Both the position numbers and the translations under genes were made by a program. From positions 186,001-250,000 of the forward strand of contig JANQKZ010000035.1 in the NCBI GenBank assembly GCA_028280845.1: a stretch of 64,000 nucleotides of DNA, written 5' to 3'. The notes under the pieces are model-generated. The model saw nothing but the letters and a program-made list of their open reading frames with translations, was not told the origin of the DNA and searched no databases. Position 1 is the first letter of the stretch, and every line of letters begins with the position of its first letter. This document shows positions 1 through 64,000 of the stretch, one piece after another. This DNA comes from Opitutales bacterium. Its GTDB lineage: Bacteria > Verrucomicrobiota > Verrucomicrobiia > Opitutales > JABSRG01.

Positions 1-219
1 ACGATCTTTCATCAGCTTGCCGAGGATGCGTTCACTGCTGCCGTTGGTGTAGAGGTCCGCGGTGTCGAGGAAATTGCCCCCGGCTTCCAGGTAGTGATCG
101 AAGATTTCACCGGACGCGGATTCCTCGGTGCCCCAGCCCCAGTCTTTCCCAAAAGTCATGGTACCGAGGCAGAGTCGGGTGACGCGCAGACCTGTTTTGC
201 CAAGTGTGTAATAATTCAT
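1..219 (-). CDS. aldo/keto reductase, 3' part missing (window edge)
   Basis: The visible 73 residues are the N-terminus of an NAD(P)H-dependent aldo/keto reductase. They start MNYYTLGKTGLRVTRLCLG, then TMTFG, and reach the family motif LDTADLYTNGSSE, in which the Asp and Tyr are the conserved catalytic-site residues of the TIM barrel. The remainder lies beyond base 1. The gene starts 2 bp after the stop of the URO-D-family gene, so it is probably the distal gene of the same minus-strand operon, which also carries a GH127 enzyme and a glycyl radical enzyme. A role in reducing a sugar-derived aldehyde or ketone fits that context but is inference. Family assignment is firm; substrate is unknown. 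Confidence 0.85.
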   Translation of the reverse strand, partial: MNYYTLGKTGLRVTRLCLGTMTFGKDWGWGTEESASGEIFDHYLEAGGNFLDTADLYTNGSSERILGKLMKDR

Positions 220-221
220 GT

Positions 222-1337
222 TTACAATTTTGATTGTTCTAAAAGTCGGGCGTAGCGTTCATCTCCTAAAACAGCCTCCAGCATGGCCAGAATATTTGCG
301 GGTGGGGTGCCGGCCTGGATGGCGTGACTGGGTGCGGCGATGTAACCGCCATGTTCGCCCAGGGTGTAAATAAGTTTGGTGATCTCTGTTTTTATGGTCT
401 CCGGGGTTGCGGTGGGCAGGAGCTGCTGAACACTGATTGCGCCCTGGAAGCGCAGGTGGGTTCCATAGGTGGAGCTGAGACGCTGCGGGTCCATGCCATC
501 GCATTCGGTCTGGACGGCCTCCAGAAGGTCGATCCCGGCATCGATTAGGTCCGGGATGATGTCAAAGACGGTCCCGTCGGTATGGTAGGCGATTTTGGCA
601 TGTGGGAGGATTTCGCGGATATGGGAGGTCAGCTGGTGGTGAAAGGGCTGTATGCGCTTCCGGTAGATTTCAGGCGAGATGAGCAAACTGGTTTGGCAGC
701 CCAGGTCATCTCCGATCTGCACGATGTCGATATTGCCCTCAAACGCTTCGGCCATGCATCGGGTCCTCTCCTGGAAAAAGTGGGTGATGATGGCCATGGT
801 CGCCTCCAACCGTTCTGGTTCGGTGTAGAGGTGGATAAGGGCTTCTTCCATGCCGTTCATCCAGCAATAGATTTCGAAGGGATTCCCCCCATCGATACGG
901 ACCGCATGGTCCAGGTGCGGATCAATATGTGTGTAGATAGAGGGGAGGGACTTGTAAGCAAAATCCGAAGCCCTGGGCCAGGGGTAAGCCTCAATTTCGG
1001 AAAGGGATTCCATTTCCGCCAGGGGGGACCCGCAGATCTCATCTTCATAATGGGCTTCGCCTGAATGAACGCTTCGGGTTTTTATGCCCCAGATAGCCAT
1101 GTAATCCGGTTGCCCCTCACGGACCTTGTCTCCGGTGTAGGGGGCGCGAACCCAATTGATGTCCTCGCTATTTCTCTGGAGTAAATCCCAATCCAGTCCG
1201 AGGGAGATAAACTGTTCCCTAAGGATCTGCCTGCAACGGTAGTTAGGACCGAAGCCCCAGGAAAACGGAGTATCCCCCGTTTTTTCAAAGTGCAGCGCAG
1301 AGAGGACGCGCTCCTTGGATGTTAGTGGAGTTTTCAT
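222..1337 (-). CDS. uroporphyrinogen decarboxylase (URO-D) family protein
   Basis: This 371-residue protein has the URO-D/MtaA/CmuA TIM-barrel pattern. It shows GDDLG in mid-protein, HTDGTV followed by a region ending in LLEAVQ, FQGAIS, and a late GGYIAAPSHAIQ segment, which is characteristic of the catabolic members found beside glycosidases rather than of haem synthesis. The HxCG zinc-binding motif of corrinoid methyltransferases is not kept (YHTDG here), so zinc-dependent methyl transfer is doubtful. It follows the GH127 gene after 12 bp and is followed almost at once by an aldo/keto reductase, so it belongs to the sugar operon. True haem uroporphyrinogen decarboxylase is unlikely. Function unknown within a well-recognised family. 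Confidence 0.75.
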   Translation of the reverse strand: MKTPLTSKERVLSALHFEKTGDTPFSWGFGPNYRCRQILREQFISLGLDWDLLQRNSEDINWVRAPYTGDKVREGQPDYMAIWGIKTRSVHSGEAHYEDEICGSPLAEMESLSEIEAYPWPRASDFAYKSLPSIYTHIDPHLDHAVRIDGGNPFEIYCWMNGMEEALIHLYTEPERLEATMAIITHFFQERTRCMAEAFEGNIDIVQIGDDLGCQTSLLISPEIYRKRIQPFHHQLTSHIREILPHAKIAYHTDGTVFDIIPDLIDAGIDLLEAVQTECDGMDPQRLSSTYGTHLRFQGAISVQQLLPTATPETIKTEITKLIYTLGEHGGYIAAPSHAIQAGTPPANILAMLEAVLGDERYARLLEQSKL

Positions 1338-1349
1338 TCAACACTCAGA

Positions 1350-3266
1350 TTAGACTTGAGTGGATCGCAAGGGATTGCCCGGAGAGAAGTCGGCCATGGG
1401 AATGTTGTTCATGGGCAGCCAGGAAGAGTAGGGGGTGCCCACTTCACCGGCACTGCCGAAGTCGCACAGGTTTATGGATTGGCCATCCGCTGCGGTGACT
1501 TGAAAGAGTTGTTGTGGGGGTAACCAGTCCTCCCATGGAATAGGGTTCAAATCGATGGATTTGGCATCGAGGACAGGGGGTTGGAGGAGGTCGGGTCCGG
1601 TGGTTTCCCACTTGTTGTTGCCCCGGGAGACCGGTTCACCCGGAACGGCATGTTCCAGATTATACCGCAGGTCGAAGGTTAGCAGGATGGGGCCCCGGAA
1701 CAGGGAACCGTAACCTTCGCATTTATCTTCGCCCTTCCATACATGGGGGGACAGGTCCAACTCAATGTCGATTCGGTCATGGGTGTGCCACACGCGTGTG
1801 AGCGACAGGTATGATCCGGAATGGACGGCCTCGATTTCCTTCCCTTTGAGGGATACGCGAGTATTCCTCGACCAGTAGGGGATGCGGAGTTTGAGGGTGA
1901 ATTCCTGTGGCCGGGTGGGGGCGAAATGAATGGCAATTTTTCCATCCCGTGGGTAATCCGTCTCCTGGATAATATCCAGAGACTCTCCCGAATCCAGGGG
2001 GGTCACGCATTTCGAGGGTCCATAGTAATTCAGGACCAATCCTTCATTGTCCCGCATGAGCGCCCAATCACTCAGCATGCCGAAGCCGCGGGGGGCATTG
2101 ACACTGCAGCAATTTAACTCAGGAGATCCTTCCCGGGCCTGGAAGACGATATGGTGGCCACTGGCCCGGCGCACCCCGCACATGGGGGTGTTGTAGGTGG
2201 CCCACCTCCCGGTGGAGGAGAATATGCTGGTGTAGGTGTTGAGGGTGGTCAGTTCCAACTCGTCGGCCACGACCGAGTTGCCGGTCATTTTGAGCATTTC
2301 AACGGAAAGGGCGCCCCAGGCGATACTACAGCAGGTTTCTACCTGCCCCAGATGATAAGGGCTTCCCTGGGCGGATTCGCCGGAAGAAAAACTACCGGAA
2401 TTATGGCGGTCCGTTTTCAGGATACTCCACCAGATCTGTTCCAGTGCCTGACGGTATTCGGGTTTTCCGGTAATCCAGTGGAGTTCAGCAAAGGCCATCA
2501 CGATGTGGAGGGCTTCCCACCGCGGGTAGAGGGTCTGGTGGAAGGGTTTTCCTTGCAAGGCGTGGTGGAGATAGTTTCCGGCGAGAGGCTTCCCTGCTTC
2601 ATCCTTGGCGGAGAGTTCATCGACGAATTGCAAAGCCATGTCCAGGTATCGTTGCTCTCCCGACTTGCGGTGGAGGATGCACATGCCGTGAACGATAGGC
2701 AGGGTCATGGCATTCCACTTCGTGTCGACCACCCGTGGGGTTTTCTCGCCCAGGAAGGTGTCGCAGATCAGGTCGCCGATTCGCCGTGCACAGTTCCAGG
2801 TTGCCTGGTCATGGGATTCCTCGTGCCAGAGGAGCAGACCGAACATGATGTTATAGTGGCCCCAAGTATCCCAGGTGTATCCATCCTCGGGATCGGTGGA
2901 ACAGTTGGGGGCGATGGCGTTCATGCGATATGCCTTGGGCCAGGGGCCCAGATAGCCGGTTTCATCCTGGTAAGTGATCAATTGCCGGACCATGTCCTCG
3001 ATGACGGATTTGAGCCGGTCATCCCGGGTCACGCGCAGGTTGAGTACGGCGGAGGTGAGGTGTTTTCCCGCGAATTCTCCAGCCCAGGGCGGCATGTTGC
3101 GGAGGGGATTGGCATCGCGGTCGCGAAACATCTCCAGCATGGAGGGGTTAGCCTTTGGCGCAATGAGGAGCCATTGATCGAGGATTCCCTGGATATACTC
3201 CTGGAGGGGGCCATCTGTTTCCAGTTCAAGCCGGTCCAGCCGGCGAAAGACGGGTTCAACATTCAT
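1350..3266 (-). CDS. GH127-family glycosidase (beta-L-arabinofuranosidase-like)
   Basis: This 638-residue DUF1680/GH127 protein should release L-arabinofuranose or a related sugar by the cysteine-nucleophile, zinc-supported mechanism known for the family. The expected site residues are visible: a Glu in SGESAQG (about residue 297, candidate acid/base), the E-T-C pair at 310-312, and the adjacent Cys pair at 386-387 in LNCCSVN. No signal peptide is seen, so it probably acts in the cytoplasm on imported oligosaccharides. Its ATG overlaps the stop of the upstream glycyl radical enzyme gene (ATGA), which suggests translational coupling. It is one of three divergent GH127 proteins in the window. 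Exact substrate unknown. Confidence 0.85.
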   Translation of the reverse strand: MNVEPVFRRLDRLELETDGPLQEYIQGILDQWLLIAPKANPSMLEMFRDRDANPLRNMPPWAGEFAGKHLTSAVLNLRVTRDDRLKSVIEDMVRQLITYQDETGYLGPWPKAYRMNAIAPNCSTDPEDGYTWDTWGHYNIMFGLLLWHEESHDQATWNCARRIGDLICDTFLGEKTPRVVDTKWNAMTLPIVHGMCILHRKSGEQRYLDMALQFVDELSAKDEAGKPLAGNYLHHALQGKPFHQTLYPRWEALHIVMAFAELHWITGKPEYRQALEQIWWSILKTDRHNSGSFSSGESAQGSPYHLGQVETCCSIAWGALSVEMLKMTGNSVVADELELTTLNTYTSIFSSTGRWATYNTPMCGVRRASGHHIVFQAREGSPELNCCSVNAPRGFGMLSDWALMRDNEGLVLNYYGPSKCVTPLDSGESLDIIQETDYPRDGKIAIHFAPTRPQEFTLKLRIPYWSRNTRVSLKGKEIEAVHSGSYLSLTRVWHTHDRIDIELDLSPHVWKGEDKCEGYGSLFRGPILLTFDLRYNLEHAVPGEPVSRGNNKWETTGPDLLQPPVLDAKSIDLNPIPWEDWLPPQQLFQVTAADGQSINLCDFGSAGEVGTPYSSWLPMNNIPMADFSPGNPLRSTQV

Positions 3267-5602
3267 AGCTGTTGAAGGGTGCGGTGAAGGACCTCTTGTT
3301 GCACGCCCGGGGGCAGCTCGACAAAACGGGCGCTGAAGCCGCCCACACGTACCATCAGGTTGGGGTATTTTTCGGGATGGATGATAGCATCCTCCAGGTC
3401 TCCTGGTGAGACCACGGTAATCATGGCCTGGCTGCCTTTCTGGAAGTATACCTTGAGGATGGCTTTCAGTTTATCGAAATGGCGGTCAAAAAATTCCGGG
3501 GCAAACTTCATGTTCTGCACCGCGCCGGCATGGATGTCGCAAGGCAGTTTGACGAGGGAGTTGAGGCAGGCGGTCAGTCCCGATCTATCCATGCCGGGAG
3601 AGGGGTTGATAGCGTTGGCCAGGGGCTGCCCCTCCTCTCTGCCATCGGCGGAGGCCAGCGTATGTTCACCCAGGACGGTATTGGCCAGGTTGTTGATGAT
3701 GACAATAAGGTAGGAGTGAAGTCCGACCCGGCTCGCCTGAGCACGGGTGGTCCGGCAGGTGAAGTCATGGATGGTTTTGGCCATATCATCGGCTTCATCC
3801 AGATCGTTTCCAAACTTGGGGACCTGTTTCAGTTTTTCCCGGAGCCACTCATAGCCTTTATAATTGTTGTCCATGGCTTCCACCAATTCATCGGCAGTCA
3901 CCCACTTCTCATCGTAAACGGCTTTTTTAATGCCCAGCAGGGAGTCGGACACATTGATTTGCCCGTAGGATTCCAGGGTGCCGGCAAGGTGCCGGACCCC
4001 CCCGCTAAACATCGGTCTGCCCCGCTCCAGGCAGTTTGCATAGAGCATGGACCAGTAGAGGTAGCTGCATTGCTGAGCTACGATTTCATACTCCAGTTTC
4101 TGCTGATCCGCCATCAGCTCGATCCAGAAGGTCAGGGCGGTGAAGTAGGCCTCCAGCAAATCATCAAAGGTTTTAAAATCGCGCAGGTGGCCCAGTTGGG
4201 GGCCGACGTTGCGCCCGGTGAGGATTTCTTTTCCGTTGCGGATCAGGCATTCCAGGACCTTGGTGTGATTAAAGATTCCACTGGGCGTGCCAAAGCTTGT
4301 TTTATAGAGGACGTACTCCCCACAGCCATAGGGAACATATTGTTCTGCCTCCTCCAGGGATATTTCCATGGCGTGGGCGACCGCCGGGATGTTGACGTCG
4401 TCGTTGTAGAGCATGGGGAAGGTGCAGCCCCGGCCGATTACTTCAAGGGCTTTCTCGTACAGTTCCGGGTTCTGTCCGTCGTAAAACCGGAGTGAAAGCT
4501 GCGGTAGTGGGAGGCGAGTCTGATCGGTGGCCTGCATCGCCAACAGGGCAAAACGATCTGCTTCCTGAGGGGATAACCGGCCTTTGCCCCCGATGATGAC
4601 CCGGTTGTCATAGGGGGCGCCGTTATCATTGATGATGGTCCAGAGGGAGGCTAGCAGGTTGATGGCCTCGGCCTCACTCAGGATGCCTGTGTCGAGATCC
4701 TGGCATAACCAATTTCCCAGGTAGTCATCCATTCTGCCCCAGCTGTAGGCCCCGGAAACCACCCCGAAGATGAGCACCAACTGGCAGGCTTCACGAAAGG
4801 AGGTGGGCGCACCCCGGGTCATGCGGGTCAGGATTTCAGACTGTTCGCGGAGGTCTTGCGCCTGTTTCCAGTTATCCGGATCCTCAGCCAGTTGGTTTGC
4901 CTGGTCTGCGTAGAAGAGGCAGACCTTTGCCAGCAGATCCAGGCCCAGATGCATGCCGGTATAGAATTCCGGATCCCCTTTCATCGTTTTCCCGGAGTGG
5001 TCGATCTGGGTACGCAACCCCGGGATTCCTCCCTGCACGAGTTTGTCCCAGTCAAACATAGGTCCGGTCATGCGGACGAGGGGAAAGGCGGGGTTGGCGA
5101 ATTGTCGGCCTTCTAGTTTATCGAAAGGCAGGGCCTGTTTCATCTCCTCCGGGTAGGCCTCCCGGCAAATGGCCTCCACGGTCCGGGTTTTCCAAAACTC
5201 GATGACGGACTCCAGCTCCCTGCGAGTCTCTGCATCGGGGTTTAAGTCCTCGATTTTTTTGCGAAGGGTGACCTCGTGGCAATAGTAACCGCCCGAGCCA
5301 ATCGCTCCCGGGGTAAGGGGTAGGAAGCCCACCGCGGGGATATTGTGCCTGGTGGCATCCCATTCATACAGGATCTTGTCCACACCGGGGGTGGAGATGA
5401 AACGCCCGGCAAATCGGTCTGTTTCCGGTTCGATGGGAGAGAGTGCGTCCGGAAACATGGTGGCCAGGCAATGGGCCTCGCGCAGGGCCGGGTGGGCGTG
5501 TTCATGTTCCTGGTAGGCACGTGTGAAATTCAGCTCCACTGAAAAGGGGTGGTCGAGGATAGGGTTTATACTGCCAAGGCGATTTTTGGGGAGTGTTTTC
5601 AT
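3263..5602 (-). CDS. glycyl radical enzyme (PFL-like)
   Basis: This 779-residue protein has the layout of glycyl radical enzymes such as PflD-type, diol-dehydratase and C-C/C-N lyase members. The N-terminal domain carries the conserved DRFAGR segment. The thiyl-radical Cys lies at about 427 with a nearby Glu (YGCGEY), and the C-terminal radical loop RVGGFSARF places the Gly at about 755. All known members need a radical SAM activase, and none is encoded in this window. The enzyme is oxygen-sensitive by family, so it implies anoxic or microoxic use. It is translationally coupled to the downstream GH127 gene, so its substrate is probably derived from the same sugar; a diol or sugar-acid dehydration is possible but not shown. 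Confidence 0.88.
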   Translation of the reverse strand: MKTLPKNRLGSINPILDHPFSVELNFTRAYQEHEHAHPALREAHCLATMFPDALSPIEPETDRFAGRFISTPGVDKILYEWDATRHNIPAVGFLPLTPGAIGSGGYYCHEVTLRKKIEDLNPDAETRRELESVIEFWKTRTVEAICREAYPEEMKQALPFDKLEGRQFANPAFPLVRMTGPMFDWDKLVQGGIPGLRTQIDHSGKTMKGDPEFYTGMHLGLDLLAKVCLFYADQANQLAEDPDNWKQAQDLREQSEILTRMTRGAPTSFREACQLVLIFGVVSGAYSWGRMDDYLGNWLCQDLDTGILSEAEAINLLASLWTIINDNGAPYDNRVIIGGKGRLSPQEADRFALLAMQATDQTRLPLPQLSLRFYDGQNPELYEKALEVIGRGCTFPMLYNDDVNIPAVAHAMEISLEEAEQYVPYGCGEYVLYKTSFGTPSGIFNHTKVLECLIRNGKEILTGRNVGPQLGHLRDFKTFDDLLEAYFTALTFWIELMADQQKLEYEIVAQQCSYLYWSMLYANCLERGRPMFSGGVRHLAGTLESYGQINVSDSLLGIKKAVYDEKWVTADELVEAMDNNYKGYEWLREKLKQVPKFGNDLDEADDMAKTIHDFTCRTTRAQASRVGLHSYLIVIINNLANTVLGEHTLASADGREEGQPLANAINPSPGMDRSGLTACLNSLVKLPCDIHAGAVQNMKFAPEFFDRHFDKLKAILKVYFQKGSQAMITVVSPGDLEDAIIHPEKYPNLMVRVGGFSARFVELPPGVQQEVLHRTLQQL

Positions 5603-5673
5603 CGGGGGAGATGGAAAGTGGGCCGGGGTAGAAGAAGTAATTTAACTGATGGGAATTTTTAGTTGGCGAGGGC

Positions 5674-5687
5674 CGGCGCAAGCGCCG
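5674..5687 (-). terminator. GC-rich hairpin just after a stop codon
   Basis: CGGCGC-AA-GCGCCG is a perfect 6-bp-arm dyad inside a longer near-palindrome. It begins a few bases after the TAG of the exported TIM-barrel-like gene, and in that gene's direction it reads AGGCGGCGCTTGCGCCGGCC. No U-tract follows, so it could instead be a REP-like intergenic repeat or an mRNA-stabilising hairpin between the glycosidase pair and the glycyl radical enzyme gene. Confidence 0.4.
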
Positions 5688-5690
5688 CCT

Positions 5691-6350
5691 CTACTTTTCA
5701 ATTGCGATAGTTCCGGTAAAGTCTGCTTCCTTGAGGGTTAGGCGGGTAGCCGGGTCGTCCGTCCCCTGGGGGAGGATCAGGGTTTTGGGTGAATCCGGCA
5801 AGGTGCTGAGGGTTTTGAGCCATGTCTCTGGCGTAGACCCGGCTGCAGGTTTATAAGCGATGGTGATATTGCTTGCTCCCCCATATTCCGCGAGCCATTT
5901 GGCTACGTCGATGAGGGTGTCGGGGGCGCGGGTCCAGCCGACGCCATGGTTGGCGAGGCCCAGGGTGAGGCCGGCTTCACGGGCCTTTTTCGCATACTTG
6001 AGCATGATCGTGCCGGTGGAGCGGACCTTCTGGTAGTGGAGGCCGCCCCGGCCCTCCTCAATGACAGCCCAGATCTGGGGTTTAAGGGCCTGGTCCGCCA
6101 ATACATCGAGCCAGGCGCTGCCGGGGCCGAGTACTGCGAGGAGTTGGCTCTTGCGGTTGACCATGGCCTGGAGCGCCTTCCTGGCACTGGCGGGATCGAC
6201 TCCATCCCACCGTAAGATTATCCCCGGTTTTTCAGGGATTGTGAATGCCGTCAGATCATGCACATCGACGATAAGGGCATCCGCTGAGCCGACCTGCAGT
6301 GGCAAGATGGAGGTCCAAACTGTGATAGTGAGGATCCACAGGAGTCTCAT
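5691..6350 (-). CDS. exported TIM-barrel-like protein, function unknown
   Basis: The chosen start gives 219 residues beginning MRLLWILTITVWTSILP, a good Sec signal ending near GSA. It overlaps the upstream glycosidase stop as ATGA; an in-frame start 27 bp earlier is possible but would sit deeper in that gene. The mature part shows alternating helix/strand segments and a GLANHGVGW segment that resembles the xylose-isomerase-like TIM barrels common in this bacterial group. The C-terminal metal-binding half of those barrels is not apparent and the protein is short. It is probably periplasmic and made with the GH-A glycosidase. I do not assign an activity. Confidence 0.6.
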   Translation of the reverse strand: MRLLWILTITVWTSILPLQVGSADALIVDVHDLTAFTIPEKPGIILRWDGVDPASARKALQAMVNRKSQLLAVLGPGSAWLDVLADQALKPQIWAVIEEGRGGLHYQKVRSTGTIMLKYAKKAREAGLTLGLANHGVGWTRAPDTLIDVAKWLAEYGGASNITIAYKPAAGSTPETWLKTLSTLPDSPKTLILPQGTDDPATRLTLKEADFTGTIAIEK

Positions 6351-8857
6351 CGCGCGACCCTTTCGTAACCAACCCATTCGGGGTCGTGAATTTCAAATTC
6401 GACGGGGTGTTGGTTTGTGCTGCAGCCGATCTTGATGAGCCGGACCTGACCGGGGTCCACCCGGTTGTTATCATCGGGACGGGGGTGAACCGTAGCTTCC
6501 ATCTCATCGAACAGGATGACACAGCGGACGGGTTGCCCCATTTGATGATCCTCGGGGGTAAAGGCGAATCCCCAGTGGAAGTTGCCTCTTTCCTCCATGA
6601 TTTGCACATCGTAACGGGGTTTCCCGGCCAGAGGTGTGATCGTAAACGCGATCCCCTGTATGTTGTCGCTGGGATGTTCGCCCGGTTTCAGCTCTAAGGC
6701 GGCGGCCACGCTACTGCGGCGGGTTTCCGGGTGGCCCTTTATGGCAATACCTCCACCCCGGGCTGCCCTTTTTTGCACCGGGCCAGAACTGGATTCCTCC
6801 ACCCAGGCTTCCGGGCTTTGGGCTGAGTGAATGGGGATGGAGTGCCTCGGGGTGACTGATTTCCGGTGGTAGGCAAAACGCAAGCCAAGGATGCTGACCC
6901 CCGCATCTCCGCAATCCGCTTTGATCTGAACGGGGTAGGTGTGGAGGGTCCGCGGGTTTTGGCCTGCTTTTACATTCAGGTCGAAACGCACCCGGTCCAT
7001 GGGCTGAACTTCGACTTCCGATAGATCACCTGTAACCGAAATGCCGTGCGGGGCCGAGATTTCCAGTTGGGTACGGATCGTCTTATCCCCGAAGTTGTAG
7101 AGGTAGAGTGGGAAGCGGGTCTGCTCCCCGGGCTCAAACACGTAGTGGGACTTGCCGCGCAGCAGGTTGCCGGGATGCGGCAGAGGTTGGATGACCAGGG
7201 GGCAGGGCTTGTTATCCGGAATGGGTTCCAGAGCGGGAAAGGCCCTTGGGGAAAGATCCATGCCAGAGGCGGCGCCTCTCTCATAAATCAGGTAGACGGC
7301 CTCTTCATCCACCCGGATCGATTCTGTGCTTCCAGTGACCTCAATGGGTTGTCCCAAAAAGTTGTAGGCTGCTTCCAGTTTCTTTCTGGCGGGGATACGA
7401 TAATCCAAGGGTCGACTCTCCGACCAGATGACACTGACTTCGCGCTTTTTCCCATCGGGCAAGGCGGTGAAATGGTAGCCTTTAAACCCCGGATCAGAAG
7501 GACCCGTTATTTGACCCAGGGCCTTGGCGCCTGCCATAAGCCGGCCTGCCGCGGCAAGGGCGACGTAGGCCGGGCGGGGTGAGTAGTCTGCCCGGGTGAT
7601 GCCAAACTGGTTGCGGCCCTCGGGGAAGTGGGCGAGGAGGAAAAAGAATACCGCATCGACTCCCAGGTAGGTATTCACGGTCATGGTTTTGGGAACATGC
7701 CGGGCCTGGGTGGCCTGGGAGTTCCACGGGAGGGCACTCACTCCACGCGGGCCAGCCCACCTGAGCTCGATCCCGGATTCGGTGAGCCATTCGGGTTTGC
7801 CGCGTCCGAGCCTCCACATGAGGTCGAATATGTCACCGGAGTCATAAAGATCGAAATACTGGTGGTAATTCATGGTGTCGAAGTAAGGCCAGGGGTCGTT
7901 CTCCATGATGTTTTCCGTGTGTTCGATATACTCGGCGGTCAGGGCGATGAATCCCACCAGGGCGTCCGGGTTTCCCTTGCGGATCCCCCAGTAGGAGGCC
8001 TTCTGCATGGCTGTGATTTCGGCCCCGGTGTGGCCTCCGAAGGCAATCCACTCCGGCTCGTTCCAGGGTTCCCATGCCGTGATTTTTCCCTTCCAGCGCT
8101 CTGCCAGCTCGGCAAAGTAGTCATGTGCCAGGCGGAGGTCGAAGGGGAAACGGTTGCGCCCGTCGGTTTCTATCCAGGAGGGGACCCGGGTCAAGGGCAC
8201 TTGTAAAACCTGTAAGCCGGCCCGGGCCTGAGCCTCGGCGGACTTGTCGAAGACGGTGTAGGACGGATACTGCCCCGGGCCGGTATGGGTATCGGGCCAA
8301 CTGAGCCGGTCGCGAATCCAGTTCACTCCTGCGAGGGTGGCTTGGTTGGAAGCAATATCCATGGGATTGTGGCCCCATTTCTTCTTATTGAAATCAAACA
8401 GGGTGGCCTCATTTCCGTAAAACCCCGCTACGGAAGCGTCCAGGCAGATGGTCGAGTCCAGGGGGGTGGGGGCTTTGAGGGCTTCCAGGACAGCGATTGA
8501 GATGGGCCAGGGATGGATCTCGCCAGGACCTGCTCCGGTTTTTCCACTGGGCCAGACTTCATAGTAGCCGACCGGCAGTTTGCCCAGCATGGCGATGGAA
8601 CCATTTCCCTTGTTGATGATTTCCCGCTCATAATCCAGACAGACCCAGGAAGTGGTTTCGGGGAGTTTTATTTCAACCGCTTGCCCTCGGAGAAAGATAT
8701 TGCCCGGGTTGCCGCTCAGGGGATGTGGTATTGTCCTGAAAGGTCGACTATCTCCGGCTGAGGTGGGCATAATGGAGAGAAGGAAACAGATAACAAGCCG
8801 GATAGTCGGTGGGCTAATGTGGAAATGAATGGGGTAGGATTTGAGTAGCAAGACCAT
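6347..8857 (-). CDS. exported clan GH-A glycoside hydrolase (GH39-like)
   Basis: This 836-residue protein has a hydrophobic N-terminal stretch (LVICFLLSIMPTSAG) that looks like an export signal. It continues with a small N-terminal beta domain, a TIM barrel and C-terminal beta domains. The barrel carries WEPWNEPEW, with acid/base Glu at about 267, and WLTESG, with nucleophile Glu at about 360, the paired catalytic signature of clan GH-A. It is the first gene of the minus-strand run, overlaps the next gene by an ATGA junction, and has the AraC-associated element 39-93 bp upstream of its ATG. A beta-xylosidase- or arabinosidase-like role fits the neighbours, but the family number and substrate are uncertain. 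Confidence 0.75.
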   Translation of the reverse strand: MVLLLKSYPIHFHISPPTIRLVICFLLSIMPTSAGDSRPFRTIPHPLSGNPGNIFLRGQAVEIKLPETTSWVCLDYEREIINKGNGSIAMLGKLPVGYYEVWPSGKTGAGPGEIHPWPISIAVLEALKAPTPLDSTICLDASVAGFYGNEATLFDFNKKKWGHNPMDIASNQATLAGVNWIRDRLSWPDTHTGPGQYPSYTVFDKSAEAQARAGLQVLQVPLTRVPSWIETDGRNRFPFDLRLAHDYFAELAERWKGKITAWEPWNEPEWIAFGGHTGAEITAMQKASYWGIRKGNPDALVGFIALTAEYIEHTENIMENDPWPYFDTMNYHQYFDLYDSGDIFDLMWRLGRGKPEWLTESGIELRWAGPRGVSALPWNSQATQARHVPKTMTVNTYLGVDAVFFFLLAHFPEGRNQFGITRADYSPRPAYVALAAAGRLMAGAKALGQITGPSDPGFKGYHFTALPDGKKREVSVIWSESRPLDYRIPARKKLEAAYNFLGQPIEVTGSTESIRVDEEAVYLIYERGAASGMDLSPRAFPALEPIPDNKPCPLVIQPLPHPGNLLRGKSHYVFEPGEQTRFPLYLYNFGDKTIRTQLEISAPHGISVTGDLSEVEVQPMDRVRFDLNVKAGQNPRTLHTYPVQIKADCGDAGVSILGLRFAYHRKSVTPRHSIPIHSAQSPEAWVEESSSGPVQKRAARGGGIAIKGHPETRRSSVAAALELKPGEHPSDNIQGIAFTITPLAGKPRYDVQIMEERGNFHWGFAFTPEDHQMGQPVRCVILFDEMEATVHPRPDDNNRVDPGQVRLIKIGCSTNQHPVEFEIHDPEWVGYERVAR

Positions 8858-8895
8858 CCTTGCAGGATGTTTGGAACGGGATAGGGAGTCAATAT

Positions 8896-8950
8896 GTATC
8901 CGAATCGTGGATACTATATAATCGAGGCATTTTATTGAAAGAAATTGCGA
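8896..8950 (+). promoter_or_regulatory. copy A of the AraC-associated element
   Basis: GTATC at 8896 and GATAC at 8910 are 14 bp apart, start to start. They are followed by TTTATTG at 8931 and AAATTGCG at 8942, 11 bp apart. Spacing is the same as in copy B to within one base. The copy lies 39-93 bp before the start of the minus-strand GH-A glycosidase gene. It is proposed as an operator for the neighbouring AraC-family regulator. Confidence 0.5.
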
Positions 8951-8964
8951 TTCCAGGCGGAGGT

Positions 8965-9129
8965 CAATTTCCAGGACGCCCGATATTCGGGCGCGAGCAA
9001 GTGGTTGTCCGCGGGCGAATGGGTGAAGCGGTTGGTCGGCTCATCCCAGAGTAGTCGAGATTTGCCGATGACGGCGTCGATGTCTTTCCGCTCCAGCATC
9101 CGGCTATAGTCAGAGTAGAGGGCGGGGGT
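8965..9129 (-). pseudogene. relic of a Gfo/Idh/MocA oxidoreductase
   Basis: Read on the minus strand, the segment encodes YSDYSRMLERKDIDAVI, the N-terminal Rossmann-domain motif of Gfo/Idh/MocA proteins. It is joined directly to LLWDEPTNRFTHSPADNHLL and then APEYRASWKL, which matches the conserved C-terminal tail of the same family. Some 250-300 intervening codons and the normal N-terminus are absent, so this is a deletion remnant. It lies between two copies of the AraC-associated element, as if a once regulated gene had collapsed. Confidence 0.6.
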
Positions 9130-9146
9130 CGGGGAAGAGTCAATTT

Positions 9147-9199
9147 GTATCCATTTATTAGATACTTTAATTCTGGACAATTTATTGGGGAAAATTGCG
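9147..9199 (+). promoter_or_regulatory. copy B of the AraC-associated element
   Basis: GTATC at 9147, GATAC at 9161, TTTATTG at 9181 and AAATTGCG at 9192 reproduce copy A in sequence and spacing. The two ATTG blocks are 11 bp apart, about one helical turn, as expected for tandem AraC-type half-sites. It lies between the oxidoreductase relic and the 3' end of the AraC gene, so it is probably the orphaned control region of the relic. Confidence 0.5.
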
Positions 9200-9236
9200 G
9201 TGATGGACCAGGTTTAAGGCCGCATCGGGATACGTG

Positions 9237-10157
9237 TCAGTGCATGGGCCGGTTGAGGCTACCGGGGGTGATACGCATATTCTTCTTAAAAACATTGTAG
9301 AAGTGTGGCACTTCTTTGAAGCCAACGCGCTCGCTGATGACCTTGATGGGCAAATCGGTGGTAGTGATAAGCTCGACGGCCTTCTCCAGGCGGATCTTGA
9401 TGAGGTACTGGTGTGGGCTTCGCCGCATGTATTGTTTAAATTTCCGGGTAAAGTGATACTTGGAATAACCGGCCACAGAAGCCACATCCTCGATGGCGAG
9501 GGATGAATCCCCGATGAAATCCTTCATATGCTCGCAGGCGTTAAGGATCGAGGAGGGGATGCTGGGTGCGACCGAGTCATGGAGTTGGAACAGCAGCATG
9601 AGGATGCGGTAGACCTGGCTCGACACGAAGTAGGAATCGTATTGCTGATTTTCCAGGCGGTATTGGTAAAGCTGAGTGAGGGCATCCACGAGCATAGGGT
9701 AGTCTATCAGGCTGTAAGTGTAGCCATTGATTTTAGTCAGCTCGGTGCAGAGGGTATTGGCGGCCTTACCAATAAAGTTGACCCAGATGAAGGTCCAGGG
9801 TTTACCCTCCTCGGCGAAGTAACAGGTCCTGGATTTATTGGGGATGAGAAAGGCATGGCCTGGGGGAAGCTCGTGGGTTTCGCCCCGTTCGTGATCCCGG
9901 AGGTAACCGACCCCTTCGAGGGTAAATTTTAATAGATAGAGTCCGTCCTCTCGGGATTCATTTTCCCAGTGGAAGCGGTTGTACACGCCGCGTTTTTCCA
10001 AGGCGATACAGGAAGCCAGGTGCAGGTAGTTAGCCTTGGTCGCCAGGGTGTCGGATTCGGTAAAGGGAAGAACCTTTTTGGGCAGGCTCAAGAGAAAATC
10101 GTCTATAGGGGCATCCACGATATTCCTGAATTGTCCAAAACAAGGGAAAAGAGGCAA
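9237..10157 (-). CDS. AraC-family transcriptional regulator
   Basis: This 306-residue protein has an N-terminal cupin-like sugar-sensing domain (roughly residues 50-170, with LPPGHAFLIPNKSRT) and a C-terminal double helix-turn-helix (about 205-303). The latter includes VASVAGYSKYHFTRKFKQYM and the second-helix segment VGFKEVPHFYNVFKKNMRI, both diagnostic of AraC/XylS. It is divergent from the isomerase-GH127-dehydrogenase operon (113 bp between starts) and sits next to the minus-strand glycosidase run. It probably activates one or both in response to a pentose or deoxy-sugar. Candidate operators with 11-bp tandem ATTG blocks lie nearby. The inducer is unknown. Confidence 0.9.
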   Translation of the reverse strand: MPLFPCFGQFRNIVDAPIDDFLLSLPKKVLPFTESDTLATKANYLHLASCIALEKRGVYNRFHWENESREDGLYLLKFTLEGVGYLRDHERGETHELPPGHAFLIPNKSRTCYFAEEGKPWTFIWVNFIGKAANTLCTELTKINGYTYSLIDYPMLVDALTQLYQYRLENQQYDSYFVSSQVYRILMLLFQLHDSVAPSIPSSILNACEHMKDFIGDSSLAIEDVASVAGYSKYHFTRKFKQYMRRSPHQYLIKIRLEKAVELITTTDLPIKVISERVGFKEVPHFYNVFKKNMRITPGSLNRPMH

Positions 10158-10270
10158 GGTTCATATGCTCCGGGGAGGTGGCATAAATCTTAAGAAGAAA
10201 GGCACATATCTCCAGTTTACAAGAGGAGGGGCAATGCCTATGATCTGAGGGAACCCACACCCCAGTTATT

Positions 10271-11245
10271 ATGGCTTACCCCTACTCTGTTTTTCTGGTT
10301 AATGTTGGCACCGCTTACGATCGCTATTGCATGGAGTATGCAACTCCCTTTACCGCCGAGGAACTCTTCCAACGGGCAGCGGCCGTTGACGGTCTGTATG
10401 CGGTGGACTTGGTTGCTGTTCCCGACTTCATAAAGGATCCCTTCCATTACCGGAAATGTTCCGAGGAGCATGGGTTGAAGGTGGTATCGATCGCCCTGGA
10501 TATCTTTACAGAAGGTGTGTGGAAACAGGGGTCTTTTTCGAGCCCGGATAAAGCCGTTCGGCAAAAGGCGATGACGCACGCGAAGGAGGTGATCGACCTG
10601 CTGCCCGAGTTTGGAACTGACCTGCTGACCATATGGCCCGGACAGGATGGGTACGATTACCTCTTCCAGTCGGATTACTTGGGGGACCGGAAGCGCTTTC
10701 AAGATGCGGTGTTGGAGTTAAGTGAGTATAAGCCGGGCATAAGGATATGCTTGGAGTATAAACCAAAAGAACCCCGGACGCATTCCTACATCAGCAATGC
10801 CGGCACTACATTACTGATGTTGGAAAAAATGGGGAAAGCCAATGTGGGACTGGCGTTGGACTACGGCCACGCGCTGTTTGCTTACGAGAACCCGGCCGAG
10901 GTAGTGGCCCTGTGCAAGATGTACGGGGACAAACTGTTCCATGTACATATTAACGATAATTACCGGTATTGGGATGACGATATGATCACTGGTTCCATTC
11001 GTACCCTGGAATATCTTGAGTTTTTCTACTGGTTGAGGGAAACCGGGTATGAAGGGCATATCACCATCGATCAATTTCCTTACCGTGAGGACGGGTTGAT
11101 GGCTTGCCAGGAGAGCGTGAATTGGATGAACGCATTCCAGGATATCGTAGCGCGTGCGGATAAGGATGAAATCCATGCCTGTTTTGAAAACAAAGATGGG
11201 GTGCGGGCCTCCAAAATGATGCGGAAACTTTTGCTGGGAGTATGA
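10271..11245 (+). CDS. xylose-isomerase-like TIM-barrel sugar isomerase/epimerase
   Basis: The 324-residue sequence has the AP-endonuclease/xylose-isomerase-like fold, with the expected metal ligands Glu162 (CLEYKP), Asp197 (LDYGH), His224 (HVHIND) and Asp267 (TIDQF). A WPGQDGYDY segment resembles those of ketose epimerases and deoxy-sugar isomerases. No signal peptide is seen, so it acts in the cytoplasm. It heads a tight operon: its TGA is immediately followed by the ATG of a GH127 gene, and an NAD(P)-type dehydrogenase comes next. It probably converts the sugar released by the glycosidase into the next pathway intermediate. The exact sugar is not evident. Confidence 0.8.
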   Translation: MAYPYSVFLVNVGTAYDRYCMEYATPFTAEELFQRAAAVDGLYAVDLVAVPDFIKDPFHYRKCSEEHGLKVVSIALDIFTEGVWKQGSFSSPDKAVRQKAMTHAKEVIDLLPEFGTDLLTIWPGQDGYDYLFQSDYLGDRKRFQDAVLELSEYKPGIRICLEYKPKEPRTHSYISNAGTTLLMLEKMGKANVGLALDYGHALFAYENPAEVVALCKMYGDKLFHVHINDNYRYWDDDMITGSIRTLEYLEFFYWLRETGYEGHITIDQFPYREDGLMACQESVNWMNAFQDIVARADKDEIHACFENKDGVRASKMMRKLLLGV

Positions 11246-13024
11246 ATGTTGATGAAGTCCGGACCCGTTAAATCATCACGGTCGGTGTGTCGACCCCTGT
11301 CGAATAAGAATATCCAGCTGGGTAAGAGTTTCCTGGGGAAACGCTGTCGGCTGAACTTTGAGCGCCTGTTCATGGAGATTCCGGCCCGGGAGTACTTTGG
11401 TGAGGTATACTCTCAGGTGCATGAGGATTGGTACGCCGAGCCGGAGTTCTGTGGGCACTACCTGGACGTCGCGATGGAGTTTTACGATACTACCGGGCGA
11501 GAGGATATCCTGCACTTAGCCGGAGAACTGGTGGATTCGATTTTGGCACACCAGAGGGAGGATGGCTACTTGGGAACATACAAACCCGGATTAGAGTTTG
11601 GGCGTTCATTTTCGGTTTGGAACCAGCAGTTCACCATTATGGGGCTCCTTTCGTATTACGAGCGGACGAAAAACCAGGCTGCATTGGAGGGTGCGATGAA
11701 GTGTGCAGACTACATTGCCCAGCATTACATCGAAACGGGAGGAGGCGACCTGGTGAAGTGCATCAACTATGGTATCCAGCATTCCTGTATCCTGATCCAA
11801 TATGTTCGGCTTTTCCTGCTAACGGGGGAAGATCTTTACCGGGATTTTATCGACCTGGTTTTCAGGACGTGGGAGGAGGCCAACCTGCGCTTATTGGATA
11901 CGGCGGATCCTGGTTTCAGTTCGATGTATGAGCTCAGCTGCCAGAAGGGCATAGAGATGCTCATCTGTTTTCAGGGCATCGCAGAGATGTATCGCGCGAC
12001 GGGTGAAACCCATTTCCTGGATGCCTGCCGGAACTATTGGGATTTTATCCAGAATACCCAGATTGGCTTGACGGGAAACGGGACCCTGTCCGAGCTATGG
12101 ACCCCTGCAGGCAATCAGTTCCGGCATGTCTCCTGTGATTGTCGGCCCAATGAGAACTGCGTGGCTGTGGGTTGGATGATGTTCAGCTCGCTGTTGTTTG
12201 AACTGACAGGGGAGTCGAAGTATTTCGATGCCTACGAGCGGACTCTCTATAACCACCTGTTGGGAGCACAGGCGCAGGACGGCCGGGATTTTTCTTACTA
12301 CCAGGGAACCTACGGTTACAAAGTCCACGAAAAGAAACCCGGCCAATACAGCTGCTGCCGGTATCGCGGACTCCGGGTGCTGGCTCACTTGCCCCGGTAT
12401 GTGTTTATGGTGGGGGATGGGGTGCTCTACTGGAATCATTTTTGTGCCGCTGAAGCACAGCTCAGAATTGGAGGGGTCAAAGTGGTTTTGAGCCAGCAGA
12501 CGGATTTTCCCAGATCCGGAGAGGTGGAGCTGGAGATCCAGGTTGCTGAGACCACTGCATTTGAATTACGCATACGGTGGCCCGCCTGGTGCGATCGATT
12601 GACTGTGCAGGTGGATGGTCAGGAGTTTGGTCTGGATAACGAGGAGGGGTTTTTCCGGATTTCCCGGGAGTGGAGTGAGGGGAGACACCTGCTTCGGGTC
12701 CATCTCCATTTCCCTCTCAAGCTAGAGACGGCCAAAGTGGATGGCATTGACAGTGCCGCCTTGATTTATGGACCGCTTTTGCTGGCTTTGGATAGTCGGT
12801 ATCAACCGATCGATCAGGTTTCGCTCCAAACTAACGATTTGGGTGAATTTGTCCCAATGCAGGACGAGGGGGAGGATAGCCTGATCGTTTTCGAGGCGAA
12901 GGGGATCCGGGACGGGGAGCCGTTACCGCTACGCTTTATTGATTATGTCCATGCCGGCAGTGCGAGCCCGGGGGCGGATCGGTTCCGGGTTTGGGTGCCG
13001 GTGGCAGAAAAAGGATCATCATGA
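11246..13024 (+). CDS. GH127-family glycosidase (second copy)
   Basis: This 592-residue, signal-less GH127/DUF1680 protein is only distantly similar to the copy at 1350-3266. Site residues are conserved: Glu283 in LSELW (candidate acid/base), E303-N-C305 and the Cys pair 370-371 in YSCCRYRG. It starts directly after the isomerase stop and its TGA overlaps the ATG of the dehydrogenase gene, so the three are likely co-translated. In family terms it removes terminal beta-L-arabinofuranosyl or similar residues from imported oligosaccharides. The divergence among the three copies suggests different linkages. Confidence 0.85.
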   Translation: MLMKSGPVKSSRSVCRPLSNKNIQLGKSFLGKRCRLNFERLFMEIPAREYFGEVYSQVHEDWYAEPEFCGHYLDVAMEFYDTTGREDILHLAGELVDSILAHQREDGYLGTYKPGLEFGRSFSVWNQQFTIMGLLSYYERTKNQAALEGAMKCADYIAQHYIETGGGDLVKCINYGIQHSCILIQYVRLFLLTGEDLYRDFIDLVFRTWEEANLRLLDTADPGFSSMYELSCQKGIEMLICFQGIAEMYRATGETHFLDACRNYWDFIQNTQIGLTGNGTLSELWTPAGNQFRHVSCDCRPNENCVAVGWMMFSSLLFELTGESKYFDAYERTLYNHLLGAQAQDGRDFSYYQGTYGYKVHEKKPGQYSCCRYRGLRVLAHLPRYVFMVGDGVLYWNHFCAAEAQLRIGGVKVVLSQQTDFPRSGEVELEIQVAETTAFELRIRWPAWCDRLTVQVDGQEFGLDNEEGFFRISREWSEGRHLLRVHLHFPLKLETAKVDGIDSAALIYGPLLLALDSRYQPIDQVSLQTNDLGEFVPMQDEGEDSLIVFEAKGIRDGEPLPLRFIDYVHAGSASPGADRFRVWVPVAEKGSS

Positions 13025-14019
13025 AAGCCAAGGCCGTCTTATTTGTTGAACCCGGGAAAGTTTCCCTTGGTGAGGTCGAGCTTTCCGCGCCTGAGGCAGG
13101 GGAAGTGCTGCTGGAGGTCCTCTACAGTTGCATCAGTTCGGGGACGGATTTAAGAACCCTTGCCGGAAAGCAATGGGGTGTAGACGAGTGGCCCTTTGTG
13201 CCTGGGTATTCCCAAGTGGGCCGGGTGATCCAATGCGGAGAAGGGGTGAGTCTGGAGGAAGGTGATCTTGTTTTTTCCGGCGGAACCAAAAAGTGCTCCC
13301 TTCCTCTGGCTTGGGGGGCACATATCAGCCACGCGGTATCACCTGAAACCCATGTCTTTCCGCTTCCGGAGGGGGTGGATCCGCTGGAGGCCTCGCTGGC
13401 GAAACTGGCAGCAATTTCATTCCATGGTTCCCTGATGTCGCGGGCCCAACCCGGTGAGCAGGTATTTGTGGTAGGTCTGGGACCCATCGGTGTATTATCC
13501 GCGGTGTTTCACCGGATGGCAGGTTGCCGGGTGGTGGGTTTGGATCTGTCACCAGAACGGGTGATGTTTGTCCAGAAGGCCTTTGATATGGAAGCCAGGG
13601 TGCCGGAAGAAAGCCTGGAAACAACGATCAGGCAAGTCTGTCCCGGCGGTCCCGATATTGTGGTGGACTCTACCGGCTCGGAGAGAGTACTGGCATCCTG
13701 TTTGGCCAGTGCCCGGACCATTCCGTGGGGGGACCATGAAGTCAAGAGTACCCGGTTGGTGATACAAGGCAGCTACCCCGGAGCCTTCTCAATCGATTAT
13801 CCGACTGCTTTCTATAAAGAGTTGGAGTTGATTCTACCCCGGGATAACCTGCCTCGTGACCTCCGGAAGGTGTTGCAGTTCCTGGGCGAACAGGCCATTT
13901 CGATAAAGCCCATCATTTCGCAGCTTGTCCCCTACGAGGAAGCCCCTGAGGCATACAGGCAATTACAGGCGAGAAAGGGTGATGTCTTAACCATGGCCCT
14001 GGATTGGCGGAAAGCCTGA
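13021..14019 (+). CDS. medium-chain (zinc-type) sugar/alcohol dehydrogenase
   Basis: The start at 13021 overlaps the GH127 stop (ATGA) and gives 332 residues beginning MKAKAVLFVEPGKVSLGEVE. It has the GroES-like N-terminal domain with YSCISSGTDLR, where the Cys is at the usual catalytic-zinc position, and a Rossmann domain with GLGPIGVLSAVF and the acidic LDLSPER loop end that favours NAD. The four-Cys structural zinc lobe is missing, as in several compact members. It probably oxidises or reduces the sugar handled by the preceding isomerase. It ends 4 bp before the convergent haloperoxidase-like gene. Substrate unknown. Confidence 0.8.
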   Translation: MKAKAVLFVEPGKVSLGEVELSAPEAGEVLLEVLYSCISSGTDLRTLAGKQWGVDEWPFVPGYSQVGRVIQCGEGVSLEEGDLVFSGGTKKCSLPLAWGAHISHAVSPETHVFPLPEGVDPLEASLAKLAAISFHGSLMSRAQPGEQVFVVGLGPIGVLSAVFHRMAGCRVVGLDLSPERVMFVQKAFDMEARVPEESLETTIRQVCPGGPDIVVDSTGSERVLASCLASARTIPWGDHEVKSTRLVIQGSYPGAFSIDYPTAFYKELELILPRDNLPRDLRKVLQFLGEQAISIKPIISQLVPYEEAPEAYRQLQARKGDVLTMALDWRKA

Positions 14020-14023
14020 CTAG

Positions 14024-17000
14024 CTATTTTTGAGAGGGCCTGACCCGGTAAAACCGTGCTCCCTCGAAGGAGCTCAGCGGCTCTGGGTCGCGGAGGTTGA
14101 TTTCAATTTTCCCTTCACCCAGGTTTACCCTTTCCATGAATATCTGGTTATCCGGAACCAGAGACCAGTTGATGAGATCAGACGATATCTGCAGGTCCCA
14201 GTAGGGTTCGGTGAGCGAGTAAGAGGCTTTAAAGCGGATTTGCGGATTCCGGTTTGTGGAATCCATTCCAATCTGAAGGGGGATAGGGGCAGAACCTTCA
14301 AAGAGAGGATCAAACCCGAGGAAAAAACTGGCTAAGGTTTCAGTAGGATTCTCGAAATAGGGACCGGGGGCAGACACCTGGTTAGGATCCGACATCATGG
14401 CGTTGACCCAATCCTCGAAAGTGGCCCTCCAATCTCTTGGATGGCTCTCTCCTGTGAAGTAGGACCTGGCTTTTTGAAATGCGGATTTTCCGATGTCCGA
14501 GCCCATGATTCTGCCTCTGAGATCGTCGGCCCAAACATGGATGCCCCCGTAAAGCCGGGAAATGCCCGCTTCGTCGGCAGCATCAAAGTATGTGGCCCAG
14601 GTCAGGGTGACATCCTCTTGAGGCCCCACCTCAAACTCCAGGAATTCATTGGCTTTTACGGAGAAGGAACTCATTCCTCCGGGAAAGAAAGCCGACCCGG
14701 TGATAGCCGCGAGAACTTCCGCAGCGGCACGACTGAAGGTGCTATGCCCTGAGGTGTATGCACCGAAGGGAGGAGACACGAAGGTCTGCCGTTGGTAGGG
14801 CATCCACTCCACGGCACGAATCCAGCCGACCCCGCCGATTTCGGTGTTGGGGTTCTCTGGAATACCCTTCCATGTAAGCAGGGCAATTTCACCCATGTAA
14901 TCGGCAAGGTGGGCATGATGCTCACCCTCAGCGGTGGACGCCTCTGTTATGACTTCGACCAGACCCGCTTTCAGGGGGAGGCCGTGTTGGTGGTAGGAGG
15001 GACCCTCTAAGTCGGAAGATTGGCCCTTCCCACCCATGTACCGGATCATGGTGATGGGCCGGACGTAGTTGTATTTGCGTTTGGCATCCCAACAGGCGAT
15101 CGCAGCGTCATACAGGGCAGCATTGATACAGAAATATAGCTTCACATCCCACTCCAGTGGAGGCAGCTCGGCGCCTAAACCTTCAAAGCGCCGTGAAAAA
15201 TCGGGATGGTCCGTGACCGCATTGGCGATAGAATTCCAATGCCCAGGAGGGGTTTCCGAGTCAGGGCCGTCAGCCCAGAATTCGGCAAGGATGCGCCCGT
15301 AGTCTGCCCGAAGCACCAGGTTGGGTAAGTAGGGTTGCCCTGTGACGGGGTTCACCGCATAGCCCTGCCCATCGTTGGTGCCGAGGGAATTATTGTGGCG
15401 GGCCCCAGGTGAGACATCGATAGTGACCCCATCCGAGGGATCATACCAACCCTGAAACTCGATCAGTTCCAGGACGGCGTCCTTAAAGTCCTGTTCTGTA
15501 TCGGTGCCCAGTAGGGGAGGCGGACCGGGGTCCAAATAAACGTCGCTACTGTGTTCACGGGTGAGGGCAAAGGGGGTCACCCATCCCCAGTTAGGGCCAA
15601 GAAACTCTTGCACAGAATCTCCGACGACGATGCCGTTCTGGAGCACCAGGTGACTCAGGCTAAGCGGTTGCCAGAGATTGGGGTGTTGAGCATCAGTGCC
15701 GGGAAGCGAAACGATCAGGGGATCATTAAGAGGAATGTACCCGGTTTGATCGGCGTAGGCGTGGGCCTCGTTGGCCCCGTCTGTCCAGCCGAAAGCAAGG
15801 TGTTGCAGGGCGATACGGTTTCCCACTGCCGCCGGGCTATTACCATCCAGGCTGTCTTCATCCGGATCATACCCGAGACTGCTCATGCGTTGGCGGAAGG
15901 AATCGAGAGAGACATGGGCTTGGGGAGACAATCTGTAACGAGAGCTCAACACCCGGTAGGCGGCGTAGCTGATGGCTTCTTCCCTGAACTTTTGCAATGA
16001 ATCCGGGGCTGCGGGGATGGCCGGGGCCTGAATGGACAGAAATGGCTGGTGAAGTCCGGAGGAATCGTAGGAGGCCCAGGCATCCCACATGGCAGCGGAC
16101 AGGGTAAAGAGGTTCCGGGAATGGACGGTGGGTGCCGGATAATCCAGGCGGATGGCTTCCAGGATTTCTTCGTTCCACTGCCGGGCGACCGATTTATCGG
16201 AGTAACTGGAACGTACGCTGACGCGGGCGTGATGGGAGTAGGCAATACCGGCTGTGTTCGTGGCGGTGACATAATATTTGCCGGCATCTTCCCGTTGAGC
16301 TGCCTCGATCCGGTAGGTAGAGGAGGTGGCTCCGGAGATCATATTTCCATTGTGGAACCACTGATACGTAGGTGAGGGAACACCGGATGCAGAGACGGAT
16401 AACACCAGCGTGTCTCCGGGTTGAAGGGCGAGCCGTGGCGGCTGCGTGGTAATGATCGGAGCTTCCCCCAGGGAAGAGATTTCGCCCTCCTCGGTCACCG
16501 TGATATGTTGATCTGTAGGGAGATCATAGATTTGCTGGACAATACCACTGGGCCATTTGATGGAAACACGGTGTACCCGGTCAGCTTCCTCCCCCAGTCC
16601 GAAATGGACGACAGGCTCCAGTTGAGCCCGGTAGGCATTGGTCGGGTTGTATTCGGCCACTTGTTCGGGGCCGCCTTCCTCCGTTTGCAGGGTAATGCAG
16701 GCGCCGATTCCATCGCGGTTCGATAGCGTTCCCCTGAGAGAAATCCGAATCCAGTGGTTGTCCACCGGGTTATTGTTTCGCAATAGCAGCGGATTGGTGA
16801 ACTGGTGGGTTGCGAACAGGTCGAGATCGCCGTCGTTATCAAAATCGAAGGAAACGACGGTCCCACCGTTTCCGCTGATATTTACTTTCTGGTCTTTGGA
16901 AACCTCAGTGAAATAGGCAGCTCCGGAGTTTTCCCAAAGCTTGAGGTGCCCTTCCTCCTTTGTGAAGGTGGTTGTGCCCTCCACGGGAACGAAATCATTT

Positions 17001-18124
17001 TCATTTGTCAGGACGATATCCAGGTCTCCATCATTGTCGAAATCGAAAAACACACTTCCCCACGCCCATCCTCCGTATGCTACTCCACGGGAGACGGCCA
17101 GGGGAAGAAACTTGCGATCCCCCTGGTTCAGGTAGAGTTGGTTCCCGGTAAAAGTCGGATCATCCTCCGTAGGTGCGTAGCCAATGGAGGTGACCCACCA
17201 ATCCAGTCGCCCGTCTCCATTCACATCCCCAATAGCGGTGCCCATGCCGTTGCTGTCGAGGCCGACGCCGGAGGCCTCGGTTGTTTCGACGAAGGTGTTA
17301 TCTGTATTGTTAAAAAAGAGGGTGCTCTTTTTAAAATCAGACACGATGGGTAAGTCGGGCCATCCGTCGGCATCGAGGTCTGAAACGAGGGGGGCGAATA
17401 CGCTGATGGTTCCTGGAGGCAGCTCCAGACCTGCGCTGTCGGTGATGTTGGTGAAGTATCCCGGGTTGGATGCGCCCTGATTCAGGAAGAGGGCGAAGTG
17501 CTGCCTTCGGTCAGGTTCATGGGCTGGACCGCCCCAATCCCCGACTACGATATCGAGGTAACCGTCCCGGTTTATGTCTCCAGTCGCAGCCCCTGCCCCA
17601 GAATGCAGATCTTCCGATCGCAGGTCTACCCCCCGCGCTATGGCTTCCTCCACGAAACCGCCATCACCCTTGTTGTGATAGAAAAGATAGCGATTGGTTT
17701 TTAAGGTAGCGAGGAAAAGGTCCTTATGCCCATCGTTGTCGAAGTCTGCCCAGATGGGGATGTTTCCTCCATCGTGGGGATCCAGGCTCAGTGGATTCTC
17801 AACTTGTGAGAAAGTACCGTTTCCATTGTTGAGCAGCAGGATGTCAGGCATTTGCCAACGCAACAGGTAAATATCCAGCCACCCGTCTTCATTGTAATCC
17901 ATGACAACCGGGGCCGGCCCTCTGGCTGCAAAACGAACCTCTCCGTCAAATAGCGGATCGTCCTGAGTGATCGACGCAATATCAAAGGTGGGATTGGATT
18001 GGGAGAGATTCTGAAACTGGGAATAGAGGATGCCGGGCAGTGGAAGCAGCACGAGATGAGCTAGTAAACACAAGGAGGAATCAAAGTGAAACTGCCCCCC
18101 TTTGGAAATTCCCGGAAAGTTCAT
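14024..18124 (-). CDS. FG-GAP / ASPIC-UnbV / Ig / vanadium-haloperoxidase-like fusion
   Basis: The chosen ATG at 18124 gives about 1366 residues with an export signal (LCLLAHLVLLPLPG). A longer in-frame start would run into the terminator at 18192-18223. Order: FG-GAP/VCBS propeller repeats with DFDNDG-, DINRDG- and DVNGDG-type calcium loops (about 55-430), an ASPIC/UnbV domain (about 450-560), an Ig-like domain (about 570-650), a PAP2/vanadium-haloperoxidase domain, and a C-terminal beta domain ending ARFYRVRPSQK. The haloperoxidase motifs are complete: KYNYVRPIT near 1017, SGHS near 1125, and Arg, His and Asp near 1190, 1196 and 1200. It is probably a secreted or surface oxidase or phosphatase. 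Halogen use is unproven. Confidence 0.8.
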   Translation of the reverse strand: MNFPGISKGGQFHFDSSLCLLAHLVLLPLPGILYSQFQNLSQSNPTFDIASITQDDPLFDGEVRFAARGPAPVVMDYNEDGWLDIYLLRWQMPDILLLNNGNGTFSQVENPLSLDPHDGGNIPIWADFDNDGHKDLFLATLKTNRYLFYHNKGDGGFVEEAIARGVDLRSEDLHSGAGAATGDINRDGYLDIVVGDWGGPAHEPDRRQHFALFLNQGASNPGYFTNITDSAGLELPPGTISVFAPLVSDLDADGWPDLPIVSDFKKSTLFFNNTDNTFVETTEASGVGLDSNGMGTAIGDVNGDGRLDWWVTSIGYAPTEDDPTFTGNQLYLNQGDRKFLPLAVSRGVAYGGWAWGSVFFDFDNDGDLDIVLTNENDFVPVEGTTTFTKEEGHLKLWENSGAAYFTEVSKDQKVNISGNGGTVVSFDFDNDGDLDLFATHQFTNPLLLRNNNPVDNHWIRISLRGTLSNRDGIGACITLQTEEGGPEQVAEYNPTNAYRAQLEPVVHFGLGEEADRVHRVSIKWPSGIVQQIYDLPTDQHITVTEEGEISSLGEAPIITTQPPRLALQPGDTLVLSVSASGVPSPTYQWFHNGNMISGATSSTYRIEAAQREDAGKYYVTATNTAGIAYSHHARVSVRSSYSDKSVARQWNEEILEAIRLDYPAPTVHSRNLFTLSAAMWDAWASYDSSGLHQPFLSIQAPAIPAAPDSLQKFREEAISYAAYRVLSSRYRLSPQAHVSLDSFRQRMSSLGYDPDEDSLDGNSPAAVGNRIALQHLAFGWTDGANEAHAYADQTGYIPLNDPLIVSLPGTDAQHPNLWQPLSLSHLVLQNGIVVGDSVQEFLGPNWGWVTPFALTREHSSDVYLDPGPPPLLGTDTEQDFKDAVLELIEFQGWYDPSDGVTIDVSPGARHNNSLGTNDGQGYAVNPVTGQPYLPNLVLRADYGRILAEFWADGPDSETPPGHWNSIANAVTDHPDFSRRFEGLGAELPPLEWDVKLYFCINAALYDAAIACWDAKRKYNYVRPITMIRYMGGKGQSSDLEGPSYHQHGLPLKAGLVEVITEASTAEGEHHAHLADYMGEIALLTWKGIPENPNTEIGGVGWIRAVEWMPYQRQTFVSPPFGAYTSGHSTFSRAAAEVLAAITGSAFFPGGMSSFSVKANEFLEFEVGPQEDVTLTWATYFDAADEAGISRLYGGIHVWADDLRGRIMGSDIGKSAFQKARSYFTGESHPRDWRATFEDWVNAMMSDPNQVSAPGPYFENPTETLASFFLGFDPLFEGSAPIPLQIGMDSTNRNPQIRFKASYSLTEPYWDLQISSDLINWSLVPDNQIFMERVNLGEGKIEINLRDPEPLSSFEGARFYRVRPSQK

Positions 18125-18191
18125 ACTGATACTGAAATGATATCTGCCGAAGAGGGGGTAGACAATTGGATTTGATTTACGACCAGGAGTA

Positions 18192-18223
18192 AAAACCCGG
18201 ACTGGAGGACCAGTCCGGGTTTT
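18192..18223 (-). terminator. strong rho-independent terminator
   Basis: A perfect 14-bp stem (AAAACCCGGACTGG paired with its complement) encloses the 4-nt loop AGGA and ends in TTTT on either strand. It follows the minus-strand TonB receptor stop (18277) by 54 bp. It also separates that gene from the haloperoxidase fusion, which helps to reject the longer upstream start of the latter. Confidence 0.9.
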
Positions 18224-18276
18224 GTTGCACATTGAATAGTCTCAACGAATCACCCCTAGTGAGGATTAAGATAGCC

Positions 18277-21200
18277 CTAAAACTCAAACCGTGCCGTCAA
18301 CTGATAACTCCGGCCTTCCTGGATACGGAAGGCTCCGTAACTGCCATCGGGTTGGGCATTGAGGGGCACCAGTTTATTCTCCCCGAAGGCATTGAAGACA
18401 TTGAATTGCAGTGAAGTGCTGACCGTATCATCAAACCAGGGAAGGTCATAACTGAACCAGAGGTCGAAGATATTGAGTGGGTCGTCGCTGAAGTTCTTAT
18501 CAATGTCGATCACCGTATTGCCTTGGTCATCGATCTGCGGTTCGTAGGCGATGACAGAGGAGCTTTGATAGCGGTAGGCCCCACCGACACCGAAACCTCT
18601 CAACTTACCTTCGGTGAAGTTGTAGTTGGTTACCGCATTGAGGCGGTGTTTCCGGATTTCGGGCTGGGTCTGTCCATTGAGGGCGTCGACCTTGAGGAGG
18701 AATCCGGAGACGTTGGGCCAGATATTGACAGCAACGCCAGGGCTCTGCACCCACCAGACGGGCATTTCGCCAGCCGGCGTTTCTTCTACGTAGTGCCGGA
18801 CAAAGTCAAATAGTTCGGAAATATTGCCGGGCACATTGTCGCGAATGGCTTCCGTTTGGGAGTAGTTAACCGCCAGACGCCAGTTGCGGGTAGGATTGGC
18901 CACGAGTTCCACTTCATAACCTTTGGAGACCGAGTCTTCTGTGTAGGCGTGTCCATCGGGTGGGCCGATCTGAGAATCATCCGTATGGGCTGGGTTCCAG
19001 GGACCACGCACCCAAGATTGGACAAACTTGGGGAAGGTGGCTTCCAGGTCGGTTTCAAACTGCTCCCAAGCAGGAATGATCACGTCTCGCAAACGATCGG
19101 GGTCCGGGTGATCCTCGATGAGCCATCCGGAATTCGGGTCCAGGAAGAGCCCGCGGGATTCTGAAGGTGAGGCGATAGTAAAGCCAAACCAGAACATATT
19201 GGCATCGAGGTCCGGGAAGGTAGAGGTGGCGTTGGAGATCTTGGTCTCGTACTTGGTCAAGCGCAGGCTATACTTGTTGTCCGGTGTACTGAGCAGGATA
19301 CCATAATCTTCGGTTTCTCCTTTGGGGGGAGCGAGCGGGTCGCCAAACGCATCCACCCGCTCAGCGGCTGGCTGGAAGTTTGTCCCATTATTGTAGAACA
19401 AACCTACATTGAGTGGTATGAAGGGGATCTCCCGGTCTTCCCAGAGACGGTTGATATGAATCACGCCACTGTAGTTGTTGCTGGTGGCCTTCAATTCTCG
19501 CCGTTCGGGGACATCGAAGTTGTAAGCGCTCGAGCTCAGGTTGATGGTATTATCATCGTTGATCTGATTGGTTTCATTGCCATTGCTGTCGACACGGGAG
19601 GGGGTATGAGTTCCGGCCACGGCGTCGTCTTTTCTATAGCCGTAGGTGAATACCAGCGCATCATTCCAGAAATAGCCCTGGTAGACCAATACCTGGGAAT
19701 CGATTTCGGAGAAGGAGAGCTGGGCTTCCATCGTCAGCGCGTCCTGGCTTGCCTGGCCATCACTCGCCACCAGTAAGTTCATGTTGCTTCTCACCCGACC
19801 CAGATAGTTGGCGGGGTTCATGGACTGGAAACCCCAGCGTCCTGCTACCCCGTTTATATCAATATCGCGGCGGTGCCTGAACTGGTTATTATCGAATACA
19901 TCCCCCGGTCCGTAGGGCATTCCCGTGGCGGGATTGGTCTGGGGCATCCAGGAGGGGATGTAGTGTTCCACGCTGATGGGCCCTCCCGTTTCCGGAAAGA
20001 TTTTGTGTTGTATACCGGTAAGGGAAATCTGGTTTAAGGGGGTTCCCCGCAGGTCCGGGGTGAGGTAATAGCGGAAGGCTGTGCGGTTCGCCTGAGAATC
20101 GATTCGATTGTCACCGGTGAGGGCTTCGCGGGAGGCCTCATCCCAACCATGAGAGTAGAAGTTGCGGCGGTCGCTAAATTCATCCTCATACATGACGGCT
20201 CCTGTCACCCGGTGATTACCGAGCAATTTCCACAACCAATTGCCGTCACGACTTTCATTAAAATCATGGGAGGCAATAGCCTGGATCCGCCATGCCTTGC
20301 GGTCGATGGTGGAGTTAAATGAATTGCCCACGGTTTCGGCGGCGAAGTAGGCCCGTCCGAGATTGGGGTTGAGCAGGTCCGCGGAAGGAACGAGGCCCTG
20401 TGGCCAATTCGGGTCGGAGGAAATAGCATCTTCGGGATAAACGGTTTCGTTCATCTCGACTGCGAGGTCCGCCCGGCCCGAGATTACACTGTTGACCCCG
20501 CCTTCCCAGTTTTGGCTGAAGAAGTTTGCGTTGAGGCCGAACTTCCCGTCCAGGTAAGTTTGGGAGAAGCCGAGCTCGTAGGTCGTCCAATCCATATTTT
20601 CTTCTTTGTTATCCCCGTCCATGAGGACTTTGTAGAAGTTAAATATGTTGTCATCCCTCAGGCCTCGTTGAACATAGAGGCCGGAATCCCCGAAGGGAAA
20701 GCCCATGAACCGAGCGTATGTCGGGTAGTCGGCGATCACTACCGGGAAGGTGTCCGAGGCCATGATGGTATTGGGTTCGATCGCATCGTTGACCGTGCCA
20801 TCCGGATTAAGGGAGCCCGTGGTTTCGATGCCTGCCGAAAGAACGTCGATGGGGCCATTACGATCATAGACCCAAACCACGTTATTGATGGAAATAAAGT
20901 CGCCCTGGACGAAGGGCTTAAAGGCCAGGTTATCAGGCAGGGGAGGATCGTCGTTGACGGAGTTGGAGTCACGACTGGCGGTATTCGAATTGGTGGTAAA
21001 CCAACCCCCTTCGTGAGCGGGATCAAACCATGGGGTGAAACGATCGTGCGGCGTGACAAAACGGGGATGGTTACTGGTTATCGAACCAAATTCCACGTTG
21101 GCGCTGAACGAAGTATACAGTTGGTTTTTGTTCAAGAACTTCGGTTCCCAGGTTGCCGCAACATAGAGGCGATCATCGTTCTCGTAGGCCGGATTCTGCT

Positions 21201-21948
21201 GGTACCGCTGACGGTCAGCCAGACCGGCAACTCGAACGGCCAGTTCGTCTTCTATGACTTCACGATTATAATCCAGGGAGCCACGAATGGATCCATAAAA
21301 ATCGAACATCAACTCCGCCCGGCCAATGTTTTCAAAGACAGGAGAAATCAGGCCGGCGTTGACAACCCCTGCCGGGCTGCCCAATCCAAACATGATTCCA
21401 TTGGCCCCCCGGAGCAAGTCTACGCGGTCTACAGCGTAACCATCCCAGGGTACATCCGTACGAAAGTAATTCCGGGTGTTGTCGGCGGCGGCCAAACCAC
21501 GGATACGGGTGTTGGTATTTGGGCTCAGGAAGTTGTCTGCCTCATTGACCACCGAACCGACTTGGGCGCCGGAGAAATTTCCCCGAGGTCCGCCGACTTC
21601 AGTGTTTGTGGCGTAAGCCAGGGCTCCAGTATTATCCACCGCTCCAATGTCTTGGAGGAACTCTGGGGTGAGCACCTGAATGGCCGTTCCAATGTCTTCC
21701 AGGTTGGTGTGTATACGCGTGCCCGCAAGGGTATTGGATGCGTAGTATCCCGAGTCGGAAGATGCATCCACTTTAAAGGGAGATAAGGTTTCGATTTCCT
21801 CATCATCGCCGGGGGTGGAGTCATCTTCGGGTTGTGCCAACATAGCACCGGAGGTAAGCACAAGGGCAAGGCCTAGGGCGATGACAGGTGTGCTCCCCAA
21901 GAATCGAAAGAAACCGAAAGTAAGGGTTTCAGATCTAGTTGTATTCAT
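18277..21948 (-). CDS. TonB-dependent outer-membrane receptor
   Basis: This large (1223-residue) receptor has a signal peptide (VIALGLALVLTSGAMLAQ), then a short N-terminal segment with LSPFKVDASSDSGYYASNTL, a leader style typical of the Opitutus-type receptors. The plug is at about 75-200, containing TRIRGL and DRVDLLRGANGIMFGLG. The remaining ~1000 residues form the beta-barrel, ending in aromatic TARFEF. No separate SusD partner is encoded nearby, as is usual outside Bacteroidota. Neighbouring GH127, GH78 and GH-A genes suggest import of plant or algal oligosaccharide fragments, but the ligand is unknown. It is followed by a strong terminator. Confidence 0.92.
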   Translation of the reverse strand: MNTTRSETLTFGFFRFLGSTPVIALGLALVLTSGAMLAQPEDDSTPGDDEEIETLSPFKVDASSDSGYYASNTLAGTRIHTNLEDIGTAIQVLTPEFLQDIGAVDNTGALAYATNTEVGGPRGNFSGAQVGSVVNEADNFLSPNTNTRIRGLAAADNTRNYFRTDVPWDGYAVDRVDLLRGANGIMFGLGSPAGVVNAGLISPVFENIGRAELMFDFYGSIRGSLDYNREVIEDELAVRVAGLADRQRYQQNPAYENDDRLYVAATWEPKFLNKNQLYTSFSANVEFGSITSNHPRFVTPHDRFTPWFDPAHEGGWFTTNSNTASRDSNSVNDDPPLPDNLAFKPFVQGDFISINNVVWVYDRNGPIDVLSAGIETTGSLNPDGTVNDAIEPNTIMASDTFPVVIADYPTYARFMGFPFGDSGLYVQRGLRDDNIFNFYKVLMDGDNKEENMDWTTYELGFSQTYLDGKFGLNANFFSQNWEGGVNSVISGRADLAVEMNETVYPEDAISSDPNWPQGLVPSADLLNPNLGRAYFAAETVGNSFNSTIDRKAWRIQAIASHDFNESRDGNWLWKLLGNHRVTGAVMYEDEFSDRRNFYSHGWDEASREALTGDNRIDSQANRTAFRYYLTPDLRGTPLNQISLTGIQHKIFPETGGPISVEHYIPSWMPQTNPATGMPYGPGDVFDNNQFRHRRDIDINGVAGRWGFQSMNPANYLGRVRSNMNLLVASDGQASQDALTMEAQLSFSEIDSQVLVYQGYFWNDALVFTYGYRKDDAVAGTHTPSRVDSNGNETNQINDDNTINLSSSAYNFDVPERRELKATSNNYSGVIHINRLWEDREIPFIPLNVGLFYNNGTNFQPAAERVDAFGDPLAPPKGETEDYGILLSTPDNKYSLRLTKYETKISNATSTFPDLDANMFWFGFTIASPSESRGLFLDPNSGWLIEDHPDPDRLRDVIIPAWEQFETDLEATFPKFVQSWVRGPWNPAHTDDSQIGPPDGHAYTEDSVSKGYEVELVANPTRNWRLAVNYSQTEAIRDNVPGNISELFDFVRHYVEETPAGEMPVWWVQSPGVAVNIWPNVSGFLLKVDALNGQTQPEIRKHRLNAVTNYNFTEGKLRGFGVGGAYRYQSSSVIAYEPQIDDQGNTVIDIDKNFSDDPLNIFDLWFSYDLPWFDDTVSTSLQFNVFNAFGENKLVPLNAQPDGSYGAFRIQEGRSYQLTARFEF

Positions 21949-22615
21949 AATCGGTAGGGGTTCGATTGGGTCTCATAAAGATATGATATGTGCCCCTCGA
22001 GTGGCCTCTATGGCATACACGGGATTGATCGCCTGAAGAGAGAGGGGGGTAACAGTAGGATCAAGGGTAAGGGTGTAGTTCTAAACAGTTTGCAGTCTGA
22101 CATGGTTGGGGTTGGTCAAATGACTGCCTGGCACCTTCCATGATATCGAAACCCGCATTTATGGTAAATTGCGCAAAGTTGAGCTTTTATTTCGATTTAT
22201 TGCTAACTGCTTATTGATGATGATTAGCACTGTTTAATAACAGCCCCCTGCTGGTTTAAGCTTTCTAATGAGGCGGGTGATGCTTTTGTCCAAAAAGAGG
22301 GAATGGTTCGTGGGCGCGGGGAAGAGTCAGGGGAGTGCCGGTAATTCCGTTAGGAGAATTCTTGATGTCAGTGGGATCAAAGGCGGTCCCTCGATGCCTT
22401 GCATCTTTTGAAATCAGTATGTATCGAAAATCGGGATACAAGGATGAAGAAACAGAACTTACCGGTTGAGCCGGGGCGAGGAATTGTGAACGATGCGCAT
22501 TGGAGGAAATTGCGGTGGGTATGCGCAAAAAAATATAAAATTATTTAGTAAGCACCTATCAGGTTCTGGGGTAGAATGCATTCCGACTCATAGACCTGCT
22601 TCCCTATTGTTTGAA
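21949..22615. other. 667-bp divergent intergenic region
   Basis: This AT-richer stretch separates the TonB receptor (minus) from a GH127 gene (plus). It holds copy C of the AraC-associated element and a near-dyad around 22154-22173 (GCATTTATGG then TAAATTGCG) that resembles half of that element. No convincing coding sequence was seen on either strand. Confidence 0.6.
22421..22514 (+). promoter_or_regulatory. copy C of the AraC-associated element (split)
   Basis: GTATC at 22421 and GATAC at 22435 keep the 14-bp spacing of copies A and B. ATTGGAGGAAATTGCGG at 22499 keeps the 11-bp ATTG spacing. The distance between the two halves is 40-41 bp longer than in A and B, about four helical turns. 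It lies about 100 bp upstream of the GH127 start chosen at 22616 and overlaps the longer alternative start, which I therefore reject. Confidence 0.45.
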
Positions 22616-24376
22616 ATGACGGATACCTATTCTCATGTTTCGCTGAATTCCCTTTCCATGGGGGGAGAAATCGGCCGCCGAATCGAGCTCACCGTTCATC
22701 AGAATCTGTTGAAACTGAATCATGCGGCCGACTTTTTATCGCACTTCCTCAAAAAGGATGGAACAGCTCCCGGAGGATATGTTGGTCTGGGGAAGCTGGT
22801 GGATGCCTTGTCCAAATTTGCGAGGTATACCGAAGACCCAGCGGTGCTGGAACTGAGAAGGGAGCTTATGGGCAAGATTTTGGGTTCGCAGGAAGCGGAT
22901 GGGTATATCGGGGTTTTTGAAGAGGCGGATCGGGGGTTGAAGCTCTGGGACCTGCATGAAATGGCCTACATGGTGGTGGGGTTGGTCACGGACTACCGGC
23001 TTTTTCAGGAGGAGGCCGTTCTGGAGGCGGCCCAAGGGCTGATGGGATACCTGCGGGGGTGCCTGGAGGCGGACTTCTCTGAGGCGTTGCAGAAGCAGGA
23101 TGTCACATTTGAGAACGCCACCATCGGGCTGGAGCATGCCTGTATGGGAATGTATAAAGTCACGGGTGACCGGGAATACCTAAACCTTTGTATAAGGGTC
23201 AGCGGATTTGACCGCTGGGACTGGCCAATCCTGATGAAAAAAGAGGGGCACGCCTACACCTATATGGCCCGTTGTCTGCAGCAATTGGAATTGTTCCGTG
23301 ATACGGGGGAGCCGGCTCTTCTGAGACAAAGTCACATGGTTCGGGATTTTCTGCTATGTAAGGACGGGATGGTTGTAACAGGAGGGGCAAGCCAACTGGA
23401 ACGATGGACAGATAATCAGTTTGGCCAACACGCGCTGGCGGAGACCTGTGTCACTGCTTATTCCCTCTGGCTGTTGGACAGCTTACTGCGGCTGGAAGGC
23501 CATTCGTATTACGGTGATGTGATGGAGCGGATTATCTATAATACCCTTTTTGCAGCCCAATCCCCGGACGGAAGAAAGCTGCGGTATTTTACGCCCTTTC
23601 AAGGTGAACGGCACTACTTCAACAAGGATACTTATTGTTGTCCGAACAATTTCCGACGCATTCTGGCAGACTTACCTTTATTCGTCTACTACACAGCTGA
23701 GAAGCGTATGTTGGTAAACCTATATAATGCGTCTGCTTTTGACGGGGAGGTTCCCGGGGTCGGCCGGGTGAGGTTCGAGCAACAGACCGATTACCCAAGT
23801 GACGGCAGAGTGAACATTCGGGTGGGACTGGAGGAAGCCAGAGAATTTGAGCTTAAACTACGTATCCCCCACTGGGTAGATGAAGCCGAAATCCGTATAA
23901 ACGCGGAAGCTCCCCTCCGGATTACGCGGGGGGGGACATATTATACCATTCACCGAACCTGGCAGGACGGAGATACGGTGAATTTGACCTTGCCGATGCA
24001 GGTGAAAGCCGTTCGTGGACGCCAGATGCAAGCCCGGCATGTGGCTCTGGTGCGGGGTCCGTTGGTGTTTGGGCTGAATACGACCCGCCAGAACATGTAT
24101 ATCGAACCGGATCTGGATTTTCTGAGAGTGGATCCCGGTTCTATCGAAGGGCCGATCTCAGACGACCAGGTGCGCCCGGGCGGTGTGATGCTACGAGGGA
24201 AGGCCTGGAGTAAAAAGAGCGCGGTGCTGGGCGGTCCTGATTTAGACCTGGAATTCAGTGAATTCGTGGATCCCGGGGTGCGGAGTATTTATTATATGAC
24301 CCCGGATCAGTTGGATGATCGGATAGAGGAAGATGCGTTACATTTTCCCGGGGGATGTCCCTGCTGTTCCGATTAA
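22616..24376 (+). CDS. GH127-family glycosidase (third copy)
   Basis: The start at 22616 (MTDTYSHVSLNSLSMGG) gives 586 residues. An in-frame start at 22493 would place the regulatory element inside the gene. GH127 site residues are present: Glu262 in QLERW (candidate acid/base), E276-T-C278, and Cys341-Cys342 in YCCPNNFR. No signal peptide is seen. The C-terminus is beta-rich and ends in an unusual Cys-containing tail (GGCPCCSD). It is convergent with the dehydratase gene, 11 bp away. It probably acts on L-arabinofuranosides or related units in the cytoplasm. Only the family is certain. Confidence 0.85.
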   Translation: MTDTYSHVSLNSLSMGGEIGRRIELTVHQNLLKLNHAADFLSHFLKKDGTAPGGYVGLGKLVDALSKFARYTEDPAVLELRRELMGKILGSQEADGYIGVFEEADRGLKLWDLHEMAYMVVGLVTDYRLFQEEAVLEAAQGLMGYLRGCLEADFSEALQKQDVTFENATIGLEHACMGMYKVTGDREYLNLCIRVSGFDRWDWPILMKKEGHAYTYMARCLQQLELFRDTGEPALLRQSHMVRDFLLCKDGMVVTGGASQLERWTDNQFGQHALAETCVTAYSLWLLDSLLRLEGHSYYGDVMERIIYNTLFAAQSPDGRKLRYFTPFQGERHYFNKDTYCCPNNFRRILADLPLFVYYTAEKRMLVNLYNASAFDGEVPGVGRVRFEQQTDYPSDGRVNIRVGLEEAREFELKLRIPHWVDEAEIRINAEAPLRITRGGTYYTIHRTWQDGDTVNLTLPMQVKAVRGRQMQARHVALVRGPLVFGLNTTRQNMYIEPDLDFLRVDPGSIEGPISDDQVRPGGVMLRGKAWSKKSAVLGGPDLDLEFSEFVDPGVRSIYYMTPDQLDDRIEEDALHFPGGCPCCSD

Positions 24377-24387
24377 TCGAGGTTCTT

Positions 24388-25500
24388 TCACTTCACGCCA
24401 AACTGCTCCATGGCCTCTGGCTTGAGGGTAGTGCCTGCGCCATTTTCCCGGGGCACCTGATACATCCCGTCCACCACGGTCATGGGCTCCACGAAACAGC
24501 GTCGGGTCCATGGGATATATTCGAGGCTCGGACATCCCGCGTGGGCTATGCCGAGGTGGAGTTGGGCCTGGCCTCCATCGCCATGATGGGGCACGACGGG
24601 CAAGCGATGTCCATAAGCGAGATCGGCGACCTTCCACCACTGGGTAATGCCTCCGACTCGCACCGCGTCGACCTGCACAAAGTGAACGGCCCCGGCATTG
24701 ATAAAATGGCGGAAGTCATCGATCGAATAGAGTAATTCGCCCAAGGCGATAGGAGTGGAAATCTGGCGAGCCAGTTGGGCATGTCCGTTGATGTCGTGAT
24801 GCCACATAGGTTCCTCGAACCAGATAATGTCAAAATCCTGCAGGCGGACACCCACCCGAGTGGCATGGTTGAGATCCCATCGTCCGTTTGCATCGACCAT
24901 GAGCTTGATGTCATCTCCGATCGCCTTGCGGACAACCTCTACTCGCTGAAGGTCTTCCACCGCGGAAGCTTTACCCACTTTTATCTTTATCCCGCGAAAC
25001 CCGGCTTCTTCTACCTGCTTACGGCAATCATCAACCAGGAGTTCTTGAGGCCAGTTTAACCAGCCCGCATCGGTATTGTATGCTTCCAGATGGGTATCCT
25101 CCTGCCCTCCCAGCAGCTTCCAGAGCGGCATCTGCAGCACCTTGGCTTTTAAATCCCAGAGTGCTATATCGATGGCGGAGATCGCCATTTGGGTGATACC
25201 GCCACGGCCCACCCACAGGGCGGGGGAGTATTTGATCATGGTCTCGTTGAGGGATTCCACCTGCATGACATCTTTCCCGATCAAAAGCGGGCCGAAGGTA
25301 TGCTCGATGCAATCCACGATCACACGGTCGAGTGGCAGGAAAGCATGAGTTCCGGTATAACCGTAACCGGTGGTTCCATCCTCTGCGGTGATCATCACTC
25401 CCGGCATGCCCCAGTGAGTGATGGCATGGGTGCTGTCTGCGATTTCGTCGCGGGTAACGGGAACGTGGAGAATGAAGGGGGTCAGTTCTTTTATCTTCAT
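24388..25500 (-). CDS. enolase-superfamily sugar-acid dehydratase (mandelate racemase subgroup), cytoplasmic
   Basis: The 370 residues carry the full mandelate-racemase-type site: Lys172-x-Lys174 (IKIKVG), metal ligands Asp203 (MVDANG), Glu229 (WFEEP) and Glu255 (ALGE), an Asp at about 278 (VDAVRVGG), and His at 305/306 (PHHGDG). This is the K-x-K plus H/D arrangement of acid-sugar dehydratases such as galactonate, talarate and fuconate dehydratases. Unlike the other four enolase-superfamily proteins here it has no export signal. It lies convergent with a GH127 gene and downstream of a large glycosidase, so a hexonate or pentonate derived from those sugars is likely. The exact acid cannot be read from sequence. 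Confidence 0.85.
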   Translation of the reverse strand: MKIKELTPFILHVPVTRDEIADSTHAITHWGMPGVMITAEDGTTGYGYTGTHAFLPLDRVIVDCIEHTFGPLLIGKDVMQVESLNETMIKYSPALWVGRGGITQMAISAIDIALWDLKAKVLQMPLWKLLGGQEDTHLEAYNTDAGWLNWPQELLVDDCRKQVEEAGFRGIKIKVGKASAVEDLQRVEVVRKAIGDDIKLMVDANGRWDLNHATRVGVRLQDFDIIWFEEPMWHHDINGHAQLARQISTPIALGELLYSIDDFRHFINAGAVHFVQVDAVRVGGITQWWKVADLAYGHRLPVVPHHGDGGQAQLHLGIAHAGCPSLEYIPWTRRCFVEPMTVVDGMYQVPRENGAGTTLKPEAMEQFGVK

Positions 25501-25662
25501 GGCAAGGCTGTTGGGCCCGAATCTTATCCCTTACCCAGTGGACGACAAAACATCTTTATTGGACGTTATTGCCTTTTTGTTATTATTGGGATGCTCCTGG
25601 CCTGTATTGTATAAGGTAGCGTGATCACGAATCGATAGGGTAGTTTAAGGAAGAGCGGGGGC

Positions 25663-28600
25663 TTAAGGTCGGGGTAGATTGAACCAGCCACGGGACTGGG
25701 AGTAGAACCACCGGTTAGAGTCCTCTAAATAGTAGATCCACTCGGCGGTGCTGCTCTGCCACATCCAAGGGTAGAAATGGACGCCGTGGTAGATCCACCC
25801 CAGGTCGGGATGGTAGGCCCAGAAGTTGGCCGGGTTGTGAGAACCGAGGAAGAGGTAACCATGATCGGCGTGGTAGATCCAGCCCCCTGGTTCACCCACA
25901 TCCTTCAGGAGGCCGAGTCGGGTGTCATAGAACCAGCCGCCACCCATTTCGTAAAATCCTGAAAAAAAACTATCGGGTCGGTGAAGCGTGACGTGGGTAT
26001 AGAGAGCATGACGGGGCAGGACGATTTCCAGGCCCGCTTCAGTGAGCTGGTGGCGGGGTTGACCGATGGGCATGCCGTTGATGTCAAGAATCTGGATCTC
26101 GGCAGACTGTGCACTGGTTACGTTGTGCAGGAGGATGGTGCAATCGGTGGTGGTGACATTGAGGGGTGGGGTTCCCATGTTGGTGATTTCAAAGCCCTGG
26201 TGAGTGGTGTTGCTCTCATCCGTCCAGGAGGCTGGGGTCGTGGTCCATCCGTAGGGTTTATCGTCGGTGCCGGACTGGATGAGGATACGTTCGGATTCGG
26301 AGAGCGGCTTGTCGTCGAGGGAGATGGCGAGCACGGAGGCGAACTCGTTCTTTGAATCTACGGATAGATCGCTCAATTGAACCTGCCCGTAATTACCCAG
26401 GAACCCGGCGGTGCCTTGTGCGCGATCGGTGTCCAGGGTAAAGATACCGGCCTGGGTATCCCAGAAGAGTTCTTCGGTGGCACTTTGTACGGTGCCGGTG
26501 CCATGGTCTATGTATTGGTCGAGCAGGTCCTGGCGAATGAGATCGGTGTCATCGTCGGAGGTGACGTCGACTTCAACCTTTCCCACGACGTAAGACCAGA
26601 GGTCTACTTCGCTCTGGGATGAAGGGGCGCCAGTGTCGGAGTCGCGAGTGGGGTCAAACCCGGCGAGTTGAGTGATGATGGATGGCTCACGATCCCACAT
26701 GGATTGCAGGGAACGGCCTTCTTTGACCACCACGGGGGCTGTCGCCACGTCTCCGCGCCGATAGAGTAAGGCGATGCCTGGAAACTGACCCAGGATGGTC
26801 GGTGTTGCCAGGGGCCATTTGGGTAGGGTGGAGGAAAAGGTGGAGGGAGGCATGGAAAACCAGGAAAACCCATCGACATCGTTCATGGATGCCACTGCGG
26901 CAAACATCATCGGGCCTTCAGCTCCGTAATTATTTGGATTCACCCAGGTGAGTTCGGAGATGAAGCTCGGGTGGCCCGTCACCTGTTCGTAGGCAGATGA
27001 TATCAAGTGGGGGTTATAGACTCCGGCGACGGGATTGAATTTGTCGCCCAGGCTGACCGTAAACCTTTGGTTCGGGTCGACGAGATCGATAGGGGAATCG
27101 AAGTAGTTGTGCAGGTCAATCACACCGGCGGCGGTATAGGTCCAGCGCTCAATATCCAGGAGCCGTTCATCGTTGGAGGTGCGCCAGTTGGAGGCAGTGA
27201 AAGTGCACTGAATGCCAATTTCGTCCTCCATGAAAGCCCGGATGTCCGCATACCAGTTGCGCTGTAACCTGGCGTAGAATTCAACGAGGTCGACCATGCG
27301 TTCCCGGCTCGGGCCGGGGTTGAGAAAGCTATACCCCAGATCGTAGGCCCCGGCCACCTGGAGCTCCTGGTTCCCGAGGTCGTCCCCGTTCCGGCTGGCA
27401 CTGCCACCCCATGCGGAGTGTGCGTTATCCATAGATTCGTGTTTTTCCACCACGAACGCATAAAATTTCTGGCGCAGCTTGGTCAGCTGCTCCGGGGGGA
27501 TCTGGTTGAGGTCCAGAGTCCAGAAAAACATATTGTCCTCGTTCTGGATCTCGACAATGGCCAGGGCTGGATCATTGACCAGGGGGACGCCGGTGTAAGG
27601 GTTGGTTGTGGTGTAGAGTTCACGCATCCAGTCCTTGAAGGCGTTGCTCATATCCTCATCCCAAAAGATGTTTCCAAAAGGCGCGCGGTCGTGGGAGCTG
27701 GTCCAGGAAGCGGTGTATCCATCGATCCCCCATTCCGGCTGGATACGGAGGCCGAGGCTAAAAAAGTGAGAGGATTTGGTATAGATACCTGATTCTCTGT
27801 AGGCGGCCACGGTGCGGTGGAGCACATCTCTGGCGAGGGGGTCCACATAGGACATCGTATCAGCCGAGTTGTCGTATACACTGGTATGGTAGCGCACGAG
27901 ATTTACCCCGCGCTTGGCGAGGAATTCCGCGTGGTGGCGCATCGTTTCGTAGGAAGAGTTATTGAAACCCAGGTTGACCCCGGCGAAGCGGATATGTTGG
28001 CCGTCGCCGCGGTAAAATCGATGTCCCTCCCGCGTGATGAACCCGCTCTGACCGGCAAGGTCCTCATTGAGGTAACGTAGATCCAGCAGGGACTGACTGG
28101 AAAAAACCTCGGCCTCCGGTTCAAAGGCCCATTTGCCGGGTTCGGCCAGGCCGAAAAAGGCCTCAGGCTTGCGTTTACCGTTTGGGGCGAAGGGGGTCCT
28201 GGTGGCCAGGAAGGCATCGTAGTAAAACTGGGTGAGACCGGCACCGCCGCGGTCGTCAGGTTCAAACAGGGTGTTGTTGAGGTGAATCTCCAGGGTGACG
28301 GAACCCCGGGGCATTTCCCTTGAGCCCATCTCAACCCAGCTTAGTGGAAAATTGGGTTTATACTCCACATCTTCCAACTTGCTGTTGTCCCCATCGACGA
28401 TGATGAGGGCACTCTCTTCCTCCCCCTTGAGTTTCCAGCCGAACCAGGAGTAGGACCAGGGCTTGCGGACGTAGAATTGATAGTAGCCGGCGCTGGGAAT
28501 TTCCAGATCGTAATCGATCACGTAGGAGAAACCGTTGTTTTGCTCGTCTTCGGTGGTGCTGTAGCCAAAGCCGTTCCCACTTGAATTTACGGATCGTTCG

Positions 28601-29061
28601 GCATCAGAGCTTGGGTTGAGCCAGTTCGATGCGGCAGGGGTGGTGGTAGCGGTGTAGGATTCCCCCTCCCACCAGACCCAGGTGGTTCCGGAGGGTGGGG
28701 CCTCATTCGTAGAGGCGGCTAGGGTTGCGGACGGGGAAGATTCGCCGTCGCTATTTAAGGCTGTGACCTGAAACCAGTAATCGGTGGAAGACGCGAGATA
28801 ATCGACCGTAGCCTGAGTGGTGTTCGCCCCCACTTCCGCTACTTCCACAAAGATGCCGTTCTGGCTGGCGGACCGGTATACCCGGAAGGCTGTTTCATCG
28901 GAGCTGTTGTCGGTCCACGACAGGGTGATGGAGCGGCCGGTGGCCTCGACCCGTTGAGGGGTTGAGGGCGCGCTCGGCTGGGCGGACAGAGACGATAAGG
29001 CCAGAATAGCGGCTAGAGCGGCTACCAGAAGACGGAACGGGGTTTTTAGGGTCATCGGCAA
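25663..29061 (-). CDS. secreted multidomain clan GH-A glycosidase with surface tail
   Basis: These 1132 residues comprise a signal peptide (LLVAALAAILALSSLSAQ), a fibronectin type III domain (about 31-118), a carbohydrate-binding-like beta domain starting WWEGESYT (about 128-290), and a GH-A TIM barrel (about 330-800). Asn507-Glu508 (EIQNEDN) is the likely acid/base and Glu703 (ISELTW) the likely nucleophile. A beta domain follows. The last ~95 residues are Trp/Tyr/Gly-rich repeats (GGWFYD, GGWIYHADHGYLF, LGWIYHG, RGWFNLP), a C-terminal type common on exported proteins of this group. It is divergent from the GH78 gene and shares its 214-bp control region. Substrate unknown. Confidence 0.8.
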   Translation of the reverse strand: MPMTLKTPFRLLVAALAAILALSSLSAQPSAPSTPQRVEATGRSITLSWTDNSSDETAFRVYRSASQNGIFVEVAEVGANTTQATVDYLASSTDYWFQVTALNSDGESSPSATLAASTNEAPPSGTTWVWWEGESYTATTTPAASNWLNPSSDAERSVNSSGNGFGYSTTEDEQNNGFSYVIDYDLEIPSAGYYQFYVRKPWSYSWFGWKLKGEEESALIIVDGDNSKLEDVEYKPNFPLSWVEMGSREMPRGSVTLEIHLNNTLFEPDDRGGAGLTQFYYDAFLATRTPFAPNGKRKPEAFFGLAEPGKWAFEPEAEVFSSQSLLDLRYLNEDLAGQSGFITREGHRFYRGDGQHIRFAGVNLGFNNSSYETMRHHAEFLAKRGVNLVRYHTSVYDNSADTMSYVDPLARDVLHRTVAAYRESGIYTKSSHFFSLGLRIQPEWGIDGYTASWTSSHDRAPFGNIFWDEDMSNAFKDWMRELYTTTNPYTGVPLVNDPALAIVEIQNEDNMFFWTLDLNQIPPEQLTKLRQKFYAFVVEKHESMDNAHSAWGGSASRNGDDLGNQELQVAGAYDLGYSFLNPGPSRERMVDLVEFYARLQRNWYADIRAFMEDEIGIQCTFTASNWRTSNDERLLDIERWTYTAAGVIDLHNYFDSPIDLVDPNQRFTVSLGDKFNPVAGVYNPHLISSAYEQVTGHPSFISELTWVNPNNYGAEGPMMFAAVASMNDVDGFSWFSMPPSTFSSTLPKWPLATPTILGQFPGIALLYRRGDVATAPVVVKEGRSLQSMWDREPSIITQLAGFDPTRDSDTGAPSSQSEVDLWSYVVGKVEVDVTSDDDTDLIRQDLLDQYIDHGTGTVQSATEELFWDTQAGIFTLDTDRAQGTAGFLGNYGQVQLSDLSVDSKNEFASVLAISLDDKPLSESERILIQSGTDDKPYGWTTTPASWTDESNTTHQGFEITNMGTPPLNVTTTDCTILLHNVTSAQSAEIQILDINGMPIGQPRHQLTEAGLEIVLPRHALYTHVTLHRPDSFFSGFYEMGGGWFYDTRLGLLKDVGEPGGWIYHADHGYLFLGSHNPANFWAYHPDLGWIYHGVHFYPWMWQSSTAEWIYYLEDSNRWFYSQSRGWFNLPRP

Positions 29062-29167
29062 GGAGGGTAAAGGGGATATAGATAAAATGACCGTTACTAT
29101 GTGCTGATTGTTAAGCAGTACAGTTTAGCAGTTTAAATATTTTATCGGCGTTGTAGATTTTTGCGAT

Positions 29168-29186
29168 TTTATTGGGGACAGTTGCG
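29168..29186 (+). promoter_or_regulatory. copy D of the AraC-associated element (ATTG half only)
   Basis: TTTATTGGGGACAGTTGCG keeps the 11-bp spacing of the tandem blocks seen in copies A-C, with one block as GTTG. The GTATC/GATAC pair is not found at the expected place. The site lies 90 bp before the GH78 gene (plus) and 107 bp before the GH-A gene (minus), so it could serve both. Confidence 0.4.
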
Positions 29187-29275
29187 ATGACCGTATATAG
29201 TGGGTGACATTTTTGCTGCTTTACTTGTATGGGTGAGAGTCGAGGGTCATGCTGGCACCTTAAATTCTACGATCT

Positions 29276-31891
29276 GTGAAAACCCTTAGCCTGTTGTTTG
29301 CCGTGGCCGTATTGGCTATTTCCCTACATCCCGCTGAAGCCCTTGGGGCGGATGCCCCCTATAATTTGCTCTGTGAGGGCAAAGCCAACCCGATGGGAAT
29401 AGATGTGATTCAGCCCCGGTTTTCCTGGTGGGTGAATGAAGGTCTGCAGGCGGGTTATGAGATTAGGGTGACCACAGAAGGGGATGTGGTGTGGGAAAGT
29501 GGAAAGGTGGACGGTGATGCCAGTATCTGGGTGGAATATGAGGGGAAGCCCCTGAACTCACGTCGGCGCTATGAATGGCAGGTGCGGACTTGGAACGAGA
29601 AGGGAGCTGCCTCCGAATGGAGTGAACCCGCCTGGTTTGAAATGGGGTTACTGGAGCAGGACGAATGGCGTGCAGATTGGATCGGACATCCGGAGCGGAC
29701 CACCCTACGCAGTGTTCCACCGGTGTATCTACGGAAAGATTTTGAGCTGGAGGGAGGGGTGAAACGGGCACGGTTGTATATCAGTGCCCGAGGCATATTC
29801 GAGGCCAGCCTGAATGGCGAGCGGGTGGGGGAAGACATTTTTGCGCCGGGATGGACAGACTACGCGAAACGTAACCAGTACATGAGCTATGATGTTACCG
29901 CCATGCTGAAGGATGGGGAAAATGCCATGGGAATCATTCTGGCCGATGGTTGGCACAATGGAAACCTGATGTGGCAAGGCATGAAAAACTGGTATGGAAC
30001 GGATACTTCGATCCTCGCCCAACTGGAAATTCAAACGGAAGCGGGGGCACAGCTTTTTATCTGCACCGACGGCACCTGGAAAGTAGCAACAGGGCCTATT
30101 CTGGAATCGGATTTTTATAACGGCGAAAAATACGATGCCCGGGCGGAAATGGATGGCTGGAACCAGCCTGGCTTCGATGCAAAGGATTGGTTGCCCCCTC
30201 GATTGGAGACCACCCCAACCGGCAAGCTGGTGGCCAAAGTAGTGGAGCCTGTGCGGAGGCAGGAGATCTTAAAACCCGTATCGATGCACCAGGCCCCTGA
30301 CGGGGAGTGGATCTATGATTTTGGCCAAAACCTGGTGGGTTGGGTCAAAATCACCATGCAGGGGGATATACGCACGACAGCTACCTTGAGGTATTCAGAA
30401 ATGTTGCAGGCAGACGGCTCTTTGTATGTGGAAAACATGAGGAGTGCAGAGGTGACGGACCGGTACACTTTTAAGGATGAGGAGCCCGTGGAATGGGAGC
30501 CCAAGTTTACCTTTCATGGCTTTCGTTATCTTGGGGTGAGTGGTTTGCTAGGGGGGAAGGGGCCCGGGACGGTGGAAGCCGTCGTGTTAAATACCGATGC
30601 CCCCATGACGGGGGAATTTTCCTGCTCAAACCCCTTGTTAAACCAATTGCAGAGCAACATTGTCTGGGGTCAAAAGGGGAACTACCTGGAGGTTCCAACG
30701 GATTGCCCGCAGCGCGATGAGCGTTTGGGGTGGACGGGGGATGCCCAGGTCTTCGTGAGGACGGCTACCTATAATATGAATGTCTCGCCCTTTTTTGAGA
30801 AATGGATGACAGACATGCGGGACGCTCAACTGGACAATGGGCTCGTTCCCGTCATCATTCCCCGATTGGAAGAGGATGGGTCTTCTCCCGCCTGGAGTGA
30901 TGCGATCACGATCTGCCCCACTGTGATCTACGAACGGTATGGGAATGAGCGCATCCTTCGTGAGAATTTCGAAGCGATGAAGGCGTGGACGGAATACCAA
31001 CGGGAGAATAGCCATGACCTGATCTTTCCCAAGCAGGGAGTCTGGGCTGGATTTGGAGACTGGCTGGCGGTAGATGCCCCCGAACCGGGTGCGGCTCCCA
31101 CTCCCAAGCGCTTAATAGGTACCGCTTATTTTGCTCACGGAGCGCATCTGGTGGCGGAAGCGGCGGAGGTCCTGGGCCTGCCCGAGGAGGCCAAACGGTA
31201 CCGCGCCCTCAGTGAGGAAGTAAAGGCCGCCTTCCTGAGAGAATTCGTGAATGCGGATGGCCGATTGAAAAAGGAAACGCAGACCGGATACCTGCTGGCA
31301 TTGGGGTTTGATTTGCTGCCTGATCAGTGGAGGGAACCCGCGGTAGACATCCTGGTGGAAGACATAGAGTCGCGAGGCTGGCACCTGTCTACCGGATTCG
31401 TCGGGACGGGTTTGTTGATGCCGGTTTTATCCAAGGCCGGCCGGAATGATGTGGCCTACCGGGTGCTCTTACAGGAAACTTACCCAGGGTGGCTGTATTC
31501 GATCCGCCAGGGAGCGACGACGATGTGGGAGCGCTGGAACAGCTATAGCCATGAGGATGGTTTTGGCGATGCGGGGATGAATTCATTTAACCACTACGCC
31601 TACGGAGCGGTCGGAGAATGGATGTACTCCGTGATCGCGGGGATCGATGCCTTGAAACCCGGCTTTAAGCAGATCCTGATCCGGCCACAACCCGGCGGTG
31701 GCCTGACCTGGGCCAAGGGAATGCTGGAGAGCCCATATGGCGTGATCTCGACGAACTGGACTCTGGAAGACGGGATCTTTGAACTGGAAGCGGTGATTCC
31801 CCCGAATACGTCAGCGCTGGTGGAGCTTCCGAATGGAGAGCGCCAGAACGTGGGACCGGGGGAATTCCAATTCCGTGTGGAACTCGAGTAA
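29276..31891 (+). CDS. exported alpha-L-rhamnosidase (GH78)
   Basis: The start is GTG at 29276, giving 871 residues with a Sec signal (LLFAVAVLAISLHPAEALGA). GH78 layout is clear: two N-terminal beta domains (PRFSWWV, then PVYLRKDFEL and GWTDYAKRNQY), the carbohydrate-binding region with IYDFGQNLVGWVK, an (alpha/alpha)6 barrel with CPQRDERLGWTGDAQ at 477-491 carrying the acidic catalytic residues, and FGDWL further on. The C-terminal domain has SPYGVISTNW. It removes terminal alpha-L-rhamnose from pectic or algal polymers in the periplasm. An AraC-associated half element lies 90 bp upstream. Ordinary family member, no visible defect. Confidence 0.92.
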   Translation: MKTLSLLFAVAVLAISLHPAEALGADAPYNLLCEGKANPMGIDVIQPRFSWWVNEGLQAGYEIRVTTEGDVVWESGKVDGDASIWVEYEGKPLNSRRRYEWQVRTWNEKGAASEWSEPAWFEMGLLEQDEWRADWIGHPERTTLRSVPPVYLRKDFELEGGVKRARLYISARGIFEASLNGERVGEDIFAPGWTDYAKRNQYMSYDVTAMLKDGENAMGIILADGWHNGNLMWQGMKNWYGTDTSILAQLEIQTEAGAQLFICTDGTWKVATGPILESDFYNGEKYDARAEMDGWNQPGFDAKDWLPPRLETTPTGKLVAKVVEPVRRQEILKPVSMHQAPDGEWIYDFGQNLVGWVKITMQGDIRTTATLRYSEMLQADGSLYVENMRSAEVTDRYTFKDEEPVEWEPKFTFHGFRYLGVSGLLGGKGPGTVEAVVLNTDAPMTGEFSCSNPLLNQLQSNIVWGQKGNYLEVPTDCPQRDERLGWTGDAQVFVRTATYNMNVSPFFEKWMTDMRDAQLDNGLVPVIIPRLEEDGSSPAWSDAITICPTVIYERYGNERILRENFEAMKAWTEYQRENSHDLIFPKQGVWAGFGDWLAVDAPEPGAAPTPKRLIGTAYFAHGAHLVAEAAEVLGLPEEAKRYRALSEEVKAAFLREFVNADGRLKKETQTGYLLALGFDLLPDQWREPAVDILVEDIESRGWHLSTGFVGTGLLMPVLSKAGRNDVAYRVLLQETYPGWLYSIRQGATTMWERWNSYSHEDGFGDAGMNSFNHYAYGAVGEWMYSVIAGIDALKPGFKQILIRPQPGGGLTWAKGMLESPYGVISTNWTLEDGIFELEAVIPPNTSALVELPNGERQNVGPGEFQFRVELE

Positions 31892-31985
31892 AGATTCAGG
31901 GAGACATGAGTCGCCCGTTTTCGGCGAGGCTCTCTGCCTACGCAAAAGCTACGGCATAACAGGCGGCGTACCATCCAAAGCTGGA

Positions 31986-32005
31986 GCGGTTTTCTGGAAA
32001 ACTGC
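31986..32005. terminator. possible hairpin between convergent genes
   Basis: GCGGTTTTC-TG-GAAAACTGC forms a 9-bp stem with one mismatch between the GH78 stop (31891) and the thioredoxin-like stop (32047). Its tight loop and lack of a following T-run make termination uncertain. The rest of this 155-bp gap shows nothing else. Confidence 0.3.
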
Positions 32006-32046
32006 GGGATCGAAGCGGTCAGCGGTGGATCCGGGAAGTGGAGGGT

Positions 32047-32634
32047 CTATTCTGATCCCTTCGGTGCTGCCTTCCTCAAGATTTTAAGGTAATCCTCGGG
32101 AGAGACATCGAGGTAGGAATGACGGAAAAAAACGGCTCGGGTCTTTGGGTTGAGCCACAAAACGGTGGGGAAGTGCTCTACGGAATATGCCGACTTCATT
32201 TTTTGATTCTGTCTTTCCATGGCGACGGGCAGGCGGGACCGCCGGGGGAAGTCGAGCGAGACGGCGACTAGGTCGCGGTTTAATCGGTCGCGAAAGGCCG
32301 AGGTGTCAAAGAGCTCGACCTCCAGTTTCTGGCACCAGGTGCACCAATCCGAGCCATGAAAAAAGAGCAGGAGGGGCAAGCCCTGCTCTGTCGCGTAGGT
32401 CCGGGCCTCCTCGTAGTCGGTCCACCATGCCGGAGGGTCGGCGGAGGAATTTGCGGCCGTGGCAGGAAGAAGGGAGGAAAGAAAGAGGATGAGGAACCCG
32501 GGCACACACTTCCTCGCCGCCGGACTGAACGCTTCCCGGATGCTGATTCGATCAACCATGGGTCGAGACATAAAGCCTCTCCTGCATTTCCTTTTCAGAG
32601 GATGAATGCCTGGGATCTTTGTCTGGGAACTCAT
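32047..32634 (-). CDS. thioredoxin-like protein with WCxxC site, exported
   Basis: The open frame of 195 residues carries a thioredoxin-fold segment with GSDWCTWCQKL (Cys98/Cys101), as in the small periplasmic thioredoxin family that handles disulfides or thiols. It is preceded by a hydrophobic signal (FLILFLSSLLPATAANSSA). The first ATG overlaps the stop of the TonB receptor gene (TGATG). It would leave a ~45-residue n-region, so starts at 32571 or 32559 are also plausible. The pairing with a receptor that has its own CxxC in the plug suggests a redox or metal-loading role at the outer membrane, an inference. Confidence 0.75.
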   Translation of the reverse strand: MSSQTKIPGIHPLKRKCRRGFMSRPMVDRISIREAFSPAARKCVPGFLILFLSSLLPATAANSSADPPAWWTDYEEARTYATEQGLPLLLFFHGSDWCTWCQKLEVELFDTSAFRDRLNRDLVAVSLDFPRRSRLPVAMERQNQKMKSAYSVEHFPTVLWLNPKTRAVFFRHSYLDVSPEDYLKILRKAAPKGSE

Positions 32635-34814
32635 CAGAAGTGATAATGCCCACTGATGAAGAAGCTCCGCGGGAAGCGCGGCCCGTAGAAGTATCCCGCG
32701 TCCCGGTTGGGTCCGGAGGTGAGGTCGTCCTGGCGTTCGTCAAAGAGGTTGCGCACGCCCAGAGTGACATCGATGCGGGGAAGCCCACCATCGCGGCCCA
32801 GCTCGAACTCCCGGGTGACAGAGAGATCGACCACGAAGAAGGAGTCGGTACTTTGATTCAAAAAGCCATCCTCCTCGTTGAGGACTTTCATGGGTCCGGT
32901 GTAATTCACGGCGAGGAACGCCCGGTAATGTCGGGCGAAGGTGGTGTTCAACCGGGCGACCCCGCTCCAGCGGGGTGTTTCCAGGAATTCATCCTCGAAA
33001 ATGCCGGGAAGCACCTCCTGGGCTTCGTCGTAGCGGGCGTCCAGATAGGTTGCACCGACCTCGAGGCTGGTTTCGGGGGAGAAGCGGAACAACGCGTTGG
33101 CCTCGGCCCCGTGAATGGTTGCCCCGCTCGTATTGGTGCGCAGCTTAAAGGCGTTTCCGGAAGGATCCGTGAACACCTGGTCGGACACGAAAAAGCTGTC
33201 CTGCAATCGGGTGTCGAAAACCTCCGCGTCCACCTGCAGCCGGTTATCCGCAAACGAGGGAGTCCAGACAAAGCCGCCCGCGTAGGAGCTGGACCGCTCT
33301 TCTTTCAGGCCGGGGTCGTTGAAGGTCCGGGTGGGGTCATCCAGGATTTCTATGTGAAAATCCTCGTCAAAGATTTCCGGCGCGCGGAATCCGGTGGAGA
33401 AGGAGGCCCGCAGGGTCCAGTCCGAGTTGATCGTGTAGCGAACCGCCGCCCGGGGCGAAAAAATCCAGTCCTCAATATCGGAGTGTTTGTCCAGACGGAG
33501 GCCACCGATCACAGTCACGGCGGCGTTCGGATCCCATTCGTCCTGCACGAAAAAACCCAGATTGTCGAAGCTGCCGTCCGCGATGGGATCCTCACCCGGT
33601 GTGGTAGCCAGGGTGCCATCGGTGCGGAGGGACCGGTCGCGGTCATCCCGCTTTTCATCAAAAACTTCGTCGTATTTGTATTGAACGCCGTAGGAGAGCG
33701 TGTGTTGTCCCAGGGTTTGCGTCACCAGCGAGTCCAGGTAATAGCGGGTGGTTTCGGTGAAACCATAGAGCAAACGGGCGTCTTCCACCGCCGCAGCGTA
33801 TAGGATCGGGTCGAACCCTGTTTGGCTGGGGAGGGGAACATTCCCCACGCCCCCATAATAACTGTCGCGCTCGATATGGGAGAAGGATGCGCCCGCCTGG
33901 TAATACAGGTCGGGGGAAACGTCCTGTTCCCAGAACACACCGCCGCGGTGCCAGCCGTGCTCCAGGGCTTCCGCGATCTGGGTTTCGTGCGGCAGCAGTT
34001 CAAAGGAATCGCCCCCGCGGCGCTCCTCCCAGGTGTAGGCGTAGTTGCCGCTGATCTTGGTATTTTCGCCCGGGTAAACCCAGAAATTGGTGCCCAGGGT
34101 GTAAAAGTCTTTTTCCGTCACCTCGGTAAACCCGTCCCCGTTTAAATCGATTGCATCATTGGTCCGGTAGTCCCCAAACACCGAACCCGCCATTTGGTCA
34201 TCCGCGGATACCCAGTCCCAGAGACCGACTGCGGACCAGTCGGAAGCCCCGTCGAAATTTTCGTAGGTCGTTTCAAAGTCCACCCCGCTCCGCACCGGTT
34301 CCCGTGGGATGATATTGACCACGCCGGCGACCGCTCCCGGACCATAGAGACTCGACCCTCCGCCCTTAACCACCTCGATCTGGTCGATGAATGCCGTGGG
34401 GATGTGCTCCAGCCCATACACGGCCGCCAAACCGCTGAAGAGTGGCTGCTCATCAAACAGGATCTGGCTGTAGCCCGTTCCCAAGCCCCGGATCTGGACC
34501 TCAGCCGTCCCACAATTCTGGCAATTCGCCTCCACCCGCACCCCGGGAAAATACTCCAGGGCCGCCGCCAGGTTGTTCGTGTTCGCCGCCTCGAACAGAC
34601 TGCTCGCGATCAGTTCCGTCCGAATCGGGGTCTCCGTTTGCAAGCGCTCCGTTCGTGTCGCCGTCGAGACCACCTGGACTGGCGCCAGCTCCTGCACCTC
34701 GTTCTCCTCGGGAGCCGCCTCCAATGGGCTCCACACCAGACCCAGTCCAAGGACCAGGGCTGGTCCCAAGCTACTTGCCCTTGCTCTGCTTTCCATTCGA
34801 GTTCGATTATTCAT
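32634..34814 (-). CDS. TonB-dependent receptor with CxxC plug motif
   Basis: This 726-residue receptor has a signal peptide ending near LEAAP, a TonB-box-like region (QELAPVQVVSTATR), and a plug with the unusual ANCQNCGTAEVQIRGL (Cys98, Cys101), then SQILFDEQPLF and VVKGGGSSLYGPGAVAG. The barrel ends FFISGHYHF. A plug of this NCQNCG type recalls a receptor family that I know from Bacteroidota; its ligand is not settled to my knowledge, but cysteine pairs suggest a thiophilic metal or metal complex. It is coupled to the thioredoxin-like gene. Two tandem dyads 22-71 bp upstream suggest repressor control. The gene is more compact and GC-rich than its neighbours. Confidence 0.9.
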   Translation of the reverse strand: MNNRTRMESRARASSLGPALVLGLGLVWSPLEAAPEENEVQELAPVQVVSTATRTERLQTETPIRTELIASSLFEAANTNNLAAALEYFPGVRVEANCQNCGTAEVQIRGLGTGYSQILFDEQPLFSGLAAVYGLEHIPTAFIDQIEVVKGGGSSLYGPGAVAGVVNIIPREPVRSGVDFETTYENFDGASDWSAVGLWDWVSADDQMAGSVFGDYRTNDAIDLNGDGFTEVTEKDFYTLGTNFWVYPGENTKISGNYAYTWEERRGGDSFELLPHETQIAEALEHGWHRGGVFWEQDVSPDLYYQAGASFSHIERDSYYGGVGNVPLPSQTGFDPILYAAAVEDARLLYGFTETTRYYLDSLVTQTLGQHTLSYGVQYKYDEVFDEKRDDRDRSLRTDGTLATTPGEDPIADGSFDNLGFFVQDEWDPNAAVTVIGGLRLDKHSDIEDWIFSPRAAVRYTINSDWTLRASFSTGFRAPEIFDEDFHIEILDDPTRTFNDPGLKEERSSSYAGGFVWTPSFADNRLQVDAEVFDTRLQDSFFVSDQVFTDPSGNAFKLRTNTSGATIHGAEANALFRFSPETSLEVGATYLDARYDEAQEVLPGIFEDEFLETPRWSGVARLNTTFARHYRAFLAVNYTGPMKVLNEEDGFLNQSTDSFFVVDLSVTREFELGRDGGLPRIDVTLGVRNLFDERQDDLTSGPNRDAGYFYGPRFPRSFFISGHYHF

Positions 34815-34835
34815 GTTTTGTCAGATTTCGATAAT

Positions 34836-34885
34836 TTTGTAGCTCTTGCTACAAATTGATAATGCTTTGTAGCCTGAACTACAAA
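34836..34885. promoter_or_regulatory. two tandem 20-bp operator-like dyads
   Basis: TTTGTAG-n6-CTACAAA occurs at 34836-34855 (eight paired bases per arm) and again at 34866-34885 (seven per arm). Their centres are exactly 30 bp apart, about three helical turns, 22-71 bp before the receptor ATG. This is the geometry of a dimeric repressor binding co-operatively over a promoter. The regulator is not in the window. Confidence 0.7.
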
Positions 34886-35252
34886 TAGAGGGTGTCAATG
34901 GAAATTCTGAATTTCCCGTTTCGTTTCCCTTCCCTGGCAAGGGATCGGTATTAAGGTCCTCATCTTTCCCCACCGTTTTGCCTTACGCGGTCTTTCACCG
35001 CAAAATAAAGCTCATCCAGCTATGAGTCTTGGGCTTCCGCAAGCGTCGACTACGGAGGATAAGATGATTCAAGCCCAGGGAGAAAAATCGATTGCCTGTT
35101 GGGTCGATCAGTCACCATTGCCGATGGATTCGCTCAAGAGAAACAAATGGATGGTTCCAGATTCTGAAGTCTCCTGACCCCTTGGACAAGGTAAGCCCAA
35201 CCAGGCTCACTGCCTGGGGAGGACATGTCTTTGCGTCATTGCCATGAGAGGA
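34886..35252. other. intergenic region with a possible short ORF
   Basis: This stretch lies between the receptor promoter and malate synthase. At 35064-35177 (plus) a 37-codon frame, MIQAQGEKSIACW onward, follows a good GGAGGA six bases upstream, notable because most genes here lack such a site. It has no recognisable relatives and may be chance. CCAGGC-TCACT-GCCTGG at 35201-35217 is a small hairpin downstream of the malate synthase gene, without a T-run. Confidence 0.25.
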
Positions 35253-37469
35253 TCAGGTCTTTGATGGTGATCTCCGTTTGGCCTCTCTACGCCACTTATG
35301 GAGGGTGGGTTCAGTATACCCGTTGGCAACCGATTGTCCGTTGAAGATTAATTCCCGCGCGGCCTGGAAGGCGCAGTTATTATCGAAATTTGGGGCCATG
35401 GGACGGTATTGCGGGTCGCCTGCATTTTGCTGATCCACAATCGCGGCGACTTGGCGAAGGGTATCCTCCACCTGTTCGGTCTTCACTATGCCGTGATAGA
35501 GCCAATTGGCCACGTGCTGGCTGGATATGCGTAGAGTGGCCCTGTCCTCCATGAGGCCGGTGTTGTGGATGTCGGGGATTTTGGAGCAGCCGATTCCCTG
35601 GTCTATCCATCGCACCACATAACCGAGGATGCCTTGGATATTGTTTTCGAGCTCGCACTGAACTTCCGAGGGGGTGAGCTGGCGGCCGGCGGGAAGCAGG
35701 GGCGGGGTTAAAATATCTGCGAGGGAGGCACGTGTACGCCCGGCCAGCTCCTCTTGGCGGGCAAATACATCGACCTCATGGTAGTGAAGGGCGTGCAGGG
35801 TTGCCCCGGTGGGCGAGGGGACCCAGGCGCAATTGGCTCCGGCCCTGGGATGATCGTCCTTGGTTTCCAGCATGGCTTTCATCTCATCGGGCATGGCCCA
35901 CATGCCTTTGCCAATCTGGGCACGATGGGGGAAGCCACACTCGAGGCCGACATCAACATTCCAATCCTCATAGGCGGTCATGAACGGTTCCCTCTTGATC
36001 TCGGGTTTTGGTAGCATGGGGCCGGCATCCATACTGGTATGGATTTCGTCCCCGGTCCGGTCGAGAAATCCCGTATTGATGAAGACGATTCGGTCCTGTG
36101 CGGCTTGGATGCATGTTTTCAAGTTAACCGTGGTTCTGCGTTCTTCATCCATGATACCGATTTTCAACGTGTTGGGAGGGAGGTCCAAAGCGTTCTCCAC
36201 CTCCGTGAAAAGGCGAATGTTGAGGGCCACCTCATCGGGCCCATGCATCTTCGGTTTTACGACATAGATGCTCCCCGTGCGACTGTTACGCAAAGCACCA
36301 GAGCCCTTTAAATCATGGGTGGCCGCCAGGGCAGTGACCAGTAGATCGAGGATGCCTTCTGGGATTTCGGAACCATCTTCCAGGGTTACTGTATCGGTAA
36401 ACATATGGATGCCCACATTGCGGGCAAGGAGGAGGCTCCGACCAGGGAGAGAAAAGGGGACGCCATCCGGGGCTTCGTATTCGCGGTCCGATGCGAGGTA
36501 ACGGTTTACTTTACGCCCCTCTTTCAGGAAGGTGCAAGACAGGTTCCCTCTCATCAGCTGAGACCAATTCCGGTAGACGAGGACTTTATCCTCGGCGTCG
36601 ACTGCAGCGACTGAATCTTCAAAGTCTTGAATCGTGGTCAAGGCAGCTTCGGCGAGCACATCTTTTATTCCGGCCTGGTGGCATGCCCCGACCGGATGAT
36701 GTGGGTCAATCTGTATTTCAAAGTGGAGCCCGTTCTGGCGAAGAAGAACCGCAGAAGGACGGTTGGTGTCTCCCTCCTTTTGTAGGCCCCTCCACTGGTT
36801 TGCATCGATGAGTTCGGTCGTCTGTCCATCCTTCAGAAGGAAGAGCAGACGCGCTGAGGGGGTAGAGGCCGACTCTAAGCGAATCTCCTGAATATCATTG
36901 TGTGACCCTTGCTGCAAGGGACAAAACCGGTCCAGGAGGCGAGCGACCTCCTCGAAGACACGTTCAGCGCGGGCCTGGTTAAATTTGCTGCCGCGCGCTA
37001 AGGGTCCGGTGTCCTCCACTACATCTGTTCCATAAAAGGCGTCATAGAGGCTTTTCCACCTAGCATTGGCGGCATTGAGCGCATACCGGGCGTTATTGAC
37101 CGGCACGACCAACTGTGGGCCGGCGACGGAAGCAATTTCCGGGTCAACGCCCGAGGTGCCGATTTGGAAAGTTTCCACCTCGGGCAAGAGGTATCCGATT
37201 TGGCGTAAAAAGGCCTCGGTTTCCGCCGGGGAGCGGGAAGGACGCTCATTGTTTGGGGTAGGGGCAAGCCAACGGTGGATCTGGTCCTGATACTGGTCAC
37301 GCAACTGTAAAAGTTTCACGTGTTCCGCGGTGTATCGCTCTACCAGGTGAGCCAAGGTCTGGAAAAAAAAGTCGGTCGAAATGGAGGTACCGGGAGTGAT
37401 CTCCTCGTCGATGAGTTGGTGGAACATGGGGTGGATACGGAGACCGTGAAGAACTGGGAACTGGCTCAT
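35253..37469 (-). CDS. glcB: malate synthase G
   Basis: The start at 37469 (MSQFPVLHGLRIHPMFHQLI) gives 738 residues, close to the usual ~720 for isoform G. An in-frame start 90 bp earlier is less likely. It condenses glyoxylate with acetyl-CoA to malate in the cytoplasm. Diagnostic segments are present: TTIQDFEDSVAAVDAEDK, LKIGIMDEERRTTVNL, FINTGFLDRTGDEIHTSM, IGKGMWAMPD and GANCAWVPSPTGATLHALHY. Isocitrate lyase is not nearby, so glyoxylate probably comes from sugar-acid, glycolate or purine breakdown. Its context among sugar-acid genes supports that reading. It is divergent from the first exported enolase-superfamily gene. Confidence 0.95.
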   Translation of the reverse strand: MSQFPVLHGLRIHPMFHQLIDEEITPGTSISTDFFFQTLAHLVERYTAEHVKLLQLRDQYQDQIHRWLAPTPNNERPSRSPAETEAFLRQIGYLLPEVETFQIGTSGVDPEIASVAGPQLVVPVNNARYALNAANARWKSLYDAFYGTDVVEDTGPLARGSKFNQARAERVFEEVARLLDRFCPLQQGSHNDIQEIRLESASTPSARLLFLLKDGQTTELIDANQWRGLQKEGDTNRPSAVLLRQNGLHFEIQIDPHHPVGACHQAGIKDVLAEAALTTIQDFEDSVAAVDAEDKVLVYRNWSQLMRGNLSCTFLKEGRKVNRYLASDREYEAPDGVPFSLPGRSLLLARNVGIHMFTDTVTLEDGSEIPEGILDLLVTALAATHDLKGSGALRNSRTGSIYVVKPKMHGPDEVALNIRLFTEVENALDLPPNTLKIGIMDEERRTTVNLKTCIQAAQDRIVFINTGFLDRTGDEIHTSMDAGPMLPKPEIKREPFMTAYEDWNVDVGLECGFPHRAQIGKGMWAMPDEMKAMLETKDDHPRAGANCAWVPSPTGATLHALHYHEVDVFARQEELAGRTRASLADILTPPLLPAGRQLTPSEVQCELENNIQGILGYVVRWIDQGIGCSKIPDIHNTGLMEDRATLRISSQHVANWLYHGIVKTEQVEDTLRQVAAIVDQQNAGDPQYRPMAPNFDNNCAFQAARELIFNGQSVANGYTEPTLHKWRREAKRRSPSKT

Positions 37470-37748
37470 GGTAGGAAAAGGCGTGTGGTTATACGCGTCT
37501 AGGGTATAACCACAAGAATTATGGAGAATCGTGCCAATCTCACATCGAACCGCATTCAAACATTTGTCTGATATCAGAAAGGGGATATTAGCCTCTTATT
37601 CAACAGTGTTGCTTTTGGAAAGCATACCCTCTTTGCCAGTGATTCTCTAAGTTAAACGGGAACATGGTTTCGGATAATAAATCCATCTCACCCTCCGTCG
37701 CTGGAACCTCCCGACCTGATTCCTGATCCAATTTATTCCCTTATTCAC

Positions 37749-38990
37749 ATGCCATCCCATACTCCAGAATCCCGTAGAAATTTTGTTAAAAAGGTTTCCT
37801 TCCTCGGCGGTGCCCTCGGGCTGGGATCTTTACAATCCCACGCCGCGGGGGGACCCCCCACCCAATCAGACTACTATATTACAAAGGCAACGGACTCCAT
37901 CCGAGTGACCGGCATCCGGCGGGTCCGGGTGGAGTTGCCGGGTCCGCCGAGCCCGCGCACCTGGAATGCCACCAAGTTTTATGGGGGCAGCACACCGTCG
38001 GCAAAGTGGTTTGAACTGGAAACCGATGCCGGCATCATCGGACGCTCGTTTTATAAGGGGCCCTGGAGTTTGATAGAGGGTGAGGTGTATAACAAGTTGA
38101 AGGGTCAGAACATAATGAACCCCGAACATATCTGGCACCGACTCTATCATCACAAACGGAAGCCCGTGGCCAAGGGTGAATACATCATGGCCATCGGCTC
38201 AATCGACATCGCAATCTGGGACATTATCGGGAAAGCCCTGAACCTGCCCACCTATAAAGTCCTGGGGGCGTTCAGGGACCGGATTCCGGTCTATGGGGCG
38301 GGTGGATATTATGCTGAAGGGAAAACAGTCAGTGATCTTGTTAAAGAAATGGAGGGTCTCGTCGAAGAGGGATTTCGAGTGATCAAGATGAAGGTGGGTG
38401 GGGCCCCTCTACAGGAGGATGTTGAGCGAGTTCGCGCCGTACGTCAGGCAGTGGGTGAGGAAATTGAAATCATGATTGACGCCAACAACGCCTTTCGATC
38501 CTACGAGGCCATCACCCTGGGGCGTGCCCTCGAGCCCTACCGGCCGTACTGGTTTGAGGAACCCGTCATCCCGGATGACTACGAGGGGAGCGCGGTGGTC
38601 CGTAAAGCCCTCGATATTCCGATCGTGTCAGGAGAAAATGAATACACCAAGTGGGGGGTGCGCGACATGATTGCGGCTGGGGCAATTGATATCCTGAACG
38701 TGGATACGATTCGGGGCGGAGGATATACCGAATACCGCAAGTTGGCCGCCTATGCGGATGCTCATCATATTCCGGTCGCGCCCCATGGGCACTCCATGAT
38801 GGCCCAACACCTGATGGCCTCCCTTCCAAACGGACTTATCATGGAAGTTTACCCGAAGTCCACCTTCTGGAGCAATCCGGTGTTTCCCCCTCCCGAAGTA
38901 AAGGATGGCCACATCATTATTCCCGATCATCCGGGAATCGGGCTGGAGCCGGATTGGGACCTGGTAAAGAAGTATGAAGTGCCCGCTTGA
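37749..38990 (+). CDS. exported enolase-superfamily protein 1 (sugar-acid dehydratase-like)
   Basis: This 413-residue protein has an N-terminal twin-arginine-like signal (SRRNFVKKVSFLGGALGLG). The mature part has the mandelate-racemase-type site: Lys213-x-Lys215 (KMKVGG), metal ligands Asp244 (MIDANN), Glu270 (WFEEP) and Glu296 (SGENE), and His346 (PHGHS), all intact. It should abstract the alpha-proton of a sugar acid and dehydrate or epimerise it, apparently outside the cytoplasm after Tat export of the folded, Mg-loaded enzyme. A second exported member follows 52 bp downstream. Substrate unknown. Confidence 0.85.
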   Translation: MPSHTPESRRNFVKKVSFLGGALGLGSLQSHAAGGPPTQSDYYITKATDSIRVTGIRRVRVELPGPPSPRTWNATKFYGGSTPSAKWFELETDAGIIGRSFYKGPWSLIEGEVYNKLKGQNIMNPEHIWHRLYHHKRKPVAKGEYIMAIGSIDIAIWDIIGKALNLPTYKVLGAFRDRIPVYGAGGYYAEGKTVSDLVKEMEGLVEEGFRVIKMKVGGAPLQEDVERVRAVRQAVGEEIEIMIDANNAFRSYEAITLGRALEPYRPYWFEEPVIPDDYEGSAVVRKALDIPIVSGENEYTKWGVRDMIAAGAIDILNVDTIRGGGYTEYRKLAAYADAHHIPVAPHGHSMMAQHLMASLPNGLIMEVYPKSTFWSNPVFPPPEVKDGHIIIPDHPGIGLEPDWDLVKKYEVPA

Positions 38991-39042
38991 TGAGAGGGAC
39001 AGATCGATCCGATATTGTAATCCCAGAACACCTATTTTTCCT

Positions 39043-40359
39043 ATGAACCGCAGAAAATTTTTTACTACCTCCGCCGCGGGGGCGGCCGGGCTCGGTACGC
39101 TTTCCCAAGCCGCCAGGGCCGACACGTCACCTTTCCCCGCTTTTGATGGGTCCCTTTCTTCTAATGGAGTGGCTGGCGGACTGGAAGGCCTAAATCCGAA
39201 GACGACCCGATTGCGTCGGGCCCGATTCCAACGATTTCTGAACACGGACCTGATCAAGGACAAAGTAAAGTTGGAGTCCCTGCGTGTGCTCACCCGGGAC
39301 GGGGAGTATTTCATTGAAGCGCGGGACACCGATGGGGCGGTTGGTATCGCCATGGGGCACCCGAAACGCCTGGGACAAACCTACCCCATCACGGTAAAGC
39401 GCATTGCCAAGTTTTACGAGGGCAAGGACATGCGGGATTATGAACAGCATCTCGACGATTTGTATATCTACGATTCCACCTATAAATGGCAGGGCTTACC
39501 CATGTGGGTGAATGTCGCCTTCTCCGAAATTGCCATTCTCGACCTGATCGGGCGAAAATTCGGGGTGCCGATCCATGCCCTCATCGGGAGTCAGGTCCGG
39601 GACAGTATCGGGATCTACTACGCCAACGGAGACCGTAACCACTCGGCCCAGTGGGTGGTGGATAAGCAACTGGCAAATATTGCAGAAAGTGGAGCCAAGG
39701 CCGTCAAGTTCAAGCTTGGAGCAAGGATGGCGATGACAGAGCAGTCCAATAAACGGGATACGGAGCTGATTCCGCTGATGCGGGAAGCCTTGGGACCGGA
39801 GTATGTGATTTATGCCGATGCCAACGGCTCTTACGATGTGCCCACCGCAATCCACTTCGGAAAGATGATGGAGGAATACGATTATGGATTTCTGGAGGAA
39901 CCCGTTCCCTGGGATTATCTTGACGAGAATAAGGCGGTGGCCGACGCCATCGATATTCCCATGGCCGGCGGGGAGCAGGAATCCAGCCTCTGGGCTTTTG
40001 AGTGGCAAATTGCGAATAATGTGCTCCAGATTGTTCAACCGGACCTTATCTATTTCGGAGGAATGATTCGTGCCATGCGAGTGGCTGCCATGGCGAAGGA
40101 AGCTGGGATCGTCGTGGTGCCCCATATATCATCCCGTGGTTTGGGGAGTCTTTACATGCACCATTTTACCTGCACCCTGTCCAACACGACGGACTTTCAG
40201 GAGTATAAGGGCGATGCCGATCCCATTCCCTACGAAGTGACCGGAACCGAGCAACGGTTTAAAGCTGTCGATGGGCGATTGCCCGTATTACAGGGACCTG
40301 GTCTGGGTATCACCATCGACCCGGATTATTTAAAAACCTTGAAGGATGCACCGGTTTAA
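39043..40359 (+). CDS. exported enolase-superfamily protein 2
   Basis: The start at 39043 begins MNRRKFFTTSAAGAAGLGTL, a twin-arginine-like signal ending near ARADT. An earlier frame start would lie before the previous stop. The 438 residues carry Lys222-x-Lys224 (KFKLG), Asp259 (YADANG), Glu285 (FLEEP), Glu311 (GGEQES) and His361 (PHISS). It closely resembles the protein at 58108-59352 and differs from the other two exported members, so these two form a distinct subfamily with the GEQES and FQEYKG hallmarks. It probably acts on a sugar acid in the periplasm, in the same transcription unit as the gene before it. Confidence 0.85.
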   Translation: MNRRKFFTTSAAGAAGLGTLSQAARADTSPFPAFDGSLSSNGVAGGLEGLNPKTTRLRRARFQRFLNTDLIKDKVKLESLRVLTRDGEYFIEARDTDGAVGIAMGHPKRLGQTYPITVKRIAKFYEGKDMRDYEQHLDDLYIYDSTYKWQGLPMWVNVAFSEIAILDLIGRKFGVPIHALIGSQVRDSIGIYYANGDRNHSAQWVVDKQLANIAESGAKAVKFKLGARMAMTEQSNKRDTELIPLMREALGPEYVIYADANGSYDVPTAIHFGKMMEEYDYGFLEEPVPWDYLDENKAVADAIDIPMAGGEQESSLWAFEWQIANNVLQIVQPDLIYFGGMIRAMRVAAMAKEAGIVVVPHISSRGLGSLYMHHFTCTLSNTTDFQEYKGDADPIPYEVTGTEQRFKAVDGRLPVLQGPGLGITIDPDYLKTLKDAPV

Positions 40360-40490
40360 TCCCCCGGAGTTTGGAATCGAGGGATACCCCTCTCTTCCTA
40401 CATGGGCGAATTAAAGTGGAGGAAGAACTGAGACGGAATAAGGGTCGCAGGTAGAGCTGCCGCAATCAACACGACCATAGAGCAATCTGC

Positions 40491-40587
40491 ATTTAAATTG
40501 ACGCGCTGGCCTTGCGATTTTGGCCGGCAACAGCTCAAGGTCCCAAAGGGATGGGCTGAAACAGGGGACCAGCGCCTCAATTTAAAT
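40491..40587. mobile_element. MITE-like 97-bp inverted-repeat element
   Basis: The two ends, 40491-40511 and 40567-40587, are inverted repeats matching at 19 of 21 positions. Both begin with the palindromic octamer ATTTAAAT followed by TGA(C/G)GCGCTGG. The octamers could be a target-site duplication or part of the arms. The 55-bp interior has short self-complementary pieces and no gene. It sits between convergent genes within a 240-bp gap, where nothing else is evident. A large bidirectional hairpin is the alternative reading. Confidence 0.5.
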
Positions 40588-40599
40588 ACTTAAATTGTT

Positions 40600-41376
40600 C
40601 TAAATCCCACAAAGTTTAAACAGCCAGGCGCCGAGGACGCCACCTGCAATCGGACCGATGACTGGTATCCAGGCGTAAGACCAATCGCTGCTACCCTTTC
40701 CCTTGATAGGAAGCAGGGCATGAGCGATACGCGGTCCCAGGTCGCGAGCAGGATTGATGGCATAGCCGGTAGGCCCCCCCAAGCTCAACCCGATGGAAAA
40801 TACAAGAATCCCCACAAGCATTGGAGTGATGTAGGACCCCAGGTTGGCAACCATGAGATCCTGGAGAGAAGCCACCGCAGGATCCAGAGTCTCTGGCGAG
40901 GCAGGGCTCGATCCGAGAGTGACTAAGGACATCACTCCGAAGACGAGAACGGCGGCCCCGATCGCCTCGGATATCAAATTTTGAACCGGTTTGCGTATCG
41001 CAGGGCCGGTTGAAAACACAGCTAGTTTCAATCCAGGATCCTCTGTTTCTTCCCAGTGGGGGTGGTATGCCAGCCAGACCAGCACAGCCCCCGAAAACGC
41101 GCCGGCCATCTGGGCGCCGACATAGCCCGGAACGAGGGCCCATGAAAAATCTCCTGTACTGGCAAGCGCCAGTGTGACCGCCGGATTAATGTGGGCCCCG
41201 CTGACACGGGCTACAGCATAGACCGCAATCGCCACTGCAAATCCCCATCCAGCGGTGATGACAATCCATCCAGCGTCTTTTCCTTTGGATTTATTCAGTA
41301 ACACATTGGCGACCACGCCGTCTCCGAGTAAGACCAGGATCAGGGTGCCAATAAATTCTGCCAGGTATGAATGCAT
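40600..41376 (-). CDS. glpF: aquaglyceroporin (MIP family)
   Basis: The 258-residue membrane channel has six hydrophobic spans and the two pore motifs: NPA in AHINPAVTLAL and NPAR in GYAINPARDLGPR. The Asp after the second motif is the residue that marks glycerol facilitators rather than strict water channels. It should pass glycerol or other small polyols through the inner membrane. It is the last gene of a minus-strand run after the GH28 and creatininase-like genes, 18 bp downstream of the latter. The nearby DhaK/DhaL genes fit a C3-polyol role. The gene name is by family resemblance. Confidence 0.9.
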   Translation of the reverse strand: MHSYLAEFIGTLILVLLGDGVVANVLLNKSKGKDAGWIVITAGWGFAVAIAVYAVARVSGAHINPAVTLALASTGDFSWALVPGYVGAQMAGAFSGAVLVWLAYHPHWEETEDPGLKLAVFSTGPAIRKPVQNLISEAIGAAVLVFGVMSLVTLGSSPASPETLDPAVASLQDLMVANLGSYITPMLVGILVFSIGLSLGGPTGYAINPARDLGPRIAHALLPIKGKGSSDWSYAWIPVIGPIAGGVLGAWLFKLCGI

Positions 41377-41394
41377 GATTGAGGATAGTTGAGG

Positions 41395-42276
41395 TTATCG
41401 GTTAGCAAGGGCCTCCCGGATGGCGTCTGCGGTTAGGGACACTTGGTAGTCCTTGAGGCGCTCAGCGATGGCCAGGGTCTTTTCGGCCGGATCGAGGGGG
41501 ACTCCGTTGATGGAAAAAAGGCCCCACTTCCGGCGGGTGTCCATGCGGATGTACTCGGGGTCGACGAGCATTAGCATGATGGTGTCGCGGTAGAGGTCGT
41601 GGATCCCTTCGGAAATCTCCTCGATCCCCTGGTCGAGGCACCACTGAATCCACCCGGGATAGTTGTAAAAGGCAGCAATGTAATGAATACGGACCGCATC
41701 CCCCCTCCACAGGTCTGAGAGGGAATCCGCAACGGTTTTCATTCCGTCCTGATTCCCTCCGCTATCTCCCATGAGAATAATGTCATTAAACCCATTCAGC
41801 CGAAGACTTTCGGCAATATCAGTCAGCAGAGCCTGGAACGTTGCCTCACGTACGCCGATGGTTCCGGGATAGCGGAGATGGCCGGAGGGAGGAGAAAACT
41901 CGCCCTCGGGAACGTAGGGGACCACGGTTGCGACCAGGGTGTCGCCCAGTTCTCGCGCGATGGCTTCCCCGAGCAGGCGACAATTGATGTTGTGTTTACC
42001 GGTCACCATGTAGGGTCCGTTCATTTCAAGTCCACCGGTCAAGACCAGGGCCGTGGTGGCGCCACCCCGGATGGCATCGCGAACCTCCAGCCAGGTCATA
42101 TCCTCAAGGAAAACTGTGTCGATGGCTGGAATCGGCCTGGGTTTATCCGGGTCCGGGGAGATGCGAGCTGGGTCGTCAAGCAGTTTGAGTCCCTTGATGG
42201 GATCGTTTGTTTCGGCGAAAACTGAGGTAGCCGAGGCGAGCAATCCGGCAAGCACGAGCAGGGGAAATGGGTTCAT
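41395..42276 (-). CDS. exported creatininase-family protein with altered metal site
   Basis: The 293 residues begin with a signal peptide (LLVLAGLLASATSVFAE). They show the creatininase amidohydrolase fold: VLTGGLEMNGPYMVTGKHN in place of the canonical E-x-H...D loop, GHLRYPGTIG, and MGDSGGNQ in place of NGHGGN. The first Glu is kept, but the usual His after it is Asn, and the His of the GGN loop is Ser. The metal site is therefore reorganised, or catalysis may be lost. It lies between the GH28 and aquaglyceroporin genes in a minus-strand run. A lactone or amide hydrolase for sugar derivatives is possible; no activity is claimed. Confidence 0.75.
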   Translation of the reverse strand: MNPFPLLVLAGLLASATSVFAETNDPIKGLKLLDDPARISPDPDKPRPIPAIDTVFLEDMTWLEVRDAIRGGATTALVLTGGLEMNGPYMVTGKHNINCRLLGEAIARELGDTLVATVVPYVPEGEFSPPSGHLRYPGTIGVREATFQALLTDIAESLRLNGFNDIILMGDSGGNQDGMKTVADSLSDLWRGDAVRIHYIAAFYNYPGWIQWCLDQGIEEISEGIHDLYRDTIMLMLVDPEYIRMDTRRKWGLFSINGVPLDPAEKTLAIAERLKDYQVSLTADAIREALANR

Positions 42277-42316
42277 GGGGTATAGGGGTGTAGGGGTGGA
42301 ATGGGGGAAGTGACGT

Positions 42317-43708
42317 TTAAAACTGTTTCAATTCCCCCACCATTTCGGGTGGAACCGGTTCCGGTTGAGCGGGTTTTCCGTTGATGGATACGTTTTCGAA
42401 AACGAAATCGTCAACTACTGAAATGAGCTGTGGGATCCGGGCCTGATCGATGTTCACGTTCTTCATTCGAATTTGGCTTATGGGTGCTCCGGCTTTCCCC
42501 ACGGCGTAGATTCCATATTGTTCGGCGACCCCACAGGTGACATTTTCAATCAGGTAGTCGCGAAAAGTGGGTGGGTAGTGATTTCTCCGCCAACTATGGT
42601 AATCTGTTGTAAAACTAATAAAGGCTACAGTGCTTTTGCCCACCTCGATGTCGCGTACACGGACGTGTTCGACAAAGCCTCCGCGGTCCAGGTTGGCTTT
42701 GAAAAACAGGCAGTAACGCGCCTCGCCAATGCGGCAATTCTCGAAGAATACATTGCGGACCCCGCCAGACATTTCTGAACCGATTGCAAGACCGTTGTGG
42801 ACCTTGGGCATTTCACAATTCCTCACGATGATATTCTCGCTGGGTTGTCCGGCTCGCCAGCCATCCTGGTCCCGGCCCGCCTTGATCGCAACGGCATCAT
42901 CTCCGGTATTGAAGAGGCAATCCTCGATGAGGACATTGGTAGACGAGTCGGGATCTACCCCGTCATTGTTCAGATTGTAACTGTAGACCTCAACTCCGCG
43001 GATGGTGACGTGATTGCTAAACACAGGGTGAATGCACCAGAAGGGGGAGTCGACGAGTTTGAAATCTTCGAGCAGGATATTGCTGCACCCATAGAACTGA
43101 ATCATTGGCGGGCGAAGGAAATGGCCCTTGCCGAAGATCCGGCGTTGCACAGGGAAGCCATCATTTCCCATTTGACGCAACAGCAGCTGGTCCGGCTTTT
43201 GTCGAGGCTTCCAGGTGGCAAATCCCTCCTTGGCCTGCCCATCCAGGATTCCCTTCCCCGTAATGGCAATATTGGTTGCCTGAAATGCATAAATGTATGG
43301 GGAGTAATTATAGCAGTCGGTCCCCTCCCAGCGGGTTAATACCACCGGAAGGAAGTCATGGGTGTCTTTGCTGAATAGCAGATGGGCCCCGTCCTCCATG
43401 TGCAGGTTGATATTGCTCTTCAAGTGGATAGGCCCCTTGATCAACCACCTCCCGGGAGGGATGAGTACCCTTCCTCCACCGACCTGATTGCATTGAAAAA
43501 TCGCCTCTCGGAGAGCGGGGAGGCAGTCAATCTCTCCGCCGGGTTGGGCTCCAAAATCGATAATGGAAAATTCCCTATCTGGAAATTCGGGGATCCGGAT
43601 GGCGGCAACAATCCGTTCAGCCTCGGCCCATGGGTCCTGCGGTAATGCTGAGAGAACCCCACAACCAAGGATTAATATAGTCAGGACAAAAAATCTATAA
43701 CATTGCAT
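42317..43708 (-). CDS. exported GH28 polygalacturonase-like pectinase
   Basis: This 463-residue protein has a signal peptide (FFVLTILILGCGVLSA) and a right-handed beta-helix. GH28 signatures are present: NNDGVDPDSSTN, TGDDAVAIKAGRD (the paired catalytic Asp residues) and GLAIGSEMSGGV. It hydrolyses galacturonosyl or rhamnogalacturonan linkages in the periplasm. An operator-like GTCAACCAGTTGAC lies 48 bp before its ATG, linking it to the LacI-controlled set. It is the likely first gene of a GH28, creatininase-like and aquaglyceroporin unit. Released galacturonate would be a natural source for the sugar-acid enzymes around it. Confidence 0.88.
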   Translation of the reverse strand: MQCYRFFVLTILILGCGVLSALPQDPWAEAERIVAAIRIPEFPDREFSIIDFGAQPGGEIDCLPALREAIFQCNQVGGGRVLIPPGRWLIKGPIHLKSNINLHMEDGAHLLFSKDTHDFLPVVLTRWEGTDCYNYSPYIYAFQATNIAITGKGILDGQAKEGFATWKPRQKPDQLLLRQMGNDGFPVQRRIFGKGHFLRPPMIQFYGCSNILLEDFKLVDSPFWCIHPVFSNHVTIRGVEVYSYNLNNDGVDPDSSTNVLIEDCLFNTGDDAVAIKAGRDQDGWRAGQPSENIIVRNCEMPKVHNGLAIGSEMSGGVRNVFFENCRIGEARYCLFFKANLDRGGFVEHVRVRDIEVGKSTVAFISFTTDYHSWRRNHYPPTFRDYLIENVTCGVAEQYGIYAVGKAGAPISQIRMKNVNIDQARIPQLISVVDDFVFENVSINGKPAQPEPVPPEMVGELKQF

Positions 43709-43756
43709 TGTGAATGAGTGTACTGGCCTCTGCTCTGCCCGGCACCTCGGTTCGGG

Positions 43757-43770
43757 GTCAACCAGTTGAC
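43757..43770. promoter_or_regulatory. LacI-type operator candidate, site 1
   Basis: GTCAACCAGTTGAC is a palindrome outside its central two bases. It lies 48 bp before the GH28 ATG (minus) and 121 bp before the aldolase ATG (plus). It shares the core TCAAC-n2-GTTGA with sites 3 and 4. Confidence 0.6.
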
Positions 43771-43891
43771 TCCGAATAGGTCTGAACGGGAGATCCCGGC
43801 TTTCAACAATTTGACTCTAAAGGGCTATGTAACTTGATAAGCCGAGCCGTTTAACTGTGTTTTGATCTCCCTAGCAAAACCCTTGTTACTT

Positions 43892-44785
43892 ATGCCTCTC
43901 ATCGACTTTAAACAGGTACTCATTCAAGCTCGAAAGGAAGCGTTTGGAGTCGGCGCCTTTAATCCAGTGGATTACGCCAGTACCCGGGTCATCATCGAGA
44001 CCGCGGAATCCCTGGATGCACCGGTCATTCTACAAACGTCAGCCAAAACCGTTAGCTTTTATGGACATAAAGCGATTGCGGATTGGGTGCGTCATCTGGC
44101 GGAAGACACCACGGTCCCCGTGTCCCTACACTTGGATCATGGAAAGGACCTCGATATGATACGCGCCTGCCTGGACCACGGGTGGACCAATGTCATGATT
44201 GATGCCTCCGACCTGCCGTTTGAACAAAACCTGGAACGGTCCCGAACGGTTTATGAATTGGCTCAGCCTTATGGAGTCAGTATTGAAGCTGAAATTGGAG
44301 AGATTCATGGGGTGGAGGAAGACATTGTGGTAGAGGAGGGGCATGGCTCTGTGGTCGACCCTGAAAAAGCCGTCCTTTTCTGTGAGGCAATGGATCTAGG
44401 CGTATTCGCCCCGGCTATTGGAACCGCACACGGGATTTATAAAGGGGAGCCCAAGATTGAGTGGGACACGCTTGAGACGCTTTACGGCCGCATTCCCGGT
44501 CCTTTTGCCCTGCATGGGGGAACCGGGCTTGAGGATAACATTATACAACGTTGCATCGGGTTGGGGTGTGCCAAGGTAAATATCTCCACCCAGTTGAAGA
44601 TCGCCTTCGTGGACGGGTTTTGTGATTACCACCGGGATCATCCCCAGGACTATGAGCCACTCAGGGTGATTGGCGGGCAAATGAAATCCATGAGCGAAGT
44701 GGTCCGGGATAAAATTACCCAATTTGGGGGGGCAGGGAAAGGCGCGGCCCTCTTAACCTCAATTGGAGAAACCATTTCAAACTAG
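43892..44785 (+). CDS. class II ketose-bisphosphate aldolase
   Basis: The ATG at 43892 (MPLIDFKQVLIQARKEAFG) fits the family better than an in-frame start 30 bp earlier. The 297 residues show the zinc ligands and catalytic residues of fructose/tagatose-bisphosphate aldolases: Asp82-His83 (LHLDHGKD), Glu134 (EAEIGEIHG), His180 (GTAHGIYKG) and His208 (LHGGTGL), plus KVNISTQL near the end. It cleaves a ketose (bis)phosphate to DHAP and an aldehyde. It is followed after 1 bp by a HAD phosphatase gene and then DhaL and DhaK, a set that suggests handling of DHAP or dihydroxyacetone from a sugar-acid pathway. Confidence 0.88.
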   Translation: MPLIDFKQVLIQARKEAFGVGAFNPVDYASTRVIIETAESLDAPVILQTSAKTVSFYGHKAIADWVRHLAEDTTVPVSLHLDHGKDLDMIRACLDHGWTNVMIDASDLPFEQNLERSRTVYELAQPYGVSIEAEIGEIHGVEEDIVVEEGHGSVVDPEKAVLFCEAMDLGVFAPAIGTAHGIYKGEPKIEWDTLETLYGRIPGPFALHGGTGLEDNIIQRCIGLGCAKVNISTQLKIAFVDGFCDYHRDHPQDYEPLRVIGGQMKSMSEVVRDKITQFGGAGKGAALLTSIGETISN

Positions 44786-44786
44786 G

Positions 44787-45503
44787 ATGGATGCATTAAT
44801 ATTCGATTGCGATGGTGTCCTTGTAGATACGGAACGCGACGGGCACCGGGTCGCCTTTAATCAGGCATTCAGCCGGCAGGGGCTCGAGGTCGAGTGGGAC
44901 GAAGAGCTCTACGGCGAGTTGCTTCAGGTTGGCGGTGGAAAGGAACGCATGCGCTCGTACTTCAGTAAGGCAGGTTGGCCGACCCATGTGACGGACAGGG
45001 ATGCGTTTATCCAACAATTACATGCCAGCAAAACCTCAATGTTTCTGGACTTAATCCAGGCTGGAAGACTTCCGCTTCGGCCGGGAGTAGCACGAATAAT
45101 CGATGAAGCGATCACGGCGGGTGTTCCCATCGCGGTTTGTTCCACTTCAAATGAACGTGCGGTCCAGGGCATTGTCGACGTCCTGTTGGGCGAGGTGAGA
45201 AGCCAACAGATCCAGGTATTCGCAGGAGATATGGCTAAGCGAAAAAAGCCGGACCCGGAGATCTACCATCTGGCCACTTCCTCGATGAATTTAAACCCTG
45301 GACAATGTATGGTCGTAGAGGATAGCCGCAATGGTTTGCTGGCGGCGGTGAGGGCGGGGATGCGATGCCTGGTAACCCTGAGCACCTACACTGGAGGGGA
45401 AGACTTTAGCGAGGCGGACCTGGTCATCCCTTCTCTCGATGATTTTAATGGCCATGCCCTGACCTTAGAAGATATTCTGACCCGCCTTCCAGCGATGCCA
45501 TAA
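44787..45503 (+). CDS. HAD-family sugar phosphatase, CbbY-like
   Basis: The ATG at 44787 starts 1 bp after the aldolase stop and gives 238 residues. The nucleophile and acid/base aspartates are Asp7 and Asp9 (FDCDGVLVDTE). The cap carries a VGGGKERM segment like that of CbbY-type xylulose-bisphosphate phosphatases. Later motifs CSTSNE, AKRKKPDPEIY and VVEDSRNG complete the HAD set. It should dephosphorylate or isomerise a sugar phosphate connected with the aldolase. CbbY resemblance is by motif only, and there is no other Calvin-cycle gene here. Confidence 0.85.
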   Translation: MDALIFDCDGVLVDTERDGHRVAFNQAFSRQGLEVEWDEELYGELLQVGGGKERMRSYFSKAGWPTHVTDRDAFIQQLHASKTSMFLDLIQAGRLPLRPGVARIIDEAITAGVPIAVCSTSNERAVQGIVDVLLGEVRSQQIQVFAGDMAKRKKPDPEIYHLATSSMNLNPGQCMVVEDSRNGLLAAVRAGMRCLVTLSTYTGGEDFSEADLVIPSLDDFNGHALTLEDILTRLPAMP

Positions 45504-45545
45504 CCCTAGCTTTCGACTTGTCCTTGTATCGAACCCCAGCCCCTG

Positions 45546-46181
45546 ATGAGCGAACTGACCCTTAACGATGTAGAAACCATTGTCGATACCATGGCACAAG
45601 TTGCCCTGGACAATGAGAAATATTTCTCTGAACTGGATGGCCTGTGTGGCGATGGAGATTTTGGTACCTCCCTGGCAGGAGGGTTCAAGGCCATGCGTGA
45701 GCAATGGCAGGACCTCGACCGCACCACCCTCACGGCGTTCCTGATGAAGTGCGGGATGATTATAACCAGCAAGGTGGGCGGGTGCTCCGGTCCGCTATGG
45801 GGCACCGCTTTTATGCGGGCCGGATCCATCTTGAAAGGCAAGGATGGTATATCTTTTGACGATGTGGCCGCGCTCTCCCAGGCCGCCCAGGAAGGGATGA
45901 TGGCCCGTGGTGGCGCCCAGCTGGGAGACAAGACGCTTCTCGATGCGATGCATCCGGCAACGGAAGCCCTGGTTTCTGCAGGCAATCAAGGGGCCAGCTG
46001 GAGCCAGGCCTTCGGTGCGGCGGCCAGGGCATCCGGTGAAGCAACGGAAACGGCGAAGTCCTGGGTGGCGAAGCGAGGCCGTCAGAGTTTTACCGGGGAC
46101 CGCAGCAAAGACACCTTAGATCCCGGGATGGTGGCGGTCACCACCATTCTCGAAGCGGTGGCAAGTCGTTTTTCCTCCTGA
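45546..46181 (+). CDS. dhaL: dihydroxyacetone kinase subunit DhaL-type
   Basis: These 211 residues are the ATP/ADP-binding half of dihydroxyacetone-type kinases. The metal- and nucleotide-binding segments are intact: CGDGDFGTSLAGG, GGCSGPLWGTAFMRAG, GGAQLGDKTLLDAMHPA, and a C-terminal AKRGR...DPG segment that supports the nucleotide. It precedes the DhaK gene by 40 bp. No DhaM phosphotransferase subunit is in the window, so the phosphoryl donor may be ATP, as in two-part tetrose or ketose kinases of this family. The substrate may be dihydroxyacetone or a related short ketose. Confidence 0.9.
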   Translation: MSELTLNDVETIVDTMAQVALDNEKYFSELDGLCGDGDFGTSLAGGFKAMREQWQDLDRTTLTAFLMKCGMIITSKVGGCSGPLWGTAFMRAGSILKGKDGISFDDVAALSQAAQEGMMARGGAQLGDKTLLDAMHPATEALVSAGNQGASWSQAFGAAARASGEATETAKSWVAKRGRQSFTGDRSKDTLDPGMVAVTTILEAVASRFSS

Positions 46182-46221
46182 TATTCTTTTACTCATTCAA
46201 ACGTTAACCCCGTCCACTCCA

Positions 46222-47217
46222 ATGAAAAAATACGTCAACGATCCTGAACATTTTGTTTCCGAAATGATGGAGGGCCTGGTTCTCGCCAACCCGGATACCC
46301 TTCGCTGGAAAAAAGAACATAATATCATATATCGCGCCGATGCCCCGAGGGATGACAAGGTGTCGATCATACAAGGGTCCGGCAGCGGGCATGAACCCGC
46401 TCACATCATGGCTGTGGGAAAGGGAATGCTGGATGCCGCAGTTCCCGGCAACGTGTTTGCCGCTCCCCCCATGGACTATATTGTGGAATGTTTTCGCCTG
46501 ATGAACACCCCCAAGGGCATTTTACACCTGGTCAACAATTACCAGGGGGACCGTATGGGGTGGGAAATGGCCCGCGAAATGGCAGAGGCTGAAGACATTC
46601 GAACCGAGTTGGTTGTGGTTAATGATGATGTGGCCGTAGAAGACAGCACCTATACGGTGGGACGCCGTGGAGTGGCCGGAAACTTTTTTGTGATTAAAGC
46701 GGCCGGGGCCGCCTCTGAGCAGGGAGCCGGATTGGATGAGCTGGTGCGTATAGCCAGCAAGGTGAATGATCAAGTGCGGACCATGGGAATGGCTTTGACG
46801 GGTTGTACCCCTCCGGCGAAAGGAGAGCCGATCTTTACCCTGGCCGATGATGAGGTGGAGATGGGTGTAGGGATCCATGGGGAACCCGGGCGCCGCCGGG
46901 ACAAGATGAAACAGGCAGACGCCTTTGTAGAAGAGCTCTTTGAGGCGGTGTCCCAGGACATTCCCTTTGAGAAAGGGGACCGGGTAGGTCTCATGATCAA
47001 TGGGCTGGGTGGGACGCCCATCAGCGAACTCTATCTGCTTTATCGCAAAGCAGCCCTGCTGTGTCAGGACCGGGGATTCGAGGTCATTCAAAACTATGTC
47101 GGAGAGTATTGTACTTCGCTGGAGATGGCTGGTTTCTCCCTGACTCTGGTCCGTCTGGATGATGAATTGGAACAGTTGATGAAAGCGCCAGCCGAGGTGC
47201 CGATCCGGGTCTTTTGA
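46222..47217 (+). CDS. dhaK: dihydroxyacetone kinase subunit DhaK-type
   Basis: These 331 residues form the substrate-binding subunit that holds the ketose as a hemiaminal on histidine. Residues are conserved: GSGSGHEPAH (His57), NNYQGDRMGW (Asp110) and MGVGIHGEPGR (His219, the covalent site). It forms the kinase with DhaL encoded just upstream and supplies DHAP or a tetrulose phosphate. Together with the aldolase and HAD gene it makes a four-gene plus-strand operon with a lipoprotein gene after it. The start lacks a Shine-Dalgarno sequence, like most here. Confidence 0.92.
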   Translation: MKKYVNDPEHFVSEMMEGLVLANPDTLRWKKEHNIIYRADAPRDDKVSIIQGSGSGHEPAHIMAVGKGMLDAAVPGNVFAAPPMDYIVECFRLMNTPKGILHLVNNYQGDRMGWEMAREMAEAEDIRTELVVVNDDVAVEDSTYTVGRRGVAGNFFVIKAAGAASEQGAGLDELVRIASKVNDQVRTMGMALTGCTPPAKGEPIFTLADDEVEMGVGIHGEPGRRRDKMKQADAFVEELFEAVSQDIPFEKGDRVGLMINGLGGTPISELYLLYRKAALLCQDRGFEVIQNYVGEYCTSLEMAGFSLTLVRLDDELEQLMKAPAEVPIRVF

Positions 47218-47258
47218 ATCCGATTGAATCCGGCTGGTCTAACCATTAGATTTACGGG

Positions 47259-48017
47259 ATGACTCGATTCCTCCCCCGTGGATTTGTTGCAAGGGTTCCT
47301 GCATGGATGTCAGGGGTAGCCGGCTTCCTTCTCGTGGGATGCCAAACGACCGATTCGACCTGGACTCCAATAGCAGGGCATGGGCAACGTATCAGTCAAA
47401 TCGATCCGAATACCTCTCCTTTTCTTGTATCGGAGGGGGACGCAACCCGGGTGGCGGTGGAGCTGAGGCCCGTCGAACCGGGGATCTTTGAATTGAAACT
47501 GGTGCTGGAAAACCAGTTGTCGAACCCCGTTGCATTCGGTCCCTCGGAGATTGAAGTGGAGGCAGCCGGTTCCGCGATTCCTCTCGTCCTGGAACTGGAG
47601 GAATGCTGGCAGGTTGTTGAGCGCCGGATGCAGCAGGAAATGGATGGATTAATCGACAACGCCCAGCAATCCAGGAACCGGGCCTCCTCTGACCGACAGG
47701 GCATGTTGACGAGTTCGCCGGAAACCCATGGAACCGGTCCTGGCAGCGACTATCGGACCAATCGGCCCATGAATGACAATATTGGCTTTGGCCAAACCGA
47801 AGACAGCATCCGGCAAGGGATTGCGTTAGTGCAACAGCGCTATGCCCGAGAGGCAGAGCGCCTGGAGCGGGTGTATTTGCAGGAAGGCTACCTGGAGACC
47901 GGCGGCCTGGCAGAGGCGGTGGTGTGGATTGCCATAGCAGAAGATTTCATGCCGCCCCTCACGGTTTACCTCTATGTGGGGCCGGATACTCACTCCATTC
48001 AATTCAGGCCGAACTAG
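47259..48017 (+). CDS. lipoprotein of unknown function
   Basis: A 252-residue protein with a lipobox LLVGC at Cys28 and no Asp at position +2, so outer-membrane sorting is possible. The mature part has a beta-rich segment (VAVELRPVEPGIFELKLVLENQ), a low-complexity middle and a helical stretch near IRQGIALVQQRYAREAERL. I do not recognise the family. It follows DhaK after 41 bp and converges with the next gene. Its coding signal (lipobox, length, codon use) is convincing but no role is suggested. Confidence 0.7.
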   Translation: MTRFLPRGFVARVPAWMSGVAGFLLVGCQTTDSTWTPIAGHGQRISQIDPNTSPFLVSEGDATRVAVELRPVEPGIFELKLVLENQLSNPVAFGPSEIEVEAAGSAIPLVLELEECWQVVERRMQQEMDGLIDNAQQSRNRASSDRQGMLTSSPETHGTGPGSDYRTNRPMNDNIGFGQTEDSIRQGIALVQQRYAREAERLERVYLQEGYLETGGLAEAVVWIAIAEDFMPPLTVYLYVGPDTHSIQFRPN

Positions 48018-48039
48018 ACCTGAATCTTGGCAAAGGGCG

Positions 48040-49281
48040 TTATCCAATAGTGAAGCGCTGAGCATCCTGTTGGATGGCCTTTTCATTCACCTCGAGGCCG
48101 AGGCCGGGGCCATCCCAGATGTATCCCATCCCGTCTTTGACAGTGATCTTATTGTGGAAATATTTCCAAAGCTCGCTGTGCCGCCGATTTCCAGGGTGTT
48201 CCTGGGGGCGGTGAGCCGTCCGGCAACTGACTACATAGTGGAAGTGGGCTGCGCAAAGTAAGGTAGGCCGGGCATTGTGGACTGAAATGGGCAAGTCGAA
48301 GGTTTCGGCGAGAGCGGCCACTTTCTTTCCTTCGGTAATCCCCGCCAGCTTGCTTACATCCGGATTGAGCAGATTGGCTTTTCCTTTCAGAATCAGGTCG
48401 CGAAACATCCACTTGGTGTATTCGTGTTCCCCCCCGGCGATGAACATGTCGAGGGCATCCGAAACCTGGGCGAGGGAATCGTAATGGTAGGCCGCCACGG
48501 GTTCCTCGAAGACGGTCACATTGAATTCTTCCGCCATTCGGCGACCGTTTAAAATAGCACGAGCCGGAGAATACCCATTGTTGGCGTCCACGTAGAGGGG
48601 AATGCCGTCTCCGATTGCCTCCCGAACCGCTCGCGTGCAGGGAATACAGGGATCGTCTGCGGGATCCTGATTTTCTTCACGAATTCCCAAGCGCAATTTG
48701 ATGGCTTTAAACCCTTCCCCCACCAGTTCTTCGGCGTAATCCGCACATTCTTTCGGAGTCCGATACTGACCACCACCCTTGCTTCGGCTGAAGGATCCAT
48801 AGAGTGGAATTTCGCTGCGAAACTTCCCGCCGATTAACTTGTAAACAGGAACTCCCAGCAATTTCCCCCGAAGGTCCCACAGGGCGCAGTCGACCCCGGC
48901 CAATGCTTGGGAGCCCAGGCCTCCGGGACCAATTTCATCGATTTCATGGAGGCACCTGGACCAGGCCGGTTCGGCATCAAACACGTCCATGCCTTCGAGC
49001 AATGGTTTCAGGTATGAGAAGACCACGGCGGCAACCAGTTCGTCCCCATCGTGCCCACATTCTCCCCATCCACTGGTTCCGTCATCTGCGATGACCTGAG
49101 CGTAAATGGCTTTTGGAACAGAGTAGGCTCGTACTGCTTTGATTTTTGCCCGGCCAAGCTCTTTGGAGAGAGCCGGGTCGGTCTCTTGCTGAGCAGCCTG
49201 AGCTGACTGGGCCGTGGCGGCCCCGGCAATTCCGAAGCCTGCAGGAAGGAGTGATTTACCTAGAAAGGAACGTCTGTTCAT
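48040..49281 (-). CDS. exported enolase-superfamily protein 3
   Basis: The start at 49281 gives MNRRSFLGKSLLPAGFGIAG, a twin-arginine-like signal ending in AQSAQA. A longer frame would run through the operator-like site upstream. The 413 residues carry Lys195-x-Arg197 (KLRLG, so Arg replaces the second Lys), Asp232 (YVDANNG), Glu259 (VFEEP), Glu285 (GGEHEY) and His335 (SVHNARPT). The K-x-R variation and the His environment set it apart from the other exported members. An operator-like sequence lies 72 bp upstream. It is probably periplasmic and acts on a sugar acid. Confidence 0.85.
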   Translation of the reverse strand: MNRRSFLGKSLLPAGFGIAGAATAQSAQAAQQETDPALSKELGRAKIKAVRAYSVPKAIYAQVIADDGTSGWGECGHDGDELVAAVVFSYLKPLLEGMDVFDAEPAWSRCLHEIDEIGPGGLGSQALAGVDCALWDLRGKLLGVPVYKLIGGKFRSEIPLYGSFSRSKGGGQYRTPKECADYAEELVGEGFKAIKLRLGIREENQDPADDPCIPCTRAVREAIGDGIPLYVDANNGYSPARAILNGRRMAEEFNVTVFEEPVAAYHYDSLAQVSDALDMFIAGGEHEYTKWMFRDLILKGKANLLNPDVSKLAGITEGKKVAALAETFDLPISVHNARPTLLCAAHFHYVVSCRTAHRPQEHPGNRRHSELWKYFHNKITVKDGMGYIWDGPGLGLEVNEKAIQQDAQRFTIG

Positions 49282-49352
49282 GGATGAAGTCGTAGGGTTG
49301 AAGGTAGAGCCAAGGGTAGGGCAGCCCCCAGACAAAGCCGTCTTCTTTGTCG

Positions 49353-49366
49353 GTCAAATGGTTGAA
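49353..49366. promoter_or_regulatory. LacI-type operator candidate, site 2
   Basis: GTCAAATGGTTGAA differs from the TCAAC-n2-GTTGA core at one base and lies 72 bp upstream of the exported enolase-superfamily gene at 48040-49281. It lies just past the 3' end of the LacI gene. Confidence 0.4.
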
Positions 49367-49408
49367 TGGGGCCGTGCTCAGATTTTGAAAACACGCTTTG
49401 GGGCGCGT

Positions 49409-50488
49409 CTACAGGACACAGTGGGGTTTGATTCCGGCCACTTCCAATTGATCGGCATCGGCCCCCAATGGCCTTGGCCTCAGGGTATTCCCCTCGACCC
49501 AACACCCGTCTACCAGGTGGCGTTTGGCGATTGAGGGGATACCTCGCTCATTGCGGTGCAACATATCGACGACGAAGTCTACCGCCATCTGTCCGAGTTC
49601 AAACGCATTCTTGGTCGTGCCGGTCAGTCCATCTTCCACAGGCCCGAGGCAGTGATTGGCCAAACCGATATCGTCCGGGACGGAATACCCGAGTTGCTCG
49701 AGGGCCAGGCGCGGTTGTTTGCTCCGGGTCACGAGCACATCCGGCTTATGGGTTTCCAGCCAGGTGGCGAATTCGCTGATTTCAAAGTCACTGAAGAGGT
49801 AGGGAGGAATTTTTTCTATGTAGGGATTGCCGAATTGCTCGGTTAAGAACGCTCCCAACCAGTGATTCTCAAACCGCACGACGCTGGGCAGGGTCTCGAC
49901 CAGGGCCGGCCGCCGGTAGCCGCGAAGAAAGGTTTCCCGCAGCACGACGGAAATGTTCCGATATTCATTGGGGGCCACCATGTGAAGTTTCGGTTTCTGG
50001 ACCGAATATCCCAAGCAAACGGGAGCAAAATGTTCCCAATTCAGATTAATCAAACGGGGCTTCTCACTATGAGGAAGGAGTAGACCCACGATCCCCCGGT
50101 GATACAGAATATTACTCATCCGGTTATCGGTCATTCCCTCTTCATTCACCCAAAACTTTTCTATGCGATATCCGCGTTCCTCGGCCCGGTTTTTGGCGCC
50201 TTTGTAGTACTCAGGATAGTTAGATGAGTCTTTTCCCCACTCCTTGTCCTCGCTGGTAATCAGCCAGGCGAGGCAGGTGATATTCTGGCTGGGACGTTTC
50301 TCACTCCGGTAGGCAGTTAGTGCTGCTAAAAAGGGATCTGGTCGGTAACCAAGAGTCTCGGCTATTGTTTGAATTTTTTTACGTTTATCGGACGATATTT
50401 TTGGATTGTTCCGAAGGGCCAGGGACACTGTGGAGTAGTGGCAACCTGCCTTTTCCGCGATGTCGCGGATCGTAGGTCTTCTTTCCAT
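49409..50488 (-). CDS. LacI-family transcriptional regulator
   Basis: A 359-residue regulator. The N-terminal helix-turn-helix with TIRDIAEKAGCHYSTVSLAL and the hinge helix region ETLGYRPDPFLAAL are diagnostic. The remaining sequence is the two-lobed periplasmic-binding-protein-like sensor (VGLLLPHS, FLRGYRRPALVET, DDIGLANHCL). It is divergent from a dehydrogenase gene, with a perfect 14-bp palindrome 103 bp before its own ATG and 48 bp before the neighbour's. Similar palindromes occur upstream of other sugar-acid genes in this region, so it probably represses a small regulon. The inducer is unknown. Confidence 0.92.
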   Translation of the reverse strand: MERRPTIRDIAEKAGCHYSTVSLALRNNPKISSDKRKKIQTIAETLGYRPDPFLAALTAYRSEKRPSQNITCLAWLITSEDKEWGKDSSNYPEYYKGAKNRAEERGYRIEKFWVNEEGMTDNRMSNILYHRGIVGLLLPHSEKPRLINLNWEHFAPVCLGYSVQKPKLHMVAPNEYRNISVVLRETFLRGYRRPALVETLPSVVRFENHWLGAFLTEQFGNPYIEKIPPYLFSDFEISEFATWLETHKPDVLVTRSKQPRLALEQLGYSVPDDIGLANHCLGPVEDGLTGTTKNAFELGQMAVDFVVDMLHRNERGIPSIAKRHLVDGCWVEGNTLRPRPLGADADQLEVAGIKPHCVL

Positions 50489-50590
50489 ATGAAGCTATTG
50501 ATCAGGGGTATTCTTCAAGGCGACCTGCCTTGATTTAGGGGTAATGGAATCTTTATGTATACCTTCATTCAACAATCTAGCTCAACAAAA

Positions 50591-50604
50591 TTCAACATGT
50601 TGAA
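50591..50604. promoter_or_regulatory. LacI-type operator candidate, site 3
   Basis: TTCAACATGTTGAA is a perfect palindrome in the LacI/dehydrogenase intergenic region, 48 bp before the dehydrogenase ATG. Further TCAACA half-sites lie just upstream. It is the best candidate for autoregulation by the LacI protein. Confidence 0.7.
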
Positions 50605-50652
50605 AAGGCGGCCCCTTTGCCCCTAAAGGGATAGGGCTACAGTGGTTTATCG

Positions 50653-51708
50653 ATGAAGCCCCCCTTAACAATCGCGCTCTATCCAGGAGATGGAATAGGA
50701 AAAGATGTCACGGCTGCTGCCTTTGAAGTGGTCCAAGCTGTGGAGACGCACACTGAGGGGTTAGCTGTGGAAGGGACCTGGTTGGATTGGGGATGTGACT
50801 ACTATAAATCCCATGGAAGGGTCGCCCCCGTTGATTTCCTGGAACAGTTAAGGCCATTTGATGCGGTGTTCCTGGGAGCCGTAGGCTGGCCTGAACAATT
50901 ACCCGACCATGTCACCCTGGAACCCCTTATCCAGATGCGGCAGAGCTTTGATCTCTACGCCTGTGTTCGGCCCGCTCGGACCTTTCCCGGGGTGCCCACT
51001 CCCCTGAAGGATGACCGAGCCCTGGATCTGATTGTCCTGCGGGAAAACTCGGAAGGCGAATATGTGAACGCAGGGGGGTGTTTTCACCCTGGTGCTCCGG
51101 AGGAAGCCGCCTTGCAAACGGCTCTGCATACGCGCAAAGGCGTGACTCGAATTCTGGAATATGGGTTCATCCTGGCCAAGGGCCGGCGAAAAAAAATTAC
51201 CCTGATCACAAAGTCGAATGCTCAACGGTATGGCTATGTCCTGTGGGAAGAATTATTTTATGCGATGGCGGAGGAGCATCCCGAGGTCGAAGTGGACCGG
51301 ATACACATCGATGCGGCAACCCTCCACATGGTTCGGGATCCGGGGCGGTTTGATGTGATTGTAGGTTCGAACCTTTTTGGAGACATCCTTTCCGATTTGA
51401 GCGGTGCGATTACCGGGAGTCTTGGGCTGAATCCATCCGCCAATTTGAACCCGGGCGCGAGCGTGCCCTCGTTGTTTGAGCCCGTCCACGGCTCCGCACC
51501 GGATATTGCCGGCAAGGGGATTGCCAATCCGACCGGGGCGATCCTGTCTGCGGCGGATATGCTTCGATTCCTGGGCTATCCTGAACCGGCGGAGCGGGTT
51601 GCCTCAGCGGTGGAAAAGGCTTACACCGACGGATGCAGGACCCCCGATGTTGGGGGGACGCTGAGCACCGAGGCATTCACCCTTGAGGTGGTTCGCCGTC
51701 TGTCCTGA
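50653..51708 (+). CDS. D-malate/tartrate-type dehydrogenase (isocitrate/isopropylmalate family)
   Basis: These 351 residues belong to the beta-decarboxylating dehydrogenases. Segments seen are YPGDGIGKDV, LRENSEGEY, KSNAQRYGYVLWEE, the metal-binding DILSDLSGAITGSLG and EPVHGSAPDIAGKGIANPTG. The loop LRENSEGEYVNAGG is of the tartrate/D-malate type rather than the isocitrate type, and no leucine genes are nearby. It would oxidise a 2-hydroxy-dicarboxylate with NAD and Mg or Mn in the cytoplasm. Placement beside the LacI gene with a shared operator makes it part of the sugar-acid regulon. Preference among malate, tartrate and isopropylmalate is inferred. Confidence 0.88.
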   Translation: MKPPLTIALYPGDGIGKDVTAAAFEVVQAVETHTEGLAVEGTWLDWGCDYYKSHGRVAPVDFLEQLRPFDAVFLGAVGWPEQLPDHVTLEPLIQMRQSFDLYACVRPARTFPGVPTPLKDDRALDLIVLRENSEGEYVNAGGCFHPGAPEEAALQTALHTRKGVTRILEYGFILAKGRRKKITLITKSNAQRYGYVLWEELFYAMAEEHPEVEVDRIHIDAATLHMVRDPGRFDVIVGSNLFGDILSDLSGAITGSLGLNPSANLNPGASVPSLFEPVHGSAPDIAGKGIANPTGAILSAADMLRFLGYPEPAERVASAVEKAYTDGCRTPDVGGTLSTEAFTLEVVRRLS

Positions 51709-51717
51709 ATGGGATTC

Positions 51718-51734
51718 TAGAGCAATGTGCTCTA
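51718..51734 (+). terminator. possible hairpin after the dehydrogenase gene
   Basis: TAGAGCA-ATG-TGCTCTA is a perfect 7-bp dyad 10 bp after the dehydrogenase stop. There is no T-run, so it may slow rather than end transcription. The rest of the 160-bp gap to the WD40-like gene shows no further feature. Confidence 0.35.
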
Positions 51735-51868
51735 AATCTACGGGGCCAGGATGCTGTGAGCGTCAGCCAGGTCCCCGGTGAGGGAAAGCACTTCAACAGT
51801 GTGACCCTTTAGGGCTTTGGGCATGCCGGCTCTCTTTTCTAGCCTGGTGGTCCTTTCCCGCATTCAAC

Positions 51869-52984
51869 ATGGTCCGTACGTTCTTTGTCTTCACCACCCT
51901 GATTGGCATTCTCTTTGCCCCGCCAACGCTGATATCCCAGGAAACGGAACTGGGAAACCCGTCCCTGCTGCTGCTCTGGACCCGGGCCGGAGACCTGAAT
52001 GGTGAGGCCGGGGCAGTAGAAAGTGCCGAGTTTGGACCGGAGGGAAAGACCATTGTGTCTGGCTCCAAATATGACAACCGGGTGGTCATGTGGAGGACCG
52101 ACGATGGCCACCGGCTATGGGCTCAGGAAGTTTCCGATGAGGTGGAGCGGGCGGCCTACGCCCCGACCGGCGAATATGTTGTTTCTACCGGCGAGGATGA
52201 GGCGTTGACCCTTTGGCGCGCAGAAGACGGAAGCTTTGTGAAACGGGTTAAACTGGACGCCCCGGTAGACGGAATGGAGTTCTCCCCAATGGGGGATATT
52301 CTGGTCACTGGAAAGGAAGGCGGGCGGGTGCAGAAGTGGAGCTTTCCCGAGATGGAACTCCTGGCGAGTGTGGAGCACGGCGATACGGTTAATACCGTGA
52401 CCTTCAGCCGGGACGGCTCGGTGGTGTATACGGGTGGAACGGATGAGCCGGCCACCGTGAAAGCCTGGCGGACCCGGGATATGTCCCTTCTTAAAACGTA
52501 TAGGGTTCCCGAACCCGGGGCAGGGGTCATCAGTGTGCGCCTGTCACCGGACGGCAAATTTGTGGCGGCGGGTTTGCAGCTGGGCTGGTTGGGTGTCTGG
52601 GAGGTCGAGTCCGGTGAGCTGGTTCGCTGCTGGAATGTAAACGGAAGAAAAGTCGAGGCCGTGGATTGGTCTCCGGACGGGCACTACCTGGTCCACGCCG
52701 GGATTGATCCCTATATCTACATAGTGCGGTTTTCTGATCTATATAATGTCAGAGTTCCATTTATCTTCCGGGTGACCGCGGGCAACACCGAGTATTTGGA
52801 CTTTTCGCCCAACGGCGCTTTTCTTACCAGCGGACACGAGGATGGCATGGTCCGCTTATGGATGTGGCGCTCAGGCGACCCGGATGTCCATATCAAGCAT
52901 CATCGGCGGCTCCAACAGGATCAGAAAAAACGGGCAGAGGAGCGCCGGGCCCGGGATGGGACGGATAGTGACGATCGTCTGTAA
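51869..52984 (+). CDS. exported WD40-like beta-propeller protein A
   Basis: 371 residues with a signal peptide (FFVFTTLIGILFAPPTLISQ) followed by about seven WD40-like blades. Characteristic strand motifs recur: TIVSGSKYDNRVVMWRT, YVVSTGEDEALTLWRA, LVTGKEGGRVQKW and FLTSGHEDGMVRLWMW. The C-terminus is a charged helix. Propellers of this kind act as protein interaction or sensing platforms; no catalytic residues are seen. Two paralogues lie at 54155-55264 and 55277-56416. Its role in the sugar-acid cluster is unknown. Confidence 0.8.
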   Translation: MVRTFFVFTTLIGILFAPPTLISQETELGNPSLLLLWTRAGDLNGEAGAVESAEFGPEGKTIVSGSKYDNRVVMWRTDDGHRLWAQEVSDEVERAAYAPTGEYVVSTGEDEALTLWRAEDGSFVKRVKLDAPVDGMEFSPMGDILVTGKEGGRVQKWSFPEMELLASVEHGDTVNTVTFSRDGSVVYTGGTDEPATVKAWRTRDMSLLKTYRVPEPGAGVISVRLSPDGKFVAAGLQLGWLGVWEVESGELVRCWNVNGRKVEAVDWSPDGHYLVHAGIDPYIYIVRFSDLYNVRVPFIFRVTAGNTEYLDFSPNGAFLTSGHEDGMVRLWMWRSGDPDVHIKHHRRLQQDQKKRAEERRARDGTDSDDRL

Positions 52985-53000
52985 CAGCCTATGGACCGGG

Positions 53001-53055
53001 GGAAGAGCCTCGTGGCTCGGCGCAGCCCCAGGCGAAGACGAATTTGGGCTCAATA
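53001..53055 (+). repeat. dispersed intergenic repeat, copy 1
   Basis: Begins GGAAGAGCCTCGTGGCTCGG and shares the pattern GAAGAGCCTC-n-TG-n-CTCGG-n-G-n-AGCCC and a distal GGCTC with copies 2 and 3. It is the most divergent of the three. It lies in the gap before the GarR-like gene, in the same orientation as copy 2. Confidence 0.55.
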
Positions 53056-53122
53056 TTGCGCTCGACCACCCGGTTCCTTCAGGATGTCGTCTATAATCTA
53101 TCAATCTCAATAGTACCAAATC

Positions 53123-54010
53123 GTGAAAAAATTAGGATATATCGGGCTGGGTATCATGGGTGGATCCATGGTGCGGAACTTATTGAAAGCGGGTTTTGAG
53201 GTAACGGTTTATAACCGCAGCCAGGCCAAGATCGATGCCCTGGTGGCGGAGGGAGCCAAACCGGCTTGCTCCCCCAAGGAGGTGGCTGCTGCGAGTGAAA
53301 TCATATTTACGAACCTTCCAGATTCACCTGATGTCGAGAAGGTAGCCCTGGGGGAGGACGGCGTGATTGAGGGGGTCCAGCCCGGAAGCATTTTTGTGGA
53401 TAACAGTACCATCAAACCGGCGACGGCCCGAACGATTGCCCGGGCCTTTGCTGCCAAGGAAATCATGGCCCTCGATGCCCCGGTTTCCGGCGGGGATGTG
53501 GGGGCAAAAAATGGAACCCTCACCATCATGGTAGGAGGCGAAGCCGAGGCGGTTGAGATCGTCATGCCTGCCTTCGAGGCGATGGGGAAGTCGATTACCC
53601 ATGTAGGGGATGCCGGGGCCGGCCAGGTTTGCAAAGCCTGCAACCAGATCATGGTCGCGGCTCAAATGGTCGCGGAAGGGGAATTACTGGTTCTTGCTAA
53701 AAAAGCCGGGGCCGACCCGGAAAAGGTCATCCAGGCTATCAAAGGAGGGGCGGCCCAATGCTGGACCCTCGACAATAAACCGGAACGCCTGTTCGCCGGG
53801 AACCGCAATCCTGGCTTTAAAGCCTATATGCAACTCAAGGATTTGGGTATTGTTGTCGATACGGCCAGGGAATTCGAGGTCTCCATTCCCATGACCAGCA
53901 TTGCGACCCAGTTGTTCAATGCCCAGGTCGCATCCGGTGAAGGCGAGCTCGATAATTCGGCCGTGCTCGGCGTGATCGAGCGCATGTCGAATATTGGGTT
54001 GTTGGATTAG
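53123..54010 (+). CDS. garR: 2-hydroxy-3-oxopropionate reductase-like (GarR family)
   Basis: These 295 residues from a GTG start form a beta-hydroxyacid dehydrogenase: the dinucleotide fold GYIGLGIMGGSMVRNLL, the substrate motif DAPVSGGDVGAKNGTLTIM, and the catalytic Lys171 in GAGQVCKACNQI. NRSQAK after the second strand favours NADP. The best-fitting family role is reduction of tartronate semialdehyde to glycerate, the step that follows aldarate cleavage or glyoxylate condensation. That agrees with malate synthase and the dehydratases nearby. The gene stands between two copies of a dispersed repeat. The reductase family is firm; the precise substrate is less so. Confidence 0.85.
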   Translation: MKKLGYIGLGIMGGSMVRNLLKAGFEVTVYNRSQAKIDALVAEGAKPACSPKEVAAASEIIFTNLPDSPDVEKVALGEDGVIEGVQPGSIFVDNSTIKPATARTIARAFAAKEIMALDAPVSGGDVGAKNGTLTIMVGGEAEAVEIVMPAFEAMGKSITHVGDAGAGQVCKACNQIMVAAQMVAEGELLVLAKKAGADPEKVIQAIKGGAAQCWTLDNKPERLFAGNRNPGFKAYMQLKDLGIVVDTAREFEVSIPMTSIATQLFNAQVASGEGELDNSAVLGVIERMSNIGLLD

Positions 54011-54025
54011 GTCTTTTAAACCTGT

Positions 54026-54081
54026 AGGAAGAGCCTCTTGTCTCGGTGGAGCCCTGAGCGGAGATGGATTACGGCTCGATC
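54026..54081 (+). repeat. dispersed intergenic repeat, copy 2
   Basis: Begins GGAAGAGCCTCTTGTCTCGG and ends near TACGGCTCGATC. It matches the reverse-oriented copy 3 at nearly every position and copy 1 more loosely. It starts 15 bp after the GarR-like stop. Confidence 0.7.
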
Positions 54082-54154
54082 CGGTGCTGTCTACAATACC
54101 ACGGGGTGTGTTGTTGGATGATCCGGCTCCCTCACCCCCTGCCGTTTTTTACCC

Positions 54155-55264
54155 TTACCGCAAATCGCGGTTTGTCAGGATCTCTTTGGATAGGGCGTTG
54201 TAGTCTTTCCTGGACTCCAGCCGTGACATGAAGAGGAAGAGTTGCAGTAATCCGCTGTCTTCGTGACCGGTGGTCATCAGGCGTCCGTCAGGCGAGAAAT
54301 CGATGTACTCAATACGGCTGCAGGGGAACTCATGGATCAAGGTGTATCCGGATGTTTCATACACCTGCATGGTATCGCCATGGCCGCCGACAAAGAGAAA
54401 GTTCCCTTCGGGATGATAGGCGATGGCCTCCAGCCGGTCATCCACGTTGATCGTGGCAATTTCGCCCCCCTCAGGAAAACGGAAAACCTTCACCTGGTTG
54501 GCAAATCCGGCGACCGCAAAGCTGTGTTCGTCGGGATGAAAGCGAATGCTTTTTGAAGACCGCTCCTGGGCGCGGAGGTCGTGGATTTTTTTCCAGTCCT
54601 GGCTTACATCCCAGGCCATGACAAATCCGTGACGGTCATTCCGGTTTTCCGGGTCGGGGTTCATGCGGTTTCCTCCGGCAATGAGGTATCGCGTATCCTT
54701 TGAAAACTGGAGGCTATTCACGGTATTCCCAGCTTTAAGAATACGCTCGATCTCCCAGGTTTGGGTATTCCAGATCACGACTTCGCCCTTCTCGGATCCC
54801 GCCGCAACAAACCGGCCATCAGGGCTCCAGGTAATCCCGTCGAATCCTGCATCATGTTCCAGTTCCCGGATTGCTTCCCCATTGAGGTTCCAGATGGTGA
54901 CTTTAAACGCTTCGTCCCCGGCTGCAATGAACCGGCTGTCCGGGGAAAAGGCCACCGCCTCGACTTCGGCTTCCAGTTGACGATCCCATACGGCGGTCCC
55001 ATCGAGGACTCTCCAGAGGATCAGTTGGTAGGAAAACTTACTCCCGGAGAGAACAAAGCGGCCATTGGGAGAAATCACGGCGGTTTCTACCGAACGCAGG
55101 GTAGGAGTAAAATCCGCTACGCGCCGCCATAGCGGGATGATTTCGGGACGATCTTTCCGAAACAGGGTGGGCGGTTCCTTGGCTTCCTCGGCCGATATTC
55201 CCAGGCCGAGGCAGAAAAGGAAGCACAGCCCAAGCAGAATTTTAAAGACACGGAAGGGATGCAT
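54155..55264 (-). CDS. exported WD40-like beta-propeller protein B
   Basis: 369 residues: signal peptide (ILLGLCFLFCLGLGISAEE) and WD40-like blades with FVLSGSKFSYQLILWRV, FIAAGDEAFKVTIWNL, VAAGSEKGEVVIWNT, FAVAGFANQVKVFRF and LMTTGHEDSGLLQLF. It is clearly paralogous to proteins A and C, sharing the opening LWRRVADF...SVETAVISPNGR pattern. It starts 12 bp after the stop of protein C, so the two form a minus-strand operon. It is probably periplasmic or outer-membrane attached. No enzymatic motif is seen; function unknown. Confidence 0.8.
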   Translation of the reverse strand: MHPFRVFKILLGLCFLFCLGLGISAEEAKEPPTLFRKDRPEIIPLWRRVADFTPTLRSVETAVISPNGRFVLSGSKFSYQLILWRVLDGTAVWDRQLEAEVEAVAFSPDSRFIAAGDEAFKVTIWNLNGEAIRELEHDAGFDGITWSPDGRFVAAGSEKGEVVIWNTQTWEIERILKAGNTVNSLQFSKDTRYLIAGGNRMNPDPENRNDRHGFVMAWDVSQDWKKIHDLRAQERSSKSIRFHPDEHSFAVAGFANQVKVFRFPEGGEIATINVDDRLEAIAYHPEGNFLFVGGHGDTMQVYETSGYTLIHEFPCSRIEYIDFSPDGRLMTTGHEDSGLLQLFLFMSRLESRKDYNALSKEILTNRDLR

Positions 55265-55276
55265 GGAAGGTTTGCT

Positions 55277-56416
55277 TCAGGGTTGAGATTGCATGGACTG
55301 ATCCTGGTATTCCCGAACCATCTGGTGCCGTCGGCGATTCACGCTTGGATCGTCTGTCATGACGACCCAGAGGTGGATGGTGCCATCCTGGTGCGCGGAG
55401 GCCATGAGATTTCCCCGCTGGTTGAAATCCAGGTATTCGGCCTGGTCTCCGGCATGGAGCTGTAGGGCAGTATAGACTCGCTCACCTGAGAGGATGTCCT
55501 CCATTCGAAAGAACCGGAGAAAGGGGTCGGTTCCACCGGTAGCGATAAAACGCCCATCCGGGGAAAAGGCGAGAACCTCAATTTTTCGTCCACTCTGGTT
55601 AAAGTGGTGCACGAGGCTGCCCGTTTTCATGTCAAAAAGATAGATCTCACCGTTTTGGCTGCCGGTCGCGACAAATTGGCCATCCGGGCTAAACCGGCCG
55701 GTAATAAAGTGAAATCGATCCGCATCGAGGCCCCTGAGGGTATGTACCAGGGACCAATCTGAGGTCTTCCAGACCATGGCGGTCTCGTTGTGACCCGTAG
55801 CCAGCAAGTAGGCATCATCCGGAGAGAAATCGACCTCATTGATGGTATCACCGAGGTTGAGTTGAGTAATCATTCTGCCCTCCGGCATGGCGTAAACAGT
55901 GGCATAGCCTGCCCGTCCACCATTTTCCCCGGGAACCCATTCTCCTCCCGAGACCAGGTAGCGTCCATCATGGGAGAAGGTGAGTCCATCAATCCCCGCT
56001 GCCTCCTTGATTTCCTTGAGCAGTTCCCCGGTTTCAGCATCGAAAAACCGCAACATAAAGTCCTCGCTGCAGGAGACCACGATCTTCCCGTCGGGGGACC
56101 AGGCCACCCGTTCAATTTCCTGGGGCAGGGTTTGACGCCAAATTTCGGCGCCGTCCGAAGTTCTCCAGACAATAACCGTGTAATCAAATTTACTGCCGCT
56201 CACCAGATAACGACTGTCCGGGGAAAATTCTACAGACTCGATAGATCCTTCCTCCCCGAAGACATCGGCCAGGCGGGTCCAGACCTTGTTCAGCATGAGT
56301 TGCTTCCCGTCCCACCGTTGAAGGTTCTGGACCTGGGCGACTAAGGGGGTGTGTAAAAGAAGGAGCAGGAACCCGGCAGTCCATGCTCTACCCGGAATTA
56401 AAATGGATCTCTTCAT
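55277..56416 (-). CDS. exported WD40-like beta-propeller protein C
   Basis: The chosen ATG at 56416 (MKRSILIPGRAWTAGFLLLL) gives 379 residues with a clear signal peptide; an in-frame start 36 bp upstream adds only a short extra n-region. Blades show YLVSGSKFDYTVIVWRT, IVVSCSEDFMLRFFDA, LLATGHNETAMVWKT, FVATGSQNGEIYLFDM and MASAHQDGTIHLWV. Its ATG lies 47 bp from an operator-like palindrome shared with the divergent transporter gene, so it may be co-regulated with carboxylate uptake. Partners and function unknown. Confidence 0.8.
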   Translation of the reverse strand: MKRSILIPGRAWTAGFLLLLLHTPLVAQVQNLQRWDGKQLMLNKVWTRLADVFGEEGSIESVEFSPDSRYLVSGSKFDYTVIVWRTSDGAEIWRQTLPQEIERVAWSPDGKIVVSCSEDFMLRFFDAETGELLKEIKEAAGIDGLTFSHDGRYLVSGGEWVPGENGGRAGYATVYAMPEGRMITQLNLGDTINEVDFSPDDAYLLATGHNETAMVWKTSDWSLVHTLRGLDADRFHFITGRFSPDGQFVATGSQNGEIYLFDMKTGSLVHHFNQSGRKIEVLAFSPDGRFIATGGTDPFLRFFRMEDILSGERVYTALQLHAGDQAEYLDFNQRGNLMASAHQDGTIHLWVVMTDDPSVNRRRHQMVREYQDQSMQSQP

Positions 56417-56463
56417 GAATAGGTTGCTTAGGGATCCCACCATGAAGGTCACCCGTTTGCGGG

Positions 56464-56477
56464 GTCAACAAGTTGAA
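56464..56477. promoter_or_regulatory. LacI-type operator candidate, site 4
   Basis: GTCAACAAGTTGAA keeps the TCAAC-n2-GTTGA core exactly. It sits centrally in the 113-bp gap between divergent genes, 47 bp from the WD40-like ATG and 52 bp from the transporter ATG. Confidence 0.6.
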
Positions 56478-56529
56478 AGTCCTTCCGTCTTTCCCTCCGG
56501 GGTCCACGGACTCCATCATTCATCAAGTT

Positions 56530-58005
56530 ATGCCCCCCTCCCGCTCCTGGAAAAACATCTACATTCTGCTGGGTCCCGTCCTGGCCGCCGTGGCTTACCT
56601 CGTCTTTCAATCAACATCCGGTGATCCCAAAATCGCCGGAATGGCCGCGACCGTTGCCTTGATGGCCGTGTGGTGGGTCACTCAGGCGGTTCCACTCGCC
56701 CTCACCTCACTGATGCCAATGATCTGCTTTCCTCTGTTCGGGATTCTGTCGACCAGGGCCACCGCTCAGAATTTCATGAATCCGCTGATCATGCTGTTTA
56801 TCGGGGGATTTCTTATCGCCCTCGGCATGCAACGATGGAACCTACACCATCGAATTGCCCTTCATGTCATTTCGAAATTGGGTTACGGGCCAAAGAGCCT
56901 GGTATTAGGATTCATGGTCGCGGCGGCCATGCTCTCCATGTGGATCTCCAACACCGCCACCGCCATGATGATGGTTGCGATCGGGCTGGCCGTGGTCAAA
57001 GAGCTGGATGAGACGTGCCAGTCTGTTCATCGAGACAAGTTGAACCTGGCCATCATGTTGGCCATTGCCTACGGCTGTTCGAGCGGGGGCGTGGGCACCA
57101 TTGTCGGGACCCCGACGAACCTGGTTTTTATTTCGCTTCAATCGGAGTTGTTTCCTGACATCCGCGAGATCACCTTCGGGAGTTGGCTGATCTTTGGTGT
57201 GCCCTTGACCATGGGTCTGGTCGCGATCAATTGGACCATGTTGACCCAGGTTTTTTTGCGGAAAATTGGAACGGTCGAGTTAGACCGGACCTTTTTTCTA
57301 AAGAAAGTCCGGGAGCACCCGGCTATGTCCTATGAGGAAAAGGTCATTGCCGTCATATTTGGCCTGACCAGTGTGCTTTGGGTTTTTCGAAAATCGATCA
57401 CCGTGGGGGACTTTACCCTGCCGGGCTGGTCATCCTTCTGGCCCCCCCTGAGCCGGCTTGACGATGGGGTGGTGGCTATTTTTATGGCGACCTTGCTGTT
57501 CGTCATCCCTGCCCGGAATGAAAAGAGCCGACTGCTGGAAAAGGATGTGTTCAACAAAATGCCGTGGGATATCATCCTTCTGTTCTGCGGAGGGTTTGCC
57601 CTGGCGGGAGGATTTCAATCGAGCGGGTTTTCAGAATACCTTACAGGCGGTTTCACTGCGCTGAACGGTCTGCCTCCCGTTCTGATCATTTTAATAATCT
57701 GTTTCTCGCTTTCCTTTTTAACCGAATTTACCAGCAACACCGCAATGGCTGCCATGGCTTTGCCCGTGCTGGCGGCTCTCGCTCCCAACCTGGGTATTCA
57801 TCCATTCCTGGTTCTGATTCCGGCCGCCGTGGCAGCTTCCATGGCCTTTATGATGCCCGTGGCGACACCACCCAATGCGATCATCTTTTCCAGCGGCAAG
57901 GTGACCGTTCCCCAAATGGCCAAGTTTGGCTTTGTCTTGAACATTCTCACCGGTTTTTGGGTGGTGATGATATCCCAAATGCTGCTACCCCTCATCCTTG
58001 AATAA
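56530..58005 (+). CDS. SLC13/DASS-family sodium:carboxylate symporter
   Basis: The ATG at 56530 gives 491 residues; an in-frame start 57 bp earlier would overlap the operator. There are about 11-12 hydrophobic spans with the paired carboxylate-binding SNT motifs, MWISNTATAMM and EFTSNTAMAAMA, and the matching proline-containing loops GTPTNLVF and ATPPNAIIF. Known relatives import succinate, malate, fumarate, citrate or sulfate with sodium at the inner membrane. It is followed 102 bp later by an exported enolase-superfamily gene in the same direction, so periplasmic products of such enzymes could be its cargo. Confidence 0.9.
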   Translation: MPPSRSWKNIYILLGPVLAAVAYLVFQSTSGDPKIAGMAATVALMAVWWVTQAVPLALTSLMPMICFPLFGILSTRATAQNFMNPLIMLFIGGFLIALGMQRWNLHHRIALHVISKLGYGPKSLVLGFMVAAAMLSMWISNTATAMMMVAIGLAVVKELDETCQSVHRDKLNLAIMLAIAYGCSSGGVGTIVGTPTNLVFISLQSELFPDIREITFGSWLIFGVPLTMGLVAINWTMLTQVFLRKIGTVELDRTFFLKKVREHPAMSYEEKVIAVIFGLTSVLWVFRKSITVGDFTLPGWSSFWPPLSRLDDGVVAIFMATLLFVIPARNEKSRLLEKDVFNKMPWDIILLFCGGFALAGGFQSSGFSEYLTGGFTALNGLPPVLIILIICFSLSFLTEFTSNTAMAAMALPVLAALAPNLGIHPFLVLIPAAVAASMAFMMPVATPPNAIIFSSGKVTVPQMAKFGFVLNILTGFWVVMISQMLLPLILE

Positions 58006-58107
58006 ACCCGTATCAGAAAAACCATCCCAATCCATCCCGTGAGCGGATTCTGATTGGCTGGAGGGATGTATGGTTTTATCTTCCTGCAAAAGCTCAATTC
58101 ATTGAAC

Positions 58108-59352
58108 ATGGACCGAAGAACATTCCTTGCCGGAGGCACCGCATCTGCCTTATCCCCCCTTGCTTTAAAGGCCGTTAATACTTCTTCCTCTCATCCGCGT
58201 GAGGAGGATATCACCGCCCCGCCGGCGCGCTTTATTCAGCAGAGATATTTTCGACAGCCGGTCATCATCGAATCGATGGATCTCTTTCACCACGATGGAT
58301 CCTGGTTTGTTCGTGCTCGTTCCAAAGATGGGGCGGAAGGGTGGGCCATCGCCCATAATAATATGCGGAATTATTATCCGATTTTTACGAATATCATAGC
58401 GCCCAATTTTGTGGGGCGTGATGCCCGTGAGCTGGATCAACTGGTCGATGATGTGTATCTGGTGGATGCCAATTACAAATTGCAGGGTCAGCCCTTCTGG
58501 GTTCCGGTGGCGTCGGCAGAGTTTGCCGTTCTTGATCTTCTCGGAGCGATCTCAGGGAAGGCCGCCGGGGATATTCTTGGTGGGATTCGGCGCCGGGAAA
58601 TCCCCCTCTATATTGCCAATAATCACCGCAACCATGACCCGGAAGATTCCTTGCGCCGGATCGTGGCCTCAGTGGACAAAATCGATGCCCAGGCGGTAAA
58701 ATTTAAACTGGGGGGACGGATGAAGGTGGTAGATCAAATCCCTGGACGGACCAAAGCGCTCATCTCCATGGTGGCGGAAGCACTGGGGAGCCGATGCACT
58801 CTCTATGCCGACGCCAACTCATCTTACGTGGATGTAGATTATGCCATTCACATCGGGAAGCTTCTCGAAAAGCACGGCTTTGCCTTTTACGAGGAACCAT
58901 GTCCTTTTGACTACCTTGAAGAAACGAAACGTGTGGCCGATGCGTTGGATATCCCTATCGCCTGGGGGGAACAGGAAAGCAGCCAATGGCGTTTCCAGTG
59001 GATGATACGCAATGGTGGCGTTCAGGTTGCCCAGCCGGACATCTTTTATTTTGGCGGCCTGATTCGGTCCTTGCGGGTAGCCAAGTGGGCTGAGCAGCAG
59101 GGCCTGCCGGCAACACCTCACATTTCTGGTGGAGGCTTGGGCTTTCTCTACATGGGAATCTATGCCTGTTGCTGCCCGAACCCGGGCGCTTTCCAGGAAT
59201 ACAAGGGAATCAACCGGCACTTCCCCTGGGAGAGTACCGGGCAACCGTTTTCAATCAAAAACGGGGTGATGACGGCTCCAACCGGGCCGGGTATCGGCGT
59301 GAGATTCGATCCGGACTATCTCAAGAGCGCGAAACAGGTTTCGGCGCTGTAG
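58108..59352 (+). CDS. exported enolase-superfamily protein 4
   Basis: The start at 58108 begins MDRRTFLAGGTASALSPLAL, a twin-arginine-like signal; longer in-frame starts add a nonsignal extension. The 414 residues have Lys198-x-Lys200 (KFKLGG), Asp235 (YADANS), Glu262 (YEEPCP), Glu288 (GEQESS) and His338 (PHISGG). It is the closest relative of the protein at 39043-40359, sharing DDVYL/DDLYI, the K-Q-G-P core, GEQES and FQEYKG. It lies downstream of the carboxylate transporter gene, which has an operator candidate. A periplasmic sugar-acid dehydratase or cycloisomerase is likely. Confidence 0.85.
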   Translation: MDRRTFLAGGTASALSPLALKAVNTSSSHPREEDITAPPARFIQQRYFRQPVIIESMDLFHHDGSWFVRARSKDGAEGWAIAHNNMRNYYPIFTNIIAPNFVGRDARELDQLVDDVYLVDANYKLQGQPFWVPVASAEFAVLDLLGAISGKAAGDILGGIRRREIPLYIANNHRNHDPEDSLRRIVASVDKIDAQAVKFKLGGRMKVVDQIPGRTKALISMVAEALGSRCTLYADANSSYVDVDYAIHIGKLLEKHGFAFYEEPCPFDYLEETKRVADALDIPIAWGEQESSQWRFQWMIRNGGVQVAQPDIFYFGGLIRSLRVAKWAEQQGLPATPHISGGGLGFLYMGIYACCCPNPGAFQEYKGINRHFPWESTGQPFSIKNGVMTAPTGPGIGVRFDPDYLKSAKQVSAL

Positions 59353-59366
59353 CAGCGTCGCTGCTA
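59350..59366 (+). terminator. hairpin containing the stop codon
   Basis: TAGCAGCG-T-CGCTGCTA is a perfect 8-bp dyad whose first three bases are the stop codon of the enolase-superfamily gene. It is followed by a T-rich but interrupted run (TTCCTTATCCC). It probably ends the transporter/dehydratase transcript. Confidence 0.5.
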
Positions 59367-59433
59367 TTCCTTATCCCTTAGAAAAAATCGAATGGTGGAG
59401 CCTGGCTTGCGGGCCACAGGAGCGTGGAGTTCT

Positions 59434-60933
59434 TTAATTCCCGGATGCCAGCTGTAGGAAAGCGGTGTTCAGGAGTTGTTCGGCCTGAGTTAAGCGCTCT
59501 ATTTCATTTGCTGTCCAAGTCTTTTCCTCATCCAATTGTCTGCTCTGTTTTTTCAGCATCCGGGTTGTCTCCTCGGGTTGTGGACCGCCGATGCCCTTAC
59601 GGACTTTAACAAATTCCAGGGGATCAATAACCTGACGGTATTGTTCTTCGGAGAGGGGGATGGGCCCTGCTCCTATGGATGCATAGACCTCCTGCACTTC
59701 AGCCCACTCCAATTCATTAGGGGCTTTCCTGTGGTTTCTCCCGTAGGTTGTCAGTTCGGAGGCGGCTTTGTAACCCACCCGGTAAGGCACTCCCGCTTCA
59801 CGGAACAGGGTGTCCGCCAGTTCCGTCATGGTGGAGTAGTCCCGATTGATGTGGGCTTCCAACACGTCGGGATGAACGACCACGGCGCGCAGCACCTGAA
59901 TAGCCGTATTATACATTAACCGGATGGCGGCCATTGCGGGAAATAAGCGCTCCATGGCATCCTCCCGTCCATCCTTAATCTCGTAAAAGGGTGTGTTATG
60001 CCCATAGAGGATCATGGTGTTGGCTTCTCCCAACACATTGCTGCAGCGTAACCGAAGCCGTTCCAGAATACTGGGACTCCGCTTTTGCGGCATGATGCTG
60101 CTGCGGCCCGTGACGTCAGAGGTGAGCATAACTCCAGGGATGGGAGCGTCATATTGAATAATCAGACTCTGGACGAACCGGCCGAGATTTAGCGCAGACA
60201 GGCCAAAAGCCGAAACCAGCTCCACCTTGCTGTCCACAATGGCCCCGCTGATCGCATCATAGGAATTCTCGACGAGGCCCTTGAAACCGAGCAGTTCGGC
60301 CAGGCGATCCCGGTTCAGGGGAAAGCCCGAAGTGGTGAAGGCGGCGGCTCCCAGGGGGCTGGTGTTCAGGCGGGCATAGGCCTCCCTTATCCGGTCTGTA
60401 TCGCGTTGGAGGACGGCGTCATAAGCCAGGAATATATGGGCCAGGGTCGTCGGCTGGGCCTGCACTGCATGGGTATATCCGGGAACAACCGTCTCGATAT
60501 GGTCTCCGGCAATCCGGAGAATTTCTGTCCGGAGCGAGGCGATGCGTTCCAAGAGGTCGAGGGTCTCTTCACGGAGTCGCATCCGGTTCATGACTGCGCC
60601 GAGGTCATTTCGGCTGCGCCCAAGGTGCAGGTTGGAGGCCTCGGGACCGATTATTTCCGTTAATTTCCGTTCCAGATGGAGGTAGTTGTCGGACCGATTT
60701 GCCCCGGGCCGCTGATATTCAGGTATGGCCTTCTCCAGGGCTGCCGCAATCCGGACACATTGGTCCCGGGGGAGGATCCCTTCCTCCGCCAGCATGACGA
60801 TCTGAGCCTTATTGGCCTCGATCATATGGTGGTGGAGGTCACGTAATTCCTCGGGATGAAGAGGCAGTGCCAATGATACGATGGCCAGGGCAAGATGCGT
60901 CCATGTGTTCAAACCGCAACGACGAGTGCTCAT
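59434..60933 (-). CDS. argininosuccinate lyase-like (fumarase/aspartase superfamily) enzyme
   Basis: The ATG at 60933 gives 499 residues; the open frame extends upstream but through a repeat and a terminator. Superfamily signatures are clear: LHLGRSRNDLGAVMNRMR, VPGYTHAVQAQPTT with the catalytic His, and GRSSIMPQKRSPS for the flexible loop. The N-terminus lacks the usual W-G-G-R-F stretch of argininosuccinate lyase and instead has a hydrophobic THLALAIVSLALPL, possibly an export signal. No arginine genes are near. It may release fumarate from another N- or O-succinyl compound. An operator-like site lies 46 bp upstream. Confidence 0.75.
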   Translation of the reverse strand: MSTRRCGLNTWTHLALAIVSLALPLHPEELRDLHHHMIEANKAQIVMLAEEGILPRDQCVRIAAALEKAIPEYQRPGANRSDNYLHLERKLTEIIGPEASNLHLGRSRNDLGAVMNRMRLREETLDLLERIASLRTEILRIAGDHIETVVPGYTHAVQAQPTTLAHIFLAYDAVLQRDTDRIREAYARLNTSPLGAAAFTTSGFPLNRDRLAELLGFKGLVENSYDAISGAIVDSKVELVSAFGLSALNLGRFVQSLIIQYDAPIPGVMLTSDVTGRSSIMPQKRSPSILERLRLRCSNVLGEANTMILYGHNTPFYEIKDGREDAMERLFPAMAAIRLMYNTAIQVLRAVVVHPDVLEAHINRDYSTMTELADTLFREAGVPYRVGYKAASELTTYGRNHRKAPNELEWAEVQEVYASIGAGPIPLSEEQYRQVIDPLEFVKVRKGIGGPQPEETTRMLKKQSRQLDEEKTWTANEIERLTQAEQLLNTAFLQLASGN

Positions 60934-60979
60934 GCCCTGAGTGTTTTTGCCCCCTTCTTCCGCGTCAACGGAAGATCCT

Positions 60980-60993
60980 GCCAACCTGTTGAC
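60980..60993. promoter_or_regulatory. LacI-type operator candidate, site 5
   Basis: GCCAACCTGTTGAC differs from the TCAAC-n2-GTTGA core at one base and lies 46 bp before the ATG of the lyase-like gene, the same distance as at sites 1, 3 and 4. Confidence 0.45.
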
Positions 60994-61075
60994 GGACGCC
61001 GGGTAGTCAGCACGGCCCTGATGGTCTATGTTGTTCGTGAGGCAGTCCTCCCCTGCCTCTCCGTTGCAGGAAGGG

Positions 61076-61134
61076 CCAGATCGAGCCGTGATCCGCTTCC
61101 GACCAGGGCTGCACCGAGACAGGAGGCTCTTCCC
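61076..61134 (-). repeat. dispersed intergenic repeat, copy 3
   Basis: Read on the minus strand it begins GGGAAGAGCCTCCTGTCTCG, continues with an AGCCCTG block and ends with CACGGCTCGATC, closely matching copy 2. It lies between the receptor terminator and the promoter of the lyase-like gene. Confidence 0.7.
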
Positions 61135-61150
61135 GTGTGATCCTGCAAAA

Positions 61151-61183
61151 AAAAGGCCGGCTGCGCATCGCAACCGGCCTTTT
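61151..61183 (-). terminator. rho-independent terminator of the TonB receptor gene
   Basis: AAAAGGCCGG pairs with CCGGCCTTTT (10 bp), and after one mismatch the inner TGCG-CAT-CGCA extends the stem. A T-run follows on the receptor strand (the A-run at 61147-61154 on the plus strand). It lies 33 bp after the receptor stop at 61217. Confidence 0.9.
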
Positions 61184-61216
61184 AACTTAGAATAAACTAG
61201 AAAGGGTTCCTATCGG

Positions 61217-64000
61217 TTAAAGTTCCCAGCGGATACCCAGGATGTAGCTGCGGCCGATGCCTTCCAACTCTCTGAAGAGACGGACGTCATCAGGACCGCC
61301 TTGCATCCGGCGGGTCGAGTTATTGTCGAGGACATTTTGGATATCAAAGGTCAGGGTGACCGGGCGATCATCCCCGAAGTAGGGGAGGCGCCATTGATAG
61401 GCAAAGTCCAGGGTCTGGGTTTCATCCCGTCCACTATCGTTTTGGGTGTCACTGACGGTTTGGCCATCGTCTACATTCAACCCGAGGATTTCATAATTGA
61501 TCCCGTTGAAATTATAGGCCAAGCGAGCCGACATGGTATCGGATTCCCAGAAAAGCTGGGCATTTCCGACATAGTCGAATTGGCCAATGACGTAATCGCG
61601 GCTGATGTTTTCGTCAATTTGGGAATCCCCCCAGACGCGGGTGTAATTTCCAAGGAAACCAAAATCGCTGAGGAAACCGGGAAGGAAGGTGAACTTCTGC
61701 TGATAGTTGGCTTCCAGCCCGGTGAGCTTCGCCTTATCTCCGTTTACGGGGCGAATGTAATTGAACCGGTCAAGTGTTGCGATGTCCGGCGGGGCATTGG
61801 GATTATCTGCAATTGCGTCACGGGCTACGTCCTGAAGATATGGGGGGAGATCGGAAATCGCGACATTTTCGAGACGGATTTCCTCAGTATATTCGAAGTT
61901 TTCAATCTCCTTATAAAACGCACCCAGGGCGATGACCCCTCCCTGTGGGAGATAATATTCAAACCCTAGGTCGTAGTTGACCCCCTTAAAGGGCTCCAGC
62001 TCAGGGTTACCCCCCTCGGCAAAGAGAGACCCGATAAAGGGGCTGTTAGGATCGGTATCGTCTTCCTGCTCATACTCGAATTCGGAGCTGAAGAAGGGGC
62101 GGAGATCGTAGTAATCCGGTCGACCGATGGAGGTCGTGGCCGCTCCGCGAAATATCAGGTTGGGCGAAGCTTCATATCGCAGGATGAGGGCAGGGAAGAA
62201 ATCGTCATAGGAGTATTCATTCTGCCCGTCACGGGCTGTAATGTCGGTCGTAGTTTTCTCGTAGCGGACCCCGGCAATGACGCCCCATGGACCAGAAGTC
62301 CAGTCAGCCTGGAGATAACCAGCATGAATGTCTTCTTTTACAAAGTAATCCTCATCCAGGGTGTCGCCATCTGGTTCGAGGATACTGGAATTTTGCGCCA
62401 GGTAGGCATCGACCAGGGCCTGGTCTCCAAAGCGACCATGGTCGACTCCATACGGTCGGGCAGGAGCAAACTCATCTGCCCCGAGGAAGTCGCGCATGAA
62501 GATTGCATCGTCCTGGTCGATCTCAAAATCGAAGTTACCGTTGAGCTGGTCGCGGTCTCCAAATCGACCTTTGTAGCCGGCGGATACCTTGAGGGTGCCG
62601 GCATCCAACTCGAAGGTCCTGGCCAAGTTGACGAGGGCGGTATTTTCCTTGGCCTCGGACAGGTCTTCATTGCGAATCCGGTAATCCCCCCGACGGCCGA
62701 CATGGAGTGCATCCGGATCGTTCAACCAGAACTGAAGCTGTTCATAAAAGACGATGTCCTCGTTTCCATTGAGGATTCGAAGGTCGGCAATGCCGTCACC
62801 CCGGAAGCCAAGATCCTGTGAACGGGCTTCCCAGCGGGTGCGGGTCCGGTTCAAGGAGCGGTTGGCCCAGGATTGGGAGATGCGGTAGTCCAGTTCCCAA
62901 ATACCCTGGTTGATGTCGTGGGTACCTTCGAAGAACAGGTTATAAGTTTTCTGCACCTTTTCCCCAGGGCGGACGCGACGGCGGATCCGGCCCCCATCAA
63001 CATATCCTTCCACGACAACGTTGTTATCATCAAAAGTGGTGTCGGTGGTGTAGTCCGAACCCGACCCAAATCGGATTTGAGCCCTGCGGCGGAGCTCCTC
63101 ATCGTTAAACTGGGATACGAAGGCCCCCACTTTGAAGAGAGAGGTTTCGTTGGGTTTCCAGTCCAAGGTGATGTTCCCTCCCATGCGGGTCCGCTTCAGG
63201 TCGCGCCACATCACATTATAGTCACCAATAATGAAGTGGTCACTGTCGAGATCGACGTCATCACCGGTGGCTAGATCCAGTAATTCATCGGTGCTGCTCC
63301 AATCAATATCGATATTTTTAACGGCAGTATTGTTTTCCTCGTAGGAGGCGGTAGCTATGATGCCGAATTGGCCTTCATTCCCGAATCGGGTGCCGTAGGT
63401 AATTTCACCGGAATAGCGGCCTTTCTGGGAGAGGTCATTGTAACCGACCCGGACACGGGTATCTAGAATCGGGTTGTCCAATTCCGTGGCGCTCTTGGTC
63501 CTGAGCTCGACGGCACCCCCGATGGAGTCGGCGTCCATGCTGGGGGGCACAGATTTGAAAATCTCAATTCCGCTGATGAGGGTGGCGGGGATCGTGTTAA
63601 GTCGGACCGAACGGTCGCCACGTATCCCTTCCGCTGCGACGGTGGACTCGGGCGAGGGCAAGCGGTCACCGTTGATGGTGACCGCGTTCAGGCGGGCGTC
63701 GGTGCCCCGGATAAAGATCCGCTCAGCTTCACCCCGGTCCTTTTGAATGCCGACCCCAGCTAAGCGGGAGAGGGCTTCTCCAATACTCTGATCGGGGAGG
63801 TTGTCCATGGTTTCCTCGGAAACGATGGTTGAAATGGTAACCGCATTCTTCTGTTCTTCCAGGGCAGCCAGAGCACCGGCAGCAATGGGCCTGACGGTGA
63901 AAGCTTCGAGCTCCTCGATTTCATCTTCATCCACTTCTAGCGCTTCCTGACCAAAAGCTGAAAAGGGAATGGCCAGGCACAAGGAAGCGAGCAAAGGCAA
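61217..64000 (-). CDS. TonB-dependent receptor, 5' end beyond the window
   Basis: 927 residues are visible. The first codons read the hydrophobic part of a signal peptide (LLASLCLAIPFSAFGQ) without its basic start, so the true ATG lies just outside. The plug has IFIRGTDARLNAVTINGDRL and VPPSMDADSIGGAVELRT, typical of the Caulobacter-type receptors that import carbohydrate fragments and related nutrients. The barrel ends SYILGIRWEL. It is unlike the two other receptors of the window. It has its own terminator. The ligand is unknown; neighbouring sugar-acid genes are suggestive only. Confidence 0.9.
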   Translation of the reverse strand: MPLLASLCLAIPFSAFGQEALEVDEDEIEELEAFTVRPIAAGALAALEEQKNAVTISTIVSEETMDNLPDQSIGEALSRLAGVGIQKDRGEAERIFIRGTDARLNAVTINGDRLPSPESTVAAEGIRGDRSVRLNTIPATLISGIEIFKSVPPSMDADSIGGAVELRTKSATELDNPILDTRVRVGYNDLSQKGRYSGEITYGTRFGNEGQFGIIATASYEENNTAVKNIDIDWSSTDELLDLATGDDVDLDSDHFIIGDYNVMWRDLKRTRMGGNITLDWKPNETSLFKVGAFVSQFNDEELRRRAQIRFGSGSDYTTDTTFDDNNVVVEGYVDGGRIRRRVRPGEKVQKTYNLFFEGTHDINQGIWELDYRISQSWANRSLNRTRTRWEARSQDLGFRGDGIADLRILNGNEDIVFYEQLQFWLNDPDALHVGRRGDYRIRNEDLSEAKENTALVNLARTFELDAGTLKVSAGYKGRFGDRDQLNGNFDFEIDQDDAIFMRDFLGADEFAPARPYGVDHGRFGDQALVDAYLAQNSSILEPDGDTLDEDYFVKEDIHAGYLQADWTSGPWGVIAGVRYEKTTTDITARDGQNEYSYDDFFPALILRYEASPNLIFRGAATTSIGRPDYYDLRPFFSSEFEYEQEDDTDPNSPFIGSLFAEGGNPELEPFKGVNYDLGFEYYLPQGGVIALGAFYKEIENFEYTEEIRLENVAISDLPPYLQDVARDAIADNPNAPPDIATLDRFNYIRPVNGDKAKLTGLEANYQQKFTFLPGFLSDFGFLGNYTRVWGDSQIDENISRDYVIGQFDYVGNAQLFWESDTMSARLAYNFNGINYEILGLNVDDGQTVSDTQNDSGRDETQTLDFAYQWRLPYFGDDRPVTLTFDIQNVLDNNSTRRMQGGPDDVRLFRELEGIGRSYILGIRWEL

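Follow-up and report, generated by a model that had tools for sequence, protein, structure and literature searches.

The 64-kb stretch of Opitutales DNA analysed here (the window) carries a sugar-utilization cluster, the features of which are collected in Table 1. Three GH127 genes are accompanied by genes for a GH78 α-L-rhamnosidase, a GH28 enzyme, several enolase-superfamily sugar-acid enzymes (sugar-acid dehydratases), an AP-endonuclease-2 type isomerase fold and an FG-GAP/PAP2 protein, a content that suggests breakdown of pectin or rhamnogalacturonan. The cluster also encodes an AraC-type regulator. Its C-terminal region displays the two-helix-turn-helix (HTH) domain of the family (Pfam HTH_18, 2.5e-19; residues 226-301, profile positions 2-77 of 80) and matches solved AraC-type domains, while residues 73-185 comprise an N-terminal effector-binding cupin (Pfam AraC_binding, 6.6e-11). 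The best NCBIfam match of this protein is the arabinose regulator AraC (5e-16), well below the cut-off of that model. Scanning of the genes up to 49 kb detected no other DNA-binding regulator, and a LacI-type gene follows at 49409-50488. No orthologue of the AraC-type protein was found in 52 genomes, where the best match presents 26% identity, and a genome-contig search revealed no close relative; likewise, the 836-residue protein encoded next to the first sites has no orthologue (best identity 29%).

Table 1. Genes, candidate regulatory sites and palindromes of the sugar cluster (window coordinates).
Feature	Position	Strand	Remarks
First gene of leftward operon, proposed target of copies 1 and 2	6347-8857	-	836 aa; GH-A in the original prediction; no family match
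Following genes of this leftward operon	5691-6377; 3263-5602; 1350-3266; 222-1337		3263-5602, glycyl radical enzyme; 1350-3266, GH127; 222-1337, URO-D
GTATC-N9-GATAC palindrome beside copy 1	8896-8914	.	one of 72 in genome
AraC-type site copy 1 (candidate)	8931-8949	-	CGCAATTTCTTTCAATAAA; exact core match
GTATC-N9-GATAC palindrome beside copy 2	9147-9165	.	one of 72 in genome
AraC-type site copy 2 (candidate)	9181-9199	-	CGCAATTTTCCCCAATAAA; duplicate module 250 bp further upstream
AraC-type regulator	9237-10157	-	cupin sensor and two-HTH DNA-binding domain; proposed to bind the sites
GH127	11246-13024
TonB-dependent receptor, candidate target of copy 3	18277-21948	-	Pfam Plug; followed by 14024-18232
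GTATC-N9-GATAC palindrome beside copy 3	22421-22439	.	one of 72 in genome
AraC-type site copy 3 (candidate)	22496-22514	-	CGCAATTTCCTCCAATGCG; between TonB receptor gene and GH127 gene
GH127, alternative rightward target of copy 3	22613-24376	+	ORF opens at 22493; start judged ~22613
Enolase-superfamily gene	24388-25500		downstream of weak possible fifth site
Weak possible fifth site	25555-25573	-	GGCAATAACGTCCAATAAA
Large protein with fn3, candidate target of copy 4	25663-29061	-
AraC-type site copy 4 (candidate)	29168-29186	-	CGCAACTGTCCCCAATAAA; between fn3 protein gene and GH78
GH78 α-L-rhamnosidase, alternative rightward target of copy 4	29276-31891	+
GH28	42317-43708

A recurring control element built on tandem ATTG blocks had been predicted from the sequence of this cluster, and the four ATTG blocks are indeed present, beyond chance. 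Read in the direction of the genes, the block is CGCAAY-N6-CAAT, with an offset from box to box of 10 bp and not the constant 11 bp proposed, and its shorter form, GCAA-N7-CAAT, occurs in all four copies. The ATTGCG box attributed to every copy is intact in copies 1-3 and replaced by GTTGCG in copy 4. Among the four starting positions originally listed (8896, 9147, 22421 and 29168), only the last is the start of an ATTG block, the other three being starts of a separate palindrome described below. All four blocks are intergenic, lie on the minus strand and are thus oriented alike. Copies 1 and 2 fall between the AraC gene, upstream of them, and the leftward operon 8857-222, downstream; copy 1 lies ~74 bp upstream of the ATG of the first operon gene. 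Copy 3 is located ~550 bp from the TonB-receptor start. A second CGCAA follows copy 4 exactly 21 bp downstream, and no second half-site was found at this distance in copies 1-3. The weak fifth site fits GCAA-N7-CAAT and the common orientation, but its matrix score is at chance level. No ATTG-block site was identified in the promoter of the AraC gene itself or in that of the divergent operon at 10271, and no sigma-70-type promoter match at copies 1 and 2. Between copies 1 and 2 runs a reading frame, SPTPALYSDYSRMLERKDIDAVIG...KSRLLWDEPTNRFTHSPADNHLLAPEYRASWKL, that found no match in Pfam and that we take to resemble a Gfo/Idh/MocA oxidoreductase with its middle deleted and its two ends fused.

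The four core matches in the 64-kb window compare with a mean of 0.3 under a first-order Markov model (maximum 2 in 300 simulations), and, when each copy was left out in turn, a matrix trained on the other three still ranked it 4 or better out of 127,964 positions in the window. Over the whole 4.79-Mb genome, CGCAAY-N6-CAAT has 11 matches. Four are the cluster copies, confined to one 20-kb stretch, while the remaining seven all lie inside ORFs and do not exceed chance level, the reversed-pattern control giving six; the ATTG block is therefore a local motif rather than a genome-wide one. The stricter TTTATTG-N6-ATTGCG, with one mismatch allowed, is found at six places, comprising three of the copies, position 25555 in the window and two others. 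Five of the six GCAA-N7-CAAT matches in the window, including the weak fifth site, are minus-oriented, intergenic and located at 8.9-29.2 kb.

The second component of the predicted element, GTATC-N9-GATAC, behaves differently. It is present beside copies 1, 2 and 3 with a constant inner N9, as had been noted, but the spacing to the ATTG block is not fixed (38, 37 and 78 bp, start to start), and the palindrome is absent at copy 4. The genome contains 72 copies where ~4 are expected. Since TAG stops in the search tool's reversed-pattern control bias it low, the other spacings were taken as control; the 21 spacings from N10 to N30 together have 85 copies, ~4 each, so the N9 spacing is enriched ~18-fold. 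Forms with one mismatch hardly exceed chance (17 versus ~10.5 in 414 kb). A simple codon-usage classifier distributed the 72 copies over the three coding frames as 42/13/10 and judged seven non-coding, although it scored as coding the intergenic palindrome of copy 2, which lies in a decayed reading frame. Palindrome and ATTG block are thus not one control element, and the 72 genomic copies rule out that the palindrome is part of an AraC-specific one. Scatter without relation to sugar genes, the sign that would have spoken against the original prediction in a genome-wide motif search, is seen for the palindrome and not for the ATTG block. The palindrome is a second element, independent of the ATTG block and probably read by a dimeric protein. 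Nevertheless, it lies within 80 bp of three of the four AraC-type sites, a closeness with a chance of ~2e-5 under uniform scatter even when copies 1 and 2 are counted once, and so it may be relevant at these promoters too, where a second regulator might bind it.

In published sites bound by one monomer of AraC-family proteins, two boxes are separated by a fixed gap, as in GCAC-N7-CAA (Rob), GCAC-N7-TAAA (SoxS) and TAGC-N7-TCCATA (AraC), and the two HTH motifs of one subunit contact adjacent turns of the DNA (PMC4514859). All four copies share with these sites the two boxes one helical turn apart. The Rob site has the same spacing as GCAA-N7-CAAT and nearly all letters match; araI1 taken by itself is weakly similar (shuffle p 0.04). 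Each copy is thus best read as one AraC-type half-site that would be contacted by both HTHs of one subunit. The original proposal of tandem half-sites for an AraC-type activator is upheld in its AraC-type assignment, although the boxes are better interpreted as box A and box B within the site of a single monomer. The assignment, as a reading of sequence, is well supported by local restriction, promoter position, orientation, box spacing and the match to published half-sites, and the ATTG block appears to form a real AraC-type operator set that is local to the cluster and of a familiar sort. It resembles the E. coli AraC-araI1, Rob and SoxS systems in the cupin plus two-HTH protein encoded in a sugar cluster, in the boxes one turn apart and in the co-oriented intergenic sites. 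It differs from them in a regulator without close homologue, in candidate sites known from sequence, and in a second half-site at 21 bp in copy 4 only; 21-bp periodicity is reported for AraC-family sugar regulators (PMC3870299).

Taken together, the ATTG block is probably the half-site for an AraC-family activator specific to this cluster; the likeliest candidate is the 9237-10157 protein, which would activate the leftward operons. One subunit would set its two HTH motifs in consecutive major grooves, one contacting GCA and the other, a helical turn away, CAAT. The N-terminal cupin would bind a sugar released from a pectin-like polysaccharide, whereupon the protein may activate the operons beginning leftward of the sites. 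The orientation of araI1 relative to its target is the basis for this leftward reading. Since the common orientation of the sites points leftward, 6347-8857 with the rest of its operon, the TonB receptor operon and the fn3 protein are the probable targets. For a group that has been little studied, this provides a concrete and testable list of candidate operators and targets in a pectin-type sugar cluster; a literature search revealed nothing on Verrucomicrobia with AraC sites or with over-represented palindromes.

The sites had been described as adjoining the GH127 and GH78 genes, and copies 3 and 4 do so, although their orientation points primarily to the leftward operons. The AraC protein might thus read the sites and act rightward on GH127 and GH78, or in both directions, since copies 3 and 4 occupy divergent regions only ~100 and ~90 bp from the rightward starts. 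We consider this unlikely: copies 1 and 2 have no rightward target, and the single orientation of all copies is leftward by analogy with araI1. Less probable still is that the sites belong to another regulator encoded elsewhere, such as a DeoR-family repressor. The AraC gene is linked to the sites by prediction, and the sites of the DeoR-family RhaR are imperfect direct repeats with a 10-11 bp periodicity (PMC3870299); however, the scan of window genes turned up no DeoR-type gene, the motif is restricted to the same cluster as the AraC gene, and its letters and spacing fit AraC-family half-sites. Copies 1 and 2, for their part, constitute a duplicated module with two ungapped blocks in common (76-77% identity, 250 bp apart), and local duplication of promoter DNA could explain what they share, with no common regulator involved. 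As an account of the motif this is very improbable, as copies 3 and 4 match copies 1 and 2 in the 19-bp block only and not in the flanks, and as the copies are recovered in the leave-one-out analysis. Activation of the leftward operons by the AraC-type protein is the reading retained here.

The palindrome is a more interesting lead than the ATTG-block regulon. GTATC-N9-GATAC is strongly over-represented in many genomes of the host's order, with per-genome counts of up to 128, 67, 58, 57, 56, 49 and 47, and the N9 specificity holds in these other genomes (~1-5 copies per other spacing). It is near chance in nearly all genomes outside the order, the two exceptions (G088 and G211) carrying near-identical copies that resemble dispersed repeats. 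Its absence from relatives of similar GC cannot be put down to GC content, genomes of 61-65% GC containing 33-128 copies and others of 61-68% GC containing 0-2. The nearest known phenomenon is HIP1, GCGATCGC, of cyanobacteria (PMC4390886). Like HIP1, the word is an exact palindrome found genome-wide far above expectation, in coding and non-coding DNA, and is spread across a clade in which some members lack it. It differs from HIP1 in being interrupted by nine free bases, in having ~25-130 copies per genome and in being almost wholly restricted to another order. Dispersed chromosome-maintenance sites such as matS (read by MatP) or the SlmA and Noc sites offer a further parallel, with palindromic sites that number in the tens per genome and mostly fall within genes. 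In contrast with these, neither clustering nor an exclusion zone was detected for the palindrome on the closed chromosome of a relative (G031), and it has no candidate protein.

We tentatively propose, short of an even chance, that an undescribed dimeric DNA-binding protein, serving chromosome maintenance, DNA modification or global control throughout the order, has GTATC-N9-GATAC as its exact recognition word, with ~25-130 copies of the word per genome, some of which also stand beside AraC-type sites in sugar-cluster promoters. Identification of the protein would lead directly to a new global DNA-binding system. The inner positions do not covary across the 72 sites, a result more in keeping with DNA bound by a dimer than with a hairpin. 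An RNA hairpin was rejected because, although the three local copies fold modestly, inner pairing across the 72 sites does not exceed expectation. A mark of the ter or ori macrodomain was rejected too, as no clustering was seen along the closed G031 chromosome (p 0.13). A protein-motif artefact arising from Ile-x-x-x-Asp-Thr codons accounts for some copies only, because ~30 of the 72 lie in other frames or outside coding sequence and only the N9 spacing shows the excess. Copies that do encode Ile-x-x-x-Asp-Thr were seen in apparent aldo-keto reductases, histidine kinases and sulfatases.

The palindrome GTATC-N9-GATAC is over-represented in this genome, where the exact form occurs 72 times in a whole-genome count. 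Relatives in the bacterial order to which the genome belongs carry up to 128 copies, and the count is 0 in those of similar GC content; outside the order, it stays at about chance level in nearly all genomes. At two other loci of the same genome, L060 (2600-3060, own coordinates) and L066 (2560-3060, own coordinates), the gene start and upstream region are alike, and both upstream regions include an intergenic copy of this palindrome, which is adjoined by the inverted repeat GCGATGAAATA...TATTTCATCGC.

Features in the window
Feature	Position	Strand	Remark
GTATC-N9-GATAC	8896-8914, 9147-9165, 22421-22439		three copies
Glycyl radical enzyme, pyruvate-formate-lyase-like	3263-5602	minus	TIGR01774-type, score below curated cut-off
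836-aa protein	6347-8857	minus	
Short reading frame	8950-9150	minus	between the two duplicated promoter modules

A Pfam search of the short frame returned no match; it resembles both ends of a Gfo/Idh/MocA oxidoreductase, fused by an internal deletion. The glycosidase operon encloses the glycyl radical enzyme, which has GH127 and a URO-D-like gene as neighbours. Compared by sequence with Pfam, NCBIfam and solved structures, the 836-aa protein gave no match, and its closest relative within the order displays 29% identity.
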